Shown here piece after piece: positions 1-64,000 of a stretch of DNA of 64,000 nucleotides. A model generated the notes under the pieces. The model was not told the origin of the DNA and searched no databases. It was given only the letters and a program-made list of their open reading frames with translations. The DNA comes from Aliihoeflea aestuarii (GTDB lineage Bacteria; Pseudomonadota; Alphaproteobacteria; Rhizobiales; Rhizobiaceae): positions 558,001 to 622,000 of the forward strand of contig NZ_JAAAMK010000002.1 in the NCBI RefSeq assembly GCF_024105665.1. The letters run 5' to 3'. A program made the translations under genes and the position numbers. Each line of letters starts with the position of its first letter. Position 1 is the first letter of the stretch.

Positions 1-374
1 CGGATCGCCCGCACTTTCTCGCCGGTTTCGGCAAGACCTTCTATGGTGCCGGCATACTCAATTTCGAGATATCGAACGAGCTTCTGGCCTGGACGAGCCA
101 AGTCGCCATGCTGGCCTCCCCGAAAGCGACGATCGATTGCGTGCGCGCATTTTCGGAAACCGACTTTCGCGAGGATTTGCGCAAATTCACGATCCCCACG
201 CTCGTCATCCATGGCGACGAAGACCAGACCGTACCGATCGACGTTTCGGCCAAACGCGTTCAGGAATTCGCACCGAACGCCGAGTTGAAGGTCTATCAGG
301 GCGCGCCGCACGGCCTGTTCTTCTCGAACAAGGACGAATTGAACGACGATCTTCTGGCGTTTATCGGTCGGTGA
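1..374 (+). CDS. Alpha/beta hydrolase (non-heme haloperoxidase-like), C-terminal part
   Basis: Only the last 123 or so residues are in the window; the reading frame enters at base 3 and ends in TGA at 372-374. The visible part looks like the lid and C-terminal half of an alpha/beta-hydrolase of the non-heme chloroperoxidase/arylesterase group. The segment LVIHGDEDQTVPID supplies the acidic residue of the catalytic triad (the D before QTVP), and GAPHG near the end supplies the catalytic histidine; the nucleophile serine must lie upstream, outside the window. These enzymes hydrolyse esters or lactones in the cytoplasm; the substrate cannot be read from the sequence. The gene ends just before a strong bidirectional terminator shared with the convergent nitroreductase gene. 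Confidence 0.85.
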   Translation, partial: DRPHFLAGFGKTFYGAGILNFEISNELLAWTSQVAMLASPKATIDCVRAFSETDFREDLRKFTIPTLVIHGDEDQTVPIDVSAKRVQEFAPNAELKVYQGAPHGLFFSNKDELNDDLLAFIGR

Positions 375-380
375 CACCTC

Positions 381-409
381 AAAAGGGCCGCTGATCAGCG
401 GCCCTTTTT
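381..409. terminator. Bidirectional Rho-independent terminator
   Basis: A perfect 20-base palindrome (GGGCCGCTGATCAGCGGCCC, 385-404) is flanked by AAAA on the left and TTTTT on the right. It lies between two convergent stop codons (hydrolase at 374, nitroreductase at 409), so it can end transcripts from both sides. Confidence 0.9.
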
Positions 410-1104
410 CATTTCACGAAAGTGACGAATGCCTCGATCGGTTCGCGCTCGGACCGAAGCGTATTCTCCGGTTTCGTCGTGTCCTCATGCCCCAGCGCCA
501 TGCCGCAGACGACGATTTCCTCGTCGGGAATGTCCAGAACGGGCCGTATCTGTCGGTGATACGGCGCGAAGGCGGCCTGCGGGCACGTATGAAGCCCCCG
601 CGCCCTGGCCGCGACCATGATCGACTGCAAAAACATGCCGTGATCGACCCACGACCCCATGTTCAACCGCCGGTCGATAGTGAAGATCAAACCGACAGGT
701 GCATCGAAGAACACGAAATTGCGATCATGCTGCTCGCGCATGCGGTCCGTTTCCCGCTTGCCGATTCCAAGCAGGCCGTAGAGGGCGAATCCGACGGCAC
801 GGCGGCGCGATAGATAGGGTTCGAAGAACTGGTCGGGATAATATTTGTATTCGTCCCACGCGGCCTTTTCGGCACGAACGCCCGAATTCAGGATGGCATC
901 GGAAAGCTCCTGCTTCCGGTTCCCCTTCACCACGTAGACTTTCCATGGCTGCATATTGGTGCCTGACGGAGCGCGCGCCGCGACCTCCAGAATGTCGCAG
1001 ATCGTCCGGTCGTCGACCGGCGTCGGCAGGAACGCGCGCACGGACTTGCGCGAGGTGATCGCCTCGTCCACAATCGCCGTCTTCTCATGCCCGGACGATT
1101 TCAT
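409..1104 (-). CDS. Nitroreductase-family FMN oxidoreductase
   Basis: This 231-residue protein has the nitroreductase fold signatures: SRKSVRAF near residues 18-25 (FMN phosphate contact region) and APSGTNMQPWKVYVV around 47-61. Family members are cytoplasmic FMN dimers that reduce nitroaromatics, quinones or other electron-poor compounds with NAD(P)H; the physiological substrate is not evident. I chose the ATG at 1104, preceded by AAGAGGCG, because it gives the usual family length. An ATG at 1131 with a GGAGAG site directly in front, and a longer reading frame to 1227, are alternatives. The gene is divergent from the aminotransferase that starts at 1279, so the 174 bases between them probably carry both promoters. 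Confidence 0.88.
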   Translation of the reverse strand: MKSSGHEKTAIVDEAITSRKSVRAFLPTPVDDRTICDILEVAARAPSGTNMQPWKVYVVKGNRKQELSDAILNSGVRAEKAAWDEYKYYPDQFFEPYLSRRRAVGFALYGLLGIGKRETDRMREQHDRNFVFFDAPVGLIFTIDRRLNMGSWVDHGMFLQSIMVAARARGLHTCPQAAFAPYHRQIRPVLDIPDEEIVVCGMALGHEDTTKPENTLRSEREPIEAFVTFVK

Positions 1105-1278
1105 GCTTTCGCCTCTTGGATGATGATTCATCTCTCCGCCTTGGTCGCTTTCGTGCGGTCGGGCATAGGCCATGCCATGCCAGCACGCAATTCCTTTGAT
1201 CCAACGGCTGAAAACCCACCTGCTCAAGAACCGAATTGATAGAACATCGCGACACTCCTAATTCCAAGGACACTTGAC

Positions 1279-2466
1279 GTGCCAAACCCCTCTTCGCGTA
1301 TTTCCGGCATCGTTCCATCCGGCAAGGATGGTTGGGAGGTCCATTTCACCGCCTATCAGCGCAAGCAGGCGGGCGAAGCGATCACCATGCTGTCAGTCGG
1401 CGATCATGATTTCGACACGCCGGCACAGACCGTGGAAGCCTGTGTTCAGGCGGTGCGCGCCGGACATCACCACTATACGCCATTGCCGGGAATGCCGCGC
1501 CTGCGCGCCGCGATGGCTGCAGTCTCGGCCGAATGCACCGGCGTCGAAACCCTGACTGAAAACGTGCTCGCGACACCCGGCGGCCAGTCCTCGCTCTTTG
1601 CGGCCGTCATGGCGACATTGGACGCAGGAGGGCATGCGGTCGTGGTCGCGCCCTATTATGCGACCTATCCGGGCACGTTCCGCGCGGCAGGCGCCGGCTT
1701 CACGGTGGTCGAGACACGCGCCGAAGAAAGTTTCCAGCCCGACGCGGCGGCGATCGAAAATGCGATCGAGCCGAATACGCGCGTGATCCTGATCAACACG
1801 CCGAACAACCCCACCGGGGCCGTCTACACGCGCGAAAGCCTTGCCCACCTTGCCGACATCTGCATCAGACATGATCTGTGGCTGCTTTCGGACGAGGTCT
1901 ACTGGTCGATTGCCGGAAGCAGGCAGCATCTGTCGCCGCGCGCGTTTCCGGGGATGCCGGAACGCACGCTCGTCATCAATTCGATGTCCAAGAGCCACGG
2001 CATGACCGGGTGGCGGATCGGATGGCTGACGGGGCCGAAAGCGATCATTTCGCGCCTGATCGACCTCAATCTCGTCACGACCTACGGCCTGCCCGATTTC
2101 GTATCCCGTGCGGCGATCGAGGCGCTGGAAAATCGCTATGGGGTGGCTGAAATCGCGGCGCGCTATGCCGAGCGACGCGAGATATTCCTACAAGCCATCG
2201 ACGGCGCCGACGGTTTGATCGTGCGCGGATCGCAAGGCGGCATGTATGTGATGCTCGATATCTCCGCGGTCGATCCGGATTGCGAGGCCTTCGCCTGGAA
2301 ACTGCTCGATACCGAGAAAATAGCCGTCATGCCCGGATCGAGTTTCGGTGATGCCGCGAAGGGCCATATTCGGGTGAGCCTGACCCAGCCCGACGATATT
2401 TTGCGCGACGCCGGCAATCGACTAAAGCGATTTGCCGCCCGATACGCCGACCTGAAGGTCAGTTGA
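1279..2466 (+). CDS. Class I/II PLP-dependent aminotransferase
   Basis: The 395-residue product is a fold-type I aminotransferase of the aspartate-aminotransferase superfamily. Visible landmarks are NTPNNPTG (173-180), DEVY (205-208, pyridine-ring contacts) and SMSKSHGMTGWR (236-247) with Lys238 as the Schiff-base lysine. It transfers an amino group between an amino acid and a 2-oxo acid in the cytoplasm; substrate specificity cannot be assigned. The start is an ATG preceded by a weak site (AAGGACACTTGACGTG). The gene stands alone, divergent from the nitroreductase and convergent with a small secreted-protein gene 18 bases downstream. Confidence 0.9.
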   Translation: MPNPSSRISGIVPSGKDGWEVHFTAYQRKQAGEAITMLSVGDHDFDTPAQTVEACVQAVRAGHHHYTPLPGMPRLRAAMAAVSAECTGVETLTENVLATPGGQSSLFAAVMATLDAGGHAVVVAPYYATYPGTFRAAGAGFTVVETRAEESFQPDAAAIENAIEPNTRVILINTPNNPTGAVYTRESLAHLADICIRHDLWLLSDEVYWSIAGSRQHLSPRAFPGMPERTLVINSMSKSHGMTGWRIGWLTGPKAIISRLIDLNLVTTYGLPDFVSRAAIEALENRYGVAEIAARYAERREIFLQAIDGADGLIVRGSQGGMYVMLDISAVDPDCEAFAWKLLDTEKIAVMPGSSFGDAAKGHIRVSLTQPDDILRDAGNRLKRFAARYADLKVS

Positions 2467-2484
2467 TGCTGACGTCTCCGGGAC

Positions 2485-2766
2485 TCAATCCCAATCGATA
2501 AGCGGCTGATCGCAGCGATAGACCGGGCACTGATCCGTGTCGGCGGATGGTATCGTCGTATACCGGGCAACCTCCGGACTGAAGCAGAAGCGCCCGTCGA
2601 CGACATACCGGTCATAGGTATATTGGCCGGTCGTCAGCACGATCGCGCCGCGCTGGTCGATCAGCGATTGCACGCTACGGCAGTCGAGTTGCCGCGCATC
2701 GACCCGGTGCTGGGCCATAGCCGGCGCCGCCGCAAGCATCGCCATCATGAACATCAGACCACGCAT
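2485..2766 (-). CDS. Small secreted cysteine-containing protein, function unknown
   Basis: A 93-residue protein begins with a clear Sec signal peptide (MRGLMFMMAMLAAAPAMA, cleavage likely after AMA at residue 18). The mature part of about 75 residues contains four cysteines (residues 29, 61, 80 and 85), suggesting two disulfides in the periplasm. A DRYVVDGRFCFSPE segment (52-65) looks like a conserved core of an uncharacterised rhizobial family, but I cannot name it. AAGGA lies 8 bases before the ATG at 2766, which fixes the start. It is divergent from otsB and convergent with the aminotransferase gene. Confidence 0.75.
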   Translation of the reverse strand: MRGLMFMMAMLAAAPAMAQHRVDARQLDCRSVQSLIDQRGAIVLTTGQYTYDRYVVDGRFCFSPEVARYTTIPSADTDQCPVYRCDQPLIDWD

Positions 2767-2897
2767 CGCAAATGTCCTTTCAACAGGGCGGGCGTCGTTT
2801 GCCCATCTTGGCCGGCACGGCTCGAAGCCTATATGCCCGCCCCCAATCCAACGATGTCGGCGCATCGCGCGTTCCACGAGTTCAAGCAAGGGTGACC

Positions 2898-3656
2898 ATG
2901 ACCGGCACAAAGCCTCTTTCGAGTTTCGACCTTCCCTGCCCCGTCGAGCAACTGGCGATCTTTCTGGACTTCGACGGCACGCTGGCCGATATCGTCGATC
3001 ATCCCGATGACGTCCATCTGCCCGGCGAGATGATCGAAGCACTCGACATGCTGGCAAAACGTACCTCCGGTGCACTCGCCATCGTAACGGGTCGCCCGAT
3101 CGAACAGATCGACAGGCTTTTGTCGCCCCTGGTTTTGCCGGTCGCCGGCGTGCATGGAATGGCACGGCGCGCGTTCGACGGAAAGCTGCATACGGCCGAT
3201 CACGATCCGTCTGTTTTTGCCGAAGTGCAGGCACGGATGACGCATCTTCATACGGAGCATGCCGATACGATGATCGAGATCAAGCCGGGTTCGATCGCCT
3301 TTCACTACCGACGCCGGCCGGACCTGAGCGAAACGGTGGCCGAGCTCGTCCATGAAGCGCTCGGCGACCTTGACGGTATCGATATTCTGCATGGCAAGAT
3401 GGTCGTGGAAGTGAAGACCGGCCACGCCAACAAAGGCAGCGCCATCCGTGCCTTCATGGAGGAGCCGCCTTTTGCAGATCGCGTGGCGGTCTTCGCGGGC
3501 GACGACGTCACCGACGAATTCGGGTTTCAAGCCGTTGCGGAAATCGGCGGCGTCGCGATCAAGATCGGAAGCGGAGAAACCCGCGCGAAATTGCGCACGG
3601 ATACTCCAGCAGAATTTCGCGATTGGCTGGCAGCGACGGCAAGAGATCTTGCCTAA
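2898..3656 (+). CDS. otsB: Trehalose-6-phosphate phosphatase
   Basis: OtsB removes the phosphate from trehalose 6-phosphate, the second step of osmoprotectant trehalose synthesis. The 252-residue protein is a HAD-superfamily phosphatase: DFDGT at 24-28 holds the nucleophile and general acid aspartates, and GDDVTDE around 201-207 is the Mg-binding motif 4. I placed the start at the ATG at 2898 (AAGGGTG upstream) because the HAD motif then lies at the usual distance from the N-terminus; the frame is open further upstream but that stretch does not look coding. otsA follows after a 114-base gap in the same direction, so the two may be co-transcribed in the order otsB-otsA. Confidence 0.93.
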   Translation: MTGTKPLSSFDLPCPVEQLAIFLDFDGTLADIVDHPDDVHLPGEMIEALDMLAKRTSGALAIVTGRPIEQIDRLLSPLVLPVAGVHGMARRAFDGKLHTADHDPSVFAEVQARMTHLHTEHADTMIEIKPGSIAFHYRRRPDLSETVAELVHEALGDLDGIDILHGKMVVEVKTGHANKGSAIRAFMEEPPFADRVAVFAGDDVTDEFGFQAVAEIGGVAIKIGSGETRAKLRTDTPAEFRDWLAATARDLA

Positions 3657-3770
3657 ATTTTACCTCCCCGAAAAATCCTGCTACAAATTTGCGCAATCAC
3701 ACTTTCAGCCTCGACGGATCATTTGGCCGTCCTGAAAGTTTTGCCGCAGAAGAACGAGGGAGATGGTATT

Positions 3771-5168
3771 TTGGGAAGACTGGTGGTCGTCTCGAACAGG
3801 GTCGCGGATTTGACGCGATCCATGCAGTCGGGTGGCCTTGCGGTCGGCATTACCGACGCGCTGAAGAATCGTGGCGGTCTCTGGTTCGGCTGGAACGGTG
3901 AAATCTCGCAAGCTGGTGATGATGCTGCGCCGACGGTCGTTGAGGCAGGCAACGTCTCCATGGCGACGATCCCGCTGACGGAGGCGGACTACGCCAACTA
4001 TTATCTCGGCTTTTCCAACAGCGTGCTTTGGCCCCTTTTTCACTACCGGCTCGATCTGGTTGATTTTCATTCCAGATTTCTGGACGGATATCGCCTGGTC
4101 AACCGACGCTTCGCACAGGCGCTTCTTCCTCTTCTGCGCGACGACGACACGATCTGGGTACATGATTACCACCTGATCCCGCTGGCGTCCGAATTGCGCA
4201 GGCTGGGTTGCAGGCAGCGGATCGGTTTCTTTCTCCACGTCCCCTTTCCGCCACCCGAAATCCTCGCTGCGGCACCGGGGCACAAATGGCTGGCCGACAG
4301 TCTTCTGGCTTACGATCTCGTCGGCTTCCAGACTCAGACGGACGTTTCAAATCTGGCGCGATATGCGGAAGACCATCTGCAGATGTCGCCACCGAAGGCC
4401 GGCCGGATGACAGGTCCGGCGGGCGATCTGCATCTCGATGCCTTTCCGATCGGCATCGATGCGCAAGCCTTCGCGCAGCTTGCCGCATCGCCTTCCGACG
4501 ACGTCCAGATCGATTCGATGCGCCGCGAGACGCTCGGCCGAAAGCAGATCATCGGCGTCGACCGGCTGGACTATTCGAAGGGACTGCCCGATCGCATGAA
4601 GGCGTTCGGGCGCCTGCTCGAACTCCACCCCGATCACATGAAGAAGGTGACGTTTCTACAGATCGCGCCGCCGACCCGTGAGAACGTCAACGCCTATGCG
4701 GATATCCGCAGCGAGCTCGAACATCTTTCAGGCTCGATCAATGGGCAGTTCGCGGACTTCAACTGGACGCCCATCCGTTACATCCATCGCTCCGTGCCGC
4801 GTGAAATCCTGGCTGGGCTCTATCGCGTCAGCCGCGCCGGACTGGTCACACCCTTGCGGGATGGCATGAACCTTGTCGCGAAAGAATTCGTCGCCGCCCA
4901 GAATCCCGATGACCCCGGTGTTTTGATCCTGTCGAAATTCGCAGGCGCCGCGGAAGAACTGGTCGAGGCGCTGATCGTCAACCCCTATGATATAGACGCG
5001 ATGGCAAGAGCCATCGACAATGCGCTGACGATGCCGCTTGAGGAACGCAAGGAACGGCACGCCGCCTTGTTCGAACGCGTCTCTCGGCGTGATGCCATCG
5101 CATGGCAGCAGGCATTTCTAAACGCGCTCGAGCAGCGATCGAGCGATGCCCGGATGAATGTCGCCTGA
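3771..5168 (+). CDS. otsA: Trehalose-6-phosphate synthase
   Basis: OtsA joins glucose from UDP-glucose to glucose 6-phosphate. The 465-residue GT20-family protein starts with the typical [10 protein letters not shown] strand and carries [10 protein letters not shown] (about residue 263, glucose-6-phosphate and nucleotide site) and [14 protein letters not shown] (about 360), the UDP-glucose site. The start is read as TTG at 3771: GAGGGAG lies 8 bases before it and the family almost always begins one to three residues before [12 protein letters not shown] at 3723 would add 16 unlikely residues. The stop abuts the stop of the opposite-strand DUF3008 gene with no terminator between them. Confidence 0.93.
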
Positions 5169-5351
5169 TCACGATTTCTTGTTCGGCAATTTCTTCCGCT
5201 TGGTTTCGGCAAGTTCCTCAAGCTGCTTTTCCGACATCGATTCGACCATCTGTTTAGAGGCCCCTTTCAGGTCGGATTTGGCCGTCTCTCCGCGCTTGGC
5301 GGATAATGCGGCACCGGCCGCTTTCTGTTGGGCTTTCGATTTGGCAGGCAT
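5169..5351 (-). CDS. DUF3008-family small basic protein
   Basis: A 60-residue, lysine-rich protein starting MPAKSKAQQKAAG and ending in a run of basic residues. This pattern, with the EKQLEELAETKRKKLP tail, matches the DUF3008 family, widespread small proteins of unknown function in proteobacteria. GGGAG lies 7 bases before the ATG at 5351. It is convergent with otsA, their stop codons being adjacent. Its position next to trehalose genes could mean a stress role, but nothing in the sequence shows this. Confidence 0.8.
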   Translation of the reverse strand: MPAKSKAQQKAAGAALSAKRGETAKSDLKGASKQMVESMSEKQLEELAETKRKKLPNKKS

Positions 5352-5634
5352 GGCGAACTCCCTGTTTCTCCTGTCATCAAAATCGCCGGGATGCTCCAAT
5401 GTTCCTGTCGTTCTGAAACGCGCTGTGACCGGATCGACACGATGTAGATTGGACACCGCACCGGCCAGCCGGTAGGTTGCAGGGTGGAAACCGTCGCAGT
5501 TTGTTAGGAATTCATTATCAATATCACCAGCTTGGGTTTGGTATTGATGTGCGAATGTCCGCGTGCGGTTCGGACGAGGGAGAGGCAGGGCGATGGTTTG
5601 TGCGCCTGCCGGTTGTACGAGTTCGGGGAATAAC

Positions 5635-7569
5635 GTGTCAGCAAAGTTCGGGTCCTGCCGTCGACGTCTTGCCCTTGTTGCTTCGCTGAGCATCGCGGCC
5701 GCAGCCCTACCCGCATCGCAGGCGTCGGCGTTTTTCGGCCTGTTCGGCTCGAACGACGATGCCGAGGTCGACGTTATCGGCGAACCTCAAAACTACTCGG
5801 CCGAATTTACGGTGCAGAACGATGAAAACGGGCTGGAACGCCGGTTGCGATCCACGTCCACCCTCTGGAACGATCGGGATGAACCGGCGTCGGGCTCCGG
5901 TGGCCTGCTTGCCAAGGCACGCGGAGATTATCGGCGCCTGCTCGCAGCTCTTTATGCCGAGGGCCGATATGGCGGCACGATCTCGATCCTGATCGACGGC
6001 CGCGAGGCTGCGGACCTTCCGCCGGACACGGTGCTCAACAATCCGGCGACCGTGGCAGTCTCGATCGATCCGGGGCCGGAATTCCTGTTCGGCGAAGCTG
6101 CCATCGTTAACCAGGCCCCGCCCCCGCAAAGCTGGCGCGACGAAGTGGACGATCCGCGCGAGGAGGGCTTCGCCACCGGCGAAATTGCACGTTCGACGGC
6201 GATCCTGCGCGCCGAACGTCTGTCGGTCGAAGCCTGGCGCCAGCAGGGCCATGCGAAGGCTGAGGTCGTCGATCGCCGCGTCGAGGCAGCCCACGACGCC
6301 GACATCGTCAATGCGCGCATCACGGTCGAACCGGGACAAAAAGCCTATTACGGCCCGATCACCGTCGAAGGCACGGAACGGCTCGATCCCGATTTCATCG
6401 CCTTCATGGCCGGCCTGCCCCTCGGCGCCGAATACGACCCCGACTACATCCGCCGCGCCGGTGAACGCCTCGCGCGGCTCGACGTTTTCCGCGCCTCCCG
6501 TTTTCAGGAAGCCGACACCATCGGGTCCGATGGCCTGTTGCCCATCGACCTGATCGTTCAGGAACGCGAGCGCCGCCGCATCGGCATCGGCGGTTCCTAT
6601 TCGACGCTCGATGGCCTGGGCATCGAAACCTATTGGCTGCATCGCAATCTGTTCGGACGCGCCGAGCGACTGCGGGTCGACGCACGCGTCGCCGGTATCG
6701 GCCGCAATCTGGATGGCGGAAGCTTCGATCCCAAAGGCTTCAACTACCGTGTCGGGGCCAGCTTCGAAAAGCCGGGCGTCTTCACGCCGGACACGAACTA
6801 CTTCGCATCGGTCTACGGGACCCGGGAGGTCCTCGACAACTACACCCGCACCGGTGTCGATGCACAGTCCGGCTATTCGCACATCTTCAATGAGGAACTG
6901 GCGGGCCGTTTCGCGGTTCAGGCGGGCCATGCCCGTTTCGAAGACGACGCATTCGGGACACGCGAATTCACTACCGCGGGCCTCTTCGGGTCGCTCACCT
7001 ACGATTCGCGGGACGATGCAGCGAACCCGGCGCGCGGCTACTTCGCCGAAGCGGTGGTCGAGCCGTTTTACGAGTTCCAGTTCAACAACGCAGCCTTCCG
7101 CTCCACGGTCGAAGGCCGGACCTATTACGGATTCGGCGCGGAGAACCGCTTCATTCTCGCCGGGCGCGCGAAGGTCGGCACGCTCGTTGGTCCGTCCATC
7201 AGCGAAACCCCGCCGGATAAGCTGTTTTTCGCGGGCGGCGGCGGCTCGGTGCGCGGTTATGCCTTCCGCAATATCGGCGTCGAAGGGCCGGGCGGCACCG
7301 TCGTCGGCGGCAAGTCGCTGATCGAGGGATCGGTCGAGGCGCGCGTGCAGGTCACGGATACGATCGGCCTCGTCGGCTTCGCCGATGCCGGTCTTGTCGG
7401 CGCGGATTCGGTGCCGGACTTCGGCGAGGACGTAAAGATCGGCGTCGGCGCGGGCCTGCGCTATTTCACTGGGCTCGGGCCCATCCGTCTGGATGTCGCC
7501 GTGCCGCTCGACGCGCGCGAAGGCGATCCCTCCGTCGCCTTCTATGTCGGAATAGGACAGGCGTTTTGA
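5635..7569 (+). CDS. tamA: Autotransporter assembly factor TamA (Omp85 family)
   Basis: TamA is the outer-membrane part of the translocation and assembly module that helps insert beta-barrel proteins. Downstream of a signal peptide ending in ASQASA the protein has a periplasmic POTRA region (roughly residues 40-310) and a C-terminal 16-strand Omp85 barrel with the typical FFAGGGGSVRGY segment and a final phenylalanine in VGIGQAF. I place the start at GTG 5635, because GGGGA precedes it and the Arg-rich n-region then leads directly into the hydrophobic core. An ATG at 5593 (AGAGG upstream) or GTG at 5563 would lengthen the N-terminus. It overlaps tamB by 4 bases. Confidence 0.93.
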   Translation: MSAKFGSCRRRLALVASLSIAAAALPASQASAFFGLFGSNDDAEVDVIGEPQNYSAEFTVQNDENGLERRLRSTSTLWNDRDEPASGSGGLLAKARGDYRRLLAALYAEGRYGGTISILIDGREAADLPPDTVLNNPATVAVSIDPGPEFLFGEAAIVNQAPPPQSWRDEVDDPREEGFATGEIARSTAILRAERLSVEAWRQQGHAKAEVVDRRVEAAHDADIVNARITVEPGQKAYYGPITVEGTERLDPDFIAFMAGLPLGAEYDPDYIRRAGERLARLDVFRASRFQEADTIGSDGLLPIDLIVQERERRRIGIGGSYSTLDGLGIETYWLHRNLFGRAERLRVDARVAGIGRNLDGGSFDPKGFNYRVGASFEKPGVFTPDTNYFASVYGTREVLDNYTRTGVDAQSGYSHIFNEELAGRFAVQAGHARFEDDAFGTREFTTAGLFGSLTYDSRDDAANPARGYFAEAVVEPFYEFQFNNAAFRSTVEGRTYYGFGAENRFILAGRAKVGTLVGPSISETPPDKLFFAGGGGSVRGYAFRNIGVEGPGGTVVGGKSLIEGSVEARVQVTDTIGLVGFADAGLVGADSVPDFGEDVKIGVGAGLRYFTGLGPIRLDVAVPLDAREGDPSVAFYVGIGQAF

Positions 7570-10500
7570 CCAGATTTCTCATCGCCCTCGCGTTCGTTTT
7601 CTTTTCCGCTCCCGCCTTCGCGCAGGAGACGGAAGCCGAGACGCGGTCGCTGTTCACGAATTTCATCCAGAACCAGCTCTCCACGCCCAATCGCCAGATC
7701 AGCATCAGCGGTATCCAGGGTGCTTTGTCGTCCAATGCCCGCATCGGCTCGATCACGGTCGCGGATCGCGAAGGCGTGTGGCTGCGCATCACCAACGCCT
7801 CGATCGAATGGAGTCGTACGGCGCTGCTCCTGCGCCAGCGGCTGGAAATCTCGTCGTTGCGCGCCGATCGTATCGATGTTTTGCGAAATCCTGTGCCAGA
7901 AGAAGGCTTGCCGCCGCCCGAATCCTCGGGTTTCGCGGTGCCGGAACTCCCGGTCGCCGTGAACCTTCAAAGCCTTGAGATACCGGTCGCCGCGTTCGGA
8001 CCGACCGTGTTCGGCCTGGAATCGGAATTGTCGCTCTCCGGCCGTCTGCGTCTGGAAGACGGGTCGCTCGATACCGCGCTGGACGTTCAACGGCTCGACG
8101 GCCCCGGCGGACAGCTCGGCCTCACCTTCGTCTATTCCAACGCAACGGAAGTGGTCGATCTCGACCTCAATCTTTCCGAGCCCGAAAACGGCATTCTTGC
8201 CAATCTGCTCAATATCGATGGCCGCCCGCCTGTCGATCTGACGCTGGCCGGCAACGGTCCGCTCGGCGACCTCAACGTCGATCTGGCGCTTGATGCCGAA
8301 CAGGAGCGGATGCTGACGGGTCAGGCGCAGGTGCGCGACGGCAATGGCGGCCGCGGCTTCTCGACACGACTTGCCGGGCCGATTGCCCGGCTGATCCCGG
8401 AGCAGTTCCGCGACTTTTTCGGAGCCGAAACAAGCTTGACCGCGCAAGGTTTCATCCGCGACGAAGGAGGCCTGCGGCTTGATGCGCTCGACCTCAACAG
8501 CGCGGCCATGACCCTGAGCGCATCGGCCGAAACGACCGCCGACAACTTCCTGCGCCGTCTCGCCATCGACGCGACCGTCGAGGATCCGCGCGGCGACGTC
8601 GTCGTCCTTCCGGTGCCCGGCGGCGACACGACGGTCGAGCGCGCAAGCCTCGTTCTGTCCTACGGCGAAGGCGCGTCCGACGACTGGTCCGGCGCCCTTG
8701 ATATCGGCGCATTGAAAACCGCGGAATTCGCCGCCGAGACGATGGAACTCGATCTGACTGGCCTGGCACAGAATCTCGACCAGCCCGATGCGCGGCGCGT
8801 CACCTTCGACTTGTCGGGCGCCATCGACGGCGTGACCGCCACGCAGGAGGAAATTTCCCAGGCACTCGGCCAGCGCATCGCCCTCACCTCGTCCGGCGAA
8901 TGGAATGCCGGTCAGCCGCTCGTTCTTTCGAACACCGAAGTCGAAGCGGAAGCGCTGATCCTGCGCCTTGCCGGCGAAATCGCCGAAAACGTCTTCGACG
9001 GCGACATCTCTGTCGAAACGTCGAGCATCGCGCCGTTTTCGGGCATTGCCGGGCGAGACCTGTCCGGCGCGATGACGCTGGGCGCTTCCGGCACGATCGC
9101 CGCGCTCTCGGGTGGCTTCAACCTGACGCTCGACAGCACGATCGACGAGTTGCGCATCGACAACGAAGCCGCCGACAACCTCATGGGCGGCCGCACGACG
9201 ATTTCGGGCCGCGTCGAGCGCGGCGAGCAAGGTCTCGTCACGGACAATCTGCGCGTCGAGAACGAACAGTTCGACGTTCTGGCCGACGGCAGCTATGCAA
9301 CGGGTGCGGCTGATTTCGATTTCAGCTTCAACCTGACCGATCTCGCGCTCGTCACCTCGCAGGCGTCCGGCGCGCTTGCCGCCGAGGGCCGCGCAGCCGG
9401 CGGCGACGGCATCATCAACCTGACCACCTCGGTGCGCGTGCCTTCTGGACGGCTCGCTGAAAAGCAGTTGCGCGATGCCGCCATCGCCTTTGACGGCACG
9501 CTGGAGGACGGCAACCTCGATGGAACGCTGGGCGGCAGCGCCTTTCTCGATGGCGTGCGGGTCGACCTGTCGACAGGCATCGCGCTGGTCGAAGAGGAAC
9601 GCCGCCTGACGGACCTGACATTCACGGCGGGCGGTGCACGCCTGACCGGCGGCGTGGTCCAGGGGGCTGATGGGCTTTTGACAGGATCGCTCGACATCGA
9701 CGCGGCCGATATTTCGACGCTCGCGGCGCTTGCCTTGCAGGAAGCATCGGGCGCCGTCCGCGCCTCGGTCGAACTGACGCCTGTCGATAACGAGCAGCGC
9801 GCGACGATCGACGCAGCCATCGACGGCTTCGAACTGGGCGAAACGGGGATCGAGCGCGCGCAGATCGAAGCGGCCATCGATGATCTGTTCGGCGTTCCCC
9901 GCATCGATGGCTCGGTGGACGCGGCCGGCATCGCAGCCGGCGGCGTCAACGTGGAAACCCTCCAGGCGAATGCGAACCGTCAGGGCGACGCGACCGAGTT
10001 CAGCGCCGATGCGCGTCTCGACAATGCGACGACCGCAGCCGTTGCCGGCACGCTGACGCCCGAGGGCGACGGTTTCAGGCTGGACCTGACCCAGGCCGAT
10101 CTGGCACAGGGCAATCTTGCCGCGCGGCTGCGTCAGGCCGCGAGCCTGTCCATCATCGGCGACGTGATCACCATCGACCGCCTGGCACTCGATGTCGGCG
10201 GCGGCAGCATCGATGCGACAGGCCGCATCGCCGACGAAATCGATCTCAACGCGACGATCGCAGCCCTCCCTTTGTCGATCGCCAACACGGTGCGCCCCGA
10301 TCTGGAACTTGCCGGCACAATCGACGGGACGGCGCGCGTGACCGGATCGCGCGACCGCCCGAATGTCGCCTTCGACATTCGCGGCGATACGATCCGCGCC
10401 GCCGCGCTGCGTCAGGCGGGCCTGTCCGCGCTGAACGTGACGGCGCGCGGAACGACCTCCGGCGAAAGCCTGAACATCGATGCGCGCGCCACCAGCCCCG

Positions 10501-12164
10501 AAGGGCTCGACGCGGCCGTGCGCGGCACTGCCCCTCTTGGCGACGGCCAGCTTGCGCTGGACGTGAACCTTGCGGCCTTCCCGCTGGGCATAGCCAATGC
10601 CGTCGTTCCCGACCAGAACCTCGCCGGAACGCTGACGGGAACCGCGCGCGTCACCGGCACCACATCCGATCCCCGCGCGGCGTTCGATCTCAACGCGGCC
10701 GGCCTTTCGGCCGCTCCCCTCGCTGAAAACGGGATCGACCCGCTTACCGCATCGGCCGCCGGCAATTTCGGCGACCGGACGGTGACCCTCTCGTCCGTCA
10801 ACGTCTCGAATGGTCAGGGGATCGCCGTGTCCGCGAGCGGCCGCGTTCCGCTCGACGGTGCGGCACTCGCCGTCAATCTGACGGCCGAAGCGCCATTGTC
10901 GCTGGCCAATCGCTTCCTGATCGACCGCGGAACGCAGCTTTCGGGTACGGTCGCGTTTCAGGGGCAGGTCGCCGGCTCGACCAGCGATCCGCAGATCAAT
11001 GGAACGGTCTCGACGCAAGGCGCGCAAATCGTCGATCCGGAGGCGAATGTTTCCGTGCAGTCGCTCAATCTGGCGGCGAGCATCGCCGGCCAGACCGTCA
11101 CGATTCAGACCGCCAACGCCACGCTCGGCGCGGGCGGCACGATCACCGCCGGCGGAACGGTGTCAATCGCGGAGGGCCTGCCCGCCAACATCACGGTCGC
11201 GCTCAACGAGGCGCGCTACAATGACGGCAACATGATCGCAGCCACGGCGTCCGGCAATCTGGCAATCGTCGGTCCGCTTGCCGGCGATGCGCGGATCAGC
11301 GGCACGATCAACGTGGCGCGGGCCGAAATCAGCGTTCCCGACAGTTTCGGCGGCGCAGCCGCCGGCATCGACGTCGTCCACCGCAATCCGCCTCCGGGCG
11401 TGACCGCGACGCTGCAGCGCGCGCGTGCGAATGACGGGACGCCGGTTCCAACATCCCGCCCGAGCGTTATTCAGCTCGACGTAACGGTGAATGCCCCCAA
11501 CCAGATTTTCGTGCGCGGCCGCGGTCTCGACGCCGAACTCGGCGGCAGCGTGAGAGTGCTTGGCCCCGTTACCAACGTGCAGCCGGTCGGTGCTTTCGAA
11601 CTCATTCGCGGCCGGCTCGGCATTCTCGGCCAGCGGATCGAATTCGAGGAAGGCACCATCACCCTGATCGGTGATCTCGATCCGGTGCTGAACTTCGTCG
11701 CGAGTTCGAGTGCCGGTAGCGGAACCACGGTCTTCATCACCGTTTCCGGCCGTGTTTCGGATCTCGACATCTCCTTCTCTTCGACACCGCAACTGCCCGA
11801 AGACGAAGTGCTTGCGCAATTGATCTTCAATCGCAGCATCGGCGAACTCTCGCCCTTGCAGATCGCCCAGCTTGCCGCAGCGGCGGCCGAGCTTGCAGGC
11901 GGCGGCAACTCGTCGCTGCTCGGCAGCCTTCGCGGCGCAACCGGCCTCGACGATCTCGACATCATCACCGACAGCGAAGGCAATGCGGCCGTGCGTGCAG
12001 GCCGCTACATCCAGGACAACATCTATCTGGGCGTCGAAGCGGGCGCCGGTGGCACAGCACGCGGCACGATCAATCTCGACATTACCGACGAGTTTACGGC
12101 GCGCGGCGCCGTCGGTTCGGATGGAGATTCCAGCCTCGGCCTGTTCTTCGAACGGGACTATTGA
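7566..12164 (+). CDS. tamB: Translocation and assembly module protein TamB
   Basis: A 1532-residue protein with a short signal/anchor segment (MTRFLIALAFVFFSAPAFA) followed by a very long repetitive beta-rich body and the conserved C-terminal DUF490 (TamB) domain, including IFNRSIGELSPLQIAQLAAAA near 1415-1435. TamB spans the periplasm from the inner membrane to TamA and belongs to the AsmA-like bridge proteins also implicated in lipid transport. The start codon is TTG, overlapping the TGA stop of tamA in the sequence TTGA, so translation is probably coupled. The internal region (about 500-1100) repeats modules of the type LTPEGDGFRLDL and NTVRPDLELAGTIDGTARVTG, the second recurring at about 900-925 and 1015-1040. 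A terminator follows closely. Confidence 0.94.
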   Translation: MTRFLIALAFVFFSAPAFAQETEAETRSLFTNFIQNQLSTPNRQISISGIQGALSSNARIGSITVADREGVWLRITNASIEWSRTALLLRQRLEISSLRADRIDVLRNPVPEEGLPPPESSGFAVPELPVAVNLQSLEIPVAAFGPTVFGLESELSLSGRLRLEDGSLDTALDVQRLDGPGGQLGLTFVYSNATEVVDLDLNLSEPENGILANLLNIDGRPPVDLTLAGNGPLGDLNVDLALDAEQERMLTGQAQVRDGNGGRGFSTRLAGPIARLIPEQFRDFFGAETSLTAQGFIRDEGGLRLDALDLNSAAMTLSASAETTADNFLRRLAIDATVEDPRGDVVVLPVPGGDTTVERASLVLSYGEGASDDWSGALDIGALKTAEFAAETMELDLTGLAQNLDQPDARRVTFDLSGAIDGVTATQEEISQALGQRIALTSSGEWNAGQPLVLSNTEVEAEALILRLAGEIAENVFDGDISVETSSIAPFSGIAGRDLSGAMTLGASGTIAALSGGFNLTLDSTIDELRIDNEAADNLMGGRTTISGRVERGEQGLVTDNLRVENEQFDVLADGSYATGAADFDFSFNLTDLALVTSQASGALAAEGRAAGGDGIINLTTSVRVPSGRLAEKQLRDAAIAFDGTLEDGNLDGTLGGSAFLDGVRVDLSTGIALVEEERRLTDLTFTAGGARLTGGVVQGADGLLTGSLDIDAADISTLAALALQEASGAVRASVELTPVDNEQRATIDAAIDGFELGETGIERAQIEAAIDDLFGVPRIDGSVDAAGIAAGGVNVETLQANANRQGDATEFSADARLDNATTAAVAGTLTPEGDGFRLDLTQADLAQGNLAARLRQAASLSIIGDVITIDRLALDVGGGSIDATGRIADEIDLNATIAALPLSIANTVRPDLELAGTIDGTARVTGSRDRPNVAFDIRGDTIRAAALRQAGLSALNVTARGTTSGESLNIDARATSPEGLDAAVRGTAPLGDGQLALDVNLAAFPLGIANAVVPDQNLAGTLTGTARVTGTTSDPRAAFDLNAAGLSAAPLAENGIDPLTASAAGNFGDRTVTLSSVNVSNGQGIAVSASGRVPLDGAALAVNLTAEAPLSLANRFLIDRGTQLSGTVAFQGQVAGSTSDPQINGTVSTQGAQIVDPEANVSVQSLNLAASIAGQTVTIQTANATLGAGGTITAGGTVSIAEGLPANITVALNEARYNDGNMIAATASGNLAIVGPLAGDARISGTINVARAEISVPDSFGGAAAGIDVVHRNPPPGVTATLQRARANDGTPVPTSRPSVIQLDVTVNAPNQIFVRGRGLDAELGGSVRVLGPVTNVQPVGAFELIRGRLGILGQRIEFEEGTITLIGDLDPVLNFVASSSAGSGTTVFITVSGRVSDLDISFSSTPQLPEDEVLAQLIFNRSIGELSPLQIAQLAAAAAELAGGGNSSLLGSLRGATGLDDLDIITDSEGNAAVRAGRYIQDNIYLGVEAGAGGTARGTINLDITDEFTARGAVGSDGDSSLGLFFERDY

Positions 12165-12182
12165 ACGAAGTGCTGAAACCGA

Positions 12183-12209
12183 AAAAAGGCGGCCACGGGC
12201 CGCCTTTTT
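12183..12209 (+). terminator. Rho-independent terminator after tamB
   Basis: GGCGGCC (12188-12194) and GGCCGCC (12198-12204) form a 7-bp stem with an ACG loop, extended by A/T pairs from flanking AAAAA and TTTTT runs. It sits 20 bases after the tamB stop and before the convergent small gene, so it may work for both directions. Confidence 0.9.
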
Positions 12210-12229
12210 CTATGGAAATCGCCATTGCA

Positions 12230-12433
<204 letters not shown>

Positions 12434-12477
12434 TCAGAAACGCCGATGATCGTTTGCCGGTTGCACGGCATGCCGCG

Positions 12478-14748
12478 TCATTCAGCCGCTTCGCGCCGGT
12501 CGGTCTGACTTGGGTGTTCGTGCTGGTCCGCCAATGGCGATATCTCGGCCATGGGAAAGGCATCGACTGCAACGACCTTGGCGATCGCGCCCTGCGCCTC
12601 ATCCAGTCGGCGCTTTTCGTCGGCGGAGATCAGCCCCGTTTCCAGCGCCCTTTCAGGCTCCCGCACCTTCGCGTCGCGCATCTTGCGTTCGATTGGAGCG
12701 ACCTGCGCGGCAAGGTCGAACGCGTGTTCGAGGTCCTTGAGGGCGTGCTCCGCGTCACCTTCGCCCAGATAGATGTCGGGCGTCAGCCGATCACGCTGCG
12801 AGCCTGGCTCCATCAGCATCTCCGCAACGCGCGACCGGTCCGTGTCTTTGGGTTCGGGATGCGGAACACCCAGAGGAAAGGCCACGAGTCGCACCAGAAA
12901 TGACGCCCAACGCGCCGGAAGATTCGCCAGGATTCCCTTGAATGCGACGCCCATGCGCTGGCGCCCACGCACCATGATGAAGTCGACGAGCGGACGATCG
13001 GCGTCCGGCCGTCCCTCGTCCTCGAACCGCTTGAGCACAGCGGCGCCAAGGTAAAGTTCTGCCAGAATATCGCCGAGGCGGGCGGACAGCATTTCCTTGC
13101 GTTTGAGCGCGCCGCCAAGCGTCAGCAGCGACAGGTCGGAAAGAAGCGCGAAGGCTGCGGAATAGCGCGAAAGCTGACGCCAATGGCGTGACATGGAAGC
13201 TGTGGCCGGTGCCGGTGAGACCAGCCCCCCTGTCCAGCCGCGAACGAAAGCCCTAAACGCGTTGACGATGGAGTGTCCGGCATGACGCCAGAACTGCCGG
13301 TCGAATTCGGCAAGCCCCCGTTCACCGTCTTCATCGGAAAGAGCCAGCAACTCCTTGAGCATATAGGGATGCGAGCGGATGGCGCCCTGTCCGAAGATCA
13401 TCAAATTGCGGGTGAGGATGTTCGCACCCTCAACCGTGATGCCGATCGGCACGGAGCGATACTGAGCTCCGAGATAGTTTTTCGGCCCGTCGATGACGGC
13501 CTTGCCGCCATGAATGTCCATCGCGTGCTCGATCGAGCGGCGCATGCGGTCGGTCGCGTGAAACTTCATGATCGCCGAGATGACCGATGGTTTGTGCCCC
13601 TCGTCGAGCGCGGCGACCGTCAGACGGCGCGCTGCATCGATCTGGTAGGCATTGGCCGCGATTTCGGCCATCGGCTCCTGAATGCCTTCGAACTTGCCGA
13701 TGGGCACATTGAATTGGGTGCGCACGCGTGCATAGGCACCGGTGGCTCGGGCGCACATGGCGGCCGACGCGGCCGATTGCGAGGGAAGCGAAATCCCCCG
13801 CCCCGCTGCAAGCGCCGTCATCAGCATCTTCCACCCTTGCCCGACGCGCTCGGGAGCACCGAGCACCCAGTCGAGCGGAACGAACACATCCTTTCCGTAT
13901 AGCGGCCCGTTCTGGAAAAACGTGAATTGCGGAATGTGCCGGTCGCCGTGGCTCACGCCCGGCGTCGCGGTCGGCAAGAGTGCGACCGTGATGCCGCGAT
14001 CCGCACCGCCGCCGAGATGGTTTTCCGGGTCCAGAAGCTTGAAGGCAAGCCCCATGACGGTCGCGACCGGGCCGAGCGTGATATAGCGTTTCTCGAAATT
14101 GAGCCGGATGCCGAGAACGCGTTCCCCTTCATGCTCGCCATATTCGATAACGCCCGTATCCGTCATCGCCGCCGCATCGGACCCCGCTTCCGGCGAGGTC
14201 AGACCGAAACATGGAATTTCGCGCCCGTCGGCCAACCGTGGCAACCAGTGTTCGCGCTGGGCGTCCGTGCCGAAATGCATGAGAAGTTCGCCGGGACCGA
14301 GCGAGTTCGGCACCATCACGGTCACGCCCGCCACGACGCTCGCCGACGAAAGCGTCCGAACGACTTCCGAATGCGCGGTGTTGGAGAAACCGAGGCCACC
14401 GAACGCCTTGGGGATGATCATGCCGAAGAATTTCTTCTCGCGCATGAAGTCCCAGACCGGCTTCGGCAGGTCGCGATCCTCCCATGCCAGCTTCCAGTCA
14501 TCGACCATGGCGCACAATTCGCGCACCGGACCTTCCATGAAAGCGCGTTCCTCGGCGGAAAGCGCGGCAGGCTTCATGGCGACCAGCTTGCTCCAGTCGG
14601 GCGTGCCGGTGAAGAGTTCACCATCCCACCAGACCGTACCGGCATCGATCGCGTCACGTTCGGTTTCCGAAATGGGCGGCATGACACCTTTGGCCCACCC
14701 GAAGATCGGTTTGGAAATACGGTCTCGCCGAAAGTCGCGGAAACTCAT
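12478..14748 (-). CDS. fadE: FadE-type acyl-CoA dehydrogenase
   Basis: This 756-residue FAD enzyme catalyses the first step of fatty-acid beta-oxidation, acyl-CoA to trans-2-enoyl-CoA. The length and layout match the FadE branch (E. coli FadE is about 814 residues): an acyl-CoA dehydrogenase N-terminal and middle domain (about 80-330, with FGLTSPEAGSDAAAMTDTG at the flavin/substrate site), a C-terminal helical domain to about 490, and a long C-terminal DUF1974 extension (about 490-735) not found in the short mitochondrial-type enzymes. The start MSFRDFRRDRISKPIFGW is typical for the branch. It appears monocistronic; electron acceptor genes are not nearby. Confidence 0.92.
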   Translation of the reverse strand: MSFRDFRRDRISKPIFGWAKGVMPPISETERDAIDAGTVWWDGELFTGTPDWSKLVAMKPAALSAEERAFMEGPVRELCAMVDDWKLAWEDRDLPKPVWDFMREKKFFGMIIPKAFGGLGFSNTAHSEVVRTLSSASVVAGVTVMVPNSLGPGELLMHFGTDAQREHWLPRLADGREIPCFGLTSPEAGSDAAAMTDTGVIEYGEHEGERVLGIRLNFEKRYITLGPVATVMGLAFKLLDPENHLGGGADRGITVALLPTATPGVSHGDRHIPQFTFFQNGPLYGKDVFVPLDWVLGAPERVGQGWKMLMTALAAGRGISLPSQSAASAAMCARATGAYARVRTQFNVPIGKFEGIQEPMAEIAANAYQIDAARRLTVAALDEGHKPSVISAIMKFHATDRMRRSIEHAMDIHGGKAVIDGPKNYLGAQYRSVPIGITVEGANILTRNLMIFGQGAIRSHPYMLKELLALSDEDGERGLAEFDRQFWRHAGHSIVNAFRAFVRGWTGGLVSPAPATASMSRHWRQLSRYSAAFALLSDLSLLTLGGALKRKEMLSARLGDILAELYLGAAVLKRFEDEGRPDADRPLVDFIMVRGRQRMGVAFKGILANLPARWASFLVRLVAFPLGVPHPEPKDTDRSRVAEMLMEPGSQRDRLTPDIYLGEGDAEHALKDLEHAFDLAAQVAPIERKMRDAKVREPERALETGLISADEKRRLDEAQGAIAKVVAVDAFPMAEISPLADQHEHPSQTDRREAAE

Positions 14749-14818
14749 CTGTCACCCGAAGATCGTTTTTCTCGATCTTCGTGGAATGCGCGGCACCCGC
14801 GATCGTTCCCGCGTCAGT

Positions 14819-16573
14819 TCATTGCGTCAGATGCAAGGTGGCGACATCGCGGCCGATCTTGGCAAAAGCCTCCTCCAGAGCCACGGTATTGGCAGCCATG
14901 TGGAAATTCCCGGTCCGGCTGGCACACTGGCGAAAGAGGGTCGTTACAGCGGAATTCGTCGTATTGTAAAGGACGGTATAGACCTCGACGCCTTGTTCCT
15001 TCATTCGCGTACACATCGTCCTTGTGTAGGTGTTGAGCGCCGTTTCCGCCGCCCCCTGGCTCGTCGCGCCGCTGATCCGTCCACCCGAACTGCCTGCTGC
15101 GGGCGTGTTCAGAAATCCGTAGGATCCGTAATCCGACCTGTTGATCGTGTTGCTCGCGCCAAAGGAAACGTTGGTGCCATCGGTCATCAGGACGAGGAAC
15201 TTGGAGACATTCTCGGCCTCGAAAGGCGCCGCGCCGGCAAACGGCTCGCCGGGTGACAACAGACGCCAGCCCCAGGCGAGTCCTTCCGAAATATTCGTGC
15301 CGGAACCGTTCCAGAACTGCATCGCATCGATGCCGGCATTCACCTTCGCCATGTCGGTCGTCAGCGGAGTGATGGGCGTCGGGCAGGCCCGGTTGGGACC
15401 GATCGTCAGGTTGTGCGTATCCTTGACTGATCGACCCGGCTTGCGATTGCCGGTCATGTCCTCGATCACATATTTCAAGGTCGACCGCTGAACCACATGA
15501 CGGGTCGCATCCTGGTCGAGCGACAGGTTCACCGTCTTGTGGTCGAGCCAGACATTGTTGAAACGGCTGCCGTCGTTGCCGCCATTCGTCATGCGCTGCG
15601 CTGCCGGTTCGCTTGGCGCGAAGTAGGGAACGAACAAAGTGTCAGGCTTGGCGGGATCGGGCGGCGTCAAATCGAGATTGTACGGCGCGGGACGCGCCTC
15701 GACGCATCCCTTCCAACTCGTGCCGGACTGCCTGAACAGTTCCTGATGGTGGGGGTACTTTTTGACATTGGCGCAAACGCGGCGCATGTCGTCGGCCAGC
15801 GCTCCGGTCTGGGAGGTGGAGCACGTCATCAAACCGCGATGCTCCCAATTGTTGACGATCGCATCACGCGCCGCGTTCGTAAGATCGGCGCTACGCTGGG
15901 CAGGCGTCTGCGCCAATCGCACGTTGCGCATCTGATCGCTGATGAAGTTCCAGCCATTGTAAAGGGCTTCGCCCCTGGTATCGATCCAGTCTTCGTCGAA
16001 CCCCTCCGCATTGATGTTGACCGCCGTCACGAACGGAACGACGCCGATATGGACCTCCTGGCGAGGGTCGCCATTGTTGTCGACGGCAGTGACCAGCGCC
16101 TTCGACGCCCGCTTCAGCGCATCGATGCCGGCCTGCCCCATCGACCCGGTATTGTCGAGAACCATCGCGATCTCGAGTGTCTTGGTGGATCGGAACGTCG
16201 TCGCCGATACGGTGATGTCCTGATTGCCGAAGCGGTCCATCAGGAAGAGACCGATCCTGGCTTCGACGTGGCCGGTGAGCTGAACGTAGTTCAGGCCCTC
16301 ATCGATGATCAGACGGGTTTGGGCGGCTCCGACGATAAAGTTCGCCCCTTGCGAGGCGACGAAACTGTCGAAAAGGTCGCGGCGCTCCTTGTCGGACGCG
16401 TTTTCCTGCGAAGCGGCAAGAACGGCGCTGTCCACGATGTTTTGCAGCCGGCTTTTGGAATTGACGATGTTCGCCGTGTCGATTGCCACGCCCACGCCGG
16501 CCAGCAGCGCAGGAAGAATCACGGCAGTCATCATCGCGAAATTGCCTGACTCGGATCGCCAGAACGTCTTCAT
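14819..16573 (-). CDS. TadG-like membrane-anchored VWA-domain protein
   Basis: The 584-residue protein has a short basic N-terminus, one TadE/TadG-type transmembrane segment (about 12-35, in ESGNFAMMTAVILPALLAGV) and a long extracytoplasmic part carrying a von Willebrand factor A domain with the MIDAS sequence DNTGSMG at about residue 138. The SGN...ALL pattern at the N-terminus resembles pilin-like processing sites of TadE/F/G pseudopilins. Such proteins belong to Tad/Flp pilus loci, but no other tad gene is visible here, so it is a solitary copy. Six or more cysteines in the C-terminal half suggest disulfides. GGGGGG precedes the ATG. Confidence 0.85.
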   Translation of the reverse strand: MKTFWRSESGNFAMMTAVILPALLAGVGVAIDTANIVNSKSRLQNIVDSAVLAASQENASDKERRDLFDSFVASQGANFIVGAAQTRLIIDEGLNYVQLTGHVEARIGLFLMDRFGNQDITVSATTFRSTKTLEIAMVLDNTGSMGQAGIDALKRASKALVTAVDNNGDPRQEVHIGVVPFVTAVNINAEGFDEDWIDTRGEALYNGWNFISDQMRNVRLAQTPAQRSADLTNAARDAIVNNWEHRGLMTCSTSQTGALADDMRRVCANVKKYPHHQELFRQSGTSWKGCVEARPAPYNLDLTPPDPAKPDTLFVPYFAPSEPAAQRMTNGGNDGSRFNNVWLDHKTVNLSLDQDATRHVVQRSTLKYVIEDMTGNRKPGRSVKDTHNLTIGPNRACPTPITPLTTDMAKVNAGIDAMQFWNGSGTNISEGLAWGWRLLSPGEPFAGAAPFEAENVSKFLVLMTDGTNVSFGASNTINRSDYGSYGFLNTPAAGSSGGRISGATSQGAAETALNTYTRTMCTRMKEQGVEVYTVLYNTTNSAVTTLFRQCASRTGNFHMAANTVALEEAFAKIGRDVATLHLTQ

Positions 16574-16628
16574 CGAACCCCCCGCATTGTCGCGAGGGAA
16601 ATCTGCCCATCGAAACTTAACGAAATCA

Positions 16629-16659
16629 AACCGACATCATCGCTTCGGAAATGTCGGTT
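16629..16659. repeat. Inverted repeat between the VWA gene and the SDR gene
   Basis: AACCGACAT (16629-16637) and ATGTCGGTT (16651-16659) form a perfect 9-bp inverted repeat with a 13-base spacer. It lies 52 bases downstream of the SDR stop and about 56 bases upstream of the VWA gene, in an AT-rich stretch. It could be a weak terminator for the SDR operon (no strong T-run) or an operator for the VWA gene. Confidence 0.5.
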
Positions 16660-16710
16660 AAAACTGCGCTAAATTTATTGCATCAAATTTTCTAGACATG
16701 TCATCACGGA

Positions 16711-17454
16711 TCAATATACGGCGCGCCCGCCCGAAATATCGAACACGGCGCCCGTCGTGAAGGAGCAGTCGTTCGAGGCGAGCCAGGCGATCATGGCCGC
16801 AACCTCCGACGGCTCGACGAACCTATTGAGCGGGATCTTCGACAGCATATAGTCGATATGCTCCTGCGTCATCTGATCAAAGATCGACGTGCGCGCCGCA
16901 GCCGGCGTCACGCAATTGACGAGGATGCCCGATCCGGCAAGTTCCTTTCCGAGCGACTTCGTCAGCGCGATCAGCCCGGCCTTCGACGCCGAATAATGCG
17001 ACGCATTGGGATTGCCCTCCTTGCCAGCGATGGACGCCACATTGACGATGCGGCCATATCCTGCCTTCGCCATGAGCGGCACGAGCGCGTGGCAGGTCAG
17101 ATAGGGCGCAACGAGATTGACCTCGATCGTGCGTCGCCAGATGTCGGGCGCCAGTTCCCAGGTCTTCGCATTGCCGCCCGTGATGCCTGCATTGTTCACG
17201 AGAATGTCGACCGGCCTTGCGTCGAACGTCTTTCCGGCAGCAACCGCAACCACCTTTTCATCCGTCAGTTCAACGACGTTGCCGGTGGCCTGGTCGCCAA
17301 GAGATTTGACGGCCTCGTCGATCGCTGCGGCGTCGATATCCCATAATTCGACGAAAGCGCCGCTTGCGATCATCCGCTCCGCAGTTGCATAGCCGATACC
17401 GCGCGCGCCGCCGGTGATGATCGCTTTTCGGCCTTCGAGATCGATGCGGTTCAT
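16711..17454 (-). CDS. SDR-family NAD(P)-dependent dehydrogenase
   Basis: A 247-residue classical short-chain dehydrogenase. The Rossmann motif TGGARGIG is at 14-21, an acidic residue in ELWDID near 36-41 suggests NAD rather than NADP, NNAG lies around 87-90, and the catalytic Ser and YSASK follow near 139 and 153-157. It oxidises or reduces a secondary alcohol in the cytoplasm. It is the last gene of an operon starting at 21183, and its ATG overlaps the stop of the preceding dehydrogenase gene in ATGA, which argues for a shared sugar-acid pathway. The exact substrate is unknown. Confidence 0.88.
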   Translation of the reverse strand: MNRIDLEGRKAIITGGARGIGYATAERMIASGAFVELWDIDAAAIDEAVKSLGDQATGNVVELTDEKVVAVAAGKTFDARPVDILVNNAGITGGNAKTWELAPDIWRRTIEVNLVAPYLTCHALVPLMAKAGYGRIVNVASIAGKEGNPNASHYSASKAGLIALTKSLGKELAGSGILVNCVTPAAARTSIFDQMTQEHIDYMLSKIPLNRFVEPSEVAAMIAWLASNDCSFTTGAVFDISGGRAVY

Positions 17455-18362
17455 GCGTGATTGTCCTTCGTGGTGCGGCGCACGCCGTTGAGTTCGGCGA
17501 CGACGTCGGCCAGCATCGGCACGAAATCGTCGCCCCGTCCTATGGCCTCGGCCGTCGCAAAGCTGTTCTTGACGCCGGATGCGAGATGCGAGGCGATGCC
17601 GCTTTCGTTGGCAAGCCCCGTCACGTAACGCATATCCTTGTGAGCGTTGCGCAATGTGAATTTGTGCGCGTCACGGTCGCCATCGACGGCGTATTGCATG
17701 AAGGTCTGGAAGAAGCCGCAATCCATCCGGCTGCCATTGATGATGTCCCGGACCGTAGTTGCTTCGACACCGTTTTTGGCCGCGATCACAAGAACTTCCG
17801 AATAGAGCGCAGCATAGCCGAGCGCCACGAAGTTGTTGAGAAGCTTGACGGTGTGCCCCGCGCCAACGTCTCCGACCCGAACGATCCGGGCGGCCCAGCT
17901 TTCGAAAAGCGGTTCCAACCGCTCGAAATCCGCCGCATCGGCACCGACCATAGTGTCGAGTTGCCCTGCCCACGCCTCCTTCGGCGTTCGCGCCAGGGGT
18001 GCATCGACCAGCGTCACGCCCGCCTCTTTGCAGGTATCCGAAAGCGCACGGGTCGAGACCGGATTGCTTGTCGAGCAATCGACGATGGTGTGGACCGCGC
18101 CCTTGGCGGCAAGAATGTCCTGCACGGCTGCCTCGACCTGCGGGCTGCCCGGCAGGCACAGGAAAACGATCTCGCATCCCGCCGAGAGTTCGCCAATCGT
18201 TTCGGCTTCTCTCGCTCCCCTTTTCCGCAGATCCTCGACAGGCTCGCGGTTGCGATGCCCCATCACCGTCAACGGATACCCCGCCTCGACGATGTTCTTG
18301 GCAATGCCATGCCCCATCAGCCCGACGCCGATGAAACCGACCCGTTCCTTTTCGCCGCTCAT
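17451..18362 (-). CDS. 3-hydroxyisobutyrate/L-threonate dehydrogenase-family oxidoreductase
   Basis: The 303-residue protein belongs to the beta-hydroxyacid dehydrogenase family. It has the N-terminal GFIGVGLMGHGIAKN dinucleotide motif (9-23), the substrate-binding DAPLART region (about 124-130) and the catalytic lysine in GHTVKLLNNF (about 168-177). Relatives oxidise 3-hydroxyisobutyrate, tartronate semialdehyde, 6-phosphogluconate-like or tetronic acids (LtnD acts on L-threonate). Here the ATGA overlaps on both sides (with the SDR gene and with the denD-like gene) place it in a tightly coupled sugar-acid operon, so a polyhydroxy acid substrate is likely. Specificity is not decidable from sequence alone. 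Confidence 0.87.
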   Translation of the reverse strand: MSGEKERVGFIGVGLMGHGIAKNIVEAGYPLTVMGHRNREPVEDLRKRGAREAETIGELSAGCEIVFLCLPGSPQVEAAVQDILAAKGAVHTIVDCSTSNPVSTRALSDTCKEAGVTLVDAPLARTPKEAWAGQLDTMVGADAADFERLEPLFESWAARIVRVGDVGAGHTVKLLNNFVALGYAALYSEVLVIAAKNGVEATTVRDIINGSRMDCGFFQTFMQYAVDGDRDAHKFTLRNAHKDMRYVTGLANESGIASHLASGVKNSFATAEAIGRGDDFVPMLADVVAELNGVRRTTKDNHA

Positions 18363-19348
18363 GCTGCATCTCCATTCATTTGCGCCGCCCTGGCGCGCTC
18401 GTCAGCGATGTGCGCCCGCACGATCGCCGCGAAATCCGGGTCGGCGACGAAACCCGCCGCCTCGGCCCGCTCGGCGGAAAAGTCGCGCGGCCAGCCGGCA
18501 ACGATCTTCTGGATCGCGGCGTCGGGCGTGCGCCTGATCAACGCCGCCGTTTCCTCGCCGGCGATTTCGCGCAGCGTCTCGATCATTTCGCCCACGGTGA
18601 TCGACAGCCCCGGCATCGTCAGCGAGCGCCGGTTGCCCAGCGCCGCAGCGTCAAGCGTGGCGGCATGGAGGAGAAAGCCGACGGCAGCGGCCGGGCTTGC
18701 GACCCAGTGCCGGACATCGTCATCGACCGGCAGCACCGCCTCTATACCGGCCAGCGGCTCCCGGATGATGCCCGAAAAGAAGCCCGACGCCGCCTTGTTC
18801 GGCTTGCCCGGTCGCACGACGATGGTCGGCAGGCGTATCCCGACGCCATCCACGAACCCCTTGCGGCTGTAATCGGCGAGCAGCAATTCGCAGATCGCCT
18901 TTTGCGTGCCGTAGCTCGTCAGCGGCGCATGGAAGAAGCTGTCGCGGATCGGCTCCTCGAACGGCGCGCCGAAAACCGCGATCGAGGAGGTGAAAACGAG
19001 ACGCGGGCGGTAATCGTCGCCCGCCTTGCGGATCGCCTCCAGAAGGTTCTGCATGCCGTCGAGATTGATGCGGTAACCTTTTTCGAAATCGATTTCCGCC
19101 TCGCCCGAAACGATCGACGCCAGATGGAAGATGACGTCCGGGCGCCCCTCCACCAGTCCTGTGATCGTTTTCGCATCGGCGATGTCGCCTGCCTGCGATG
19201 AAACCAGTGGGGAATCGAACGCGCCCTCGACGACATCGAAGGAATGGATGGCATCGATGCCGTGTCCGGCCAGTTCACCGCTCGCGACGAGCGCGTCGAT
19301 CAGCCTGCGGCCGATCATGCCCGCGCCTCCAAGAACCAGTATACGCAT
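18359..19348 (-). CDS. denD: D-erythronate dehydrogenase-like NAD-dependent epimerase-family enzyme
   Basis: A 329-residue extended-SDR protein: GGAGMIGRRL at 7-16, FTSSIAVFG around 115-123 and the active-site pattern SYGTQK near 140-145. The segment LPVDDDVRHWVASPAAAVGFLLHA is characteristic of the DenD group (D-erythronate dehydrogenase) among these sequences. DenD oxidises D-erythronate in tetronate catabolism, but the usual partners OtnI, OtnK and OtnC are absent here, so the enzyme may act on a different sugar acid or sugar. GGGAG precedes the ATG at 19348. It follows the dehydratase gene by 17 bases and overlaps the next gene by 4. Confidence 0.75.
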   Translation of the reverse strand: MRILVLGGAGMIGRRLIDALVASGELAGHGIDAIHSFDVVEGAFDSPLVSSQAGDIADAKTITGLVEGRPDVIFHLASIVSGEAEIDFEKGYRINLDGMQNLLEAIRKAGDDYRPRLVFTSSIAVFGAPFEEPIRDSFFHAPLTSYGTQKAICELLLADYSRKGFVDGVGIRLPTIVVRPGKPNKAASGFFSGIIREPLAGIEAVLPVDDDVRHWVASPAAAVGFLLHAATLDAAALGNRRSLTMPGLSITVGEMIETLREIAGEETAALIRRTPDAAIQKIVAGWPRDFSAERAEAAGFVADPDFAAIVRAHIADERARAAQMNGDAA

Positions 19349-19365
19349 CGCGCTCTCCCGTAATG

Positions 19366-21183
19366 TCAGTGATTGTCGCGCGGAACGAGCGGCATCGTGC
19401 CGGTCACCCCGCCCTGTGCGAGCCGGCGATAGGCGACGGCCGGTTCCAGCACCATGCCCGTTTCGAGCTGCGAGACGATGCCGCGCTGGATTTCCTGCCA
19501 TGGCGTCTGGTGGGCGGGAAATTCGTATCCGCCGCGCGCCATCAGTTCGCGCCGGCGCGTATCGAGTTCGGCATCGTCGAGCAGCATGTCCGCCGACCCG
19601 GCTTTCAGATCGATGCGCACGCGATCGCCGGTCTTCAGGAGCGCCAGACCGCCGTTCAGCGCGGCTTCCGGCGACGCATTGAGGATCGACGGCGAGCCGG
19701 AAGTTCCCGATTGACGTCCGTCGCCGATGCAGGGCAGCGAGTGGACGCCGCGCTTGATGAGATAGTCCGGCGCGCGCATGTTCACGACCTCCGCCGCGCC
19801 CGGATAACCGATCGGCCCGGCCCCGCGCATGAAGAGGATGCAGTGCTCGTCGATCTTCAGCGCCGGATCGTCGATGCGGTGATGATAATCCTCAGGCCCG
19901 TCGAACACGATCGCCCTGCCCTCGAACGCCATCGGCTGCGCCGGGTCCGACAGATACCGGTCGCGAAATTCCTGCGAGATCACCGACATCTTCATGATCG
20001 CGCTGTCGAAAAGATTGCCGCGCAGGACGCGGAACCCGGCATTGGTCTTGAGCGGCTGGTCGAACGGGCGGATGACGCGTTCGTCCTCGATGGTCGCATT
20101 GCGGCAATTGTCGCCGATCGTGCGCCCGTTGGCGGTGATCGCATCCTCGGCGATCAGCCCGTTCGCCATGAGTTGCGCGACGACGGCCGGCACGCCGCCG
20201 GCGTGGTAATAATCTTCACCGAGATATTCGCCCGCCGGCTGGAGATTGACGAGCAGCGGCACATGCTCGCCCTGTTCCTGCCAGTCGTCGATCGACAATT
20301 CGACGCCGACATGGCGCGCCAGCGCGTTGAGATGGACCGGTGCGTTGGTCGAGCCGCCGATCGCCGAATTGACTCGGATGGCATTGACGAAGGCGTCGCG
20401 GGTGAGAATATCGGAAGGCTTCAGATCCTCCGCGACCATCTCCACGATGCGCTTGCCCGTCAGGTAGGCCATCTCCTGCCGGTCCCGGTAAGGCGCGGGA
20501 ATGGCGGCAGAACCGGGAAGCTGCATGCCGAGCGCCTCGGCAAGACTGTTCATTGTGGTGGCCGTGCCCATCGTGTTGCAATAGCCGGTCGACGGTGCCG
20601 AACTCGCAACCAGCTTGATGAAGCCGGCATAGTCGATCTCGCCCGCCGCCATCATCTCGCGGGCTTTCCAAACGATGGTGCCTGACCCCGTGCGCTCGCC
20701 GCGAAACCAGCCATTGAGCATGGGACCGACAGACAAGGCGATGGCCGGAATATTGACCGTCGCCGCCCCCATGAGCATGGCCGGCGTGGTCTTGTCGCAG
20801 CCGATGTTCAGCACGACACCGTCGAGCGGATAGCCGTAGAGCACCTCCACGAGGCCGAGATAGGCAAGGTTCCGGTCGAGAGAGGCCGTCGGCCGTTTTC
20901 CGGTTTCCTGAATCGGATGGACCGGGAACTCGATCGCGATGCCGCCCGCCTCACGGATGCCCTCGCGCACCCGCCTGGTCAGTTCCAGGTGGTGCCGGTT
21001 GCACGGCGACAGGTCCGATCCGGTCTGCGCGATGCCGATGATCGGCTTGCCGGACTGGAGCTCGTCCTGGGACAGGCCGTAATTCAGGTAGCGCTCGAGA
21101 TAAAGCGCCGTCATGTCGGGGTTCAGCGGATTGTCGAACCACGCACGCGAGCGCAGTTTCGAACCTTTACCATTCGTCGTCAT
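19366..21183 (-). CDS. IlvD/Edd-family sugar-acid dehydratase
   Basis: The 605-residue protein is an Fe-S dehydratase of the IlvD/Edd superfamily, in the branch acting on aldonates (L-arabonate, D-xylonate, D-fuconate, D-galactonate). Cluster cysteines are visible at residue 61 ([10 protein letters not shown]), 129 (NIGCDKTTP) and 202 (STGYCNTMG), and Lys131 in CDKTTP is the carboxylated Mg-binding lysine of the family. It dehydrates an aldonate to a 2-keto-3-deoxy acid. As first gene of the operon 21183-16711 it would feed the following dehydrogenases. GGAGGG lies before the ATG, and a palindromic operator lies 40 bases upstream. Confidence 0.9.
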
Positions 21184-21222
21184 GAACCCTCCCGATCTTC
21201 GTCAGCGTGACGATATTCAAGT

Positions 21223-21238
21223 TTGGCAGCGCTGCCAA
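21223..21238. promoter_or_regulatory. LacI-type operator in front of the dehydratase operon
   Basis: TTGGCAGCGCTGCCAA is a perfect 16-base palindrome, shared with sites at 25426 and 32641. It lies 40 bases before the dehydratase ATG, in the 97-base gap after tctA. On the minus strand a possible -35 (TTGTAT) and AT-rich -10 region (TATATGG) lie directly upstream of it, so a repressor bound here would cover the transcription start. Confidence 0.8.
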
Positions 21239-21280
21239 TCCATATAAAGCCGCTTTCGCGGATACAATTGCGAACCTTTG

Positions 21281-22771
21281 TCACGATGCGGCCGCGCCCC
21301 TCGACTGAAACGCCCGGTAGAGGACCGAGGCCCATATCAGGAAGAGGCCGACGGCGAGAACGGCGGCGATCGGTCGATCGACGAATGTGATGAAAGACCC
21401 GTCCGATTTGATCATCGTGGTGATGAAGTTGTGTTCCAGAATTGGCCCGATGACGATACCGAGGATGCACGGCGCGATCGGTATCTCGTTCTCCTCCATG
21501 AAGAACCCGAGAATGCCGAAGACCAGCATGATGATGATGCCGTAGACCGCGTTGTTCGAAGCGAAGGCCCCGACGATGCAGAAGATCAGGATGATCGGCA
21601 TCAGGATGGAGCGCGGCGTGCGCAAGAGCCCCCGCGCCAGCTTGATGACCAGCCAGCCGAGCGGAATCATCAGGAGGTTGGCAAGGAGGAAGATGAGAAA
21701 GACGGCGTAGATCAACTGCGGATTGAAGATGAAAAGCGTCGGCCCCGGATTGAGCCCCTTGACGTAGAGCACGCCGATGACGATGGCGGTGATCGTATCA
21801 CCTGGTATGCCGAAGACGAGGGCCGGCACCCACGCGCTCGACAGCGACGCGTTGTTCGACGACGTCGCCTCGACGACACCTTCCAGATGTCCGGTTCCGT
21901 ACTTCTCCGGCGTCTTCGAAAAGCGCCGGCTCACCGCGTAGCTGACATAGGCGGCGACGTCGGCCCCCGCGCCCGGCAGAATGCCGATCGCCGTGCCCGT
22001 GACGTTGCCCCGCAGTTGCTGGCGCCAGTAAGTGACGACCATTCCGCCCCAGTTGCGGAATATGTTGCCGACCTTGACCTGAACATTGTCCCAGGCGGGC
22101 GCACCCGCAGCCACCGTACGGAAGACTTCCGACACGGCAAAAAGGCCGATCATCGCGGGGATGAAGTCGATGCCGGCCATGAGGTCCGTCGAGCCGAACG
22201 TAAAGCGCGGCACACCGGCCGCATTGTTGAGACCGACCGTCGCCACGAGCAGACCGATGAGCAGGCTCACAAGTCCCTTGATCGGTGATGGCGAGCCGAT
22301 GAACGCCGAGCAGGTCAGACCCAGCATCGCCATCCAGAAATATTCCTGCGAGGAGAAGTTCAGCGCGAACTCCGCCAATGTCGGGGCCGCGAAGATCAGC
22401 ACGGCCGTACCGAACAGCCCGCCGATGGCCGAGAAAAGGACGCAGGCACCGAGCGCGGTTTCCGCCTCGCCCTTGCGCGTCATGGCGTAAGCTTCGTGCG
22501 TGTAGGCGGCAGAGGCCGGCGTGCCGGGGATGCGCAGGAGCGCGCCCGGTATGTCGCCAGCGAAGATAGCCATGGCCGCGCAGGTGACCATGGCGCCGAC
22601 GGCGGGGATCGGGTCCATGAAGAAGGTGAGCGGCACGAGCAACGCCGTCGCCATCGTCGCGGTCAGTCCAGGCACCGCCCCGACGAGCAGGCCGAACAGT
22701 GCCGCCCCGAGGATCGTGGTCATTACAGGCCATGTGAAGACCAGTTCGAATGCCTGGATGATCGCGTCCAT
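21281..22771 (-). CDS. tctA: Tripartite tricarboxylate-type transporter, large permease TctA
   Basis: A 496-residue, very hydrophobic protein with about a dozen predicted membrane segments. It has the TctA signatures GAVPGLTATMATALLVP (27-43) and GILPGAGADVAAYVSYAVSR (about 268-287). TctA is the channel subunit of secondary, binding-protein-dependent importers for carboxylates. The gene follows tctB by 10 bases with AGGAGG ahead of the ATG. Given the neighbouring dehydratase and LacI gene, an aldonate or related sugar acid is a plausible cargo. Confidence 0.94.
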   Translation of the reverse strand: MDAIIQAFELVFTWPVMTTILGAALFGLLVGAVPGLTATMATALLVPLTFFMDPIPAVGAMVTCAAMAIFAGDIPGALLRIPGTPASAAYTHEAYAMTRKGEAETALGACVLFSAIGGLFGTAVLIFAAPTLAEFALNFSSQEYFWMAMLGLTCSAFIGSPSPIKGLVSLLIGLLVATVGLNNAAGVPRFTFGSTDLMAGIDFIPAMIGLFAVSEVFRTVAAGAPAWDNVQVKVGNIFRNWGGMVVTYWRQQLRGNVTGTAIGILPGAGADVAAYVSYAVSRRFSKTPEKYGTGHLEGVVEATSSNNASLSSAWVPALVFGIPGDTITAIVIGVLYVKGLNPGPTLFIFNPQLIYAVFLIFLLANLLMIPLGWLVIKLARGLLRTPRSILMPIILIFCIVGAFASNNAVYGIIIMLVFGILGFFMEENEIPIAPCILGIVIGPILEHNFITTMIKSDGSFITFVDRPIAAVLAVGLFLIWASVLYRAFQSRGAAAS

Positions 22772-22781
22772 TTCGCGCCTC

Positions 22782-23252
22782 CTACCAGGGCATTCGCGGC
22801 ATCATGCCGAACGGCAACGGCACCAGCAGCAGGCTTCGAAAGACGTAATCGGTGACGAGCGTCGCCGCCACGGCGAAGAAGATCGTCTTTCCCCACGAAA
22901 CCGAAAGCAGGCGGAACAGAACGACGAGAATGGCGACCGATACCGGTATGAAGCCGACGCGGCGCGCCAAAAGCATGTAGGCCACGATGCACAGGATCGT
23001 GACCCCGACGGCCACGAGCGCGCCCGGCTGACGGGTCCATTCGGTGAAGGAAACGAGCGGCACGGACCGCGCCTTCAGCCCTTGAACGAGGAGGATGAGC
23101 GCGCAACACACAAAGCCGACTCCTATGAGCGTCGGGAAGGCTGCCGCGCCGTATTGCTGGCCGGGAACGGCGGGCAATGTGCGCGCATAGGCCGTGACGG
23201 CGATACCCAAAATGAGAAGCATCGCGCCGAGCATGGTGTCGCTGAACCGCAT
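22782..23252 (-). CDS. tctB: Tripartite tricarboxylate-type transporter, small permease TctB
   Basis: A 156-residue protein with four hydrophobic segments, the TctB layout. It lies between tctC and tctA in the same direction and is separated from tctA by 10 bases, the standard TctCBA order. Sequence conservation in this subunit is low, so the assignment rests on size, topology and context. GGAG precedes the ATG at 23252. Confidence 0.9.
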   Translation of the reverse strand: MRFSDTMLGAMLLILGIAVTAYARTLPAVPGQQYGAAAFPTLIGVGFVCCALILLVQGLKARSVPLVSFTEWTRQPGALVAVGVTILCIVAYMLLARRVGFIPVSVAILVVLFRLLSVSWGKTIFFAVAATLVTDYVFRSLLLVPLPFGMMPRMPW

Positions 23253-23292
23253 GAACGTCTCCGCCTGATCGGTCTGGTACGTTTTCGACGAT

Positions 23293-23319
23293 CCCTGCCG
23301 GCCCGGATGACCGGCAGGG
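23293..23319 (-). terminator. Stem-loop between tctC and tctB
   Basis: CCCTGCCGG (23293-23301) pairs perfectly with CCGGCAGGG (23311-23319) around a 9-base loop. No T-run follows, so it is more likely a 3' stabilising or attenuating hairpin that raises binding-protein mRNA over permease mRNA than a full terminator. Confidence 0.6.
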
Positions 23320-23332
23320 CCGAAATCGAGCG

Positions 23333-24307
23333 CTAGCGGGCGAGGCCCACCGCTTCCATCGTCTGGCCAAGCGAAGCGTCCGCCTGTTCCATGAAGGTCC
23401 CGAACTCCTCGCCTCTGGCCCAGCGGACGCCATAGCCTTGCGCGGCCATGAAGTTCTTGTAGTCGTCGCTGTTGTAGACGGCTTCGAGCGCCACGATCAG
23501 ACGTTCGGCGACGTCGTCAGGCAGACCCTCCGGCCCGACGATGCCGCGCCAGGCGCCGATCTGCCAGTCTGAACCGACCGCTTCGGAAACGGTCGGCACG
23601 TCTGGAAAGAGTTCAGCCCGCTCCGGTCCCATGAGGCCGAGCGACTTCACGCGACCCGCTTCGATCAAACCGCGCGCTTCGACGAGCGAACAGGGAACGA
23701 TGCTGACACCGCCGGCCATCAGATCCTGCAGGCCCGGCGCAGCGCCTTCGCTCGGAACCCAGGGCACCTTCGTCGGATCGATCCCGCGATCGTTCAGCAG
23801 GCCCGCGATGGCGAGATGCCAGATGCCGCCCTGCCCCGTTCCCGACGCCCGAAACGTTCCCGCCGGCGAACTGTCGATGGCTTCGAGAAGGCTTTCCAGC
23901 GTCTCGTATTCGGAGTTTGCAAGAACCTGCACGCCCGCGGCGTCCTCGTTCATGAGCGCGAGCGGGGTGTAATCCTGGTGGGTCAGCTCCGTCAGCCCCT
24001 GCCAGTGCATCATGCCAATTTCGACGGTGGCGATGCCGATCGTGTAGCCGTCCGGATCGGCCTCGGCGATAGCGGAGTGGCCGACCACGCCCGAACCGCC
24101 GGTGCGGTTGACCACGCTGATCGACTGCCCCAGTTCACGCTCGAGGCCGGACCCGATGATGCGGGCCGTGGCGTCGGTGCCGCCGCCCGCGCCCCAAGGC
24201 ACGATCAGCGTCAGGGGCCTGTCGGGATATTGCGCGGCTGCATGCGGAATGCTCCACACCGATGCGGCAAGCGCGGCGCTCAGTATCAGGATCGTTCTTC
24301 CAGTCAT
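23333..24307 (-). CDS. tctC: Tripartite tricarboxylate-type transporter, periplasmic binding protein TctC
   Basis: A 324-residue secreted binding protein of the BugT/TctC family. It opens with a Sec signal peptide (ending AAA-QYPDRP near 24-26) and then the family signature YPDRPLTLIVPWGAGGGTD, followed by the DPDGYTIGI loop that contacts the ligand carboxylate. The ATG at 24307 has GGAGGAGACC upstream; an upstream frame extension is not needed. It delivers carboxylic or sugar acids to TctAB. It lies 63 bases after the lacI stop, so lacI-tctC-tctB-tctA may be one transcript. Confidence 0.93.
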   Translation of the reverse strand: MTGRTILILSAALAASVWSIPHAAAQYPDRPLTLIVPWGAGGGTDATARIIGSGLERELGQSISVVNRTGGSGVVGHSAIAEADPDGYTIGIATVEIGMMHWQGLTELTHQDYTPLALMNEDAAGVQVLANSEYETLESLLEAIDSSPAGTFRASGTGQGGIWHLAIAGLLNDRGIDPTKVPWVPSEGAAPGLQDLMAGGVSIVPCSLVEARGLIEAGRVKSLGLMGPERAELFPDVPTVSEAVGSDWQIGAWRGIVGPEGLPDDVAERLIVALEAVYNSDDYKNFMAAQGYGVRWARGEEFGTFMEQADASLGQTMEAVGLAR

Positions 24308-24370
24308 CTTCGGTCTCCTCCCTTTGATGATGATGCAAGTTTCTCGCCCGATGCCTCCTCGCACCGGTCG

Positions 24371-25381
24371 TCAGGTCGTCGCTCCTTCCAAAATTTCGAA
24401 CGGCAGATCGACGACTTGCGGGTCGCCGCCTTCCATGACCATGCGCGCGCCGATCTCTCCGATTTCGGTGCGCGGCGTCAGCAGCGTCGTCAGCGGTTGC
24501 GGGGCGAACCTGCCGATATCCAGTCCGTTGTAGCCCATGATGGCCAGTCGCGACGGCACGGCGATGCCCTTGGCAAAACAGTGGAACAACCCGCCAACCG
24601 CGAAATCGTCATTCGAGAAATAGACCGCGTCGAGGTTGGAATTGCGGGCGAGCATGCGTTCGAGCGCAGCGCGGCCGGCCTCCGTCGATGAGGTCCGGCC
24701 GATCAATTCCGTCTCGGCCGGTTCGATACCGGCTTCCGCCAGAACCTGACTGAACCCCTCGAAACGCTTCCGCGCGCGCGGGTCGAACGAGAATTGCGGC
24801 CCGATATAGCCGATCCGACGATAGCCGCGCTCCAAAAGGTGACGGGCGCTGACGGCTCCCGCTTCGCGCTGCGAGAAGCCGACGACGAGGTCGATTCCCT
24901 CACCGTCGGTGTCAAGAAGCTCGGCAACGCGCACGCCGCTGTTCTTCAGCATCGAGCGGGTACGCCCGGTATGTTCGAGCCCCGTGACGAGGAACGCTGC
25001 CGGCCGCCATGCCAGCATCGACTGGATGACCTTCTGCTCCTGTTCAATGTCGTAGTCGGTGACGGCGATGACTGTTTGAAAACCGATGGGATTGAGCGCC
25101 ACCGCCGCGCCACTCAACAGATCGGGAAAGACGATATTGTGCAGCGAAGGGATGACGATACCGACGAGATTGGAGCCGGAGGATGCGAGTGCTCCCGCGA
25201 TCCGGTTGGGAACATAGCCGAGTTCATCGACCGCCTTCATCACCCTGTCGCGGGTGGCCTTGGAGAATGAGCCGTGATTGCGCAGAACCCGCGAGATCGT
25301 GCTCATTCCGAGGCCCACGGCCGCGCTCACATCGCGCAGCGTGACCTCGTTCCTGTGCTTGTGATCGTCGTCCTGGTTCAT
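24371..25381 (-). CDS. LacI-family transcriptional regulator of the sugar-acid region
   Basis: The 336-residue protein has an N-terminal LacI helix-turn-helix (VTLRDVSAAVGLGMSTISRV, about 13-32) and a hinge (LGYVPNRIAGALAS, about 55-68), followed by a periplasmic-binding-protein-like effector domain (about 70-335). It most resembles gluconate-type (GntR) repressors. A perfect 20-base palindrome lies 45 bases upstream of its ATG, and two more copies stand before the dehydratase operon and before the SDR/hydrolase operon, so it probably represses all of these and itself, being released by a sugar acid or pathway intermediate. The three-site assignment is an inference from sequence. Confidence 0.92.
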   Translation of the reverse strand: MNQDDDHKHRNEVTLRDVSAAVGLGMSTISRVLRNHGSFSKATRDRVMKAVDELGYVPNRIAGALASSGSNLVGIVIPSLHNIVFPDLLSGAAVALNPIGFQTVIAVTDYDIEQEQKVIQSMLAWRPAAFLVTGLEHTGRTRSMLKNSGVRVAELLDTDGEGIDLVVGFSQREAGAVSARHLLERGYRRIGYIGPQFSFDPRARKRFEGFSQVLAEAGIEPAETELIGRTSSTEAGRAALERMLARNSNLDAVYFSNDDFAVGGLFHCFAKGIAVPSRLAIMGYNGLDIGRFAPQPLTTLLTPRTEIGEIGARMVMEGGDPQVVDLPFEILEGATT

Positions 25382-25425
25382 GCGACCGGCATCCTAGCCA
25401 CGCTATTGCAGAACGGCTACCACAT

Positions 25426-25445
25426 AATTGGCAGCGCTGCCAATT
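25426..25445. promoter_or_regulatory. LacI-type operator between lacI and the SDR/ABC operon
   Basis: AATTGGCAGCGCTGCCAATT is a perfect 20-base palindrome, the longest of the three copies. It lies in the divergent intergenic region, 45 bases from the lacI ATG and about 120 bases from the SDR start, so it can control both directions. Confidence 0.85.
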
Positions 25446-25540
25446 ATTGCTTGCCAGCCTTTTGACGATGCGTTACCCGTTTGATCGAAGGTGCCGTTAA
25501 GGCAGTTTCCGAACGGCAGAATTGTCTCGGGAGGAGATCA

Positions 25541-25576
25541 ATGACACCGGCGAAGCGGATGTTTCCGCATGGCTAG
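25541..25576 (+). other. Possible 11-codon leader ORF overlapping the SDR start
   Basis: ATG at 25541 has the best ribosome site in the area (GGGAGGAG, 25529-25536) and opens an 11-codon frame that stops at TAG 25574-25576. The ATG of the SDR gene (25569) lies inside it in another frame. It may be a translational coupler, or a single-base error may have split the true start of the SDR gene. Confidence 0.35.
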
Positions 25577-26336
25577 AACCGGCGACACAATGTCGGTCGC
25601 GCTCGTGACGGGCGGCGGCACGGGCGTCGGATTGGCGGTTGCCCGCGCGCTTGCCGAAGCCGGATGGCAGGTGGTCGTCACGGGCCGCCGCGCGGAAATT
25701 CTCGAAGGCGCGGTATCGACCCTTTCCGGTGAAGGCCTTGCCGTTTCGGCCATCCGGGCGGATGTCTCCGATCCGGACTCCGTCAAAATTCTTTTCGATG
25801 AAATCGTCGATCGTTTCGGCAGGCTCGATCTGCTCGTGAACAATGCCGGGATCAACGCACCGCCCGTGCCGCTCGAAGAGATTTCCTTTGCCGATTGGAA
25901 TGCCGTCGTCGCATCCAATCTCACCTCCGCCTTCCTGTGCACGCAGCACGCGGTGCGGCTGTTCAAGTCGCAGCAGCCGAAGGGTGGACGCATCATCAAC
26001 AACGGCTCGATCTCGGCGACGACGCCGCGCCCCAATTCCGCGCCCTATGCGGCCACGAAGCACGCGATCACGGGCCTGACTAAAGCCACGTCGCTCGAGG
26101 GTCGCATGCACGATATCGCGTGCGGCCAGATCGACATCGGCAACGCTGCCAGCGAAATGACGCAGACCATCTCGACAGGTGTCTTGCAGGCCGACGGAAG
26201 CATCGCAGCGGAGGCGACGATCGATCCGCGCCACGTCGGCGAAGCGGTCGTTTACATGGCCGGCCTGCCTCTTGGAACGAACGTACTGACCATCACCGTC
26301 ATGGCGAACGCGATGCCGTTCGTCGGGCGAGGATAG
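25569..26336 (+). CDS. SDR-family oxidoreductase
   Basis: A 255-residue short-chain dehydrogenase: TGGGTGVG at about 14-21, NNAG at about 91-94, catalytic Ser in [12 protein letters not shown] (about 140-151) and YAATK (about 156-160). The sequence [10 protein letters not shown] after strand 2 suggests NADP is possible. The stretch [16 protein letters not shown] is typical of a bacterial SDR group annotated as sugar or alcohol dehydrogenases. It begins the plus-strand operon leading into the sugar ABC importer and could oxidise the imported sugar to its lactone or acid. The start is uncertain: ATG 25569 lacks a clear Shine-Dalgarno site and 25590 ([10 protein letters not shown]) is an alternative. 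Confidence 0.85.
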
Positions 26337-26384
26337 GCGCTCGCAACGAACGGCGACGCGAAGGGACATGCAGGGAGGTTTCCA

Positions 26385-27449
26385 ATGGCGTCAGTCGAAA
26401 TCGACGACGTACGAAAGTCTTTCGGGAACCATCCCGTCATCAAGGGAGTGAGCGTCGCCATCGAGGACGGCGAATTCGTCATCCTGGTCGGCCCGTCTGG
26501 CTGCGGCAAGTCGACCTTGCTGCGCATGCTGGCCGGGCTCGAACACATCAGTTCCGGCGAAATCCGTATCGGCGACCGCGTCGTCAACGACCTGCCGCCC
26601 AAGGAACGCGACATCGCGATGGTGTTCCAGAACTATGCGCTCTATCCGCATATGACCGTGGCCGACAACATGTCGTTCTCGCTGATGCTCGCGGGCGTCC
26701 CGAAGGCGCAGATTCAGGAGCGCGTGAAGCCGGCAGCGGAAATTCTGGGGCTTTCCAGCCTGCTCGAACGCTATCCGCGCCAGCTTTCCGGCGGTCAGCG
26801 CCAGCGCGTCGCCATGGGACGCGCCATCGTTCGCGATCCGCAGGTCTTCCTGTTCGACGAACCGCTCTCCAATCTCGACGCCAAGCTGCGCGTATCGATG
26901 CGCACCGAAATCAAGAACCTGCATCAAAGGCTGACCACCACGACGGTCTACGTCACCCACGATCAGATCGAGGCGATGACGATGGCCGACAAGATCGTCG
27001 TCATGCATGACGGCATCGTGGAGCAGATCGGCGCACCGCTCGACCTTTACGACAAGCCCGCAAATCTCTTCGTCGCCGGCTTCATCGGCTCGCCCGCCAT
27101 GAACATGCTGAGCGGTAAGCTGGACGAGGCCGACCCGTCGCGGTTCGTCACGGGCGACGGCATCGTCCTGCCTGCACCGCCGGGCATCGCGTCCGCACGC
27201 GGAAAAGAACTCGTCTACGGCATCCGGCCAGAGGGCGTCTCGCTCGGCGGGACGGTCGATCTCAAGGTGCAGGTCATCGAGCCGACCGGGTCGGAAAGCC
27301 AGATCGTCGCCCTTTTGGGAAAGACGCAGGTCACCTGTGTCTTTCGCGAACGCGTGATGCTGCAACCGGGCGAAATCCTGAACGTGTCGATCGATCCGCG
27401 CGCGGCGCATCTCTTCGACGCAAAATCGGGCATGCGACTGACGGACTGA
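26385..27449 (+). CDS. Sugar ABC transporter ATP-binding protein (MalK/UgpC type)
   Basis: The 354-residue ATPase has the Walker A GPSGCGKST (about 38-46), Q-loop MVFQNYALYPH, signature LSGGQRQRVAMGRA (about 134-147), Walker B VFLFDEPLSNLD and the H-loop THDQIEAMT, followed by a C-terminal TOBE/MalK-type regulatory domain (about 240-354). Such subunits energise import of mono- or oligosaccharides and polyols. AGGGAGG precedes the ATG. It is followed by the binding protein and two permeases, forming a complete importer. Confidence 0.94.
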   Translation: MASVEIDDVRKSFGNHPVIKGVSVAIEDGEFVILVGPSGCGKSTLLRMLAGLEHISSGEIRIGDRVVNDLPPKERDIAMVFQNYALYPHMTVADNMSFSLMLAGVPKAQIQERVKPAAEILGLSSLLERYPRQLSGGQRQRVAMGRAIVRDPQVFLFDEPLSNLDAKLRVSMRTEIKNLHQRLTTTTVYVTHDQIEAMTMADKIVVMHDGIVEQIGAPLDLYDKPANLFVAGFIGSPAMNMLSGKLDEADPSRFVTGDGIVLPAPPGIASARGKELVYGIRPEGVSLGGTVDLKVQVIEPTGSESQIVALLGKTQVTCVFRERVMLQPGEILNVSIDPRAAHLFDAKSGMRLTD

Positions 27450-27518
27450 CGAAAAGGCAAGGAAACGGACGAAGAGGGTGGAGGACCCGAAGCGTCCAGA
27501 ACAATGGGAGGAAACGAT

Positions 27519-28838
27519 ATGAGAATGAACCGCAGACAGATCATGACGGGTGCCGCAGGCCTCGTCGGCACGGCAGCTCTCGGCAAGCTCGCCATGCCCC
27601 GACGCGCATTCGCGCAGAACGGCATCCCCACCTACACGCCCGAAGAAGGCGCGCAACTCAGGCTCTTGCGCTGGGTGCCGTTCGTTCCCGCCGAAGAGGA
27701 AGCCTGGAACGCCAACACGCAGGCATTCACCGAAGCGACCGGCGTTCAGGTCCGCATCGAGCAGGAAAGCTGGGAGGACGTACGCCCAAAGGCCGCCGTT
27801 GCCGCCAATATCGGCTCAGGACCGGATCTAGTCATGGGCTGGTTCGACGACGCGCACCAATATCCCGATAAGCTGATCGACGTTACCGAACTTGGAAATG
27901 CACTCGGCGAAGCCCATGGCGGCTGGTATCCGGGGCTTGAAGGCTACGGGAAACGCGGCGACCAGTTCATCGCGCTGCCGCTTTGCACGATCGGCAATGC
28001 CATCTGCTATCGCGCCAGCCAGGTCGAAGCGGCGGGATTCTCGGAATTTCCGAACGATACCGCAGGCTTTCTGGAACTTTGCACCGCATTGCAGGCCAAC
28101 GGTACACCTGCCGGCTTCCCGCACGGAAAGGCGGTCGGCGACGGCAACAATTACGCGCACTGGCTTTTGTGGAGCCATGGCGGACGGGCGGTCGACGAGA
28201 ACGGTGCGGTGGCGATCGACAGCCCAGAGACGCTTGCGGCCATCGAATACGCACAGGCGCTCTACGCAACCTTCATCCCCGGCACGGAAAGCTGGCTCGA
28301 CATCAACAACAACCGCGCATTTCTCGCCGGCCAATGCTCGCTCGTGGCCAACGGCGTCTCGCTTTACTACGCCGCGCGCAACGATCCCGCGATGCAGGAA
28401 ATCGCCGACGACATCCGTACCACGACGATGCCGATCGGGCCGGTCGGTGAATCGGTCGAACTTCACCAGACTTCGACGCTGTCGATCTTCAACCACACGC
28501 CCTACCCTGAAGCCGCAAAAGCGTATCTCGCCTTCATGTACGAGGCGGACAGGATGAATGCCTGGATCGAAGGCGCCAGCGCCTATTGCTGCCAACCCTT
28601 GCGGGCATATGAATCCAACCCGGTCTGGACGGCCTCGCCGATTCACGAACCCTATTCCAAGGCTTCGGAAAGCCTGCGTCCGAACGGCTGGCCCGGCCCG
28701 CTGGGCACGGCATCGGCAGCGACGATGGCCGACTACGTCCTGGTCGACATGTTCGCCGAGGCCGTCACCGGCCAGCGTTCGCCTCAAGAGGCGATCGCCA
28801 ACGCGGAACGGCGGATCGGCCGCTACTACCGAACCTGA
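27519..28838 (+). CDS. Sugar ABC transporter substrate-binding protein (family 1, Tat-type signal)
   Basis: A 439-residue periplasmic binding protein of the UgpB/MalE group. The leader MRMNRRQIMTG...PRRAFA contains a twin-arginine motif before a moderately hydrophobic stretch, suggesting Tat export. The mature protein shows the family features (repeated Trp/Tyr-rich ligand contacts such as VMGWFDDAHQYPD and YAHWLLWSHGG). GGAGG lies 7 bases before the ATG at 27519, which decides the start over one 15 bases upstream. It delivers a sugar to the permeases encoded downstream after a stem-loop. Confidence 0.92.
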   Translation: MRMNRRQIMTGAAGLVGTAALGKLAMPRRAFAQNGIPTYTPEEGAQLRLLRWVPFVPAEEEAWNANTQAFTEATGVQVRIEQESWEDVRPKAAVAANIGSGPDLVMGWFDDAHQYPDKLIDVTELGNALGEAHGGWYPGLEGYGKRGDQFIALPLCTIGNAICYRASQVEAAGFSEFPNDTAGFLELCTALQANGTPAGFPHGKAVGDGNNYAHWLLWSHGGRAVDENGAVAIDSPETLAAIEYAQALYATFIPGTESWLDINNNRAFLAGQCSLVANGVSLYYAARNDPAMQEIADDIRTTTMPIGPVGESVELHQTSTLSIFNHTPYPEAAKAYLAFMYEADRMNAWIEGASAYCCQPLRAYESNPVWTASPIHEPYSKASESLRPNGWPGPLGTASAATMADYVLVDMFAEAVTGQRSPQEAIANAERRIGRYYRT

Positions 28839-28847
28839 CGCACGGTT

Positions 28848-28871
28848 GCCGGGTTCTCACGAGAGCCCGGC
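28848..28871 (+). terminator. Stem-loop after the sugar-binding-protein gene
   Basis: GCCGGGTTCTC and GAGAGCCCGGC form an almost perfect hairpin 10 bases after the stop, and a second GC-rich hairpin follows near 28880-28905. There is no T-run. The position between binding protein and permease genes fits an mRNA-stabilising or attenuating element. Confidence 0.6.
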
Positions 28872-28947
28872 ATCTTCATGCCGGCGGGTTCGCCGCCGGT
28901 CGGCCCGCAACGGGCAACGGTGATCCAGCGACGGAGATCGGCCACAC

Positions 28948-29898
28948 ATGTCCACGACCATGGAAAACGGCAAGGCCGCGCCCCGGCCAGGCACGTCGAT
29001 GCTGATGCGGCTGACCGAAAGCCGCAACGGCCTCGGCCTGTTCTTCATGCTGCCGGCGGCCGCCTTCCTCCTGTGCTTCCTGACCTACCCGCTCGGACTG
29101 GGCGTCTGGCTCGGCTTCACGGATACGTCGATCGGCCGTCCGGGCGTATTCATCGGCCTTGAAAACTACCAGTGGCTGTGGGACGATTCCGTATTCTGGA
29201 TGTCCGTATTCAACACCCTGCTCTACACCTTCGTCGCATCGGTTCTGAAATTCGTGCTCGGACTTTGGCTGGCGCTGGTGCTCAACGAGCATCTGCCTTT
29301 CAAGAATTTCTTTCGTGCAATCATTCTGTTGCCGTGGGTCGTTCCCACAGTGCTTTCGGCGCTCGCCTTCTGGTGGATCTTCGATTCGCAATTTTCCATC
29401 ATTTCCTTCGTCCTGATGGAATGGGGGTGGATCGACCGACCGATCAACTTCTTGGGCGATCCAAACAACGCGCGCGCCTCGGTCATCGCGGCCAATGTCT
29501 GGCGCGGAATTCCCTTCGTCGCGATCTGCCTTCTGGCCGGCCTTCAGACGATCCCGCAATCGCTGCACGAGGCGGCGGCACTCGATGGCGCGAGTTCCTG
29601 GCAACGCTTCCGCCATGTGACCTTGCCGCTGCTGACGCCCATCATCGCCGTGGTGATGACGTTCTCGGTCTTGTTCACCTTCACCGACTTCCAACTGATT
29701 TACGTGCTGACGCGCGGCGGGCCGGTCAACGCGACCCATCTGATGGCGACGCTGTCTTTCCAGCGCGCGATACCCGGCGGGCAACTGGGAGAAGGCGCGG
29801 CCATCGCGGTCGCGATGATCCCCTTCCTGCTCGGCGCCATCCTGTTCAGCTTCTTCGGACTGCAACGCCGCAAATGGCAGCAGGGCGGCGCGGATTGA
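28948..29898 (+). CDS. Sugar ABC transporter permease (MalF/UgpA type)
   Basis: A 316-residue inner-membrane protein with about six membrane segments and the permease EAA loop LHEAAALDGASSWQRFRHVTLPLLTPI (about 208-234) that docks on the ATPase. The first segment LFFMLPAAAFLLCFLTYPLGL is typical of the MalF-like subunit. It is followed 10 bases later by the second permease. Confidence 0.93.
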   Translation: MSTTMENGKAAPRPGTSMLMRLTESRNGLGLFFMLPAAAFLLCFLTYPLGLGVWLGFTDTSIGRPGVFIGLENYQWLWDDSVFWMSVFNTLLYTFVASVLKFVLGLWLALVLNEHLPFKNFFRAIILLPWVVPTVLSALAFWWIFDSQFSIISFVLMEWGWIDRPINFLGDPNNARASVIAANVWRGIPFVAICLLAGLQTIPQSLHEAAALDGASSWQRFRHVTLPLLTPIIAVVMTFSVLFTFTDFQLIYVLTRGGPVNATHLMATLSFQRAIPGGQLGEGAAIAVAMIPFLLGAILFSFFGLQRRKWQQGGAD

Positions 29899-29908
29899 GG
29901 ACACATCG

Positions 29909-30805
29909 ATGACCGATCAAGTATCCACCGCACAGCCTGCCCAGGACGACATCGTCGGCATGCGCCAGTACGACACGCTGATGCGCCGCATCGTGGTGAT
30001 CTACCTGCCGCTCGCCCTCTTCGTCTTCGTGCTGCTCTTCCCGTTCTACTGGATGGCCGTAACGGCCGTGAAGCCGAACCACCAGCTCACAAACTACCGC
30101 GACTACAGCCCGTTCTGGGTCGTCGGACCGACACTGGAGCACATCCATTATCTCTTGTTCCGCACGTCCTATCCGGGATGGTTGTGGAACACGATGATCG
30201 TATCCGTCTTCTCGACAATCCTGTCGCTGGCCGCCTCGGTCTTCGCCGCCTACGCGATCGAACGCATTCGCTTCACGGGCGCCCGCGTCACCGGCCTGAT
30301 GATCTTTCTGGCCTATCTCGTCCCGCCGTCGATCCTGTTCATTCCGCTCGCCTTCATGGTCTTTCAGGTCGGCATCTACGATTCCCGGCTTGCGCTGATC
30401 CTCACCTACCCGACCTTCCTGATCCCGTTCTGCACCTGGCTTTTGATGGGTTATTTCCGCTCGATCCCGTTCGAACTGGAGGAAAGCGCGTTGGTCGACG
30501 GGGCAAGCCGCTGGCAGATACTCACGAAGATCGTGCTGCCGCTTGCCATTCCGGGCCTGATATCGGCCGGCATCTTCGCGTTCACCCTGTCGTGGAACGA
30601 ATTCATCTACGCCCTCACCTTCATCTCCTCTTCTGAGAACAAGACGGTGCCCGTCGGCGTGCTGACCGAACTCGTGCGCGGCGACGTCTATGAATGGGGA
30701 GCGCTGATGTCGGGCGCGCTGATCGGTTCGCTGCCCGTCGTCATCCTCTACTCTTTTTTCGTCGACTACTACGTCTCGTCGATGACCGGCGCCGTGAAGG
30801 AATAG
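29909..30805 (+). CDS. Sugar ABC transporter permease (MalG/UgpE type)
   Basis: A 298-residue membrane protein of the MalG-like group: six membrane segments and an EAA loop LEESALVDGASRWQILTKIVLPLAIPG (about 190-216). It pairs with the preceding MalF-like permease. The operon ends here at a strong terminator. Confidence 0.93.
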   Translation: MTDQVSTAQPAQDDIVGMRQYDTLMRRIVVIYLPLALFVFVLLFPFYWMAVTAVKPNHQLTNYRDYSPFWVVGPTLEHIHYLLFRTSYPGWLWNTMIVSVFSTILSLAASVFAAYAIERIRFTGARVTGLMIFLAYLVPPSILFIPLAFMVFQVGIYDSRLALILTYPTFLIPFCTWLLMGYFRSIPFELEESALVDGASRWQILTKIVLPLAIPGLISAGIFAFTLSWNEFIYALTFISSSENKTVPVGVLTELVRGDVYEWGALMSGALIGSLPVVILYSFFVDYYVSSMTGAVKE

Positions 30806-30836
30806 GTCGAAAGCACAGCCTCCCAGGGCGAGACGC

Positions 30837-30868
30837 AAAAGGCCGGCGCTCGGATGCGCCGGCCTTTT
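30837..30868. terminator. Bidirectional Rho-independent terminator
   Basis: GGCCGGCGC (30841-30849) pairs with GCGCCGGCC (30856-30864) around a 6-base loop, flanked by AAAA and TTTT. It separates the plus-strand sugar ABC operon from the convergent minus-strand hydrolase gene. Confidence 0.9.
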
Positions 30869-30889
30869 CTGCGTTCGCAATAAGGTAGC

Positions 30890-31732
30890 TCAATCCGCTG
30901 CCGTCACCTGCCGCTGTTCGCCAAGCCCCTCGATGCCGAGCCGGATCGTCTGGCCGGCCTTGAGATAGACGGGCGGCTTCTGGCCCATACCGACACCCGG
31001 AGGCGTGCCGGTCGCGATGATGTCGCCCGGATGCAGGCTCATGAACTGCGAGAGATAGGAGACGAGATGGGCGACGCCGTAGACCATCGTCTTCGTCGAG
31101 CCGTCCTGATAGCGATGACCGTCTACGTCCAGCCACATGCCGAGCGCCTGCGGATCGGCGATCTCGTCGCTCGTCACCATCCAGGGACCGATCGGCCCGA
31201 ACGTGTCGCAGCACTTGCCCTTATCCCAGGTGCCGTGCCGCTCCAGCTGGAATTCGCGCTCGGACACGTCGTTGACGACACAATAGCCCGCGACATGCGA
31301 CAGCGCATCGGCTTCCGAAACATATTTCGCCGTCTGGCCGATGACGATGCCGAGTTCGACTTCCCAGTCGGTCTTCTTCGATCCACGCGGAATGCGAACC
31401 GTGTCGTTGGGGCCGACGATCGCGGAGGTCGGCTTCATGAACATGATCGGCTCGGGCGGCACCGCAGCGCCACTTTCGGCTGCGTGATCTGCGTAATTGA
31501 GACCGATGCAGATGAACTTGCCCACGTCGCCGACGCAGGGGCCGATCCGCGGATCGCCTTCGACAAGCGGCAGGCTCGACGGATCGATCCCGGCCAGTTT
31601 GTCAAGTCCCGACGGCGTCAACACATCGCCGGCAATGTCGTCGATTTTGTTGGAGAGATCGCGGATTCGTCCGTCATCGTCGAGCAGTCCGGGCTTTTCT
31701 TGCCCCACCTCGCCGTACCGCAGAAGCTTCAT
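30890..31732 (-). CDS. Fumarylacetoacetate hydrolase-family enzyme, probable 2,4-diketo-3-deoxy-acid hydrolase
   Basis: The 280-residue protein has the FAH fold: GLNYADHAAE (77-86), metal ligands Glu124 and Glu126 (DWEVELG) and Asp155 (VVNDVSERE), and the C-terminal GDIIATGTPPGVG loop. The subfamily that includes 2,4-diketo-3-deoxy-L-fuconate and -L-rhamnonate hydrolases cleaves C-C bonds of 2,4-diketo acids to pyruvate and a hydroxy acid. Its partner immediately upstream is an SDR of the matching 4-dehydrogenase type, which supports this role. Generic databases often mislabel this family as ureidoglycolate lyase. GGAG precedes the ATG. Confidence 0.85.
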   Translation of the reverse strand: MKLLRYGEVGQEKPGLLDDDGRIRDLSNKIDDIAGDVLTPSGLDKLAGIDPSSLPLVEGDPRIGPCVGDVGKFICIGLNYADHAAESGAAVPPEPIMFMKPTSAIVGPNDTVRIPRGSKKTDWEVELGIVIGQTAKYVSEADALSHVAGYCVVNDVSEREFQLERHGTWDKGKCCDTFGPIGPWMVTSDEIADPQALGMWLDVDGHRYQDGSTKTMVYGVAHLVSYLSQFMSLHPGDIIATGTPPGVGMGQKPPVYLKAGQTIRLGIEGLGEQRQVTAAD

Positions 31733-31759
31733 GAAATTCTCCTCTCGATTGAAAAGTCC

Positions 31760-32491
31760 TCAAATGGCCCAGCCGCCATCAACCAGATGAATGGCGCCCG
31801 TCGTGTAGGTTGCACCGGCGAGATAAACAACCAGGTCCGCGATCTCGTCGGCATGACCAATGCGGCCGATCGGCTGGCGTGAAATGAAAGCCGCGCGTGC
31901 GGCCTCGTAGTCGCCCTGCGCCCTCAGCCGCTCATGCAGTGACGGGCTATCGACCGTTCCGGGGCAGATCGCGTTGCAGCGGATTCCCTGCGCGACGTAG
32001 TCTGCCGCGACGGACTTGGTGAGACCGATCACGGCAGCTTTCGACGCGCTGTAAAGGCAGCGGTTCGGCACACCCTTCACGCTCGAGGCGACGGACGCCA
32101 TATTGATGATGCAGCCGTCCTTGCGGTCGAGCATCCCCGGCAACACCGCCTGGATCATCCGTATCTGCGCCTTAACGTTGAGCGAGAATGCGAAGTCGAA
32201 CTCCTCATCCGTGCAGTCGAGAACCGTGCCGGCATGAACGATGCCCGCGCAATTGAACAGGATATCGACCCGCCCGATCTCTTCGACGAGCGGCTGGATG
32301 GAATTCCTGTCGAGCACGTCGAGACGGCGCGTGACGATCGCAGCTTCACCATCCAGTTCCCGCAACATGTCGACATTGATATCGGTCGCGATGACCCTGG
32401 CCCCCGCTTTTGCCAGCGCGACGGCGCTTGCACGGCCGATGCCTTGCGCCGCAGCCGTAACCAATACCGTTTTCCCGCTCAAGTCGGTCAT
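31760..32491 (-). CDS. SDR-family dehydrogenase, probable 2-keto-3-deoxy-sugar-acid 4-dehydrogenase
   Basis: A 243-residue SDR very like the XCC4067-type 2-keto-3-deoxy-L-fuconate dehydrogenases and the DHRS6/BDH2 group: TAAAQGIGR at 12-20, Asp37 for NAD binding, NCAGIVHAGTVLDC around 79-92, catalytic Ser at 132-136 and YSASK at 146-150, and the C-terminal segment GTVDSPSLHERLRAQGD that marks the family. It oxidises C4 of a 2-keto-3-deoxy acid, making the 2,4-diketo acid that the next gene product would cleave. GAGGGG precedes the ATG, and a LacI operator copy lies about 150 bases upstream. Confidence 0.85.
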   Translation of the reverse strand: MTDLSGKTVLVTAAAQGIGRASAVALAKAGARVIATDINVDMLRELDGEAAIVTRRLDVLDRNSIQPLVEEIGRVDILFNCAGIVHAGTVLDCTDEEFDFAFSLNVKAQIRMIQAVLPGMLDRKDGCIINMASVASSVKGVPNRCLYSASKAAVIGLTKSVAADYVAQGIRCNAICPGTVDSPSLHERLRAQGDYEAARAAFISRQPIGRIGHADEIADLVVYLAGATYTTGAIHLVDGGWAI

Positions 32492-32640
32492 AAGCGATCC
32501 CCTCCTCTACAACGTCGAACCGAAATGAAATCGGTCCTGGACGATTCCTGCTCGATCAAGGCGTTCGAGATACGGCACAGATCAAACGAGACTTTGTCGA
32601 CCTTTCGATATCACCCCATCCATCAGATGAGAACCGAAAA

Positions 32641-32656
32641 TTGGCAGCGCTGCCAT
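32641..32656. promoter_or_regulatory. LacI-type operator in front of the SDR/hydrolase operon
   Basis: TTGGCAGCGCTGCCAT keeps the 14-base palindrome TGGCAGCGCTGCCA found at 21223 and 25426. It lies in the 262-base gap between kdgK and the SDR gene, about 150 bases from the SDR ATG. The rest of this gap shows no gene. Confidence 0.75.
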
Positions 32657-32753
32657 TGTTGCATGCTGTACGTCACGCGATGGCCTGCGAACAATCAAGT
32701 CCGGCGACCAGACCTGCATTCAACTGGATCGGTTGTACGTTGCCGTTCCACGG

Positions 32754-33647
32754 TCAACCTATCAGCGCGCCATGAGAAGCCAGGCAGGTGGCGGCTGTGC
32801 GATGTCCCTTCACAGCAGCTTCGCGGGCATCTTCTCCTGTCAATCGCGCAGCCAGATATGCACCGTTGAAACTGTCCCCCGCTCCCGTCGCATCGACGAC
32901 ATTCTCGACTTCTTGCGCCCCGACCTTGAAGCACCTTTGGCCGGTGTCGACATAGGCAGGCTGCCGTCCGTTCTTGACCACGATCTCGCTCACGCCCGCT
33001 GCCCTGTAGCGGACAGCCGTCGCGGCCGGATCGTCATCGCCGAACAATTGCGCTTCGTCGCCGAAGGTCGGCAGCGCGATGGTCGACACGCGTGCGCCTT
33101 CCATGAGCCAGTGGCGCATCTCGTCCTCATCGCGCCAGAGTGACGGACGGATATTGGGATCGAAGGCGACCCGCGTTCCCCTGGAAACGGAAGCGCCGAG
33201 TACGTCCAGAAACGCGCGCCGATCCGTATCGCTCAGGATCGCGAGCGTTATGCCCGAAAAATAGACGACATCCACCGCTGAGATCGCGTTGGCCAAAGCC
33301 GATCGATCGCGCGCAAGCAGCCTGGCGGCCGATGCGTCGCGCCAATAGGTGAAGTGACGGTCGCCATTTTCCTGATGGATGAAGTACAGGCCCGGACGGC
33401 GTTCGGGAATGGTCGCGATCAGGCCGGTCTCAATCCCGGCCCCGTCGATGAAATCGCGGATCGTGCCGGAATAGCGATCCTCGCCGAGCGCAGTGAAGTA
33501 GGAAACGCGCCAGTCGGCTCCCAGATGGCGGCGCGCATACCAGGCCGTGTTCAAGGTGTCGCCGGCCACGCCCATATTCCAATTGCCCTGCGAACCGCCC
33601 GCCATCTCGATCATCGCCTCGCCGATGGACAGGAAATGCCCGCTCAT
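32754..33647 (-). CDS. kdgK: PfkB-family 2-keto-3-deoxygluconate kinase
   Basis: A 297-residue ribokinase/PfkB kinase: FLSIGEAMIEMAG at 5-17, the GVAGDTLNTAWYAR substrate loop (26-39), and DATGAGDSFNGA with the catalytic Asp258. This N-terminal pattern (GEAMIEM...GDTLNTA) is typical of KdgK, which phosphorylates 2-keto-3-deoxy-D-gluconate to KDPG. It is the last gene of the long minus-strand operon and overlaps the aldolase gene by 4 bases (ATGA). It is the second sugar-acid kinase in the operon besides dgoK. Confidence 0.9.
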   Translation of the reverse strand: MSGHFLSIGEAMIEMAGGSQGNWNMGVAGDTLNTAWYARRHLGADWRVSYFTALGEDRYSGTIRDFIDGAGIETGLIATIPERRPGLYFIHQENGDRHFTYWRDASAARLLARDRSALANAISAVDVVYFSGITLAILSDTDRRAFLDVLGASVSRGTRVAFDPNIRPSLWRDEDEMRHWLMEGARVSTIALPTFGDEAQLFGDDDPAATAVRYRAAGVSEIVVKNGRQPAYVDTGQRCFKVGAQEVENVVDATGAGDSFNGAYLAARLTGEDAREAAVKGHRTAATCLASHGALIG

Positions 33648-34297
33648 GATGCCGCCCCCGCGATATCGTCATAGGCCCTCACAGCCGAACGCGCCCTTTT
33701 ATGCACCGCCGAAGCCACGTCGCCGGGTTTGTAAAGGTTCGATCCCAAGCCGAAAACGCCGACACCGGCTTTGGCATAGGCAGCGAAGTCCTGCGATGCA
33801 ATTCCTCCAACGGCCGCCGTTACCGTATCGCCGGGCAGGACGGCACGGATGGCGGAAATGCCGGATGGACCAAGCGCGGAAGCGGGAAATATCTTGAGCG
33901 CGGACGCGCCGCAGCGCAGCGCCAGAAACGCCTCGGTCGGTGTAAAAACGCCCGGCATCGACACTAGCTTCAGTGCCGCCGCGCTTTCCAGAACGGCAGG
34001 ATCGACATTCGGGCTCACGACCAGTTGCCCACCGGCCTCCGCGAGCCGTTTGACGTCTTCGCAAGTCAGCACGGTTCCCGCACCGATCAGGCAGGATTTG
34101 CCATGCCGTTCAGCGAGGATTCGTATGGAGGCGAACGGATCGGGCGAATTCAGCGGCACCTCGATCATGTCGATCCCCGCCTCGACAAGCGCGTCGGCGA
34201 TGCCGGCGACTTCAGCGGGCGTGATGCCGCGCAAGATGGCCACGAGGCCGCGCCTCGACACCGGCCATGGCCGGCAGCTCGATGCAATTCCACTCAT
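33644..34297 (-). CDS. dgoA: 2-dehydro-3-deoxy-6-phosphogalactonate aldolase
   Basis: The 217-residue class I aldolase has the KDPG/KDPGal aldolase layout: LRGITP at 22-27, Glu46 in IEVPLNSP, IGAGTVLT at 71-78 and the Schiff-base Lys135 in ALKIFPAS. The IEVPLNSPDP variant points to the DgoA (KDPGal) branch rather than Eda. It splits the phosphorylated 2-keto-3-deoxy acid into pyruvate and glyceraldehyde 3-phosphate. It overlaps dgoK and kdgK by 4 bases at each end. Confidence 0.92.
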   Translation of the reverse strand: MSGIASSCRPWPVSRRGLVAILRGITPAEVAGIADALVEAGIDMIEVPLNSPDPFASIRILAERHGKSCLIGAGTVLTCEDVKRLAEAGGQLVVSPNVDPAVLESAAALKLVSMPGVFTPTEAFLALRCGASALKIFPASALGPSGISAIRAVLPGDTVTAAVGGIASQDFAAYAKAGVGVFGLGSNLYKPGDVASAVHKRARSAVRAYDDIAGAAS

Positions 34298-35211
34298 TCA
34301 GCCATCCTCTCCGGCCAGATACTACGCGCGGCGCGCAACAGTCCCGACAGCGCCGCATCGTCTGCGTCCATATGACGAAATTCGAAGCCTTCGTCTGCGA
34401 GCGCGCTCCGATAGAGCGCGGCGAGCGGACCGGAGGCGACAAGGACAAACTTCGATCCGCCCCCATGCAAACGCCGCGCCGCGGCGATCTCCGCTCCGAT
34501 CAACAGGCCGGACAGATGCGCCGCTCCATCCGCGCGCTCCATCTGCCCCAGAAGCTGCGATGCCCGCAATGCGAACAGCCTCGTCCAGACGAGTTCGGGT
34601 GCAGCACCAGCAATGCGAACGGCCGACCGGAAGACGTCGTTCGCTACGGTGTCGCCCTTTTCGACCGCATGTTGCAGGATCGAATATGTGGACAGCACGT
34701 CGAAAAGCTCGCCCGTCAGGAAAGTCGAGAAGCGGCTCACGATCCCATCTTCGATTTCCACCCATTTGCAATGGGTGCCGGGCATGCAGACAAGCGTTTT
34801 TCCCTGTGCAGTTCCAAGTCCCAGAAGCTGCGTTTCCTCTCCGCGCATGACGCTCGGCATCGCCGGATCGCCGTGGGAAATTCCCGGCAGGATGCGTATG
34901 TCGCCAAGGCGGCTGTCCACCATGACCGAACGATCGACGAGCTGTGCGAGTGGTGCCGGCGTTTCGACATAAGCCGCCTCACGCCAGCCCTGGCGTGCGC
35001 CCGCCATTCCGCAGATCAGCACCGGCAGGCCGGACGGCGCGCCGGTCTGCGCTAGATGACGTTCGAGCACATTTTCGAAGCCCTGCCGGACAGCGTAGGT
35101 CATGCCCTCGCGCCCGTTCGCGCGGGCAACCACTTCGCCGGCCGCGTCCACGAGCCATAACCGGAAGCTTGTCGTGCCCCAGTCGACGAGGGCGAAGCGA
35201 TGGTCGCTCAA
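34294..35211 (-). CDS. dgoK: 2-dehydro-3-deoxygalactonokinase
   Basis: A 305-residue DgoK-family kinase: N-terminal VDWGTTSFRLWLVD (8-21) binds nucleotide phosphate, GMAGARQGWREAAYV (68-82) and MPGTHCKWVEIEDG (about 143-156) are family signatures. It phosphorylates 2-keto-3-deoxy-galactonate at C6. The start overlaps the stop of the RidA gene in ATGA. Together with dgoA it would complete a De Ley-Doudoroff-type branch. Confidence 0.92.
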   Translation of the reverse strand: MSDHRFALVDWGTTSFRLWLVDAAGEVVARANGREGMTYAVRQGFENVLERHLAQTGAPSGLPVLICGMAGARQGWREAAYVETPAPLAQLVDRSVMVDSRLGDIRILPGISHGDPAMPSVMRGEETQLLGLGTAQGKTLVCMPGTHCKWVEIEDGIVSRFSTFLTGELFDVLSTYSILQHAVEKGDTVANDVFRSAVRIAGAAPELVWTRLFALRASQLLGQMERADGAAHLSGLLIGAEIAAARRLHGGGSKFVLVASGPLAALYRSALADEGFEFRHMDADDAALSGLLRAARSIWPERMAE

Positions 35212-35699
35212 TTGCGAAACGCCACGATGGCTTCGATCTCGACGGTGATGTTGTTCGGCAAAGAGCCGAATCCCACGGCCGATCGCGCGTGCCGTCCCGC
35301 GTCGCCGAAGACGTCAACGAGCAGGTCGGAACACCCGTTGATCACCTTGGGATGGTCACCGAAATCGGGAACGGCGTTCACCATGCCCAGAAGCTTGATC
35401 ACGCGCCGCACGCGGCCGAGATCGCCCAGCGCTTCCTGAATGACGGCCAGGAGGTTGACGCCCGTCAGGCGCGCGTCGGCATAGGCCTGATCGATGCCTA
35501 TTTCGGCGCCGACCTTGCCGGTTCGCAACGTTCCGGCGGCCTCACGCGGCCCTTGGCCCGACAGGTAGAGATAATCGCCCTCGATCACGAACGGTACGTA
35601 GTTGGCGACGGGCCTTGGAGCGGACGGCAATATGATGCCGAGTTCGGCCAGACGGGAGGCGGGCGAATTGGTCAAGTCGTTTTCCTCGGATTGCGGCAT
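35208..35699 (-). CDS. RidA-family enamine/imine deaminase
   Basis: A 163-residue RidA/YjgF-family protein of the slightly longer YoaB-like type. It keeps the arginine that is essential in active RidA proteins (R139, in HARSAVGFGSLP) and the final VEIEAIVAF strand. RidA hydrolyses 2-aminoacrylate-type enamines/imines released by PLP ammonia-lyases to 2-keto acids and ammonia. Its position between a transporter with an embedded PLP enzyme and two 2-keto-3-deoxy-sugar kinases fits a step from amino sugar acid to keto sugar acid. Its ATG directly follows the stop of the upstream ATPase gene. Confidence 0.9.
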   Translation of the reverse strand: MPQSEENDLTNSPASRLAELGIILPSAPRPVANYVPFVIEGDYLYLSGQGPREAAGTLRTGKVGAEIGIDQAYADARLTGVNLLAVIQEALGDLGRVRRVIKLLGMVNAVPDFGDHPKVINGCSDLLVDVFGDAGRHARSAVGFGSLPNNITVEIEAIVAFRN

Positions 35700-36650
35700 T
35701 CAATTGTAAAGGTGGCACGCTACCTTTCGGCCACCCGTTTCGATAGCCTGCGGCGGTGTCGTCTTGCATATCGCCATAGCGCTTGGGCAACGGGTGTGGA
35801 AGGCACACCCCCTGGGTGGTGAAGCGGGGCTCGGAATATCGCCTTTCAAGGTAATGCGTTTTTGCGCCCCGCGCCGGCCCGGAATGGCCGACATCAAGGC
35901 CTTCGTATAGGGATGCAACGGCTCCTCATAGAGCGCATCGCGCGATGCCGTTTCCACGACCTCCCCCAGATACATGACCGCGACGCGGTCGCAAATGTGT
36001 TTCACGACGCTCAGATCGTGCGAGATGAAGATGTAGGACATTCCGTGCTTGGCCTTCACGTCCTGCATCAGGTTGATGATCTGGGCCTGCACCGAAACGT
36101 CGAGCGCGGAGACCGGTTCGTCGGCCACGATCATCTTCGGATTGAGGATAAGCGAGCGCGCGATGCCGATCCTCTGGCGCTGCCCTCCCGAAAATTCATG
36201 CGGATAGCGCGCGGCGTGGGCTGCCTGCAATCCGACCTCGGCGATGATGTCCATGACGCGCTCGCGTCTTTCGGCTGACGTGCCGATTTTCTGGATACCT
36301 AGTGGCTCGGTCAGAATCTGCTCGACGGTCATTCGGGGATCGAGCGAAGCGTAAGGATCTTGAAAAATGATCTGAAGATCCTGACGCAAGCGCCGCATGT
36401 CGCGTGCGCCAACTGAGGCGAGATCGACACCGTCATATTCGATGGAACCGGAAGACGGCTCGATCAGGCGGATCGCCGCGCGGCCGGTGGTCGACTTGCC
36501 GCAACCGCTCTCCCCCACCAGCCCAAGCGTCTCGCCCTTGTTCAGGACAAAGGACACGCCGCGAATGGCTTGCACCGTCTTGCGCCTGAACATGGGACCG
36601 ACAACGAAATCCTTGCGCAATTCGTTCACGCGCAGAAGAGCCTCAGGCAT
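35700..36650 (-). CDS. Oligopeptide-type ABC transporter ATP-binding protein (DppF/OppF type)
   Basis: A 316-residue ATPase with Walker [13 protein letters not shown] (about 45-56), Q-loop IIFQDPYASLDPR, signature FSGGQRQRIGIAR, Walker B MIVADEPVSALD and a C-terminal oligopeptide-transporter domain with the cysteine-rich CAFHTRCPSAM loop. I start it at ATG 36650 (GGAG upstream), overlapping the previous ATPase gene by 8 bases; the frame is open 32 codons further but that part lies inside the preceding gene. It partners the DppD-type ATPase. Confidence 0.92.
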   Translation of the reverse strand: MPEALLRVNELRKDFVVGPMFRRKTVQAIRGVSFVLNKGETLGLVGESGCGKSTTGRAAIRLIEPSSGSIEYDGVDLASVGARDMRRLRQDLQIIFQDPYASLDPRMTVEQILTEPLGIQKIGTSAERRERVMDIIAEVGLQAAHAARYPHEFSGGQRQRIGIARSLILNPKMIVADEPVSALDVSVQAQIINLMQDVKAKHGMSYIFISHDLSVVKHICDRVAVMYLGEVVETASRDALYEEPLHPYTKALMSAIPGRRGAQKRITLKGDIPSPASPPRGCAFHTRCPSAMAICKTTPPQAIETGGRKVACHLYN

Positions 36651-37647
36651 GGTGCACTCCGCTGATCTGTCGGGCCTTCCAGCATTTGACCTTTTGTCCG
36701 CCGATGACTTCGACAGGCGGATCGCGACGGCAGCCGTCGTCGGCATAGGAACAACGCGGGCGGAAACGACAGCCCCGCGGCATATCGAAAAGAGCCGGAA
36801 CCGAACCCGGGATCGTTTCGAGACGCTCCTGCCGAGTATCGAGCGAGGGAAGCGAGCGCATCAGCCCCTGCGTATAGGGATGCCTCGGAGATGACAGGAC
36901 CTCGTCTGTGCGCCCTGTCTCCACTACCTTGCCGGCATACATGACCACCACGCGGTCGCAGATTTCCGCGACGACCCCAAGATCGTGCGTGATGAACAGG
37001 ATCGAGGTTCCGAACGTGTCGCGTGCCTCCACCATCAGGTCGAGAATCTGGCCCTGGATTGTCACATCGAGCGCCGTCGTCGGCTCGTCGGCGATGATGA
37101 GGCTCGGATTACAAGCCAGCGCGATCGCGATCATCACACGCTGGCGCATACCGCCCGACAATTGGTGCGGGTAATCCGGTAGGATATTGCGAGACCGGGG
37201 AATGCCGACCTTATCCAACACGTCGAGCGCATGTTCGGTAACCGCCGCTCCTTTCAAGCCAAGATGCAACCGGATCGGTTCGGCGATCTGATCGCCGATC
37301 GGCATGATCGGGTTCAGGCTCGTCATCGGTTCCTGAAAGACCATCGCGATGTCGCGGCCACGCATCTGCCTTCGCTCGCGCGGCGGAAGCGTAAGCAGAT
37401 CATCGCCTCTGAACTCGATGCTGCCGCCCATGACGCGCGTGGTCCCTTCCGGCAGGAGCCCCATCACGCTGAGCGCGGTTATGCTCTTGCCGCACCCGCT
37501 TTCGCCCACGATACCGACGATTTCGCGTTCGCCTACCTCGATGGAAACGCCGGCAAGCGCCTGAACGTCGCCGCGATGCGAACGGAAGCCGAGTTGCAGG
37601 TCACGGATTGCAAGCATCGGCGGGGAAGTCTCGCCTGCAACGCTCAT
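36643..37647 (-). CDS. Oligopeptide-type ABC transporter ATP-binding protein (DppD/OppD type)
   Basis: A 334-residue ATPase with Walker [12 protein letters not shown] (about 49-59), signature [12 protein letters not shown] (about 164-175), Walker [13 protein letters not shown] and a C-terminal oligopeptide domain containing [14 protein letters not shown]. It overlaps the permease gene by 4 bases and the second ATPase gene by 8. Confidence 0.92.
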
Positions 37648-38588
37648 TGATTTTTCACCCTTGGATCGATGAACCCGTAGAGAATGTCGACGAACAGGTT
37701 GATGAAGATGAAGGTCAGCGCCATGAACAGCACCACGCCCTGGATGACCGGGTAATCACGCCGCGCCACCGCATTGACCAGCAATCTGCCGATACCGGGA
37801 ATATTGAACACCGTTTCGATCGCGATCGCGCCTCCCATCAGGACGGCGAAGGTGATTCCGATGACCGTGAGCACAGGAATCAACGCGTTCTTGAGAGCAT
37901 GGCGCAGGATGACCACACGCGATGGCAGGCCCTTGGCGCGCGCGGTGCGAATAAAATCTTCGCCGATGACGTCGAGCATACTGGAGCGCGTTATACGTGC
38001 GATGAAACCGGCCTGCACGAGACCGACCGAAACGGCTGGAAGGGTCAGGGACCAGATGCACGCCCAGAAGCCCTGATCGAGCGGTGTGTAACCTGCAACA
38101 GGGAACAGCCGGAACTCGACCGCGAACACGACGATGAGCATCAGCCCGAACCAGAATTCAGGCATTGAGACACCCACCATAGCGACCGTCATCGACACTT
38201 GGTCGAGAACGCCGTTGCGGTTGACCGCGGCCACGATGCCCGAGACCATGCCGACCACCACGGCGATCGTCAGCGCATAAAGCGTAAGCATGATCGTGGG
38301 TTCGAGGCGCTGCAAAATGGCGTCCATCACGGGCATTCGCAGGAAGATGGAGTCACCCAGGTCGAGCGTCGCCATGCGGCCGAGCCAGGTGAACAGTTGC
38401 ACGAGGAATGGGTCGTTGAGACCAAGCTGCTCGCGGAGCGCCTGAACCTGCTGGGCGGTGGCGTCAGCGCCAAGCATCACGGCCGCCGGATCGCCTGGCG
38501 ACAGATGCAGCAGGGTGAAGACCAGGAAAAGAGGCACGATCAGCGTCGGCAGCAGCGTTATGAGACGCCGCATGATGAAGAAAATCAT
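37644..38588 (-). CDS. Oligopeptide-type ABC transporter permease (DppB type)
   Basis: A 314-residue membrane protein starting MIFFIMRRLITLLPTLIVPLFLVF, the DppB-type first helix, with the EAA loop FIRTARAKGLPSRVVILRHALKNALIPV (about 213-240). Its start overlaps the stop of the PLP-enzyme gene and its stop overlaps the first ATPase gene, so the PLP gene is truly embedded in the transporter operon. Confidence 0.93.
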   Translation of the reverse strand: MIFFIMRRLITLLPTLIVPLFLVFTLLHLSPGDPAAVMLGADATAQQVQALREQLGLNDPFLVQLFTWLGRMATLDLGDSIFLRMPVMDAILQRLEPTIMLTLYALTIAVVVGMVSGIVAAVNRNGVLDQVSMTVAMVGVSMPEFWFGLMLIVVFAVEFRLFPVAGYTPLDQGFWACIWSLTLPAVSVGLVQAGFIARITRSSMLDVIGEDFIRTARAKGLPSRVVILRHALKNALIPVLTVIGITFAVLMGGAIAIETVFNIPGIGRLLVNAVARRDYPVIQGVVLFMALTFIFINLFVDILYGFIDPRVKNQ

Positions 38589-39769
38589 GGCGCGGCATCC
38601 TCCCGGCAGCGTTCGCCCAGAAGACCGTCCAGCGACGCGCCGGCCGCCACGCTTGTCTCGCGCATGTCCATTTCACGGTAGACCTTGAAGTCCTTGAAGC
38701 CGTGGCCGGTAATCATGCACACGATGCTGGCCTTCCGATCGATGATGCCGGCAGCGATCAGTTTTTCAGCCGCCGCCACCGAGCTCGCCGCCGTCGGTTC
38801 GGCAAAGATGCCGGTCCCGGCCGCCAGCCGGCGCATGGCAGCGCGAATTTCATCGTCGCTGACCGCTATCGCAACGCCGCACGTCTCGCGGACAAGGCGG
38901 AGAGTGTAGCTTCCGTCCTTCTCGTATCCGATCAGCGGGTCGGAGATGCCGGAGGCGATCGTCGTCGGCTCTCCCCATGCCGTCACAGCCGACAGCCCCT
39001 TGTCGTAGGCGTCGACGACGGGGGCGCATCCCTCGGCCTGCACGGCAACGACGCGTGGCATGCCTCCTGCCTTGTCGGCGAAACCTTGCACGACACCCTT
39101 GACGAGCGGCCCTGCACCGGTGGGAACCAGAACCCAGTCCGGCACGTCGCCGTTCAGTTGATCGGAGAGTTCGCGGCCGACGACGCGGAGGGCGTCCGTG
39201 CCGTAAGGATTGATGTAGGTGGTGGTCAAATTGACGTAACCCGCTTCCCGCGCGATACGCAGCGCAAGGTCGTAGGAGTTGCTGTAGTGGCCCTCTACCT
39301 TGATCAGTTGCGCGCCATAGGCCCCGATCTGCGTCATCTTCTCCAATGGCGTGCGCTGCGGCACGACGATGATCGCCGGCAGGCCGGCCCGGGCCGCATA
39401 GGCCGCCGCCGAGGCTCCCGCGTTGCCGCTCGACGCACACACCACGCCGTTTGCACCGAGAGCGATAGCACGCGTCAAGGCGGCAGCAACGTGACGGTCC
39501 TTGAAGGACCCGGACGGATTGCGCGTCTCGTCCTTGAACCACAGCCGACCCGAAAAACCGATCTCGGCAAGAAAATCATCCGGCGCGCGCAGAAGAGGAG
39601 TTTCACCTTCGCCGAGGCTGACGCGTTCGGAAATCAGCCCATCAAGGCGGGCTGTGCTTTTTTCATCGCGCACCAGTTCCAGAATGTCGCCGCAAGCGGC
39701 GCACTCGTAGATGAGCGCACACGGGTAGCGCGCACCACAATCCACGCAGGACAAATGCTCTTCGTTCAT
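38585..39769 (-). CDS. Threonine-synthase-like PLP enzyme, candidate amino-sugar-acid ammonia-lyase
   Basis: A 394-residue fold-type II PLP protein with an N-terminal zinc-ribbon (CxxC at 8-11 and 23-26), Schiff-base Lys90 in NPSGSFKDRH and the phosphate loop SSGNAGAS (113-120). By sequence it would be called threonine synthase, but homoserine kinase and other Thr genes are absent and the gene lies between two permease genes of an importer, followed by RidA and 2-keto-3-deoxy-sugar kinases. I infer a beta-eliminating ammonia-lyase acting on a 2-amino-3-hydroxy acid such as a glucosaminate. Threonine synthesis remains possible. Confidence 0.85.
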   Translation of the reverse strand: MNEEHLSCVDCGARYPCALIYECAACGDILELVRDEKSTARLDGLISERVSLGEGETPLLRAPDDFLAEIGFSGRLWFKDETRNPSGSFKDRHVAAALTRAIALGANGVVCASSGNAGASAAAYAARAGLPAIIVVPQRTPLEKMTQIGAYGAQLIKVEGHYSNSYDLALRIAREAGYVNLTTTYINPYGTDALRVVGRELSDQLNGDVPDWVLVPTGAGPLVKGVVQGFADKAGGMPRVVAVQAEGCAPVVDAYDKGLSAVTAWGEPTTIASGISDPLIGYEKDGSYTLRLVRETCGVAIAVSDDEIRAAMRRLAAGTGIFAEPTAASSVAAAEKLIAAGIIDRKASIVCMITGHGFKDFKVYREMDMRETSVAAGASLDGLLGERCREDAAP

Positions 39770-39770
39770 T

Positions 39771-40646
39771 TCATCGACCTTTCAATTTCGGATCGAGCGC
39801 ATCGCGCAAACCGTCGCCGAACAAGTTCAGCCCGAGCACGGTGATCATGATGGCCAGGCCAGGAAACAGCGCCATCCACCACGCGAGCACGATGAAGGTG
39901 CGCGCTTCGGCGAGCATGTTCCCCCAACTCGGCTGCGTCGGCGGCACGCCGACTCCGAGGAACGACAGCGCCGCCTCACCAAGAACGGCGTAGGAAAAGA
40001 TGAAGGTCGCCTGGATGATGATAGGCGACATCACGTTCGGCAGCACATGCCGGAAAAGCACGTAAAAGCGTGTCGCTCCCAGCGCGAAGCACGCCTCCAC
40101 GTAGGAGAGTTCCCGCACCACCAGAACCGCGCTGCGGATGATCCGCGCGACGCGGGGCATGTAGACGATGCCGAGCGCGAGCACGACCGTCGTGCTGCTC
40201 GCACCCATGACGCCCGTCATGGCGATCGCGAGCACGAGGCCGGGAAACGACATCAGGCCGTCCATTATACGCGACAGGACCATGTCGACGCGATTGTAGA
40301 AGCCGGTGACGAGACCGATCAGGGTTCCGATACCCACAGCGAAGGCGACGATTGCGATGCCGATTGCCAACGAGGTGCGCGCGCCATGGATCACGCGCGA
40401 CAGGACGTCTCGTCCGAACTCGTCGGTTCCCAGAAGATGCGCCGCACTGCCGGGTGGCTGCAGGCGATTGGCGATGTTCAACGCATTGGGATCGAACGGC
40501 GCAATCCAATGGGCCAGAACCGCGGTCAGCACCATGAGCGCGATCAGAAACGAGCCGGCAATGACGCTGCCGCGCGAAAAGAGCAGAACCAGAAAGGACG
40601 GTTCGCGAGATGTCGATACGGCAGGCTGTTCGGCTGCAATGCTCAT
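39771..40646 (-). CDS. Oligopeptide-type ABC transporter permease (DppC type)
   Basis: A 291-residue membrane protein with the DppC-type N-terminal helix (SVIAGSFLIALMVLTAVLAHWIAPFDPN), the GTDEFGRDVLSRVIHGARTS signature (about 73-92) and the EAA loop SYVEACFALGATRFYVLFRHVLPN (about 181-204). It overlaps the regulator gene by 4 bases and precedes the PLP-enzyme gene by 1 base. Confidence 0.93.
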   Translation of the reverse strand: MSIAAEQPAVSTSREPSFLVLLFSRGSVIAGSFLIALMVLTAVLAHWIAPFDPNALNIANRLQPPGSAAHLLGTDEFGRDVLSRVIHGARTSLAIGIAIVAFAVGIGTLIGLVTGFYNRVDMVLSRIMDGLMSFPGLVLAIAMTGVMGASSTTVVLALGIVYMPRVARIIRSAVLVVRELSYVEACFALGATRFYVLFRHVLPNVMSPIIIQATFIFSYAVLGEAALSFLGVGVPPTQPSWGNMLAEARTFIVLAWWMALFPGLAIMITVLGLNLFGDGLRDALDPKLKGR

Positions 40647-41965
40647 TGGACGGCTCCGTCCCGTGACGACATGTCGATCCTGTAAAGGGTGGCGGGGCGT
40701 CCCTGACCGACGGCTACGCTTTCGCCGACCGAGCGCGCGAACCCGGCCTCGGCCAGACGTGCGAGCACCCGGCGGGCCGTACGCGACGTGGTGTCGAGTA
40801 TCCTGGCAAGCTCGATGGCGCTGTAATTCGCGTTGCGATCGGTCTCCAGCGCTTCCAGGATTCGCGCCAGATTGGCCGAGGTGATGCCGATTCTGTCGGC
40901 CAGGCGCGTGATTTCCACATCCGCGACCCGGATGATGCGGCTGCTCGATCCCGCTCCGAGCGGTCCGATCAGGCGATCATTGTCGAAGACGACGAACACG
41001 CTGTCATTTTGGTCGAGTTCCGCCCGATAAAGGGCCTTGCGCGCGCCTTCCTCGGCAATGGCCGCGCTCGGTCCCGTGCCGATTCCCATCTGGAAACTGT
41101 AATTGCCCAGTTGCGGTGACGACTGGAAATAGGGCGCCGTGGTGAAATCCTGCGTCTGTGTCTTCAACGCGCCGTAAGTCGAGTAAAACAAATGCAGCCC
41201 GTTGCCGATATCCACGAGATGGACACCGAGGCGGTCGGCGGATTCCAGAAGCTGGCTTTCCATTTCCAGCGCCATGCGCCGTGTTTCGGCGATCGACGCG
41301 TTGACGCTGGGGATGCCAACCCGCAGCAGGCCGACCGCGATCTGCGACCCCCGGTAGCGGGCCTGGATGTAGCGCGACACCAGAAGATCGAGCGCCTTCA
41401 GGATCGTGTGCTTGGTCCAGAACATGAAATGGCAGGGGATGCCCGCTTCGTCCAGTTTCGCTTTCACCACGGAACGGCAGGTGAGCGCATGGGTGGTGCG
41501 GCCAGAACGATAATTCTCGATATGAAAGCTTGCGAAATCGTCATGGATTCCGCCCTCGACGAGCGGCATCGTGCGGATGCCGCTCGGGTCGATCCCGATC
41601 TCGCCGCAGACATCGCGCACCGTGGCGGTCGATATCGTATCGACGCTGATGGTCGACAGATCGGTATTGCGACTTGCAAGATCGAAAAACGCCTTGAGAA
41701 GGGAGACCTCGTCATAGACGACGAAATCGGCGGGCACGGACAAAGCTCCCCTCTCTTCGAGAGAAATATAATAGGGCACCGGCCCGGAGAACAGAATCGC
41801 ATCGACGATGGGTTCGAGTTCGGCGGCATAGCCACTCGCCTCTTCCTGATGCGCATAGCAGCGCACCTCGAATTGCAGGCGAGGATCGGCATCGGCCAAA
41901 GCGGCGTCGAGCCTGTCCCGAAAATCGGCATTGCAAACGATGCCGATCCTGATTTCGTTCGTCAT
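40643..41965 (-). CDS. Putative transcriptional regulator with unusual N-terminal domain and C-terminal winged helix
   Basis: A 440-residue protein I cannot assign to a named family. The C-terminus (about 366-430) looks like a winged helix-turn-helix (IELARILDTTSRTARRVLARLAEAGF, then a beta-wing with GRPATLYRI). The N-terminal 110 residues resemble a two-lobed sensor (IRIGIVCNADF...VDAILFSGPVPYYI). The middle (about 205-335) has a FQMGIGTGPSAAIAEEGARKAL stretch reminiscent of GGDEF-like palm or GTP-cyclohydrolase-III-like domains, without a complete GGDEF motif. AGGAG fixes the ATG at 41965. It sits between the binding-protein and permease genes, so it is probably a pathway-specific regulator sensing the substrate. 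Confidence 0.6.
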   Translation of the reverse strand: MTNEIRIGIVCNADFRDRLDAALADADPRLQFEVRCYAHQEEASGYAAELEPIVDAILFSGPVPYYISLEERGALSVPADFVVYDEVSLLKAFFDLASRNTDLSTISVDTISTATVRDVCGEIGIDPSGIRTMPLVEGGIHDDFASFHIENYRSGRTTHALTCRSVVKAKLDEAGIPCHFMFWTKHTILKALDLLVSRYIQARYRGSQIAVGLLRVGIPSVNASIAETRRMALEMESQLLESADRLGVHLVDIGNGLHLFYSTYGALKTQTQDFTTAPYFQSSPQLGNYSFQMGIGTGPSAAIAEEGARKALYRAELDQNDSVFVVFDNDRLIGPLGAGSSSRIIRVADVEITRLADRIGITSANLARILEALETDRNANYSAIELARILDTTSRTARRVLARLAEAGFARSVGESVAVGQGRPATLYRIDMSSRDGAVQ

Positions 41966-42012
41966 ATCCGTCTCCTGCCGGATCGCCCCATTTTCGCGGG
42001 AAGCAACCAGCG

Positions 42013-43569
42013 TCACTCTTTCCAGACGTTCCAGTAGAACGGGAAGGGCGTGGCTTCGAAATTCTGCACCTGGGTGCTCTTGACGCCCAGGATGAAGAAA
42101 TCGCCGAATTTGGCCATAGGCGCGGCCTCCCAGAAATGAGTTTGCAACTCTTCCCACACGCCAAGACGGGCTTCCGGGTCCATCTGCGTGTTCAGGCGCT
42201 GCACCAGATCATCCTTGACGGAGTCTTCCCAAAAACCAGGCCACGCGCTGTCAAAGCAGGGCCACACGCCGGGATCGGGTGTGAAGGTCGTCGCGCCGCT
42301 GAAGATGTGATAGGCCTCAGGATCGTTGCGCTGCTGCACGATCGTCGCCCAATCCACGACCTCCAATTCGATGTTGAAACCGACGGCGCGCAACTGATCG
42401 ACCGCCACGAGCGCATTGCGATACATGAAATCGTATTCGCGCGTCGTCAGCCATTTCAGCGGCTCGCCGTCATAGCCGGCTTCTTCAAGAAGGGCGCGAG
42501 CGCGTTCGACGTCATTGGCGCCGTACATGCCGCCATCGGCATCGGTCCACCAGTTCGCCTGCTCCTGAAAGAGGATGCCGGGGTCGAGGCGATAGAAGTC
42601 CTGCGACGCGAAGGCCGCGCCCATGATCTCCTCATTGTTCACGCCGAGTACGAAGGCCTGCCGCACGCGCTGATCATCGAAGGGAGCGCGGCTCTTATTG
42701 AAAACCGCCATAGTCCACCAGTAGGGCTTAGTGATCGTGGCTTCGACATTGGGATAAAGATCGATCATCGGCGCCATGTCCTGGCTGACCTGATCGGTGA
42801 TGTCGAAGAGACCGGTCTGGACACCTTCGAGACGGACTGACACTTCCGGCGTCGGGACGAACGTCAGTTGTTCGAAATGCGCCGTGCGCGCTCCCCCCAT
42901 TCCGTCCGCCTCGCCTTCAAGAGCGGCATAATCTTCAAACCGCATCAGGCGGATATGCTGGTCGGGAACATGCTCGTCGAACCTGAATGGTCCGGTTCCG
43001 ACATAGCTTCGGATTTCGCCTTCGCCATATTCCTCGATGACGCTGGCGGGATAGATCGCCGCCTGTTGATTGGGAAAGGCCAGCATCATGGGAACGATCG
43101 GCGAAGCTTCGGCAAGCTCGATCTCGATCGTCAGATCACCGGTCTTTCGAAGCTCGACGACATTGTCGAACATCAGGCGACCGTAGTTCGACTTGTCGCT
43201 CCAGCGTTCGAGAGAGGCGATGACATCGTCCGCGTCAAGGACCGTTCCGTCGTGAAAAGGCACGTCGGCTCGGATGTCGATTACATAGGTATTTCGGTTC
43301 TCGTCGAACTCATAGCTCTCGGCAAGCATCGGAACGGCATCGTAATTCGCGTCGAGCGTGAACAACCCTTCGTAGATGTGCCAGCCGATCGACTGCGTGA
43401 TGAAGGCCGTGGATTGATGGGCATCGAGCGTCGGCGGCTCGCCCGTGATCGCAACGTTGAGCGTTCCTCCCGAAGCCTCCTGCGTCCAAGCCGCCTGCGG
43501 GACGGCCCAAACCGTCGCCGCAAGACCGATCACCGCCGAAAACCGGCCAATCGTCGTCGTGATGTCCAT
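42013..43569 (-). CDS. Oligopeptide-type ABC transporter substrate-binding protein (family 5)
   Basis: A 518-residue periplasmic binding protein of the DppA/OppA class. A Sec signal peptide ends near residue 29 (AAW-TQEASGG), followed by the family pattern GTLNVAITGEPPTLDAHQS, SYEFDENRNTYVIDIRADVPFHDG and APFDDQRVRQAF. Members bind peptides, nickel, opines, chito-oligosaccharides or sugar derivatives, so cargo cannot be read directly. It is the first gene of the transporter block, 60 bases after the D-aminoacylase-family gene. Confidence 0.93.
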   Translation of the reverse strand: MDITTTIGRFSAVIGLAATVWAVPQAAWTQEASGGTLNVAITGEPPTLDAHQSTAFITQSIGWHIYEGLFTLDANYDAVPMLAESYEFDENRNTYVIDIRADVPFHDGTVLDADDVIASLERWSDKSNYGRLMFDNVVELRKTGDLTIEIELAEASPIVPMMLAFPNQQAAIYPASVIEEYGEGEIRSYVGTGPFRFDEHVPDQHIRLMRFEDYAALEGEADGMGGARTAHFEQLTFVPTPEVSVRLEGVQTGLFDITDQVSQDMAPMIDLYPNVEATITKPYWWTMAVFNKSRAPFDDQRVRQAFVLGVNNEEIMGAAFASQDFYRLDPGILFQEQANWWTDADGGMYGANDVERARALLEEAGYDGEPLKWLTTREYDFMYRNALVAVDQLRAVGFNIELEVVDWATIVQQRNDPEAYHIFSGATTFTPDPGVWPCFDSAWPGFWEDSVKDDLVQRLNTQMDPEARLGVWEELQTHFWEAAPMAKFGDFFILGVKSTQVQNFEATPFPFYWNVWKE

Positions 43570-43629
43570 TTCCTTCTCCCTTTTTTGCTCGTCGTGTTCC
43601 CGTTGATGGATGCGCCGGGCTCTTGCGGA

Positions 43630-45258
43630 TCAGTGGCTCGAATGCAGACCGCCATTGCAGCAAACGCAGCCGAAGCGCTGGAGACGTCCGGGCCGCTCGG
43701 CGGAAATGCTGCCCGCGCTCGCAACAAGCCTGCCGTTGACGTGGACGCTGTCGAGCCCGACCGGAAATCGGCGCGGGTCCTCGAAAGTCGCCTTGTCCTC
43801 GATATCGTTTTCATCGAAGACGATGAGGTCGGCGTGAGCCCCCTCCGCGATCAGGCCGCGCCCAGACAATCCGAAACGACGCGCTGAGATCGCCGTCATC
43901 TTGCGGACGGCGTGCTCGACGGACATGATGTTTTCCTGGCGCACGTAGCGCGCGATCATGCGCGGAAACGTTCCATAGTGACGCGGATGGACGCGGCCGG
44001 TTTCGAGAGGAATGCCATCGGAGCCGACCATCGCGAAGTCCGAACGCAGCACCGACTTCACGTCCTCGTCGGACATCTGATGAAGAATCATCGTGATCTG
44101 CGCCTGCTCCTCCACGAGAAGATCGAGCATGCAGTCGACTGGATTCTGACCACGGGAACTTGCGATCGCGGCCATGTTCATGCCTTCCAAGGAGCGATTG
44201 GCCTCGCCGGCAACGCCCGAGATGACAACCCTGTCCCAGCCGAGCATCAGGGCGAAATTGTCCCAGCCGGGAACGCTCGTCTCCATGTCGCGCTTGATGC
44301 GCGTCCGCGCATCCTTGTTCGCCAGCCTCGCCATCACGTCGGCGCCGCTGCCCGACGACACCCAGGGCGGCAGCACGGACATCAGCGTGCTGGAGCCGGC
44401 CGTATAGGTGTAGATATCGCAAGTCACATCGAGCCCGGCCTGCCGACGCTGATCGATCATTTCCAGCGCCCGGCCGATCGTGCCCCAGTTTTTCAGGCCG
44501 ACGACCTTCAAATGGCTGATGTGAAGCGGCGAGCCCGCCGCCTCGGCGATCTCCATGACTTCGGTTAGCGAGACCAGTAGGCTGTCGCCTTCGGTGCGGA
44601 TATGGCAGTTGAGAATGCCGCCGTGACGCGCCGATGCCGCGGCGAGCGCGACAAGCTCGGAGCGGTCGGCATAGCATCCCGGCGCGTAAAGAAGGCCGAG
44701 CGACAGCCCGATCGCGCCGGCCCGCATGGCCTCCGAAACCATCGCGCTCATGCGCTCGATCTCCGCCGGCTTCGCATGACGGTTTTCAAACCCCATGACC
44801 GCTATGCGAACTGCACCATGGGCGACCTGTGAAACTGAATTTATCGTCGACGGCGTCTCGTCGAGCGTGTTCAGATAGTCACCGAAGCTCGACCAGGAGG
44901 CCCTTTCCGGCAATTTGCCGAGGACCGGGCTGGCATATCGCGCAAGGTCACTTTCTCGGCCCGCGCCCAGCGGGGCCGCTCCAAAACCGCAATTTCCAAG
45001 CACGACGGACGTGACGCCCTGCAAAAGCTTGGGCGCGTGCGTTTGATCGCGCAGGACCGCAATGTCGTCATGGGTATGAACGTCAATGAACCCTGGCGCC
45101 AGAATCTGGCCATCGAGGTCGACCACTTCGACCGCATCTCCGGCGACCGCGCGGCCGACAGCGACGATCCTGCCGTCGCGTATCGCAACCTCGCCGAACA
45201 TCCAAGGGCTGCCTGTCCCATCGATGATCTTCGCATTGACGAACTTCAAATCAAACAC
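43630..45258 (-). CDS. N-acyl-D-amino-acid deacylase (D-aminoacylase family)
   Basis: A 542-residue amidohydrolase-superfamily protein. The metal site shows HTH at 61-63 ([11 protein letters not shown]) and the cysteine ligand Cys90 in LGNCGFG, which is diagnostic of D-aminoacylases; [12 protein letters not shown] and HISHLKVVG supply further ligands, and the C-terminal DLIVFDEN closes the second beta-domain. These zinc enzymes hydrolyse N-acyl (often acetyl) D-amino acids. I prefer the GTG at 45258 (GAGAG upstream); a TTG at 45273 is possible. It lies upstream of the oligopeptide-type importer, and would release a D-2-amino acid such as D-glucosaminate from its N-acetyl form. Confidence 0.88.
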
Positions 45259-45295
45259 TGTGGCTGCTCTCAATATGTCACTAAATGTCCATTAA

Positions 45296-45324
45296 TAAAT
45301 ATCCTCTTATCGTGTTCAAGTCAA
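45296..45324 (-). promoter_or_regulatory. Candidate sigma70-type promoter for the D-aminoacylase gene
   Basis: Read on the minus strand, TTGACT (45319-45324) is followed after 17 bases by TATTTA (45296-45301), in an AT-rich stretch unlike its surroundings. It lies about 40 bases before the deacylase start and suggests that the lower part of the minus arm can be transcribed on its own. Confidence 0.4.
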
Positions 45325-45377
45325 TTGGTCGCCAGCGCCCTTACCGTGCGCACGATCTCTGATGCTGAAAATGCGCC

Positions 45378-46310
45378 TTAAGCTGGTAGCCCGGCGCCGC
45401 AAACCGGAGCTACGACCGTCTGCCCCTTCTCCACCGACACTTTCCCGGTGGACAGGGCGGCGATAGCCGCTGCGCCGCTCAGATCCGCGGCCAGTCCGCA
45501 TTCAAACCAGAGCCAATTCGCAGCAGCCTGCATATCGGCGTCACTGACCAGAACGACCTCGTCGATCACAGTCCGCGACAGCTCGAACAAGGCGTCGTCC
45601 GTGCGCTTGCACGCCATCGTCGGAACGGTCGTCGTGATCTGCGGCAGCGAAACCACTTCGCCGGCCGCCAGTGAAGCGTAGAGCGTCGGGGACCCGACAG
45701 GCTCGACGCCGATGACCCTGACGGACGGCTTCACCGCTTTTAATGCCACGCCGGCGCCGGTTATGAATCCACCGCCGCCGACAGCGATGACAACCACATT
45801 CACGTCCGGCAAATCCTCGAGGATTTCGAGGCCGACGGTTCCCTGCCCGGCGACGATGAGCGGATCGGCGAAGGAATGGAAATAGGTTGCGCCCTTCTTC
45901 TCGGCAAAGGCACGCGCGCCCGCATTGGCTTCATCGTAGCTGGCGCCGCCAACGATAGCCGTTGCACCCCAATCCCGGATTTTAGCGATCTTGTCGGCCG
46001 CGACATTGTCCGGCAGGAACAAGGTGGCCTGAATACCTGCAACATGAGCGCTGCGCGCTACCGCCAGCCCGTGGTTACCGCCGGAGGCTGCGACAAGGCC
46101 TCGGCTTAGTTCCTTCGCCGACAAGGATAGAAGCTTGTTGGTCGCGCCCCGCGCCTTGAAGGAACCGGAAGGCTGAAGGCATTCCAGCTTGAGGTGAAGA
46201 TCGCCATCGGTCACCGGACGGCGCAGCCCCGTCGCGGCCAGAAGAGGCGTCCGCCTTACGAAGGGACGAATGCGCTTATGCGCGGATCGGATATCATTCA
46301 AATCGATCAT
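45378..46310 (-). CDS. Threonine/serine dehydratase-like PLP enzyme
   Basis: A 310-residue fold-type II PLP enzyme: Lys52 in PSGSFKARGA, phosphate loop SGGNHG (76-81) and a glycine loop AVGGGGFITGAGV (about 166-178). It lacks the C-terminal ACT domain of biosynthetic IlvA, so it is of the catabolic or serine-racemase/EutB type. The reaction would eliminate the beta-hydroxyl and release ammonia from a 2-amino-3-hydroxy acid. The ATG at 46310 overlaps the stop of the upstream deacylase gene in ATGA, linking deacylation with deamination. Confidence 0.88.
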   Translation of the reverse strand: MIDLNDIRSAHKRIRPFVRRTPLLAATGLRRPVTDGDLHLKLECLQPSGSFKARGATNKLLSLSAKELSRGLVAASGGNHGLAVARSAHVAGIQATLFLPDNVAADKIAKIRDWGATAIVGGASYDEANAGARAFAEKKGATYFHSFADPLIVAGQGTVGLEILEDLPDVNVVVIAVGGGGFITGAGVALKAVKPSVRVIGVEPVGSPTLYASLAAGEVVSLPQITTTVPTMACKRTDDALFELSRTVIDEVVLVSDADMQAAANWLWFECGLAADLSGAAAIAALSTGKVSVEKGQTVVAPVCGAGLPA

Positions 46311-47317
46311 GCGAGATCTCCCTGAAACGGTGAAGCAACGACGATGCAGCAATTGCCGGGCTTGACGCGTCCCGGTTGTCGCCGTGCATAGACAATCCCG
46401 TCCTGACGATAGATCAATTCGGCAGGCAGACGCATGGGATCGTCAAGGAAGTGGACACGGCCCGCAGGCTGACCGGCCGAAATTTCCGTCCCGTTCGCAT
46501 GAAATGGCTCGAAAACGCCATCACCGCTCGCCAGCACGTAGCTCTGCGAACCGGCGACTTCGAAGAGAGTACGATCCTCGCGCACAGCGCTCTTGTTTTC
46601 GACAAGTCCGAGATGAGCAAGGACATTGTGAATGCCGCGCCGGCAGATGGCCAGCGCCTCCAGCCCGACCGTACCGCCGCCGCCCATTTCGGTGCCGACC
46701 GTCGTGAGCCCGGCACGCACTGCGCTTGCCGTCGACGTGCGCGTCTCGCCGAGATTGGAAACCACGACGGTCAGCGGGGCATCGAAAGCAAGAACGGCTT
46801 CGACGTTTCGCTTCTGGTGAGCCGGATCAAGGGCCGGCTCGACGATCGCGCTTGGTAGAATATCGAGCGACGAGCCACCCGAATGCAGGTCGAGGAAGGC
46901 ATCACCATGCGGATAAACGACATCGTTCATGAAGGCCGATATCTGCTGGGAAATCGTGCCCTCGGGATTTCCAGGATAGGTGCGATTGAGGTTCAACCCA
47001 TCGACGGGAGAAGTACGCGTACCTGCCATGACGGCAGGAATGTTGAGCGCGGGAAGAACGATCAGGCACCCCTGGATGGCGCCGGGGTCGATGTCACGGA
47101 TAAGTTCCCCAAGCGCGATCGGCCCCTCATATTCGTCACCGTGATTGCCCCCCGATAGAATAAGCGTCGGCCCTGTTCCGTTCTTTACGACGGCGATCGG
47201 CAAGACCGTCGCTCCCCACGCATCGCTGTGAGGAGAATGGGGGATATTGACGGACCCGACCTGCTTGCCGTCCTTTCCGAAATCGACGGTCATATAGGCC
47301 GTGCTGCGCCTGGTCAT
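46307..47317 (-). CDS. DoeB-like deacylase (succinylglutamate desuccinylase/aspartoacylase family)
   Basis: A 336-residue zinc amidohydrolase. The HxxE ligands are His59 and Glu62 in GGNHGDEYEG and the third ligand is His145 in LDLHSGG. The closest named relative by pattern (VPHS...IPIAVVKNGTGPT, GGNHGDEYEGP) is DoeB/EutE, which deacetylates N-alpha-acetyl-diaminobutyrate in ectoine breakdown. Because ectoine hydrolase (DoeA) and the other ectoine genes are missing, another N-acyl amino compound is likely. AAGGAG precedes the ATG. It is the first gene of the minus arm, divergent from the D-serine-dehydratase-like gene. Confidence 0.88.
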   Translation of the reverse strand: MTRRSTAYMTVDFGKDGKQVGSVNIPHSPHSDAWGATVLPIAVVKNGTGPTLILSGGNHGDEYEGPIALGELIRDIDPGAIQGCLIVLPALNIPAVMAGTRTSPVDGLNLNRTYPGNPEGTISQQISAFMNDVVYPHGDAFLDLHSGGSSLDILPSAIVEPALDPAHQKRNVEAVLAFDAPLTVVVSNLGETRTSTASAVRAGLTTVGTEMGGGGTVGLEALAICRRGIHNVLAHLGLVENKSAVREDRTLFEVAGSQSYVLASGDGVFEPFHANGTEISAGQPAGRVHFLDDPMRLPAELIYRQDGIVYARRQPGRVKPGNCCIVVASPFQGDLA

Positions 47318-47377
47318 ACTGAGTTATCTCCTTCTTCAGCGCATGGACAATTTTGGACATTGCCAATGCTGCAGATA

Positions 47378-47393
47378 ATGATAACGTTGTCAT
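47378..47393. promoter_or_regulatory. LacI-type operator in the divergent intergenic region
   Basis: ATGATAACGTTGTCAT is a near-palindrome (14 of 16 positions symmetrical) with the central ACGT of classical LacI-family operators. It lies between the divergent starts 47317 and 47441; a possible plus-strand -35 (TTGGAC, 47354-47359) lies just upstream. The LacI gene at 53199 is the natural partner. Confidence 0.6.
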
Positions 47394-47440
47394 ATGCGCC
47401 ATCCTGCTGGCCCGCAAGGGCGATACAGAGGCTTGAGAAA

Positions 47441-48715
47441 ATGATTTTGGGTGAAGACTTGCTGATCGATGGACGAATACGAGGCATTCCGGTCGACCTG
47501 ACATGTGAAGACGCCACCGATATAATCGGCCTGCGCCCAAGCGCCGGGGAGACGGCATTTCCGGTACTCACAGTCTCACGCAGCGCGTTCGTGGCGAACG
47601 CGCGCGCCATGTTCGCATACGCCCGGGCGGCAGACGTCGATCTCGCCCCTCACGCGAAGACACCCATGGCCCCGGAACTATGCGCTGATCTCGTTGAATC
47701 GGGAGCTTGGGGCTTGACCGTTGCCGATGCGCGGCAGGCCAGAGTACTTCTGGAAAGCGGCTTTCGGCGCATCGTCGTCGCGAACCAGATCGGCGGATTG
47801 CGCAGTGCAGAGCGTTTCGGGCGCATGTTGGGACATTATCGGAACGCGGAAATTCTCGTCTTCGTCGACAGTATCACGGCGCTCGAATCGGTTGCCGCCG
47901 CAGGGCGTGAAGCTGAACTCGAAGTCGGCGTGTTGATCGAGGTAGGCGGCGCACGAAGCGGGGCGCGCGATATCGACACGGTCCGCGAAATCGCAGCGCG
48001 CGCAGCCGCCACGCCAATGATCGAGCTTGCCGGCGTGTCCGCCTATGAAGGAGCCTCGGCTCTTGCCGACCCGCAAGCCACTCGCGAGGCGATCGGCCGG
48101 CTTCACGAACTGGCGAGGCAGGCATTCGACCTAGTCCGCCAGATGCGCCCCGCCGGCCGTCTCATCCTGTCATCGGGCGGCTCGTCATTTTTCGATCTAG
48201 TAGTGGATGATCTTGCCGGTCTCGTGCGTGCCGACAGCAATGCACGCCTTCTGTTGCGCAGCGGCGCGATTTATTTCCACGATCACGGCGTCTACAAGCG
48301 CGGCTTGGCCGCGATGGACCATCGCGGCGGTTTCGAGCCTGCGGGCCTGGGCCGTGCCGTCGACGCATTCACACCCGCGCTTCGACTATGGGCCGAAATT
48401 CTGTCGCGGCCGGAGCCGGGATTGGCGATCTGCGGCATGGGCATGCGCGACGTCTCGTTCGACCAGGACCTCCCCTGCCCGCTTTCGCTATGGCGCGACG
48501 GCGCATCGACCGACGTGTCCAGCACGGCGCGGGTTCGAAAGCTCAACGATCAGCATGCCTTCATCGACATCGGCGAAGCGGCCGATTGGCAGGTCGGCGA
48601 CATCATCGAATTCGGCATATCGCATCCCTGCACCAGTATCGACCGTTGGCGATCGATCTTCGAACTTGACGACAATGGCGCGGTGCGGCGCATCCTTCCA
48701 ACATTTTTCGGCTAG
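47441..48715 (+). CDS. D-serine dehydratase/D-threonine aldolase-like PLP enzyme (fold type III)
   Basis: A 424-residue protein of the alanine-racemase-N-terminal plus D-ser-dehydrat-like C-terminal architecture. The PLP lysine is Lys73 in PHAKTPM; near the end SHPCTS provides the His395/Cys397 zinc ligands seen in eukaryotic D-serine dehydratase (DSD1). Family members dehydrate D-serine or D-3-hydroxyaspartate, or cleave D-threonine. D-configured 2-amino-3-hydroxy acids are thus the expected substrates, agreeing with the D-aminoacylase-family gene on the other arm. GAGG precedes the ATG at 47441; a longer upstream frame would cross the operator region and is unlikely. Confidence 0.88.
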   Translation: MILGEDLLIDGRIRGIPVDLTCEDATDIIGLRPSAGETAFPVLTVSRSAFVANARAMFAYARAADVDLAPHAKTPMAPELCADLVESGAWGLTVADARQARVLLESGFRRIVVANQIGGLRSAERFGRMLGHYRNAEILVFVDSITALESVAAAGREAELEVGVLIEVGGARSGARDIDTVREIAARAAATPMIELAGVSAYEGASALADPQATREAIGRLHELARQAFDLVRQMRPAGRLILSSGGSSFFDLVVDDLAGLVRADSNARLLLRSGAIYFHDHGVYKRGLAAMDHRGGFEPAGLGRAVDAFTPALRLWAEILSRPEPGLAICGMGMRDVSFDQDLPCPLSLWRDGASTDVSSTARVRKLNDQHAFIDIGEAADWQVGDIIEFGISHPCTSIDRWRSIFELDDNGAVRRILPTFFG

Positions 48716-48721
48716 ATCGAC

Positions 48722-49390
48722 ATGGGAAATCTGAATTTTCGGCCGCTATGGCGCTACGAGGATGCTTTCATCGAAGGTATCCTGAACACGCTGTGGCTGA
48801 CCGTCATAGCGGCCGGTATCGGGCTGATCATCGCGATCGCATGTGCCGCGATCCTGCGTAGCGGGCCCAAACTGCTTCGCTATCCCGTCCTCGGCTACAT
48901 CGAGTTGATCCGCAACACGCCACCGATCATTCAGATCTTCATCGTCTTCTTCGTGTTTCCCGGTTTTGGCATCAGGCTGCCGCCATTTACGGCAGCTTCC
49001 ATAGCTTTGGCACTCTATTTCGGCGCATATGCTGCGGAAATCATACGCTCCGGCCTCGATTCAATTCCCCGCTCGCAGGTCGAAGCGGGTCATTGTCTCG
49101 GCATCAGCGGCTTTCAGGTGTTCATGCATGTCGTCCTGCCGCCGGCCTTGCGCAACATCTATCCCTCGATCACGAGCCAGTTCGTGCTTCTTCTTCTGGG
49201 CACGTCGATCGCCTCGCAGATTTCTGCGGAAGAACTCTTTCACACCGCAGGTGTGGTCGAGAGCAGGACGTTCCGCAGTTTTGAAATCTACGCCCTGATC
49301 GCCGGAATCTATGTCTGTCTGGTCATGGCTTTCCGTGTGTTTTTCGCCGCGCTCGGCCGTCTGGCCTTCCGCTGGCCGACACGGCGCTGA
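48722..49390 (+). CDS. Polar amino-acid ABC transporter permease (HisM type)
   Basis: A 222-residue membrane protein with about five helices and the His/Glu/Gln transporter permease pattern ELIRNTPPIIQIFIVFF and the EAA loop PRSQVEAGHCLGISGFQVFMHVVLPPA (about 115-141). It starts 6 bases after the PLP-enzyme gene, so the two are co-transcribed. Confidence 0.93.
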   Translation: MGNLNFRPLWRYEDAFIEGILNTLWLTVIAAGIGLIIAIACAAILRSGPKLLRYPVLGYIELIRNTPPIIQIFIVFFVFPGFGIRLPPFTAASIALALYFGAYAAEIIRSGLDSIPRSQVEAGHCLGISGFQVFMHVVLPPALRNIYPSITSQFVLLLLGTSIASQISAEELFHTAGVVESRTFRSFEIYALIAGIYVCLVMAFRVFFAALGRLAFRWPTRR

Positions 49391-49404
49391 AGGAGGTCAC
49401 ATCC

Positions 49405-50055
49405 ATGCGCTCCTTGTCAACGATCGATCTCATCGCCTTCGCGACCGGCCTGCAATATACGCTTCTGCTGGTTTTGATGGCTCTGGCCTTCGGCGCGCCG
49501 TTCGGCCTTTTCCTGGCGCTGTTGCGAACGGCGAATATGGCTGTGCTGCGTTGGGCCTCGGCACTCTTCCTTCAGGTCGTGCAAGCCGTTCCACTGCTTG
49601 CGCTTCTCATGTTCTTCTATTTCGGGCTTCCGGTCTTTCTGGGCATCCAGATACCCGCTCTGGCCGCCGTCACCGTCGCGTTCACCATCTACACGGCCGT
49701 CTTTCTCGGCGAGATCTGGCGAGGCGGCATCGAGGCGGTGAAGCAAACGCAATGGGAGGCCGCCGCCTCGCTCGGCATCAGCCGCTGGCAGCAATTCCGC
49801 TACGTCATTGCCCCCCAAGCCTTCAAGATCGCCCTGCCGGCGACGGTCGGCTTCCTCGTTCAGCTCATCAAGGGAACGTCGCTCGCCGCTGTCGTCGGCT
49901 TCATCGAACTGACGCGAGCCGGGCAGCTAGCCAGTGCAGCCACCTTCCAGCCCCTTCTCGTCTATTCCGTCGTCGCAGCGATCTATTTCGCGATCTGCTT
50001 CCCCTTGACCCTTTGGTCGCGCAATCTGGAGACCCGTCTCAATGGCTCTCGTTGA
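49405..50055 (+). CDS. Polar amino-acid ABC transporter permease (HisQ type)
   Basis: A 216-residue membrane protein with QAVPLLALLMFFYFGLP and the EAA loop KQTQWEAAASLGISRWQQFRYVIAPQA (about 112-138). It pairs with the preceding permease. GGAGG stands before the ATG, and its end overlaps the ATPase gene by 14 bases. Confidence 0.93.
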   Translation: MRSLSTIDLIAFATGLQYTLLLVLMALAFGAPFGLFLALLRTANMAVLRWASALFLQVVQAVPLLALLMFFYFGLPVFLGIQIPALAAVTVAFTIYTAVFLGEIWRGGIEAVKQTQWEAAASLGISRWQQFRYVIAPQAFKIALPATVGFLVQLIKGTSLAAVVGFIELTRAGQLASAATFQPLLVYSVVAAIYFAICFPLTLWSRNLETRLNGSR

Positions 50056-50776
50056 AATCAACAACGTCCACAAATCCTTCGGCGCCGTGGAGGTGCTGAA
50101 GGACGTCTCCTTATCCGTCGAAGAGGGCGAGATCGTTACCATTATCGGCCGGTCTGGCTCCGGAAAATCGACGCTGCTGCGTTGCATCAATGCGCTCGAA
50201 CCGATCAATTCGGGAAGGATCACGATCGAGGGCCAGCAAGTCGCCGCGGGCATGCGCAATCTGAAGGAACTGCGTCAGCGTGTCGGAATCGTCTTTCAGG
50301 CGTTCAACCTGTTTCCGCATCTGAAGGTCGAGCGCAATATCACGCTGGCTCCAACGCTGACCGGGCGCGTTTCGAAGCGTGAGGCGCGGGCGCTCGCCCT
50401 CGAATGCCTGACCAAGGTCGGGCTGGCCGAAAAAATAGACGCCTTCCCGGAACAGCTTTCCGGTGGACAGCAACAGCGTGTCGCGATCGCGCGGTGCCTG
50501 GCCATGCGCCCGCATCTGATGCTTTTCGACGAGGTCACGTCCGCACTCGATCCCGAACTCGTCGGCGAAGTGCTGAAAGTCATGGAAGACATGGCCCGGC
50601 AGGGCATGACCATGATCCTCGTCACGCACGAGATGAACTTCGCCCGCAATGTCGCGAGCAAGATCGTCTTCATGCATCAGGGCCGCGTCTGGGAAGAAGG
50701 CCCACCTTCGAAGCTTTTCACGAATCCGCAAACCCCGGAACTCAAGGCCTTTATCGGCTCGACCCGGCACAATTAA
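50042..50776 (+). CDS. Polar amino-acid ABC transporter ATP-binding protein (GlnQ type)
   Basis: A 244-residue ATPase of the GlnQ/HisP class: Walker A GRSGSGKST (about 36-44), Q-loop VFQAFNLFPHL, signature LSGGQQQRVAIAR (about 136-148), Walker B LMLFDEVTSALD (note DEVTSALD, usual for this class) and THEMNFAR. It energises the two permeases encoded just upstream. Confidence 0.94.
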   Translation: MALVEINNVHKSFGAVEVLKDVSLSVEEGEIVTIIGRSGSGKSTLLRCINALEPINSGRITIEGQQVAAGMRNLKELRQRVGIVFQAFNLFPHLKVERNITLAPTLTGRVSKREARALALECLTKVGLAEKIDAFPEQLSGGQQQRVAIARCLAMRPHLMLFDEVTSALDPELVGEVLKVMEDMARQGMTMILVTHEMNFARNVASKIVFMHQGRVWEEGPPSKLFTNPQTPELKAFIGSTRHN

Positions 50777-50804
50777 ACCCAACTAAAACAAGGAGTGAGG
50801 ATTG

Positions 50805-51602
50805 ATGTACGCTTTCAAATCGATGGTCGTGGCAGCCGCTTTCGGCATGGCCGCGTCGCTCATGCAGCCGGGTCCGGCACACGCCGACAAGCTGCAGGAC
50901 ATTCTCAATTCCGGAACGGTTCGCATAGGCGTGTTGCTCGACGTCCCGCCATGGGGGTTTACCGATGAGGAAGGCCGTCCGTCGGGTCTCGATGTCGAAG
51001 TCGCCGCTCTCATGGCAGAAGAACTCGGCGTTGACCTTGAGCTTGTCCAGCTTACCGGCACCAACCGGATTCCCAGCCTTCTGGCGAACCAGGTCGATGT
51101 GATCATATCCGCCATTGGCGCAACCTCCGAACGGGCGCAGCAGGTCATGTTCTCGCAGCCTTATGCGGCCGTCCAGCTGGGTGTCTACGGTCCGGCAAGC
51201 ATCGAATCCACCGAGGACGTCTCCGATCTAGACGGTCGTCAGATCGCGGTTGCGCGCGGGACCACACTGGACCTTTGGCTGACTGACAACGCGCAGGGCG
51301 CCAACCTGGTCCGTTTCGAGGACGTGCCGTCGACGCTCGCCGCCTATCTCGCTGGCCAGGCCGAAATGTTCGCCGAAAACAGCGCCATTGTCGTCAATGC
51401 CCAGAACGATCATCCCGGCGCGGAAATGGAACTGAAATTCACCATTCGCCAATCTCCCGCGCATGTGGGGATGCCGATGGGCGAACATAATCTGCTGCAA
51501 TGGGTCAATACGTTCGTTTTCGCCAATAAGCTGAACGGGCGCCTGCCGGAATTGCAGGAGAAATGGTTCCGCGAGGAACAAGGCGTGTTGCCGGCGCTGT
51601 GA
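50805..51602 (+). CDS. Polar amino-acid ABC transporter substrate-binding protein (family 3)
   Basis: A 265-residue periplasmic protein with a Sec signal peptide (cleavage likely after PAHA at 27) and the family-3 start ILNSGTVRIGVLLDVPPWGFTDEEG. The ligand-binding arginine region (ISAIGATSERAQQVMFSQPY) is present, indicating an alpha-amino-acid-like ligand. AGGAG lies ahead of the ATG at 50805. It is followed by two strong stem-loops. Confidence 0.93.
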   Translation: MYAFKSMVVAAAFGMAASLMQPGPAHADKLQDILNSGTVRIGVLLDVPPWGFTDEEGRPSGLDVEVAALMAEELGVDLELVQLTGTNRIPSLLANQVDVIISAIGATSERAQQVMFSQPYAAVQLGVYGPASIESTEDVSDLDGRQIAVARGTTLDLWLTDNAQGANLVRFEDVPSTLAAYLAGQAEMFAENSAIVVNAQNDHPGAEMELKFTIRQSPAHVGMPMGEHNLLQWVNTFVFANKLNGRLPELQEKWFREEQGVLPAL

Positions 51603-51610
51603 CGTCTATC

Positions 51611-51645
51611 GAGTGAAGCGATGGAGTTCTCATCGCTTCCGACTC
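51611..51645 (+). terminator. Stem-loop after the amino-acid-binding-protein gene
   Basis: GAAGCGATG (51615-51623) pairs perfectly with CATCGCTTC (51631-51639) around a 7-base loop, extended outside by GAGT/ACTC. No T-run follows. It lies 8 bases after the stop and may protect the upstream mRNA or attenuate read-through. Confidence 0.6.
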
Positions 51646-51660
51646 GAAAAAACAAACGGG

Positions 51661-51693
51661 AGTGCCTTTGCTTCAACGACATGCGAAGGCACT
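51661..51693 (+). repeat. Second stem-loop in the same gap
   Basis: AGTGCCTT (51661-51668) and AAGGCACT (51686-51693) form an 8-bp perfect stem. It may be part of the leader of the RidA gene or a second processing hairpin; the 160-base gap otherwise holds no gene. Confidence 0.45.
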
Positions 51694-51762
51694 TTCGCAC
51701 GGGAAATCGAAGCGAAAACACATCACATTGTTCCGCTTCCGCAAAATTCAGAAAGACAGAAC

Positions 51763-52110
51763 ATGAGTATCAAGCGTTATCAGGTCGGCTCGCGCATGAG
51801 CCAAGGCGTCGTTGCAAATGGCGTTTTGCACATCGCCGGACAGGTTCCAAATGACCGCAAGGCATCAATCGAGAACCAGACGAAGGACGTCCTGGCGAAA
51901 ATCGACGCATTGCTTTCGGAGGCCGGGACCGACAAGTCCAAGCTCGTTGCCGTCAACGTGTTCTTGCCCAATATCGTCGATTTCGACGCGATGAATTCCG
52001 TCTACGACGCCTGGATCGATCCTGCCAATCCGCCTGCCCGCGCCTGCGTGGAAGCGCGCCTTGCCGATCCGGATCTGCGCGTCGAAATGACGGCGATGGC
52101 TCTCGTCTGA
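51763..52110 (+). CDS. RidA-family enamine/imine deaminase
   Basis: A 115-residue RidA protein, the second in the window. The essential arginine is present (R93 in PPARACVEARL), as is the VEMTAMALV C-terminal strand, so imine deaminase activity is plausible. It shares only the family pattern with the 163-residue RidA of the other arm. I start it at ATG 51763, which gives the usual family length and N-terminus (MSIKRYQVGSRMSQGVV); the upstream open frame runs through hairpins. It would clear enamines made by the PLP lyases of this locus. Confidence 0.9.
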   Translation: MSIKRYQVGSRMSQGVVANGVLHIAGQVPNDRKASIENQTKDVLAKIDALLSEAGTDKSKLVAVNVFLPNIVDFDAMNSVYDAWIDPANPPARACVEARLADPDLRVEMTAMALV

Positions 52111-52162
52111 AAATACCCAATTCCGGGCGGCTGATGACGTCGCCCGTTCAAGGAATTCGCAT

Positions 52163-53167
52163 TTGCACACCGGTCTCTTCCATTCGATCGATTTCAATGC
52201 CGAGGGCCGTCAGGACGGCTTCCTCAGCATTCCGTTCTCGATCGATCGATCGCCCTATTTTCAGGTAAAAATCCCGATCGTCCGCATCAAGAACGGCAAG
52301 GGACCGCGCCTGCTTCTGATGGCCGGAAACCATGGCGACGAATATGAGGGCAACATAGCGCTGTCCCGCCTGTGCCGACGCCTCGATGCCGCCAGCATTC
52401 GCGGCGAGATCACGATCCTGCCTTTCGCGAATGCACCCGCCGTATTTGCCGCGAAGCGACGTTCTCCGCTCGACGGAGGAAATCTCAATCGTCTGTTTCC
52501 CGGCGATCCTGCCGGCAAGCCAAGCGCGCGGCTGGCGCATTTCCTCGAACACGAGCTTTTGCCACGCCACGACGTGTTCATGGATTTGCATTCGGGCGGA
52601 ACCAGCATGGCGCACATGCCGATCGCGCTCATGGAGCGGCAGGGAAACACCGAGCATTTCACCCGAATGCTCGACCTGATGCATGCGCTTGGACTGCCGT
52701 TCGGGTTTATTGCAGAAAACGGGCCGGACGCGCCAACCTCGCTCGGCGCCGCCGGGCGCGCTGGCGTGATCGGCCTGAGTGGGGAATTCGGCGGCGGCGG
52801 AACCGTCACGCCCCTTAGCATGCGCTCAACCATGGCAGCACTCGACAACCTGCTGCATGCACTCGGCATCGTAAGCTCACCTGTACTTCTCGACCGCTTC
52901 GAGGTCGCCGAGATGCGCCTGCTGGCACTTACCAGTCACGATCAGGCCATCTATGCGACGCGACCGGGCTGGTACGAGCCTGCGCGTGACGTTGGTGAAG
53001 AGGTTCGCGCTGGCGACGTCGCGGGCTGGTATCATGATTTTACACGCCTGGATGCCGCGGAAGATGTCCTGCATTTCAGTTGCGACGGCGTCGTCCTGTC
53101 GCAACGTCTTCACACCATGTGCGAGGCTGGCGATTGCCTTGTCCAGGTCGCCGTACCATACAGTTGA
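52163..53167 (+). CDS. DoeB-like deacylase, second copy (aspartoacylase family)
   Basis: A 334-residue zinc deacylase related to the product of 46307-47317: HxxE ligands His57 and Glu60 in AGNHGDEYEG, His143 in MDLHSGG, and SGEFGGGGTV matching TEMGGGGTV of its paralogue. The start is TTG at 52163 with AAGGA 8 bases upstream. Having two such enzymes, one on each arm, suggests two different acyl substrates or stereoisomers. It lies between ridA and lacI in the plus arm. Confidence 0.86.
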   Translation: MHTGLFHSIDFNAEGRQDGFLSIPFSIDRSPYFQVKIPIVRIKNGKGPRLLLMAGNHGDEYEGNIALSRLCRRLDAASIRGEITILPFANAPAVFAAKRRSPLDGGNLNRLFPGDPAGKPSARLAHFLEHELLPRHDVFMDLHSGGTSMAHMPIALMERQGNTEHFTRMLDLMHALGLPFGFIAENGPDAPTSLGAAGRAGVIGLSGEFGGGGTVTPLSMRSTMAALDNLLHALGIVSSPVLLDRFEVAEMRLLALTSHDQAIYATRPGWYEPARDVGEEVRAGDVAGWYHDFTRLDAAEDVLHFSCDGVVLSQRLHTMCEAGDCLVQVAVPYS

Positions 53168-53198
53168 ATTGCATATCAGTTGAGGGAGAGAGCCCCGA

Positions 53199-54275
53199 AT
53201 GACGATTGGTTCTCCACCTTTCGCAGCAACGCTTGATCCGGTTTTGCGGGTCGGCACACGGATCGAGCAAACCGGCGCATCGTCGAAAAAGCGTGTGCGC
53301 ATCGAGGAAGTCGCCCGGCTCGCGGGCGTTTCGCCAATCACCGTGTCCCGCGCCCTTCACAGTCCCCACATGGTCTCGGAAGCACGCCGGCTTCGCATCG
53401 ACGAGGCCGTCACGCAAACCGGCTATGCTTCGAATCCGCATGCGCGGGCTCTGAAAAGCGGTCGATCGAATATCGTCGCAGCATTCCTGTCGACGCTTGC
53501 CAGCCAGCAATACACACAGGCAGCCGATGGTTGTGCGCGAGTGCTGGAAGATGCCGGATATCACATGGTGATGGGGCGTACCTTCTATTCCTATGCGCGC
53601 GAAACGCCGCTCATCCACGCCATCATGGATATGCGCCCGGCCGCCGCGTTCATCACCGGCGTCATGGAACTGGAGGAAAACCGCAGCTTCCTGCGCAATC
53701 TGAAGATCCCCATCGTGGAGAGCTGGGCCAACGCCTCGGATCCGATCGACATGCTCGCCGGTTTTTCCAACGTCGACGGGGTCACGCTGGTCATCGATCA
53801 TCTGGCTGCTCGGGGCTATCGAAGGCTCGGCTTTCTTGGCCGTAACAGTGGTCGCGGACAAATCCGCCAGAATGCATTCGAGCAACTGGCCGCACAGCGT
53901 GGTCTCGAGATCGCCGGCACCCTCAGCGTTCCGAATGTGGCCGGAATCGCAGACGGGCGCAGGGCATTTCGCCGGTTGATCGAGAGCGCATCGGGAATCG
54001 AGGCCGTTTTCTGCGCCAACGATCTTCTGGGAATCGGCGCCATGCTCGAAGCGAGGACGATGGGCCTCACGATGCCCGGCGACATCGCGATCGTCGGTTT
54101 CGGCGACAGCGACGTCGCCTCCGAGGTTCCTCCCGGCATGACGACCGTTTCCGTTGACGCCTACGCCCTCGGCGCGGCGGCCGGCGAGATGATCCTGACG
54201 CGCTTGAGCGGTGATCTGCCCGATGCCCCCAGCCGGATATTCCCGGTCACGCTCATCCAACGCGGATCATCCTGA
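53199..54275 (+). CDS. LacI-family transcriptional regulator of the amino-compound locus
   Basis: A 358-residue LacI/GntR-type regulator with an N-terminal tail of about 30 residues, then the helix-turn-helix VRIEEVARLAGVSPITVSRAL (about 32-52), hinge GYASNPHARALKSGRSN, and an effector domain to the end. LacI proteins usually sense sugars or sugar derivatives, so its presence beside amino-acid-type genes hints at an amino-sugar-like effector. It starts 31 bases after the second deacylase gene and ends the plus arm. The operator at 47378 is a likely target. A start nearer the DNA-binding domain is possible but no better candidate is seen. Confidence 0.92.
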   Translation: MTIGSPPFAATLDPVLRVGTRIEQTGASSKKRVRIEEVARLAGVSPITVSRALHSPHMVSEARRLRIDEAVTQTGYASNPHARALKSGRSNIVAAFLSTLASQQYTQAADGCARVLEDAGYHMVMGRTFYSYARETPLIHAIMDMRPAAAFITGVMELEENRSFLRNLKIPIVESWANASDPIDMLAGFSNVDGVTLVIDHLAARGYRRLGFLGRNSGRGQIRQNAFEQLAAQRGLEIAGTLSVPNVAGIADGRRAFRRLIESASGIEAVFCANDLLGIGAMLEARTMGLTMPGDIAIVGFGDSDVASEVPPGMTTVSVDAYALGAAAGEMILTRLSGDLPDAPSRIFPVTLIQRGSS

Positions 54276-54481
54276 GTGTGATTCGGGCGCACTGCCCTGA
54301 CGATCCAAAACAGAACGAAAAGACCTCCAAAGAGACAGCCGCCAGATAGAGGTGGTCCCGCCTGGTGAGACAGTTTGGCGGCTGGCTAAGGTGGATCGAG
54401 TTTGGAGCTTACGCCGCCTGTTGTCGAAAGCTCACGGTCAATGAGCATGGGTCCTGCGATCCGGAGCGGGCATTTCCAAAT
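54276..54481. other. Structured 206-base intergenic stretch without a gene
   Basis: CAGCCGCCA (54336-54344) and TGGCGGCTG (54376-54384) form a 9-bp perfect inverted repeat, with a GGTGGTCCCGCC segment in the loop. The run of bases after it (to about 54450) does not look coding. It lies between the stops of the convergent lacI and ThDP-enzyme genes. It may be terminator-like structure, a small RNA or the end remnant of an insertion sequence; I cannot decide. Confidence 0.4.
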
Positions 54482-56035
54482 CTAGTCCATGACCGCTTCG
54501 ATGAGGAAAGGTCCCTTGCGGCTGAAGCCGACATCCAGCAGTTTCGTAAACTCCTCGACCGTTGTCGCTCGCCCCGCTTCGACACCCATGCCGTTCGCCA
54601 TCTTGCACCAGTCGAGATCGGGCTTATCGAGGTCGAGCATGCGCCGGGCGTTGACGCCGAAATCGTTGACGCCGACATTGCGCATCTCGCCCTGAAGGAT
54701 CGCATAGGCACGGTTCGAATAGACGACGGTCAGAACGTCGAGGTTCTCGCGTGCCTGGGTCCACAATCCCTGTATCGTATACATGCCGCTGCCGTCGGCC
54801 TGCATGGCGACGATCTTGCGGTCGGGACAGGCGATGCCGGCACCGACTGCAAGGGGAATGCCTTCGCCGATCGAGCCGCCAGTCAGCGGGATATGATCGT
54901 GCGGGTGAAGGCCGGGCGAAAGTGCGGCGAGCTTGCCACCCGATGTGATGGATTCCTCGCAGATGATCGCGTTCTCGGGCAGGCGACGCGCGACCGCCAG
55001 CGCGATCGATTCGGCATTCAATGACCCGGTCGGCTCGGAAATCCCGGTCTGCGTAAAAGGGTTTGCAACGAAGGCGGCATTGGACGCGACGCCTAACTCA
55101 TCTGCAAGCGCAGCAAGACTTGCCGCCAGGTCGTGCTCGTGACCGGCCATCTCGATCACCTCGCAGGCCGGATCCAGGATCGTGCTCGGCTTGCCCGGAT
55201 AGGCAAAAAACGCGACGGGTTGCTTGCCGCCCAGGCAGATCGCAACCTCGAACTCCTTGAGCGTCGCGACGGCGATGTCGACATTGTAGGGAACGGGACG
55301 TGCCGCAACCCGGCCCGCGCCGCGCTGGGTGCGATCCGACGTTTGCGAGAAGAGCGCCGCGCCGGTCGCTGCCGAAATCCGCCCTGCGGTCTCCAGCGCA
55401 TCTGCCCGCAATGCCTTGCCGGCAAGGATGAGTACGGCACGCTTGCCGCTCTTCAGCGTCTTTGCAGCGGCAAGAACCACATCCGCATCGGCGACGGGAC
55501 GACGAGGGATGGCAACCGGCGACGGGACCTCATGCACGATCTCGCCCCAGGCGGCATCGGCCGGCAGGATCATGGTCGACACGCCGCGATTCATGAGCGA
55601 AGCGACATAGCCTTCCTCGGTGACGCGGCGAACCTCCTCGGCGGCATTTGCTCGCCCAACCCAGTGAGACATCGGCCGCGCGAGGCTTTCGATATCGCTT
55701 GTCAAAGGCGCATCATGCGCGACGTGATAGGTCGCGTGATCGCCCACGACGTTGAGGACAGGCGTGCGGGCGCGTCGTGCATTGTGCAGATTGGCCAGAC
55801 CGTTGGCGAGGCCGGGGCCGGTGTGCAGAAGCGTCACGGCGGGCTTGTCGGCCATGCGCGCATAGCCGTCAGCCGCGCCGGTGACGACGCCCTCGAAAAG
55901 GCCAAGTACGCACCGCATCTGCGGCTTGCGATCGAGCGCGGCAACGAAATGCATCTCCGAAGTACCCGGATTGGCGAAACAGACGTCGACGCCGTTGACC
56001 AGCAGTGTATCGCACAGAATATCGGCGCCGTTCAT
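54482..56035 (-). CDS. Thiamine-diphosphate-dependent 2-oxoacid decarboxylase/acetolactate synthase-like enzyme
   Basis: A 517-residue ThDP enzyme: catalytic Glu48 in GLFEGVVTGAADGYAR, a central FAD/ADP-like domain, and the ThDP/Mg motif ADGSGMYT...SNRAY around 412-440. It is shorter than acetolactate synthase large subunits and resembles the benzoylformate/phenylpyruvate decarboxylase-like group often annotated as acetolactate synthase. AGGAG precedes the ATG at 56035. An aldehyde dehydrogenase gene lies 22 bases upstream in the same operon, so a 2-oxo acid to aldehyde to acid sequence is a reasonable inference. Confidence 0.87.
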   Translation of the reverse strand: MNGADILCDTLLVNGVDVCFANPGTSEMHFVAALDRKPQMRCVLGLFEGVVTGAADGYARMADKPAVTLLHTGPGLANGLANLHNARRARTPVLNVVGDHATYHVAHDAPLTSDIESLARPMSHWVGRANAAEEVRRVTEEGYVASLMNRGVSTMILPADAAWGEIVHEVPSPVAIPRRPVADADVVLAAAKTLKSGKRAVLILAGKALRADALETAGRISAATGAALFSQTSDRTQRGAGRVAARPVPYNVDIAVATLKEFEVAICLGGKQPVAFFAYPGKPSTILDPACEVIEMAGHEHDLAASLAALADELGVASNAAFVANPFTQTGISEPTGSLNAESIALAVARRLPENAIICEESITSGGKLAALSPGLHPHDHIPLTGGSIGEGIPLAVGAGIACPDRKIVAMQADGSGMYTIQGLWTQARENLDVLTVVYSNRAYAILQGEMRNVGVNDFGVNARRMLDLDKPDLDWCKMANGMGVEAGRATTVEEFTKLLDVGFSRKGPFLIEAVMD

Positions 56036-56057
56036 AGACGCTCTCCTTTTCCTATCG

Positions 56058-57503
56058 TCAGGCTGCGGTCTGGGTAACGAATTTGGTGACCAGATACGCG
56101 TCGATGGCTTCCGATCCGCCCTCGGTGCCGTGGCCCGAATCCTTGATCCCTCCGAACGGCACTTCCGGCAGCGCAAGGCCGATATGGTTAATCGTCGTCA
56201 TGCCCGCTTCGATTTCGGTGCCGAGACGGTTGGCCGTATCTGTCGAGCCGGTGAAGGCGTAGCTGGCAAGGCCGAATGGCAGACGGTTCGCCTCCTCGAT
56301 CACCTCGTCCACGGTACCGAAGGCGCGGAAGGCGGCGACCGGACCAAAGGGCTCCTCGTTCATGATGCGCGCATCCAGCGGCACGTCGGCCAACACGGTC
56401 GGCTCGAAGAAATTGCCCTTGTTGCCGATGCGCCGTCCGCCGGTCTTCAGTTTCGCGCCACGCTCGACGGCGTCGGTGATCAGCGGCTCCAGCGAAGGAA
56501 TGCGGCGCTCGTTGGCAAGCGGCCCCATTTGGACGCCATCCTCGAAGCCGTGGCCGACCTTGATGGCTTTGGCCGCATCGGTGAACCGCTCAACGACGTT
56601 GTTATAAACGCCTTCCTGAACGAGAAAACGGGTCGGCGAGATGCAGACCTGACCGGCATTTCGGAACTTGGACGCGGCCAGAAGCTTGACCGCCTTGTCG
56701 ACATCGGCGTCATCGAAGATGATCGCGGGCGCGTGGCCACCCAGTTCCATCGTGGCCAGCTTCATGTGCTCGCCGGCGAGCGCCGCGAGCTTCTTGCCGA
56801 TGGGAGTGGAGCCGGTGAAGGAAATCTTGCGGATCACCGGATGCGGGATCAGATATTCGGAGATTTCCGACGGCACGCCGTAGACGAGGTTGACGACGCC
56901 GGCTGGCACGCCGGCATCGGCGAAGGCGCGAATCAATTCCGCAGGCGAGGCCGGCGTTTCCTCCGGCGCCTTGACGATGATTGAACAGCCCGCGCCGAGC
57001 GCTGCGGAGAGCTTGCGCACGACCTGGTTGATCGGGAAGTTCCATGGGGTGAATGCAGCGACCGGTCCGACCGGCAGCTTGATCGCCATTTGCGTGACGC
57101 CGACGGTGCGGGCCGGAATGATCTGGCCGTAAGTGCGGCGCGCTTCCTCGGCGAACCAGTCGATCACATCGGCGGCGGCCATCACCTCGCCCTTGGCCTC
57201 AGTCACCGGCTTGCCCTGCTCGCGCGTCATCATCGGTGCGATGCGGGGTGCCCGCTCCCGCAGAAGTTCCGCTGCCTTGCGCATGATCTTCGAGCGTTCG
57301 AAAGGCGACGTCGCGCTCCAGACCTTGAAGCCGGCGGCAACCGCATCGAGCGCCGCGTCGAGATCGCCGCGATTTGCGTGCGCAACCTTGCCGATCACCT
57401 CGTCCGTTGCCGGATCGACGATTTCGATCCATCCGCCGCCACCTGCGCGCCATTCGCCGTTGATGAAAAGCTGAGTGTCAGGATAAGCGGTAATGTCGGA
57501 CAT
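56058..57503 (-). CDS. NAD(P)-dependent aldehyde dehydrogenase (succinate-semialdehyde type)
   Basis: A 481-residue ALDH with catalytic Glu253 (TMELGGHAP) and Cys287 ([11 protein letters not shown]), and the cofactor motif [10 protein letters not shown] (229-238). The PWNFP segment (153-157) and overall pattern match GabD-like succinate-semialdehyde or alpha-ketoglutarate-semialdehyde dehydrogenases. GGGA precedes the ATG at 57503. It probably oxidises the aldehyde made by the ThDP enzyme encoded 22 bases downstream. Confidence 0.92.
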
Positions 57504-57675
57504 TGATCTTTTCCCTGCTGAATAATGAGTGATCGGCTTTGCCAATCAGAACGAAGACGTCGCGCACCATGCACGGCCTCGACGCAATGGCGACCGTCAG
57601 CCGCTTGAGGCACAACGAGCGGCCTCGACCGCTCATCGAATGGGCCTTGAGGAAGCCTTAAGACCGCTTAGCATC

Positions 57676-57714
57676 GCTCAAAATCCTGAGCAACAATCGT
57701 TCAAATTTTTGAGC
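57676..57714. promoter_or_regulatory. Tandem inverted repeats, candidate operators
   Basis: GCTCAAAATCCTGAGC (57676-57691) and GTTCAAATTTTTGAGC (57699-57714) are two related 16-base near-palindromes whose starts are 23 bases apart, about two helical turns. They lie just after the regulator stop codon and upstream of the aldehyde dehydrogenase gene, a good place for the XRE-cupin regulator to bind. Confidence 0.6.
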
Positions 57715-57716
57715 AA

Positions 57717-58280
57717 TCAAAGATAGGGCGGCGTGCAGGCCGAGATCACCACGGTCCGGCCTTCCGCCAGATTGCGGAAGCGGTGCGGCGTACGGCTGTC
57801 GAACAGGTAGGACTCCCCGACCTGCAATATGCGCACATTGTCGGCGACCGTGACTTCCAGTTCACCCTCGACGACATATCCTCCCTCGCTCGATGGGTGC
57901 TGAAGCAGGGTCTCGCCGGTATCGGCGCCGGGCTCATAGACCTCGTGCAAAATCTGCAGATTGTGGACGCGCGCGTCTCCGATCTGACGGAAAGACATCC
58001 CACCTTGCCCTTCCCCTATAGCATGCGCCGCCAGCTTTGACGTGAGATCGATCAGTTCGTCGCGACCGAAAAACGGCCCTGTCGGCATGCTGCGCTCAGG
58101 CTCGAAAAAGTCCGCCATGCTGACGCCGAGGCCGCTCAGCACCTTTCGCAAAGTCGCGACCGAGGGACTGATCTTGTTCTTCTCGATATTCGATATTTGC
58201 GCGTGCGGAACATTCGCCAAATCCGCCAACTGGCGCTGAGAAAATCCGGCGGCAAGTCGCATCGTTTTCAGTGTGGGCAA
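57717..58280 (-). CDS. XRE-family regulator with C-terminal cupin domain (PuuR type)
   Basis: A 187-residue protein with an N-terminal Cro/C1-type helix-turn-helix (FSQRQLADLANVPHAQISNIE, about 13-33) and a C-terminal cupin (about 115-182, with HPSSEGGYVVEGELEV and DSRTPHRF). Such regulators sense small metabolites in the cupin barrel. The start is uncertain: TTG at 58280 keeps helix 1 complete but has no clear ribosome site; the ATG at 58262 would truncate it. It lies upstream of the ALDH/ThDP pair in the same direction, and two operator-like repeats separate them. Confidence 0.87.
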   Translation of the reverse strand: MPTLKTMRLAAGFSQRQLADLANVPHAQISNIEKNKISPSVATLRKVLSGLGVSMADFFEPERSMPTGPFFGRDELIDLTSKLAAHAIGEGQGGMSFRQIGDARVHNLQILHEVYEPGADTGETLLQHPSSEGGYVVEGELEVTVADNVRILQVGESYLFDSRTPHRFRNLAEGRTVVISACTPPYL

Positions 58281-58322
58281 ACGGATGAAATGGCGACATT
58301 AAGTCGGATACTCAGTTTGAAA

Positions 58323-58697
58323 TTAAACGAGACCGGCCGACTGTGCATCTGGAATGTCCGAGCTATACGCGCCCTGCTCTCCAACGCTGCCTTGGGCGCT
58401 GTCCCACCAATCTCCTAACGCATCGATGAGCGGCACCAGCCTTTCGCCCGCCGGGGTCAGATCGTACTCGACACGAAGCGGATAGCCGCCGAATTCGGTC
58501 CGGCGAATGATTCCAGCGTCTTCCAGTTTGCGCAGTTCGAGCGTCAGCATCTTGTGGGAGATCGTCGGATTGTCCCGGCGAAGATCGCTGAACCGCTTCG
58601 TGCCTTCCTGCAGATAATAGATCAGCAATGTCGGCCAGCGACCGCTGAGAACCTGCATGACCTCTTCGATCGGGCAGCGGGAAACAAGGTCTTTCAT
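58323..58697 (-). CDS. HxlR-family transcriptional regulator
   Basis: A 124-residue winged-helix protein with the HxlR pattern: CPIEEVMQVLSGRWPTLLIYYL (about 8-29), FSDLRRDNPTISHKMLTLELRKLE and the wing YPLRVEYDLTPAGERL. HxlR proteins respond to electrophiles or other small molecules; Cys8 in the conserved N-terminal position could be a redox sensor. It is divergent from the GST gene, 108 bases away, and probably controls it. Confidence 0.9.
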   Translation of the reverse strand: MKDLVSRCPIEEVMQVLSGRWPTLLIYYLQEGTKRFSDLRRDNPTISHKMLTLELRKLEDAGIIRRTEFGGYPLRVEYDLTPAGERLVPLIDALGDWWDSAQGSVGEQGAYSSDIPDAQSAGLV

Positions 58698-58805
58698 CGG
58701 CAACTCATGGTAACAAAAAGGTGCGTAATTTACTTGGGCAAGCCACCCGCTAAGGTCCGGCTTCGCTGCGCAGCGTGATCAGAAGAAATCACGGAGAACA
58801 AGAAC

Positions 58806-59513
58806 ATGGAACCCATACTCCTATACGGCTTCCCATCGGGAAGCTCCATGGGGCTCGTCGCCGCTCTGGAATGGATGGGCAGGCCCTATAGGCTCTGCCG
58901 CGTCGATATGTTCGGCGAGATGCGCGATCCATCCTACAAGCGGATCAACCCGCGCGTCGAGACGCCCGCATTGATCACCGACCGGGGTGACGTGCTCACC
59001 GAAACCATGGCGATTGCCGCATGGCTGGAGGCCCGGGACACGGAACGACGGATCAGCTTCGATCCGCTCTCGCCCGAGGCCGACCGGATGCACCAGTTGA
59101 TGGCGTTCACCAATACCGGATTCACCGGCGCGTTCGGCCCCCTTTGGGCTGCGATGGAAATGCAGCCACCCAACCCGGCACTGCAATCGGCATTGAAACA
59201 ATGGGGCAGCGAAGGCGTCATCGAACGCCACGACCGGCTTGAAGAGATGATCGCAAACACGCGATTTCTGATCGCCGATCATCCGACATTGGCCGACGGC
59301 ATTTTGATCGGGGTCGCCCGCTGGCTCGATTTCCATCAAGTAGCCGACAAGGCCCGCTGGCCAAAGCTTGCCGCCCTTAGAGATCGCATCGAAACCGACC
59401 CGGCCGTCGTTTATGCGACATCGCTTGAGAACGGTGAGATGTCGCCCGGCAATGGTGCGTGTCAAGGTCATGTCGAGTTGACGGAACTGATCGACCGGTT
59501 CGGTTCAAAATAG
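58806..59513 (+). CDS. Glutathione S-transferase-family protein
   Basis: A 235-residue GST-like protein. The N-terminal thioredoxin domain starts LLYGFPSGSSMGLVAALEWMG and carries the gamma-glutamyl contact ETMAIAAWLE (about 66-75, ETM instead of the usual ESxAI); the helical domain follows from about 88. It would conjugate or reduce electrophiles with glutathione. It is divergent from the HxlR gene and so probably induced by the compounds it removes. GGAG precedes the ATG by 12 bases. Confidence 0.88.
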   Translation: MEPILLYGFPSGSSMGLVAALEWMGRPYRLCRVDMFGEMRDPSYKRINPRVETPALITDRGDVLTETMAIAAWLEARDTERRISFDPLSPEADRMHQLMAFTNTGFTGAFGPLWAAMEMQPPNPALQSALKQWGSEGVIERHDRLEEMIANTRFLIADHPTLADGILIGVARWLDFHQVADKARWPKLAALRDRIETDPAVVYATSLENGEMSPGNGACQGHVELTELIDRFGSK

Positions 59514-60094
59514 CTCCTGCGGCGCGCGGCCTGATCATTGATTGCGGTCGCGCGCAACCCGTTTCATTCCGAGCCAACCGAAGTGCCGGTGCGAGCAGCA
59601 ATTTTCAGGATCACTCAAATCGTTTTCAAACGGCAGGAATGGGGTCGAAAGCCGCCAATCCAGCTTAGCTTTCACCCGCCATGCACCAACGAAACTCGTG
59701 ACCGTGATGGAAATCGGCTAATGGTTTGTGGGCATGGCTGTGATCGATGCTCACCCGGTAGGAAAAGCCATCGTAGTTTTTTGTGCTCTGGCGAATATTC
59801 GGGGCTGGGAACTGCGACCGTCTCAAATTGAGATCTGCCCCTCCCCCGTATCGTCGGCACTTTGAGAGTTTCAAATAGCGAACTATCTCAGCCTCTTCCT
59901 CGCCGCAGTCTGACTGCACAAAGCTCTTCAGCGCTACCCAGGCCACGGATGGCGGTGCCGATACCTGAGTGTCTGGCATTGGGGAGGCTCTGCGGAACCC
60001 GCCGCTCTGCACTCGGCACTCCCCTGGAAGGAATGGAAATTGACATCCAGCCTTGCGCTATTTCTTTCTGATTCCTGACCCGAGTGAGCCCCTG
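59514..60094. other. 581-base stretch without a convincing gene
   Basis: No frame here looks like a normal gene of this genome. A minus-strand frame of 115 codons (59665-60012) has an odd composition, no recognisable family and no ribosome site. Base composition appears less GC-rich than the flanks. It may be debris of a lost gene or mobile element between the GST and araC genes. Confidence 0.4.
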
Positions 60095-60973
60095 CTATGG
60101 CCATTCGGCGAAGCTTGGCGCGGGCGGTTCCCGATGGTTGCGCCGTGCTTCCAGCACTGCCTTGCGGTGAATGCCGGGGCGTGTGCCGGTGACGCTCTTG
60201 AAGAAGTTTGAGAAATGCGCCGGATCGGTAAAGCCGAGGGAGCCGGCCAGTTGCTGAATCGTCAGCGACGACCGTTCCAGCCGCATCACCGCTTCGCCTG
60301 CCAGACGTTCCGAAATCAGCGCCTTTGGCGATTTACCCACGCCTTGCGTGCAGATCGCATGCAGGCGATCGGTCGTCACGCCGAGCGCATCGGCATAGCG
60401 TGTCACGGGCCAGTGGTTGCGGAAATTCATTTCGACGAGCTGACGAAAGCGTTGCAGCAGGCCGAGCTGCGCACCCGCGCCGGTATGCTCCAGTTCACCG
60501 CCCGATATGCGTAGCACCGAAACGAGAATGATGCGTAGGAGCGCCGAAAGGATCAGGTCCGAACCCGGCTGTGGTTCGCGCCGCTCGCGAACGATGCCCG
60601 TCAGACAACGTTCGACGACGCCGGCCGCTTCGCCGTAGCCGGACAGGGACAGCGCGAAATCGCGATCGATCAGATGGCGAAGGGCCGCCGATTCCGGGCC
60701 GTCACCCACCGCATCGACGAGCAACGGATCGCCGACCCGCGCGCGAAAGCCGGTCGCGCCCGCTTCCATCCGCAATCGACTGCCATCGGCCTGGCCGATC
60801 CAGACCAGCGCAGGCGCGGACAGCGAAAATCGCTGTCCTGCCGCCTCGACCTCCCCGCTGCCGTCCGTCAGAAGAAAAAACTGCCGGCTGCGCTCACCGC
60901 TTGCCGGACCATATGTCCATCGGCGCGCATTCAGACCGCATTCGACCGGTTCGACGTCCATTTCCACCCTCAT
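60095..60973 (-). CDS. AraC-family transcriptional regulator
   Basis: A 292-residue protein with an N-terminal cupin-like sensing domain (about 20-110) and a C-terminal AraC double helix-turn-helix (about 195-285; YADALGVTTDRLHAICTQGVG and IQQLAGSLGFTDPAHFSNFFK). It is divergent from the aldehyde dehydrogenase/branched-chain-type ABC operon that starts at 61096, and the 122-base gap probably contains its target promoter. Confidence 0.9.
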   Translation of the reverse strand: MRVEMDVEPVECGLNARRWTYGPASGERSRQFFLLTDGSGEVEAAGQRFSLSAPALVWIGQADGSRLRMEAGATGFRARVGDPLLVDAVGDGPESAALRHLIDRDFALSLSGYGEAAGVVERCLTGIVRERREPQPGSDLILSALLRIILVSVLRISGGELEHTGAGAQLGLLQRFRQLVEMNFRNHWPVTRYADALGVTTDRLHAICTQGVGKSPKALISERLAGEAVMRLERSSLTIQQLAGSLGFTDPAHFSNFFKSVTGTRPGIHRKAVLEARRNHREPPAPSFAEWP

Positions 60974-61095
60974 AACGCGCCAGATTTTTACAATAGAACG
61001 CCAGATTTCTTCATATCAAGTGCGCGTCTTTTGCGATTTCCTGTATCCGGCATGGTGCAAAGAGGCTGGGGAGAGCCCGCACCGAGGGAGGAAAC

Positions 61096-62520
61096 GTGAC
61101 GCAGGCAATGCGCCGGAACGCGCAGGACGGCCCTTTTCTGGAGCGGAAAAGCCCGGTTTCGGGGCTTGTCGTGACCCGCGTGCATGCGGCACAGGTCGCC
61201 GATGCGCGCCATGCCGCCAACCGCGCCGCCGCCGCCTTCCCGAAATGGTCGCAGACCAGCCCGTCGGGCCGCCGCGAAATCCTCAACCGCGCCGCGCAGA
61301 TACTGCTCGACCGCCGCGAAGAATTTATCAAGAAAATCAACGAAGAAACTGGTGGAACACGCGCCTGGGGCGAATTGAACTGCAAGCTCGGCGTGTCGAT
61401 CCTGCGCGAGGCGGCGGCCCTGACGACGCAGCTTTCCGGCGAAATCATTCCCGCCGACCGGCCTGGCTCCCTGTCGCTCGCCATGCGCCAGCCATGCGGC
61501 GTCGTCCTGTCGCTGGCGCCATGGAACGCGCCGGTCGTCCTGTCGGTAAGGTCGCTCGCCACACCGCTCGCCTGCGGCAACACGGTGGTTTTCAAGGCTT
61601 CGGAGCTGTGTCCGGGAACGCATCAGCTTGTCGGCGACGTATTTGCCGAAGCCGGCCTTCCCGACGGTGCGGTCGCCATCGTCCACAATGAGGAACACCA
61701 CGCCTCCGAGATCATCGAGGCGCTGATCGCCCATCCGGCGGTGCGCCGCGTCAATTTCACAGGGTCGACGCGGTCGGGGCGGATGGTCGCCGAGATGGCC
61801 GCGCGGCATCTGAAAAAGCCGCTTCTGGAACTCGGCGGAAAGGCGCCGCTGATCGTTCTTGCCGACGCCGATCTCGACGAGGCGGTGCGGGCGGCCGCGT
61901 TCGGAGCGTTCTTCAATCAGGGCCAGCTTTGCATGTCGACCGAGCGGCTTCTGGTCGACGCCGCCGTCGCCGATCTGTTCCTGGACAAGCTGACTGCCGA
62001 GTTGCAGCGCGTGGGTTTCGGCGATCCGGCGAACACGATCGGACCGATGATCAGCGAGCAGGCGGCGATGCGCGTCAAGGCTCTGGTGGACGACGCGGTT
62101 TCCAAAGGCGCGCGGCTCGTCGCGGGCGGCACACAGCAATCGATCTGGATGGACGCGACGATCCTCGACGGCGTGCGGCCCGACATGCGCATCTATTACG
62201 AGGAAAGCTTCGGCCCGGTCGCTTCGCTGATCCGGTTTGCGGATGTCGAGGAAGCGATCTCGATCGCCAACGACACGGAATACGGGCTGACGGCTGCTGT
62301 TTTCAGCAGCGATGTGACGCGGGCGCTGTCGATCGCGCAACGGCTGGAGACCGGCATCTGCCACATCAATTCGGCGACGATCCATGACGAGCCGCAAATG
62401 CCGTTCGGGGGCGTCAAGTCGTCCGGCTATGGGCGCTTCGGCGGGCGCGCGGGCATCGATGAATTCACGGAGCTGCGCTGGATCACGATCCAGAACGGCA
62501 AGCCGGACTATCCGATCTGA
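61096..62520 (+). CDS. Aldehyde dehydrogenase (salicylaldehyde/vanillin dehydrogenase-like)
   Basis: A 474-residue ALDH: cofactor motif FTGSTRSGR (221-229), catalytic Glu245 (LELGGKAP) and Cys279 (NQGQLCMSTERL). The MSTERL variant after the cysteine and HDEPQMPFGGVKSSGYGRFGG near the end are typical of the salicylaldehyde/vanillin dehydrogenase group that oxidises aromatic aldehydes. The start is GTG at 61096 close behind GGGAGG; ATG at 61108 is an alternative. It leads an operon with a branched-chain-type ABC importer, which often brings in aromatic acids or amides. Confidence 0.91.
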   Translation: MTQAMRRNAQDGPFLERKSPVSGLVVTRVHAAQVADARHAANRAAAAFPKWSQTSPSGRREILNRAAQILLDRREEFIKKINEETGGTRAWGELNCKLGVSILREAAALTTQLSGEIIPADRPGSLSLAMRQPCGVVLSLAPWNAPVVLSVRSLATPLACGNTVVFKASELCPGTHQLVGDVFAEAGLPDGAVAIVHNEEHHASEIIEALIAHPAVRRVNFTGSTRSGRMVAEMAARHLKKPLLELGGKAPLIVLADADLDEAVRAAAFGAFFNQGQLCMSTERLLVDAAVADLFLDKLTAELQRVGFGDPANTIGPMISEQAAMRVKALVDDAVSKGARLVAGGTQQSIWMDATILDGVRPDMRIYYEESFGPVASLIRFADVEEAISIANDTEYGLTAAVFSSDVTRALSIAQRLETGICHINSATIHDEPQMPFGGVKSSGYGRFGGRAGIDEFTELRWITIQNGKPDYPI

Positions 62521-62570
62521 AACACTGGCGCGGGGAGCGCCAGACTGAACCGTAACCGGGAGGAAGCAAC

Positions 62571-63767
62571 ATGATCAGACGTACATTCATGGCATTGGCG
62601 ACGAGCGTCGCCGTTCTGGGACTTGGCGGCGCGGCATTCGCGCAGGAGACGATCAAGATCGGCGCGAGCGCGCCAAAAACCGGACCGCTCGCGGCCGGCG
62701 CGACCGTCAGCCACTGGCCGAACGTGCAGCTTTGGGTTCACGAGGTGAACGAACGCGGCGGGCTTCAGGTCGGCGACCAGCAGATGAAGATCGAACTGGT
62801 CGAATATGACGACCGCACCTCGGCCGAAACGGCGGTCCAGAACATCCAGCGCCTTGCGACGGTCGATAATGTCGACTTCATTGTGACGCCCTATTCGACC
62901 GGCCTCAACGTCGCGACCGCGCCGATCATCGCGCGCTATGGCTATCCGCACATTACCACGAGCGCGATCACCGACGGCGTCGAGGAATTCGCCGAACGCT
63001 GGCCGAACTCCTTCTGGATGCTCGGCACCTCGCGCGAACTTGCCATCGGCGCGGCGGAGGCGTTGAAGAAACTGCGCGATGCCGGAGAAATCGGCGACAA
63101 GGTCGCATTGGTCCATGTCGCCGACGCCTTCGGACTGGAACTTGCCGGTGCCGGCAAGCCGGCGCTGGAGGAAGCCGGTTTCGAGATCGTCTACGAGGCG
63201 TCTTATCCGCTCGGCACGCAGGATGTCGCACCTATCATCAGCCAGGCAAAGGCCGCCGCGCCGGACGCCTTCGTCGGCTTCTCCTATCCGGGCGACACCT
63301 TCGCGCTGACCGAGCAGGCGCAAATCCAGGATCTCGACGTCGGCGCATTTTACGTTGGCGTCGGAACCTCGTTCCCGGCCTATGCAGGCCGCTTCGGTGC
63401 AACCGCCAACGGCATCCTCGGCGCGGGCGGAACCAATCCCGACGATCCGAAAATCCAGGAATACCGCGCCAAGCACAAGGAAGTGACGGGCGCGGATGCC
63501 GACTACTGGGCAAGCGCCGTGACCTATTCGGGCTTGCAGGTTCTGGAACAGGCCATCGAGGCCGCAGGCAGCAAGGACCGCGAGGCGGTCGTCGAGGCGA
63601 TCAGGACCGGCACGTTCGACACGGTAATGGGCGAGGTTAAGTTCGAGAACAACGTCAACCGCAATCTGTGGACCGTCGGCCAGTGGAAGGACGGCACCTT
63701 CCACGGCGTCGCCGCCAACGGCATCGATGGTTCGATCGAGCCGGTCGCCAAGGGCGGCTGGCAGTAA
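62571..63767 (+). CDS. Branched-chain-type ABC transporter substrate-binding protein (family 4)
   Basis: A 398-residue periplasmic protein with a Sec signal peptide (cleavage likely after AFA at 24) and the LivJ-type start IKIGASAPKTGPLAAGA, DDRTSAETAVQNIQRL and TTSAITDG ligand loops. Family 4 members bind branched-chain amino acids, amides, urea or aromatic compounds. Context with an aromatic-aldehyde-type ALDH and AraC regulator suggests an aromatic or related ligand. GGGAGG precedes the ATG. Confidence 0.92.
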   Translation: MIRRTFMALATSVAVLGLGGAAFAQETIKIGASAPKTGPLAAGATVSHWPNVQLWVHEVNERGGLQVGDQQMKIELVEYDDRTSAETAVQNIQRLATVDNVDFIVTPYSTGLNVATAPIIARYGYPHITTSAITDGVEEFAERWPNSFWMLGTSRELAIGAAEALKKLRDAGEIGDKVALVHVADAFGLELAGAGKPALEEAGFEIVYEASYPLGTQDVAPIISQAKAAAPDAFVGFSYPGDTFALTEQAQIQDLDVGAFYVGVGTSFPAYAGRFGATANGILGAGGTNPDDPKIQEYRAKHKEVTGADADYWASAVTYSGLQVLEQAIEAAGSKDREAVVEAIRTGTFDTVMGEVKFENNVNRNLWTVGQWKDGTFHGVAANGIDGSIEPVAKGGWQ

Positions 63768-63782
63768 CATCACGCGAAATAA

Positions 63783-63810
63783 GGCTCCCCGGCAGAAGCG
63801 CCGGGGAGCC
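63783..63810 (+). terminator. Stem-loop between binding-protein and permease genes
   Basis: GGCTCCCCGGC (63783-63793) pairs perfectly with GCCGGGGAGCC (63800-63810) around a 6-base loop, with no T-run. It begins 15 bases after the stop and resembles the hairpins after the other binding-protein genes in the window. Confidence 0.65.
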
Positions 63811-63830
63811 GTCGACCAAGGGTTTCGGGA

Positions 63831-64000
63831 ATGCAGATTATCGTCACGGGCATATTGCTGGGCGGCACCTACGCGCTGATCGCGTTGGGGCTGACGCTGC
63901 AATACGGCGTCGCGCGCATCATGAACCTCGCCAATGGCGAGACGTTCGTGGCCGCGTGCTTCATCGCCTTCTGGCTGTTCACCGCCATGCAGATCAACCC
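63831..64000 (+). CDS. Branched-chain-type ABC transporter permease (LivH), N-terminal part
   Basis: The first 56 residues of a LivH-type permease are in the window: a start at ATG 63831 followed by IIVTGILLGGTYALIALGL and the family signature ARIMNLANGE. The rest lies beyond the window. It continues the operon of the aldehyde dehydrogenase and binding protein. Confidence 0.9.
   Translation, partial: MQIIVTGILLGGTYALIALGLTLQYGVARIMNLANGETFVAACFIAFWLFTAMQIN

Follow-up and report, generated by a model that had tools for sequence, protein, structure and literature searches.

The window, a stretch of 64,000 nucleotides from Aliihoeflea aestuarii, carries at positions 32754-54275 two divergent arms of putative catabolic genes (Table 1). 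The gene classes named in a preliminary description of this region are all present, tightly packed and without internal stops: three deacylases (one Amidohydro_3 protein and two AstE/AspA proteins), three PLP enzymes (two of PF00291 and one combining PF14031 with PF01168), two RidA proteins, the sugar genes KdgK-like, DgoK and DgoA, and two importers, one of Dpp type and one of HisM/GlnQ type. The arginine that is essential in RidA proteins is kept in both (RSAV and PARACV in the translations). Comparison with relatives shows the region to be a mosaic of three modules, A, B and C. Several mechanically called open reading frames start too early; with corrected starts, the RidA of module A has 115 residues, the D-serine-dehydratase-like gene begins at about 47441 and ThrDeh at 46310, and the frame at 40643-42157 becomes a 440-residue winged-helix regulator with its true start at 41965. 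The minus arm is a single packed run of 14 genes, with gaps of -8 to 104 bp.

Table 1. Features of the locus, in window coordinates
Feature	Position	Strand	Module	Evidence
2,4-didehydro-3-deoxy-L-rhamnonate hydrolase-like FAH protein	30890..31732	-	possible extension	NF053535 435 bits, cutoff 500
SDR dehydrogenase	31760..32491	-	possible extension	262 bp below kdgK
KdgK-like PfkB kinase	32754..33647	-	C	NF052444 259 bits, cutoff 400
KDPGal aldolase DgoA	33644..34297	-	C	NF006600 281 bits, cutoff 207
2-keto-3-deoxygalactonate kinase DgoK	34294..35211	-	C	PF05035 298 bits
RidA-like protein, 163 aa (RidA163)	35208..35699	-	B	PF14588
DppF-like ATPase	35700..36650	-	B	PRK11308 above cutoff
DppD-like ATPase	36643..37647	-	B	
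DppB-like permease	37644..38588	-	B	
Threonine-synthase-like PLP enzyme (ThrSyn)	38585..39769	-	B	PF00291; TIGR00260 186 bits, cutoff 167
DppC-like permease	39771..40646	-	B	
Winged-helix regulator, no named family	40643..41965	-	B	PF13412 barely over gathering score; Bosea 62% identical
Dpp-type substrate-binding protein	42013..43569	-	B	NF011942 98 bits, cutoff 594
D-aminoacylase-type amidohydrolase	43630..45273	-	B	PF07969; phmmer: D-aminoacylase 295 bits, PpOngB 260 bits
Threonine-dehydratase-like PLP enzyme (ThrDeh)	45378..46310	-	A	PF00291; PRK08246 280 bits, cutoff 331
AstE/AspA-type deacylase DoeB1	46307..47317	-	A	PF24827; DoeB model 276.2 bits, cutoff 402.7
Predicted LacI-type operator TGATAACGTTGTCA, in 123-bp divergent promoter	47379..47392	+	A	Sole window match at <=2 mismatches
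Fold-type III PLP deaminase, D-serine-dehydratase-like (OngC relative)	47441..48715	+	A	PF14031+PF01168; PHAKT, SHPC motifs kept
Amino-acid-type ABC permease	48722..49390	+	A	TIGR01726 above cutoff
Amino-acid-type ABC permease	49405..50055	+	A	TIGR01726 above cutoff
ABC ATPase, GlnQ-like	50042..50776	+	A	NF007027 313 bits, cutoff 379
Family-3 substrate-binding protein	50802..51602	+	A	TIGR01096 113 bits, cutoff 256
RidA, 115 aa	51763..52110	+	A	PF01042; relatives annotated ~114 aa
AstE/AspA-type deacylase DoeB2	52163..53167	+	A	PF24827; DoeB model 206.5 bits, cutoff 402.7
LacI-family regulator, GntR-like	53199..54275	+	A	NF052440 221 bits, cutoff 400

Module A is a divergent ten-gene unit, with ThrDeh and DoeB1 on one side and the deaminase, an amino-acid ABC importer, RidA, DoeB2 and a GntR-like LacI regulator on the other. 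DoeB is the sole NCBIfam match of both DoeB1 and DoeB2 at E<=1e-8, under the cutoff in each case; ThrDeh is best matched by a serine/threonine dehydratase, below cutoff, and the solved structure closest to the deaminase is the D-serine deaminase 3gwq. The whole module is kept in two relatives of the same family (G041, G070) and two of another (G177, G286). In G294, G341, G320, Chelatococcus and two Azospirillum records the plus arm is likewise kept, by itself. As this order is kept in other genera, the gene arrangement goes beyond chance. The predicted operator TGATAACGTTGTCA, or a variant of one or two bases, lies 5' of the deaminase in 10 of the 11 other type-I loci checked, and the comparison shows module A with this operator to be the conserved core of the locus. 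The regulator itself is best matched by GntR, below the curated cutoff; the effectors of Pseudomonas GntR are gluconate and 6-phosphogluconate, and its published site differs from the module A operator (PMC5902321).

What lies beside relatives of the deaminase favours a sugar-acid substrate, since among the 28 loci read lactonase-like genes (14/28) and a GntR-like LacI (11/28) are found there, jointly in four (G078, G083, G113, G009). A D-aminoacylase-type gene is nearby in six of the 28, and sugar-type ABC importers in R. phaseoli, R. etli and G051. Seven of the eight loci with the window's own importer type are without a lactonase-like gene, the RidA-DoeB2 core is missing in nine of the 28 (five of these being without any module A partner), and members of the deaminase family also occur in hydantoinase/oxoprolinase operons and adjoining an Asp/Glu racemase. 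The lactonase, GntR, KdgK and DgaE matches all fall short of curated cutoffs. On the right flank, two same-genus genomes gave only scattered pieces of synteny, at 64-89% identity, with no clear empty site.

Module B brings together a Dpp importer, the D-aminoacylase-type enzyme, ThrSyn, RidA163 and the winged-helix regulator, for which structure prediction was unusable (mean pLDDT 40). ThrSyn passes the NCBIfam thrC model TIGR00260 and yet reads NPYGTDALR where solved threonine synthases have NPYRIEGQK (2zsj) or NPHRLEGQK (1uim); it is without the NPYRxEGQK-type motif, which has a role in phosphate binding, and a threonine synthase role was rejected on that ground. The relatives of RidA163 are 61-77% identical in the 26 loci read, and 17 of these stretches include a gene for a DgaE-like ammonia-lyase (326 bits against a cutoff of 385 in the one scanned). 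A Rhizobiaceae operon of Dpp, PRK09237 amidohydrolase, RidA and DgaE-like genes (e.g. L094, L206, L210) has the importer scaffold and a close RidA163 in common with module B, but carries PRK09237 and the DgaE-like gene in place of the D-aminoacylase-type and threonine-synthase-like enzymes; relative to it, the window's run also adds DgoK, DgoA and KdgK.

Module C overlaps the RidA163 gene by 4 bp, and its DgoK is the only match to that kinase in this genome at E<=1e-50; neither same-genus sample genome has one. The kinase and aldolase families, with the scores of Table 1, are those of the De Ley-Doudoroff D-galactonate pathway (dgoK, dgoA). Scanning the gene products at 32754-54275 gave no galactonate dehydratase match, and the window's dgoK and dgoA instead come after deacylase and PLP genes. 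In relatives, KdgK, DgoK and DgoA are near none of the 28 deaminases (within 10 kb or the fetched stretch), and module C genes are near none of the 26 RidA163 relatives and at none of the five ThrSyn loci. The preliminary description had proposed a single locus to be given up if genomes did not keep the sugar kinases together with the PLP and RidA genes; as the relatives read have no C gene in the vicinity of A or B, the locus falls as a conserved unit. A candidate DoeB2-DgoK-DgoA operon in G051 was also rejected: its DgoA, DgoK and TRAP genes are a loose neighbour about 10.7 kb from the deaminase, across a gap holding minus-strand frames without family match and spanned by long plus-strand frames (the family scan covered the minus strand).

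The chemistry envisaged for the locus is real and has been published. In the oxidative chitin utilization (ong) pathway of Pseudoalteromonas prydzensis, OngB, OngC and KdgK turn N-acetylglucosaminate into KDG-6-P, the RidA protein OngD is essential in vivo, and OngC also accepts D-serine and D-threonine (PMC9537276). The preliminary description is partly supported: the kind of chemistry it proposed is known, but a route of this kind has been described before, and the genes do not stand as one conserved locus. The complete pathway is reported in genomes of Gammaproteobacteria and one Betaproteobacterium. By family, the window shares its reaction order of D-aminoacylase-type deacetylase, fold-type III PLP deaminase, RidA (twice, with the arginine) and KDG kinase, the last being 27% identical to the ong kinase. 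It differs in its ABC importers, AstE/AspA deacylases, extra fold-type II PLP enzymes and GntR-like LacI, and ong's GH20 hexosaminidase, SSS importer and MurR/RpiR regulator found no match among the gene products scanned at 32754-54275. An OngB-type deacetylase is marked by shared catalytic and carboxylate residues plus Ser292 and Gln298, the last a specificity residue (PMC12017989). The window's D-aminoacylase keeps Y194, K254, Y285, S291, D368, R379 and S292 and has G for S290; Gln298 is not kept, a longer loop leaving the exact partner of 298 unsure, and an assignment as OngB was rejected for its absence. The deaminase has its fold motifs in common with OngC, at 29% identity; OngC belongs to a supported clade (99/93) that excludes the window protein, and equating the two was rejected by this tree of moderate strength (29 rows, three long branches). 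On glucosaminate catabolism in rhizobia, a search of the titles and abstract starts of open-licence PMC papers turned up nothing on point, and the GapMind paper takes glucosamine use through NagX, the word glucosaminate being absent from the passages covered (PMC9007349). We conclude that the locus is probably an alphaproteobacterial variant of the ong-type route, its substrate being inferred from relatives.

We posit, at just under an even chance, that this mosaic serves to break down N-acylated 2-amino-2-deoxy aldonic acids, for example N-acetylglucosaminate. The module A importer would take up the amino-sugar acid, free or acylated, and deacylation would fall to DoeB1 and DoeB2. Ammonia would be eliminated from both C2 epimers, 2R and 2S, by the fold-type III deaminase and the ThrDeh-like enzyme, the latter presumably preferring 2S epimers, to judge from its fold type. 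Both epimers would yield the same 2-keto-3-deoxy sugar acid, with RidA hydrolysing the enamine. Module B, with its own importer, deacylase, lyase and RidA, may run parallel reactions on a different N-acyl substrate, and in this genome B and C would be joined downstream into the one 14-gene run, where KdgK and DgoK could phosphorylate the products and DgoA split KDPGal into pyruvate and glyceraldehyde 3-phosphate. This reading is supported by the conservation of module A and its operator, the lactonase-like, D-aminoacylase-type and DgaE-like neighbours, the sugar-type importers, the LacI-GntR match, the ong reaction order, the lone DgoK and the 4-bp overlap. It is weakened by relatives that have no sugar kinase or aldolase near A or B, by an amino-acid-like type-I importer mostly found without the lactonase-like gene, by the amino-acid contexts of the deaminase family and the D-serine and D-threonine activity of OngC, by the unlike Pseudomonas GntR site and the sub-cutoff matches, and by the loci missing the RidA-DoeB2 core.

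Could module A simply degrade N-acyl D- and L-hydroxy amino acids (serine, threonine, 3-hydroxyaspartate), with deacylases, D- and L-specific dehydratases, RidA and a polar-amino-acid importer? We regard this as unlikely, although the resemblance of the deaminase to 3gwq, the best match of ThrDeh, the amino-acid type of importer and binding protein and the contexts of the deaminase family all lend it weight; a GntR-like LacI and a lactonase-like partner, alone or jointly, would be odd for plain amino acids, and module C genes stand in the same run. Somewhat more doubtful is that two unrelated loci abut here: module A, for one substrate, and a Dpp/N-acyl-amino-acid operon, behind which comes a separate cassette of sugar-acid genes (DgoK, DgoA, KdgK, SDR and FAH hydrolase) that belongs with aldonate genes at 14-32 kb. 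The modules are indeed conserved separately, and the window flank has a second GntR-like LacI and a dihydroxy-acid-type dehydratase; against this stand the overlap of C with B, the gaps of at most 104 bp, and the frequent company of RidA163 relatives and a DgaE-like gene. A further, improbable reading makes the locus a stereochemical catch-all that takes 2-amino-2-deoxy aldonic acids in any configuration and serves debris of lipopolysaccharide and chitin. Paired deacylases and paired D-/L-specific ammonia-lyases would then handle both C2 epimers, and three downstream exits would drain the 2-keto-3-deoxy acids so formed: KdgK for gluco, DgoK/DgoA for galacto, and SDR with FAH hydrolase for 6-deoxy sugars, for example oxidised fucosamine or quinovosamine. 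Hydroxyectoine or ectoine degradation (eutABCDE/doe, ehu importer) is very improbable, for while its DoeB-/EutB-like enzymes and HisM/GlnQ importer are common to the window, every match is under its curated cutoff (DoeB 276.2 and 206.5 against 402.7 bits, EutB 221 against 413, EhuD 126 against 205), the LacI regulator and sugar-acid genes differ, and no ectoine hydrolase or eutC-like match was found among the gene products scanned.

If the amino-sugar-acid reading is right, Alphaproteobacteria have a counterpart of the oxidative amino-sugar-acid route described for marine Gammaproteobacteria, one that uses other deacylases and importers and another repressor and that resides on plasmids (Rhizobium, Agrobacterium, Azospirillum, Chelatococcus) and on large contigs in relatives; the catch-all, if true, would likewise place an oxidative amino-sugar route outside the Gammaproteobacteria. 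On the amino-sugar-acid reading, gene families whose sole annotation at present is alanine racemase, aspartoacylase or amino acid ABC transporter would acquire substrates, and with the conserved operator the regulon could be located and the inducer tested directly.

Annotation of 32754-54275 by NCBIfam, by Pfam for part of the genes and by PDB sequence searches recovered every gene class listed in the preliminary description. From 47317 to 32754, in the direction of transcription, the minus arm encodes DoeB1, a threonine dehydratase-like protein (ThrDeh), a D-aminoacylase-type protein, a Dpp binding protein, a winged-helix regulator, DppC, a threonine synthase-like PLP enzyme (ThrSyn-like), DppB, DppD, DppF, the 163-aa RidA-like protein RidA163, DgoK, DgoA and KdgK; intergenic distances are -8 to 104 bp, and RidA163, DgoK, DgoA and KdgK overlap successively by 4 bp. 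The plus arm, its genes spaced by -14 to 160 bp, runs from a fold-type III PLP deaminase through two permeases, a GlnQ-like ATPase and a binding protein to RidA, DoeB2 and a LacI regulator. Several mechanical ORF starts were judged too early and reassigned; TTG is the start used for four genes (D-aminoacylase, DgoK, plus-arm binding protein and DoeB2).

Features of the window discussed in the text
Feature	Position	Strand	Remarks
Erythronate dehydrogenase match	18359-19501		14-32 kb flank; above cutoff
Dihydroxy-acid dehydratase, PRK13017 kind	19366-21183		14-32 kb flank
Second LacI	24371-25381		300 bits of cutoff 400, GntR model; closer to Pseudomonas GntR than the module A LacI
SDR gene and FAH hydrolase	30890-32491	minus, as kdgK	262-bp gap after kdgK
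440-aa winged-helix regulator	40643-41965	minus	N-terminal part without a family assignment; E<=1e-40 in 1/297 order genomes (own) and in Bosea
Palindrome TGATAACGTTGTCA	47379-47392		123-bp divergent promoter; candidate LacI operator
Deaminase	47441-48715	plus
Acetolactate synthase-like and succinate-semialdehyde dehydrogenase-like genes	54482-57545	opposite	Adjoin LacI

The conserved core of this region is module A, the divergent unit of ThrDeh and DoeB1 with the whole plus arm. We searched 297 order genomes for relatives of the deaminase (15 had matches at E<=1e-60) and 151 of the family (15 at E<=1e-70), the own genome being counted in both, and scanned the surroundings of the 28 non-own loci up to 10 kb away, or as far as the retrieved sequence reached, which was less than that for several. 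DoeB2 lies near the deaminase in 22/28 loci, RidA in 20/28 and both in 19/28; LacI is found in 11/28, and the window's importer type together with RidA, DoeB2 and LacI in 8/28, whilst a D-aminoacylase type (6/28) and DoeB1 with ThrDeh (4/28) are less frequent. The full divergent unit with ThrDeh-DoeB1 occurs at 52-87% identity in G041 and G070, of the same family, and in G177 and G286, of another. Among named records, Chelatococcus and two Azospirillum plasmid records carry the plus arm, as does Agrobacterium with the RidA gene inverted; R. phaseoli and R. etli combine deaminase, RidA and DoeB2 with a neighbouring ABC importer of sugar type and an amidohydrolase, which in R. etli is Amidohydro_2. 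Because five of the 28 loci (G348, G351, G407, G050, G067) lack any module A partner, the deaminase family is broader than the proposed role. At the thresholds applied, neither of the two same-genus genomes sampled yielded the deaminase, DgoK, RidA163 or the ThrSyn-like gene. In a Klebsiella and a Rhizobium locus, the deaminase, a RidA163-type protein (45-47% identical) and an amino-acid importer adjoin hydantoinase/oxoprolinase genes. G070 also carries DNA 76% identical to window 54482-57545, on a different contig from its module A.

When up to two mismatches are allowed, the palindrome TGATAACGTTGTCA is the window's only match to TGAYAACGTTRTCA; chance would give a mean of 0.21, and 18 of 100 shuffled sequences contained one or more. 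Of 11 other loci tested with the window's amino-acid-type importer, 10 have the palindrome, or a one- or two-base variant, 5' of the deaminase, the exception being Agrobacterium. Exact matches occur in 21 of 286 loci searched, which we read as the window's own promoter plus 12 further genomes or records, each of which has this LacI; among the deaminase loci, 9 of 11 genomes scored with LacI have the putative operator (not G113 or G009). It stands immediately 5' of the importer-DoeB2-LacI genes in G078, and between RidA-DoeB2-LacI and divergent importer-lactonase-deaminase genes in G083. In sequence it does not resemble the published GntR site of Pseudomonas, which has an AGCGCT core (PMC12195362, PMC5902321).

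The proposal of a single conserved locus does not hold by its own test of gene co-conservation. No KdgK, DgoK or DgoA was seen near the deaminase in the 28 non-own loci (within 10 kb or the fetched stretch), nor in the sequence retrieved around the five nearest ThrSyn-like relatives (L009, L010, L132, L277, L278); DgoK, DgoA, ThrSyn, deaminase and KdgK were likewise absent (0/26) from the stretches of the best non-own RidA163 matches. Close ThrSyn-like proteins (E<=1e-70) are rare, in 2/151 family and 3/385 class genomes, and the D-aminoacylase (E<=1e-120) is found in 2/297 order genomes, the own genome counted throughout; a Hyphomicrobiaceae MAG has a further ThrSyn-like relative (60%), as does Bosea (66%), where the order D-aminoacylase, binding protein, regulator, DppC, ThrSyn-like gene, DppB is the same as in the window. 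RidA163 relatives occur in 58/151 family genomes (own counted), and the 26 best non-own matches have in their stretches a DppD-like gene (24/26), a DgaE-like gene (17/26) and a PRK09237-like amidohydrolase (14/26), the last two names resting on Aminobacter genes with 326 bits of cutoff 385 and 450 of 371. The combination of Dpp importer, RidA and DgaE-like gene forms a widespread rhizobial operon (L094, L206-L217), in most cases joined by a PRK09237 amidohydrolase. In G456 (L278), the ThrSyn-like gene accompanies a PRK09237-like amidohydrolase (35%) and an OngD-like RidA near a Dpp set. Deacylase and PLP enzyme types thus appear interchangeable on one Dpp importer scaffold, which is why we read the ThrSyn-like enzyme as a putative ammonia-lyase; it lacks the NPYRxEGQK motif of threonine synthases, yet passes the thrC model cutoff. 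DgoK adjoins DgoA in all 14 DgoK-centred loci read (from the 16 best non-own matches), none of which has KdgK. The own genome has no second DgoK match at E<=1e-50, two other KdgK matches (50% and 28%) and one other DgoA match (30%). A further link between amino-sugar and KDGal genes is seen in G349 (L131, 4832-12896), where genes for a GH20 hexosaminidase, an M81 peptidase, CutC and a D-aminoacylase-type protein face an opposite-strand DgoA-DgoK pair. In G344, the D-aminoacylase-type gene has an efflux gene of the Tet(A)/Tet(C) type (L127, 13865-15082) as its immediate neighbour on the opposite strand.

Nor is the chemistry undescribed, as had been supposed, since a comparable route is in print as ong. 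According to PMC9537276, the eight-gene ong cluster of Pseudoalteromonas prydzensis processes N-acetylglucosaminate via OngB, a D-aminoacylase-like deacetylase, OngC, a fold-type III PLP deaminase that yields KDG and ammonia and also accepts D-serine and D-threonine, and KdgK; OngD (RidA) is required in vivo, and the same paper reports the full pathway in marine and terrestrial Gammaproteobacteria and one Betaproteobacterium. No paper on an alphaproteobacterial form was found in the open-licence PMC literature. Our comparator was a Pseudoalteromonas shioyasakiensis megaplasmid cluster recognised by gene order (L135). The window D-aminoacylase is 33% identical to its OngB and, with residue roles as given in PMC12017989, aligns with the acetamido/carboxylate residues and Ser292 kept (Y194, K254, Y285, S291, D368, R379); it has Gly at OngB Ser290 and lacks Gln298, in a longer loop where the exact partner of 298 is unsure, and differs at 116 (V for L) and 370 (I for L). 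The deaminase, 29% identical to OngC, keeps the PHAKT and SHPC motifs and falls outside the supported OngC clade (99/93) of a 29-row tree; the KdgK-like kinases are 27% identical. Given the absent Gln298 and the deaminase's position, we rejected the window as an ong cluster: by protein family the locus would work like ong, yet it is not a member.

Below kdgK, the FAH hydrolase matches 2,4-didehydro-3-deoxy-L-rhamnonate hydrolase (435 bits of cutoff 500), and with the SDR gene could possibly provide a non-phosphorylative exit for 2-keto-3-deoxy acids. PRK13017-type dihydroxy-acid dehydratases act on sugar acids, and the 14-32 kb flank is perhaps a neighbouring aldonic-acid locus; together with the SDR/FAH pair, these genes may belong to an aldonate locus of their own or else offer additional outlets for 2-keto-3-deoxy acids.

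What, then, is the substrate? Three partial lines, none decisive, argue for a sugar acid: a GntR-like LacI, a lactonase-like partner and sugar-type importers in relatives. The best NCBIfam match of the module A LacI is Pseudomonas GntR (221 bits, cutoff 400; the runner-up scores 127), a regulator with gluconate and 6-phosphogluconate as effectors (PMC5902321). A fuconolactonase-like Amidohydro_2 gene lies near the deaminase in 14/28 relatives, joined with LacI in 4/28, and in one of eight loci with the window's importer type; the only three such genes scanned by NCBIfam reached 99-132 bits of cutoff 400. In R. phaseoli, R. etli and G051, an importer of sugar type stands in place of the amino-acid one. 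Contrary to a sugar acid, deaminase relatives occur in hydantoinase/oxoprolinase operons and beside Asp/Glu racemase, and the window's own module A importer is of amino-acid type. Of the original interpretation it is thus the substrate class, and not the single locus, that survives: amino-sugar acids are the best of several readings, a candidate whose chances we place at about even.
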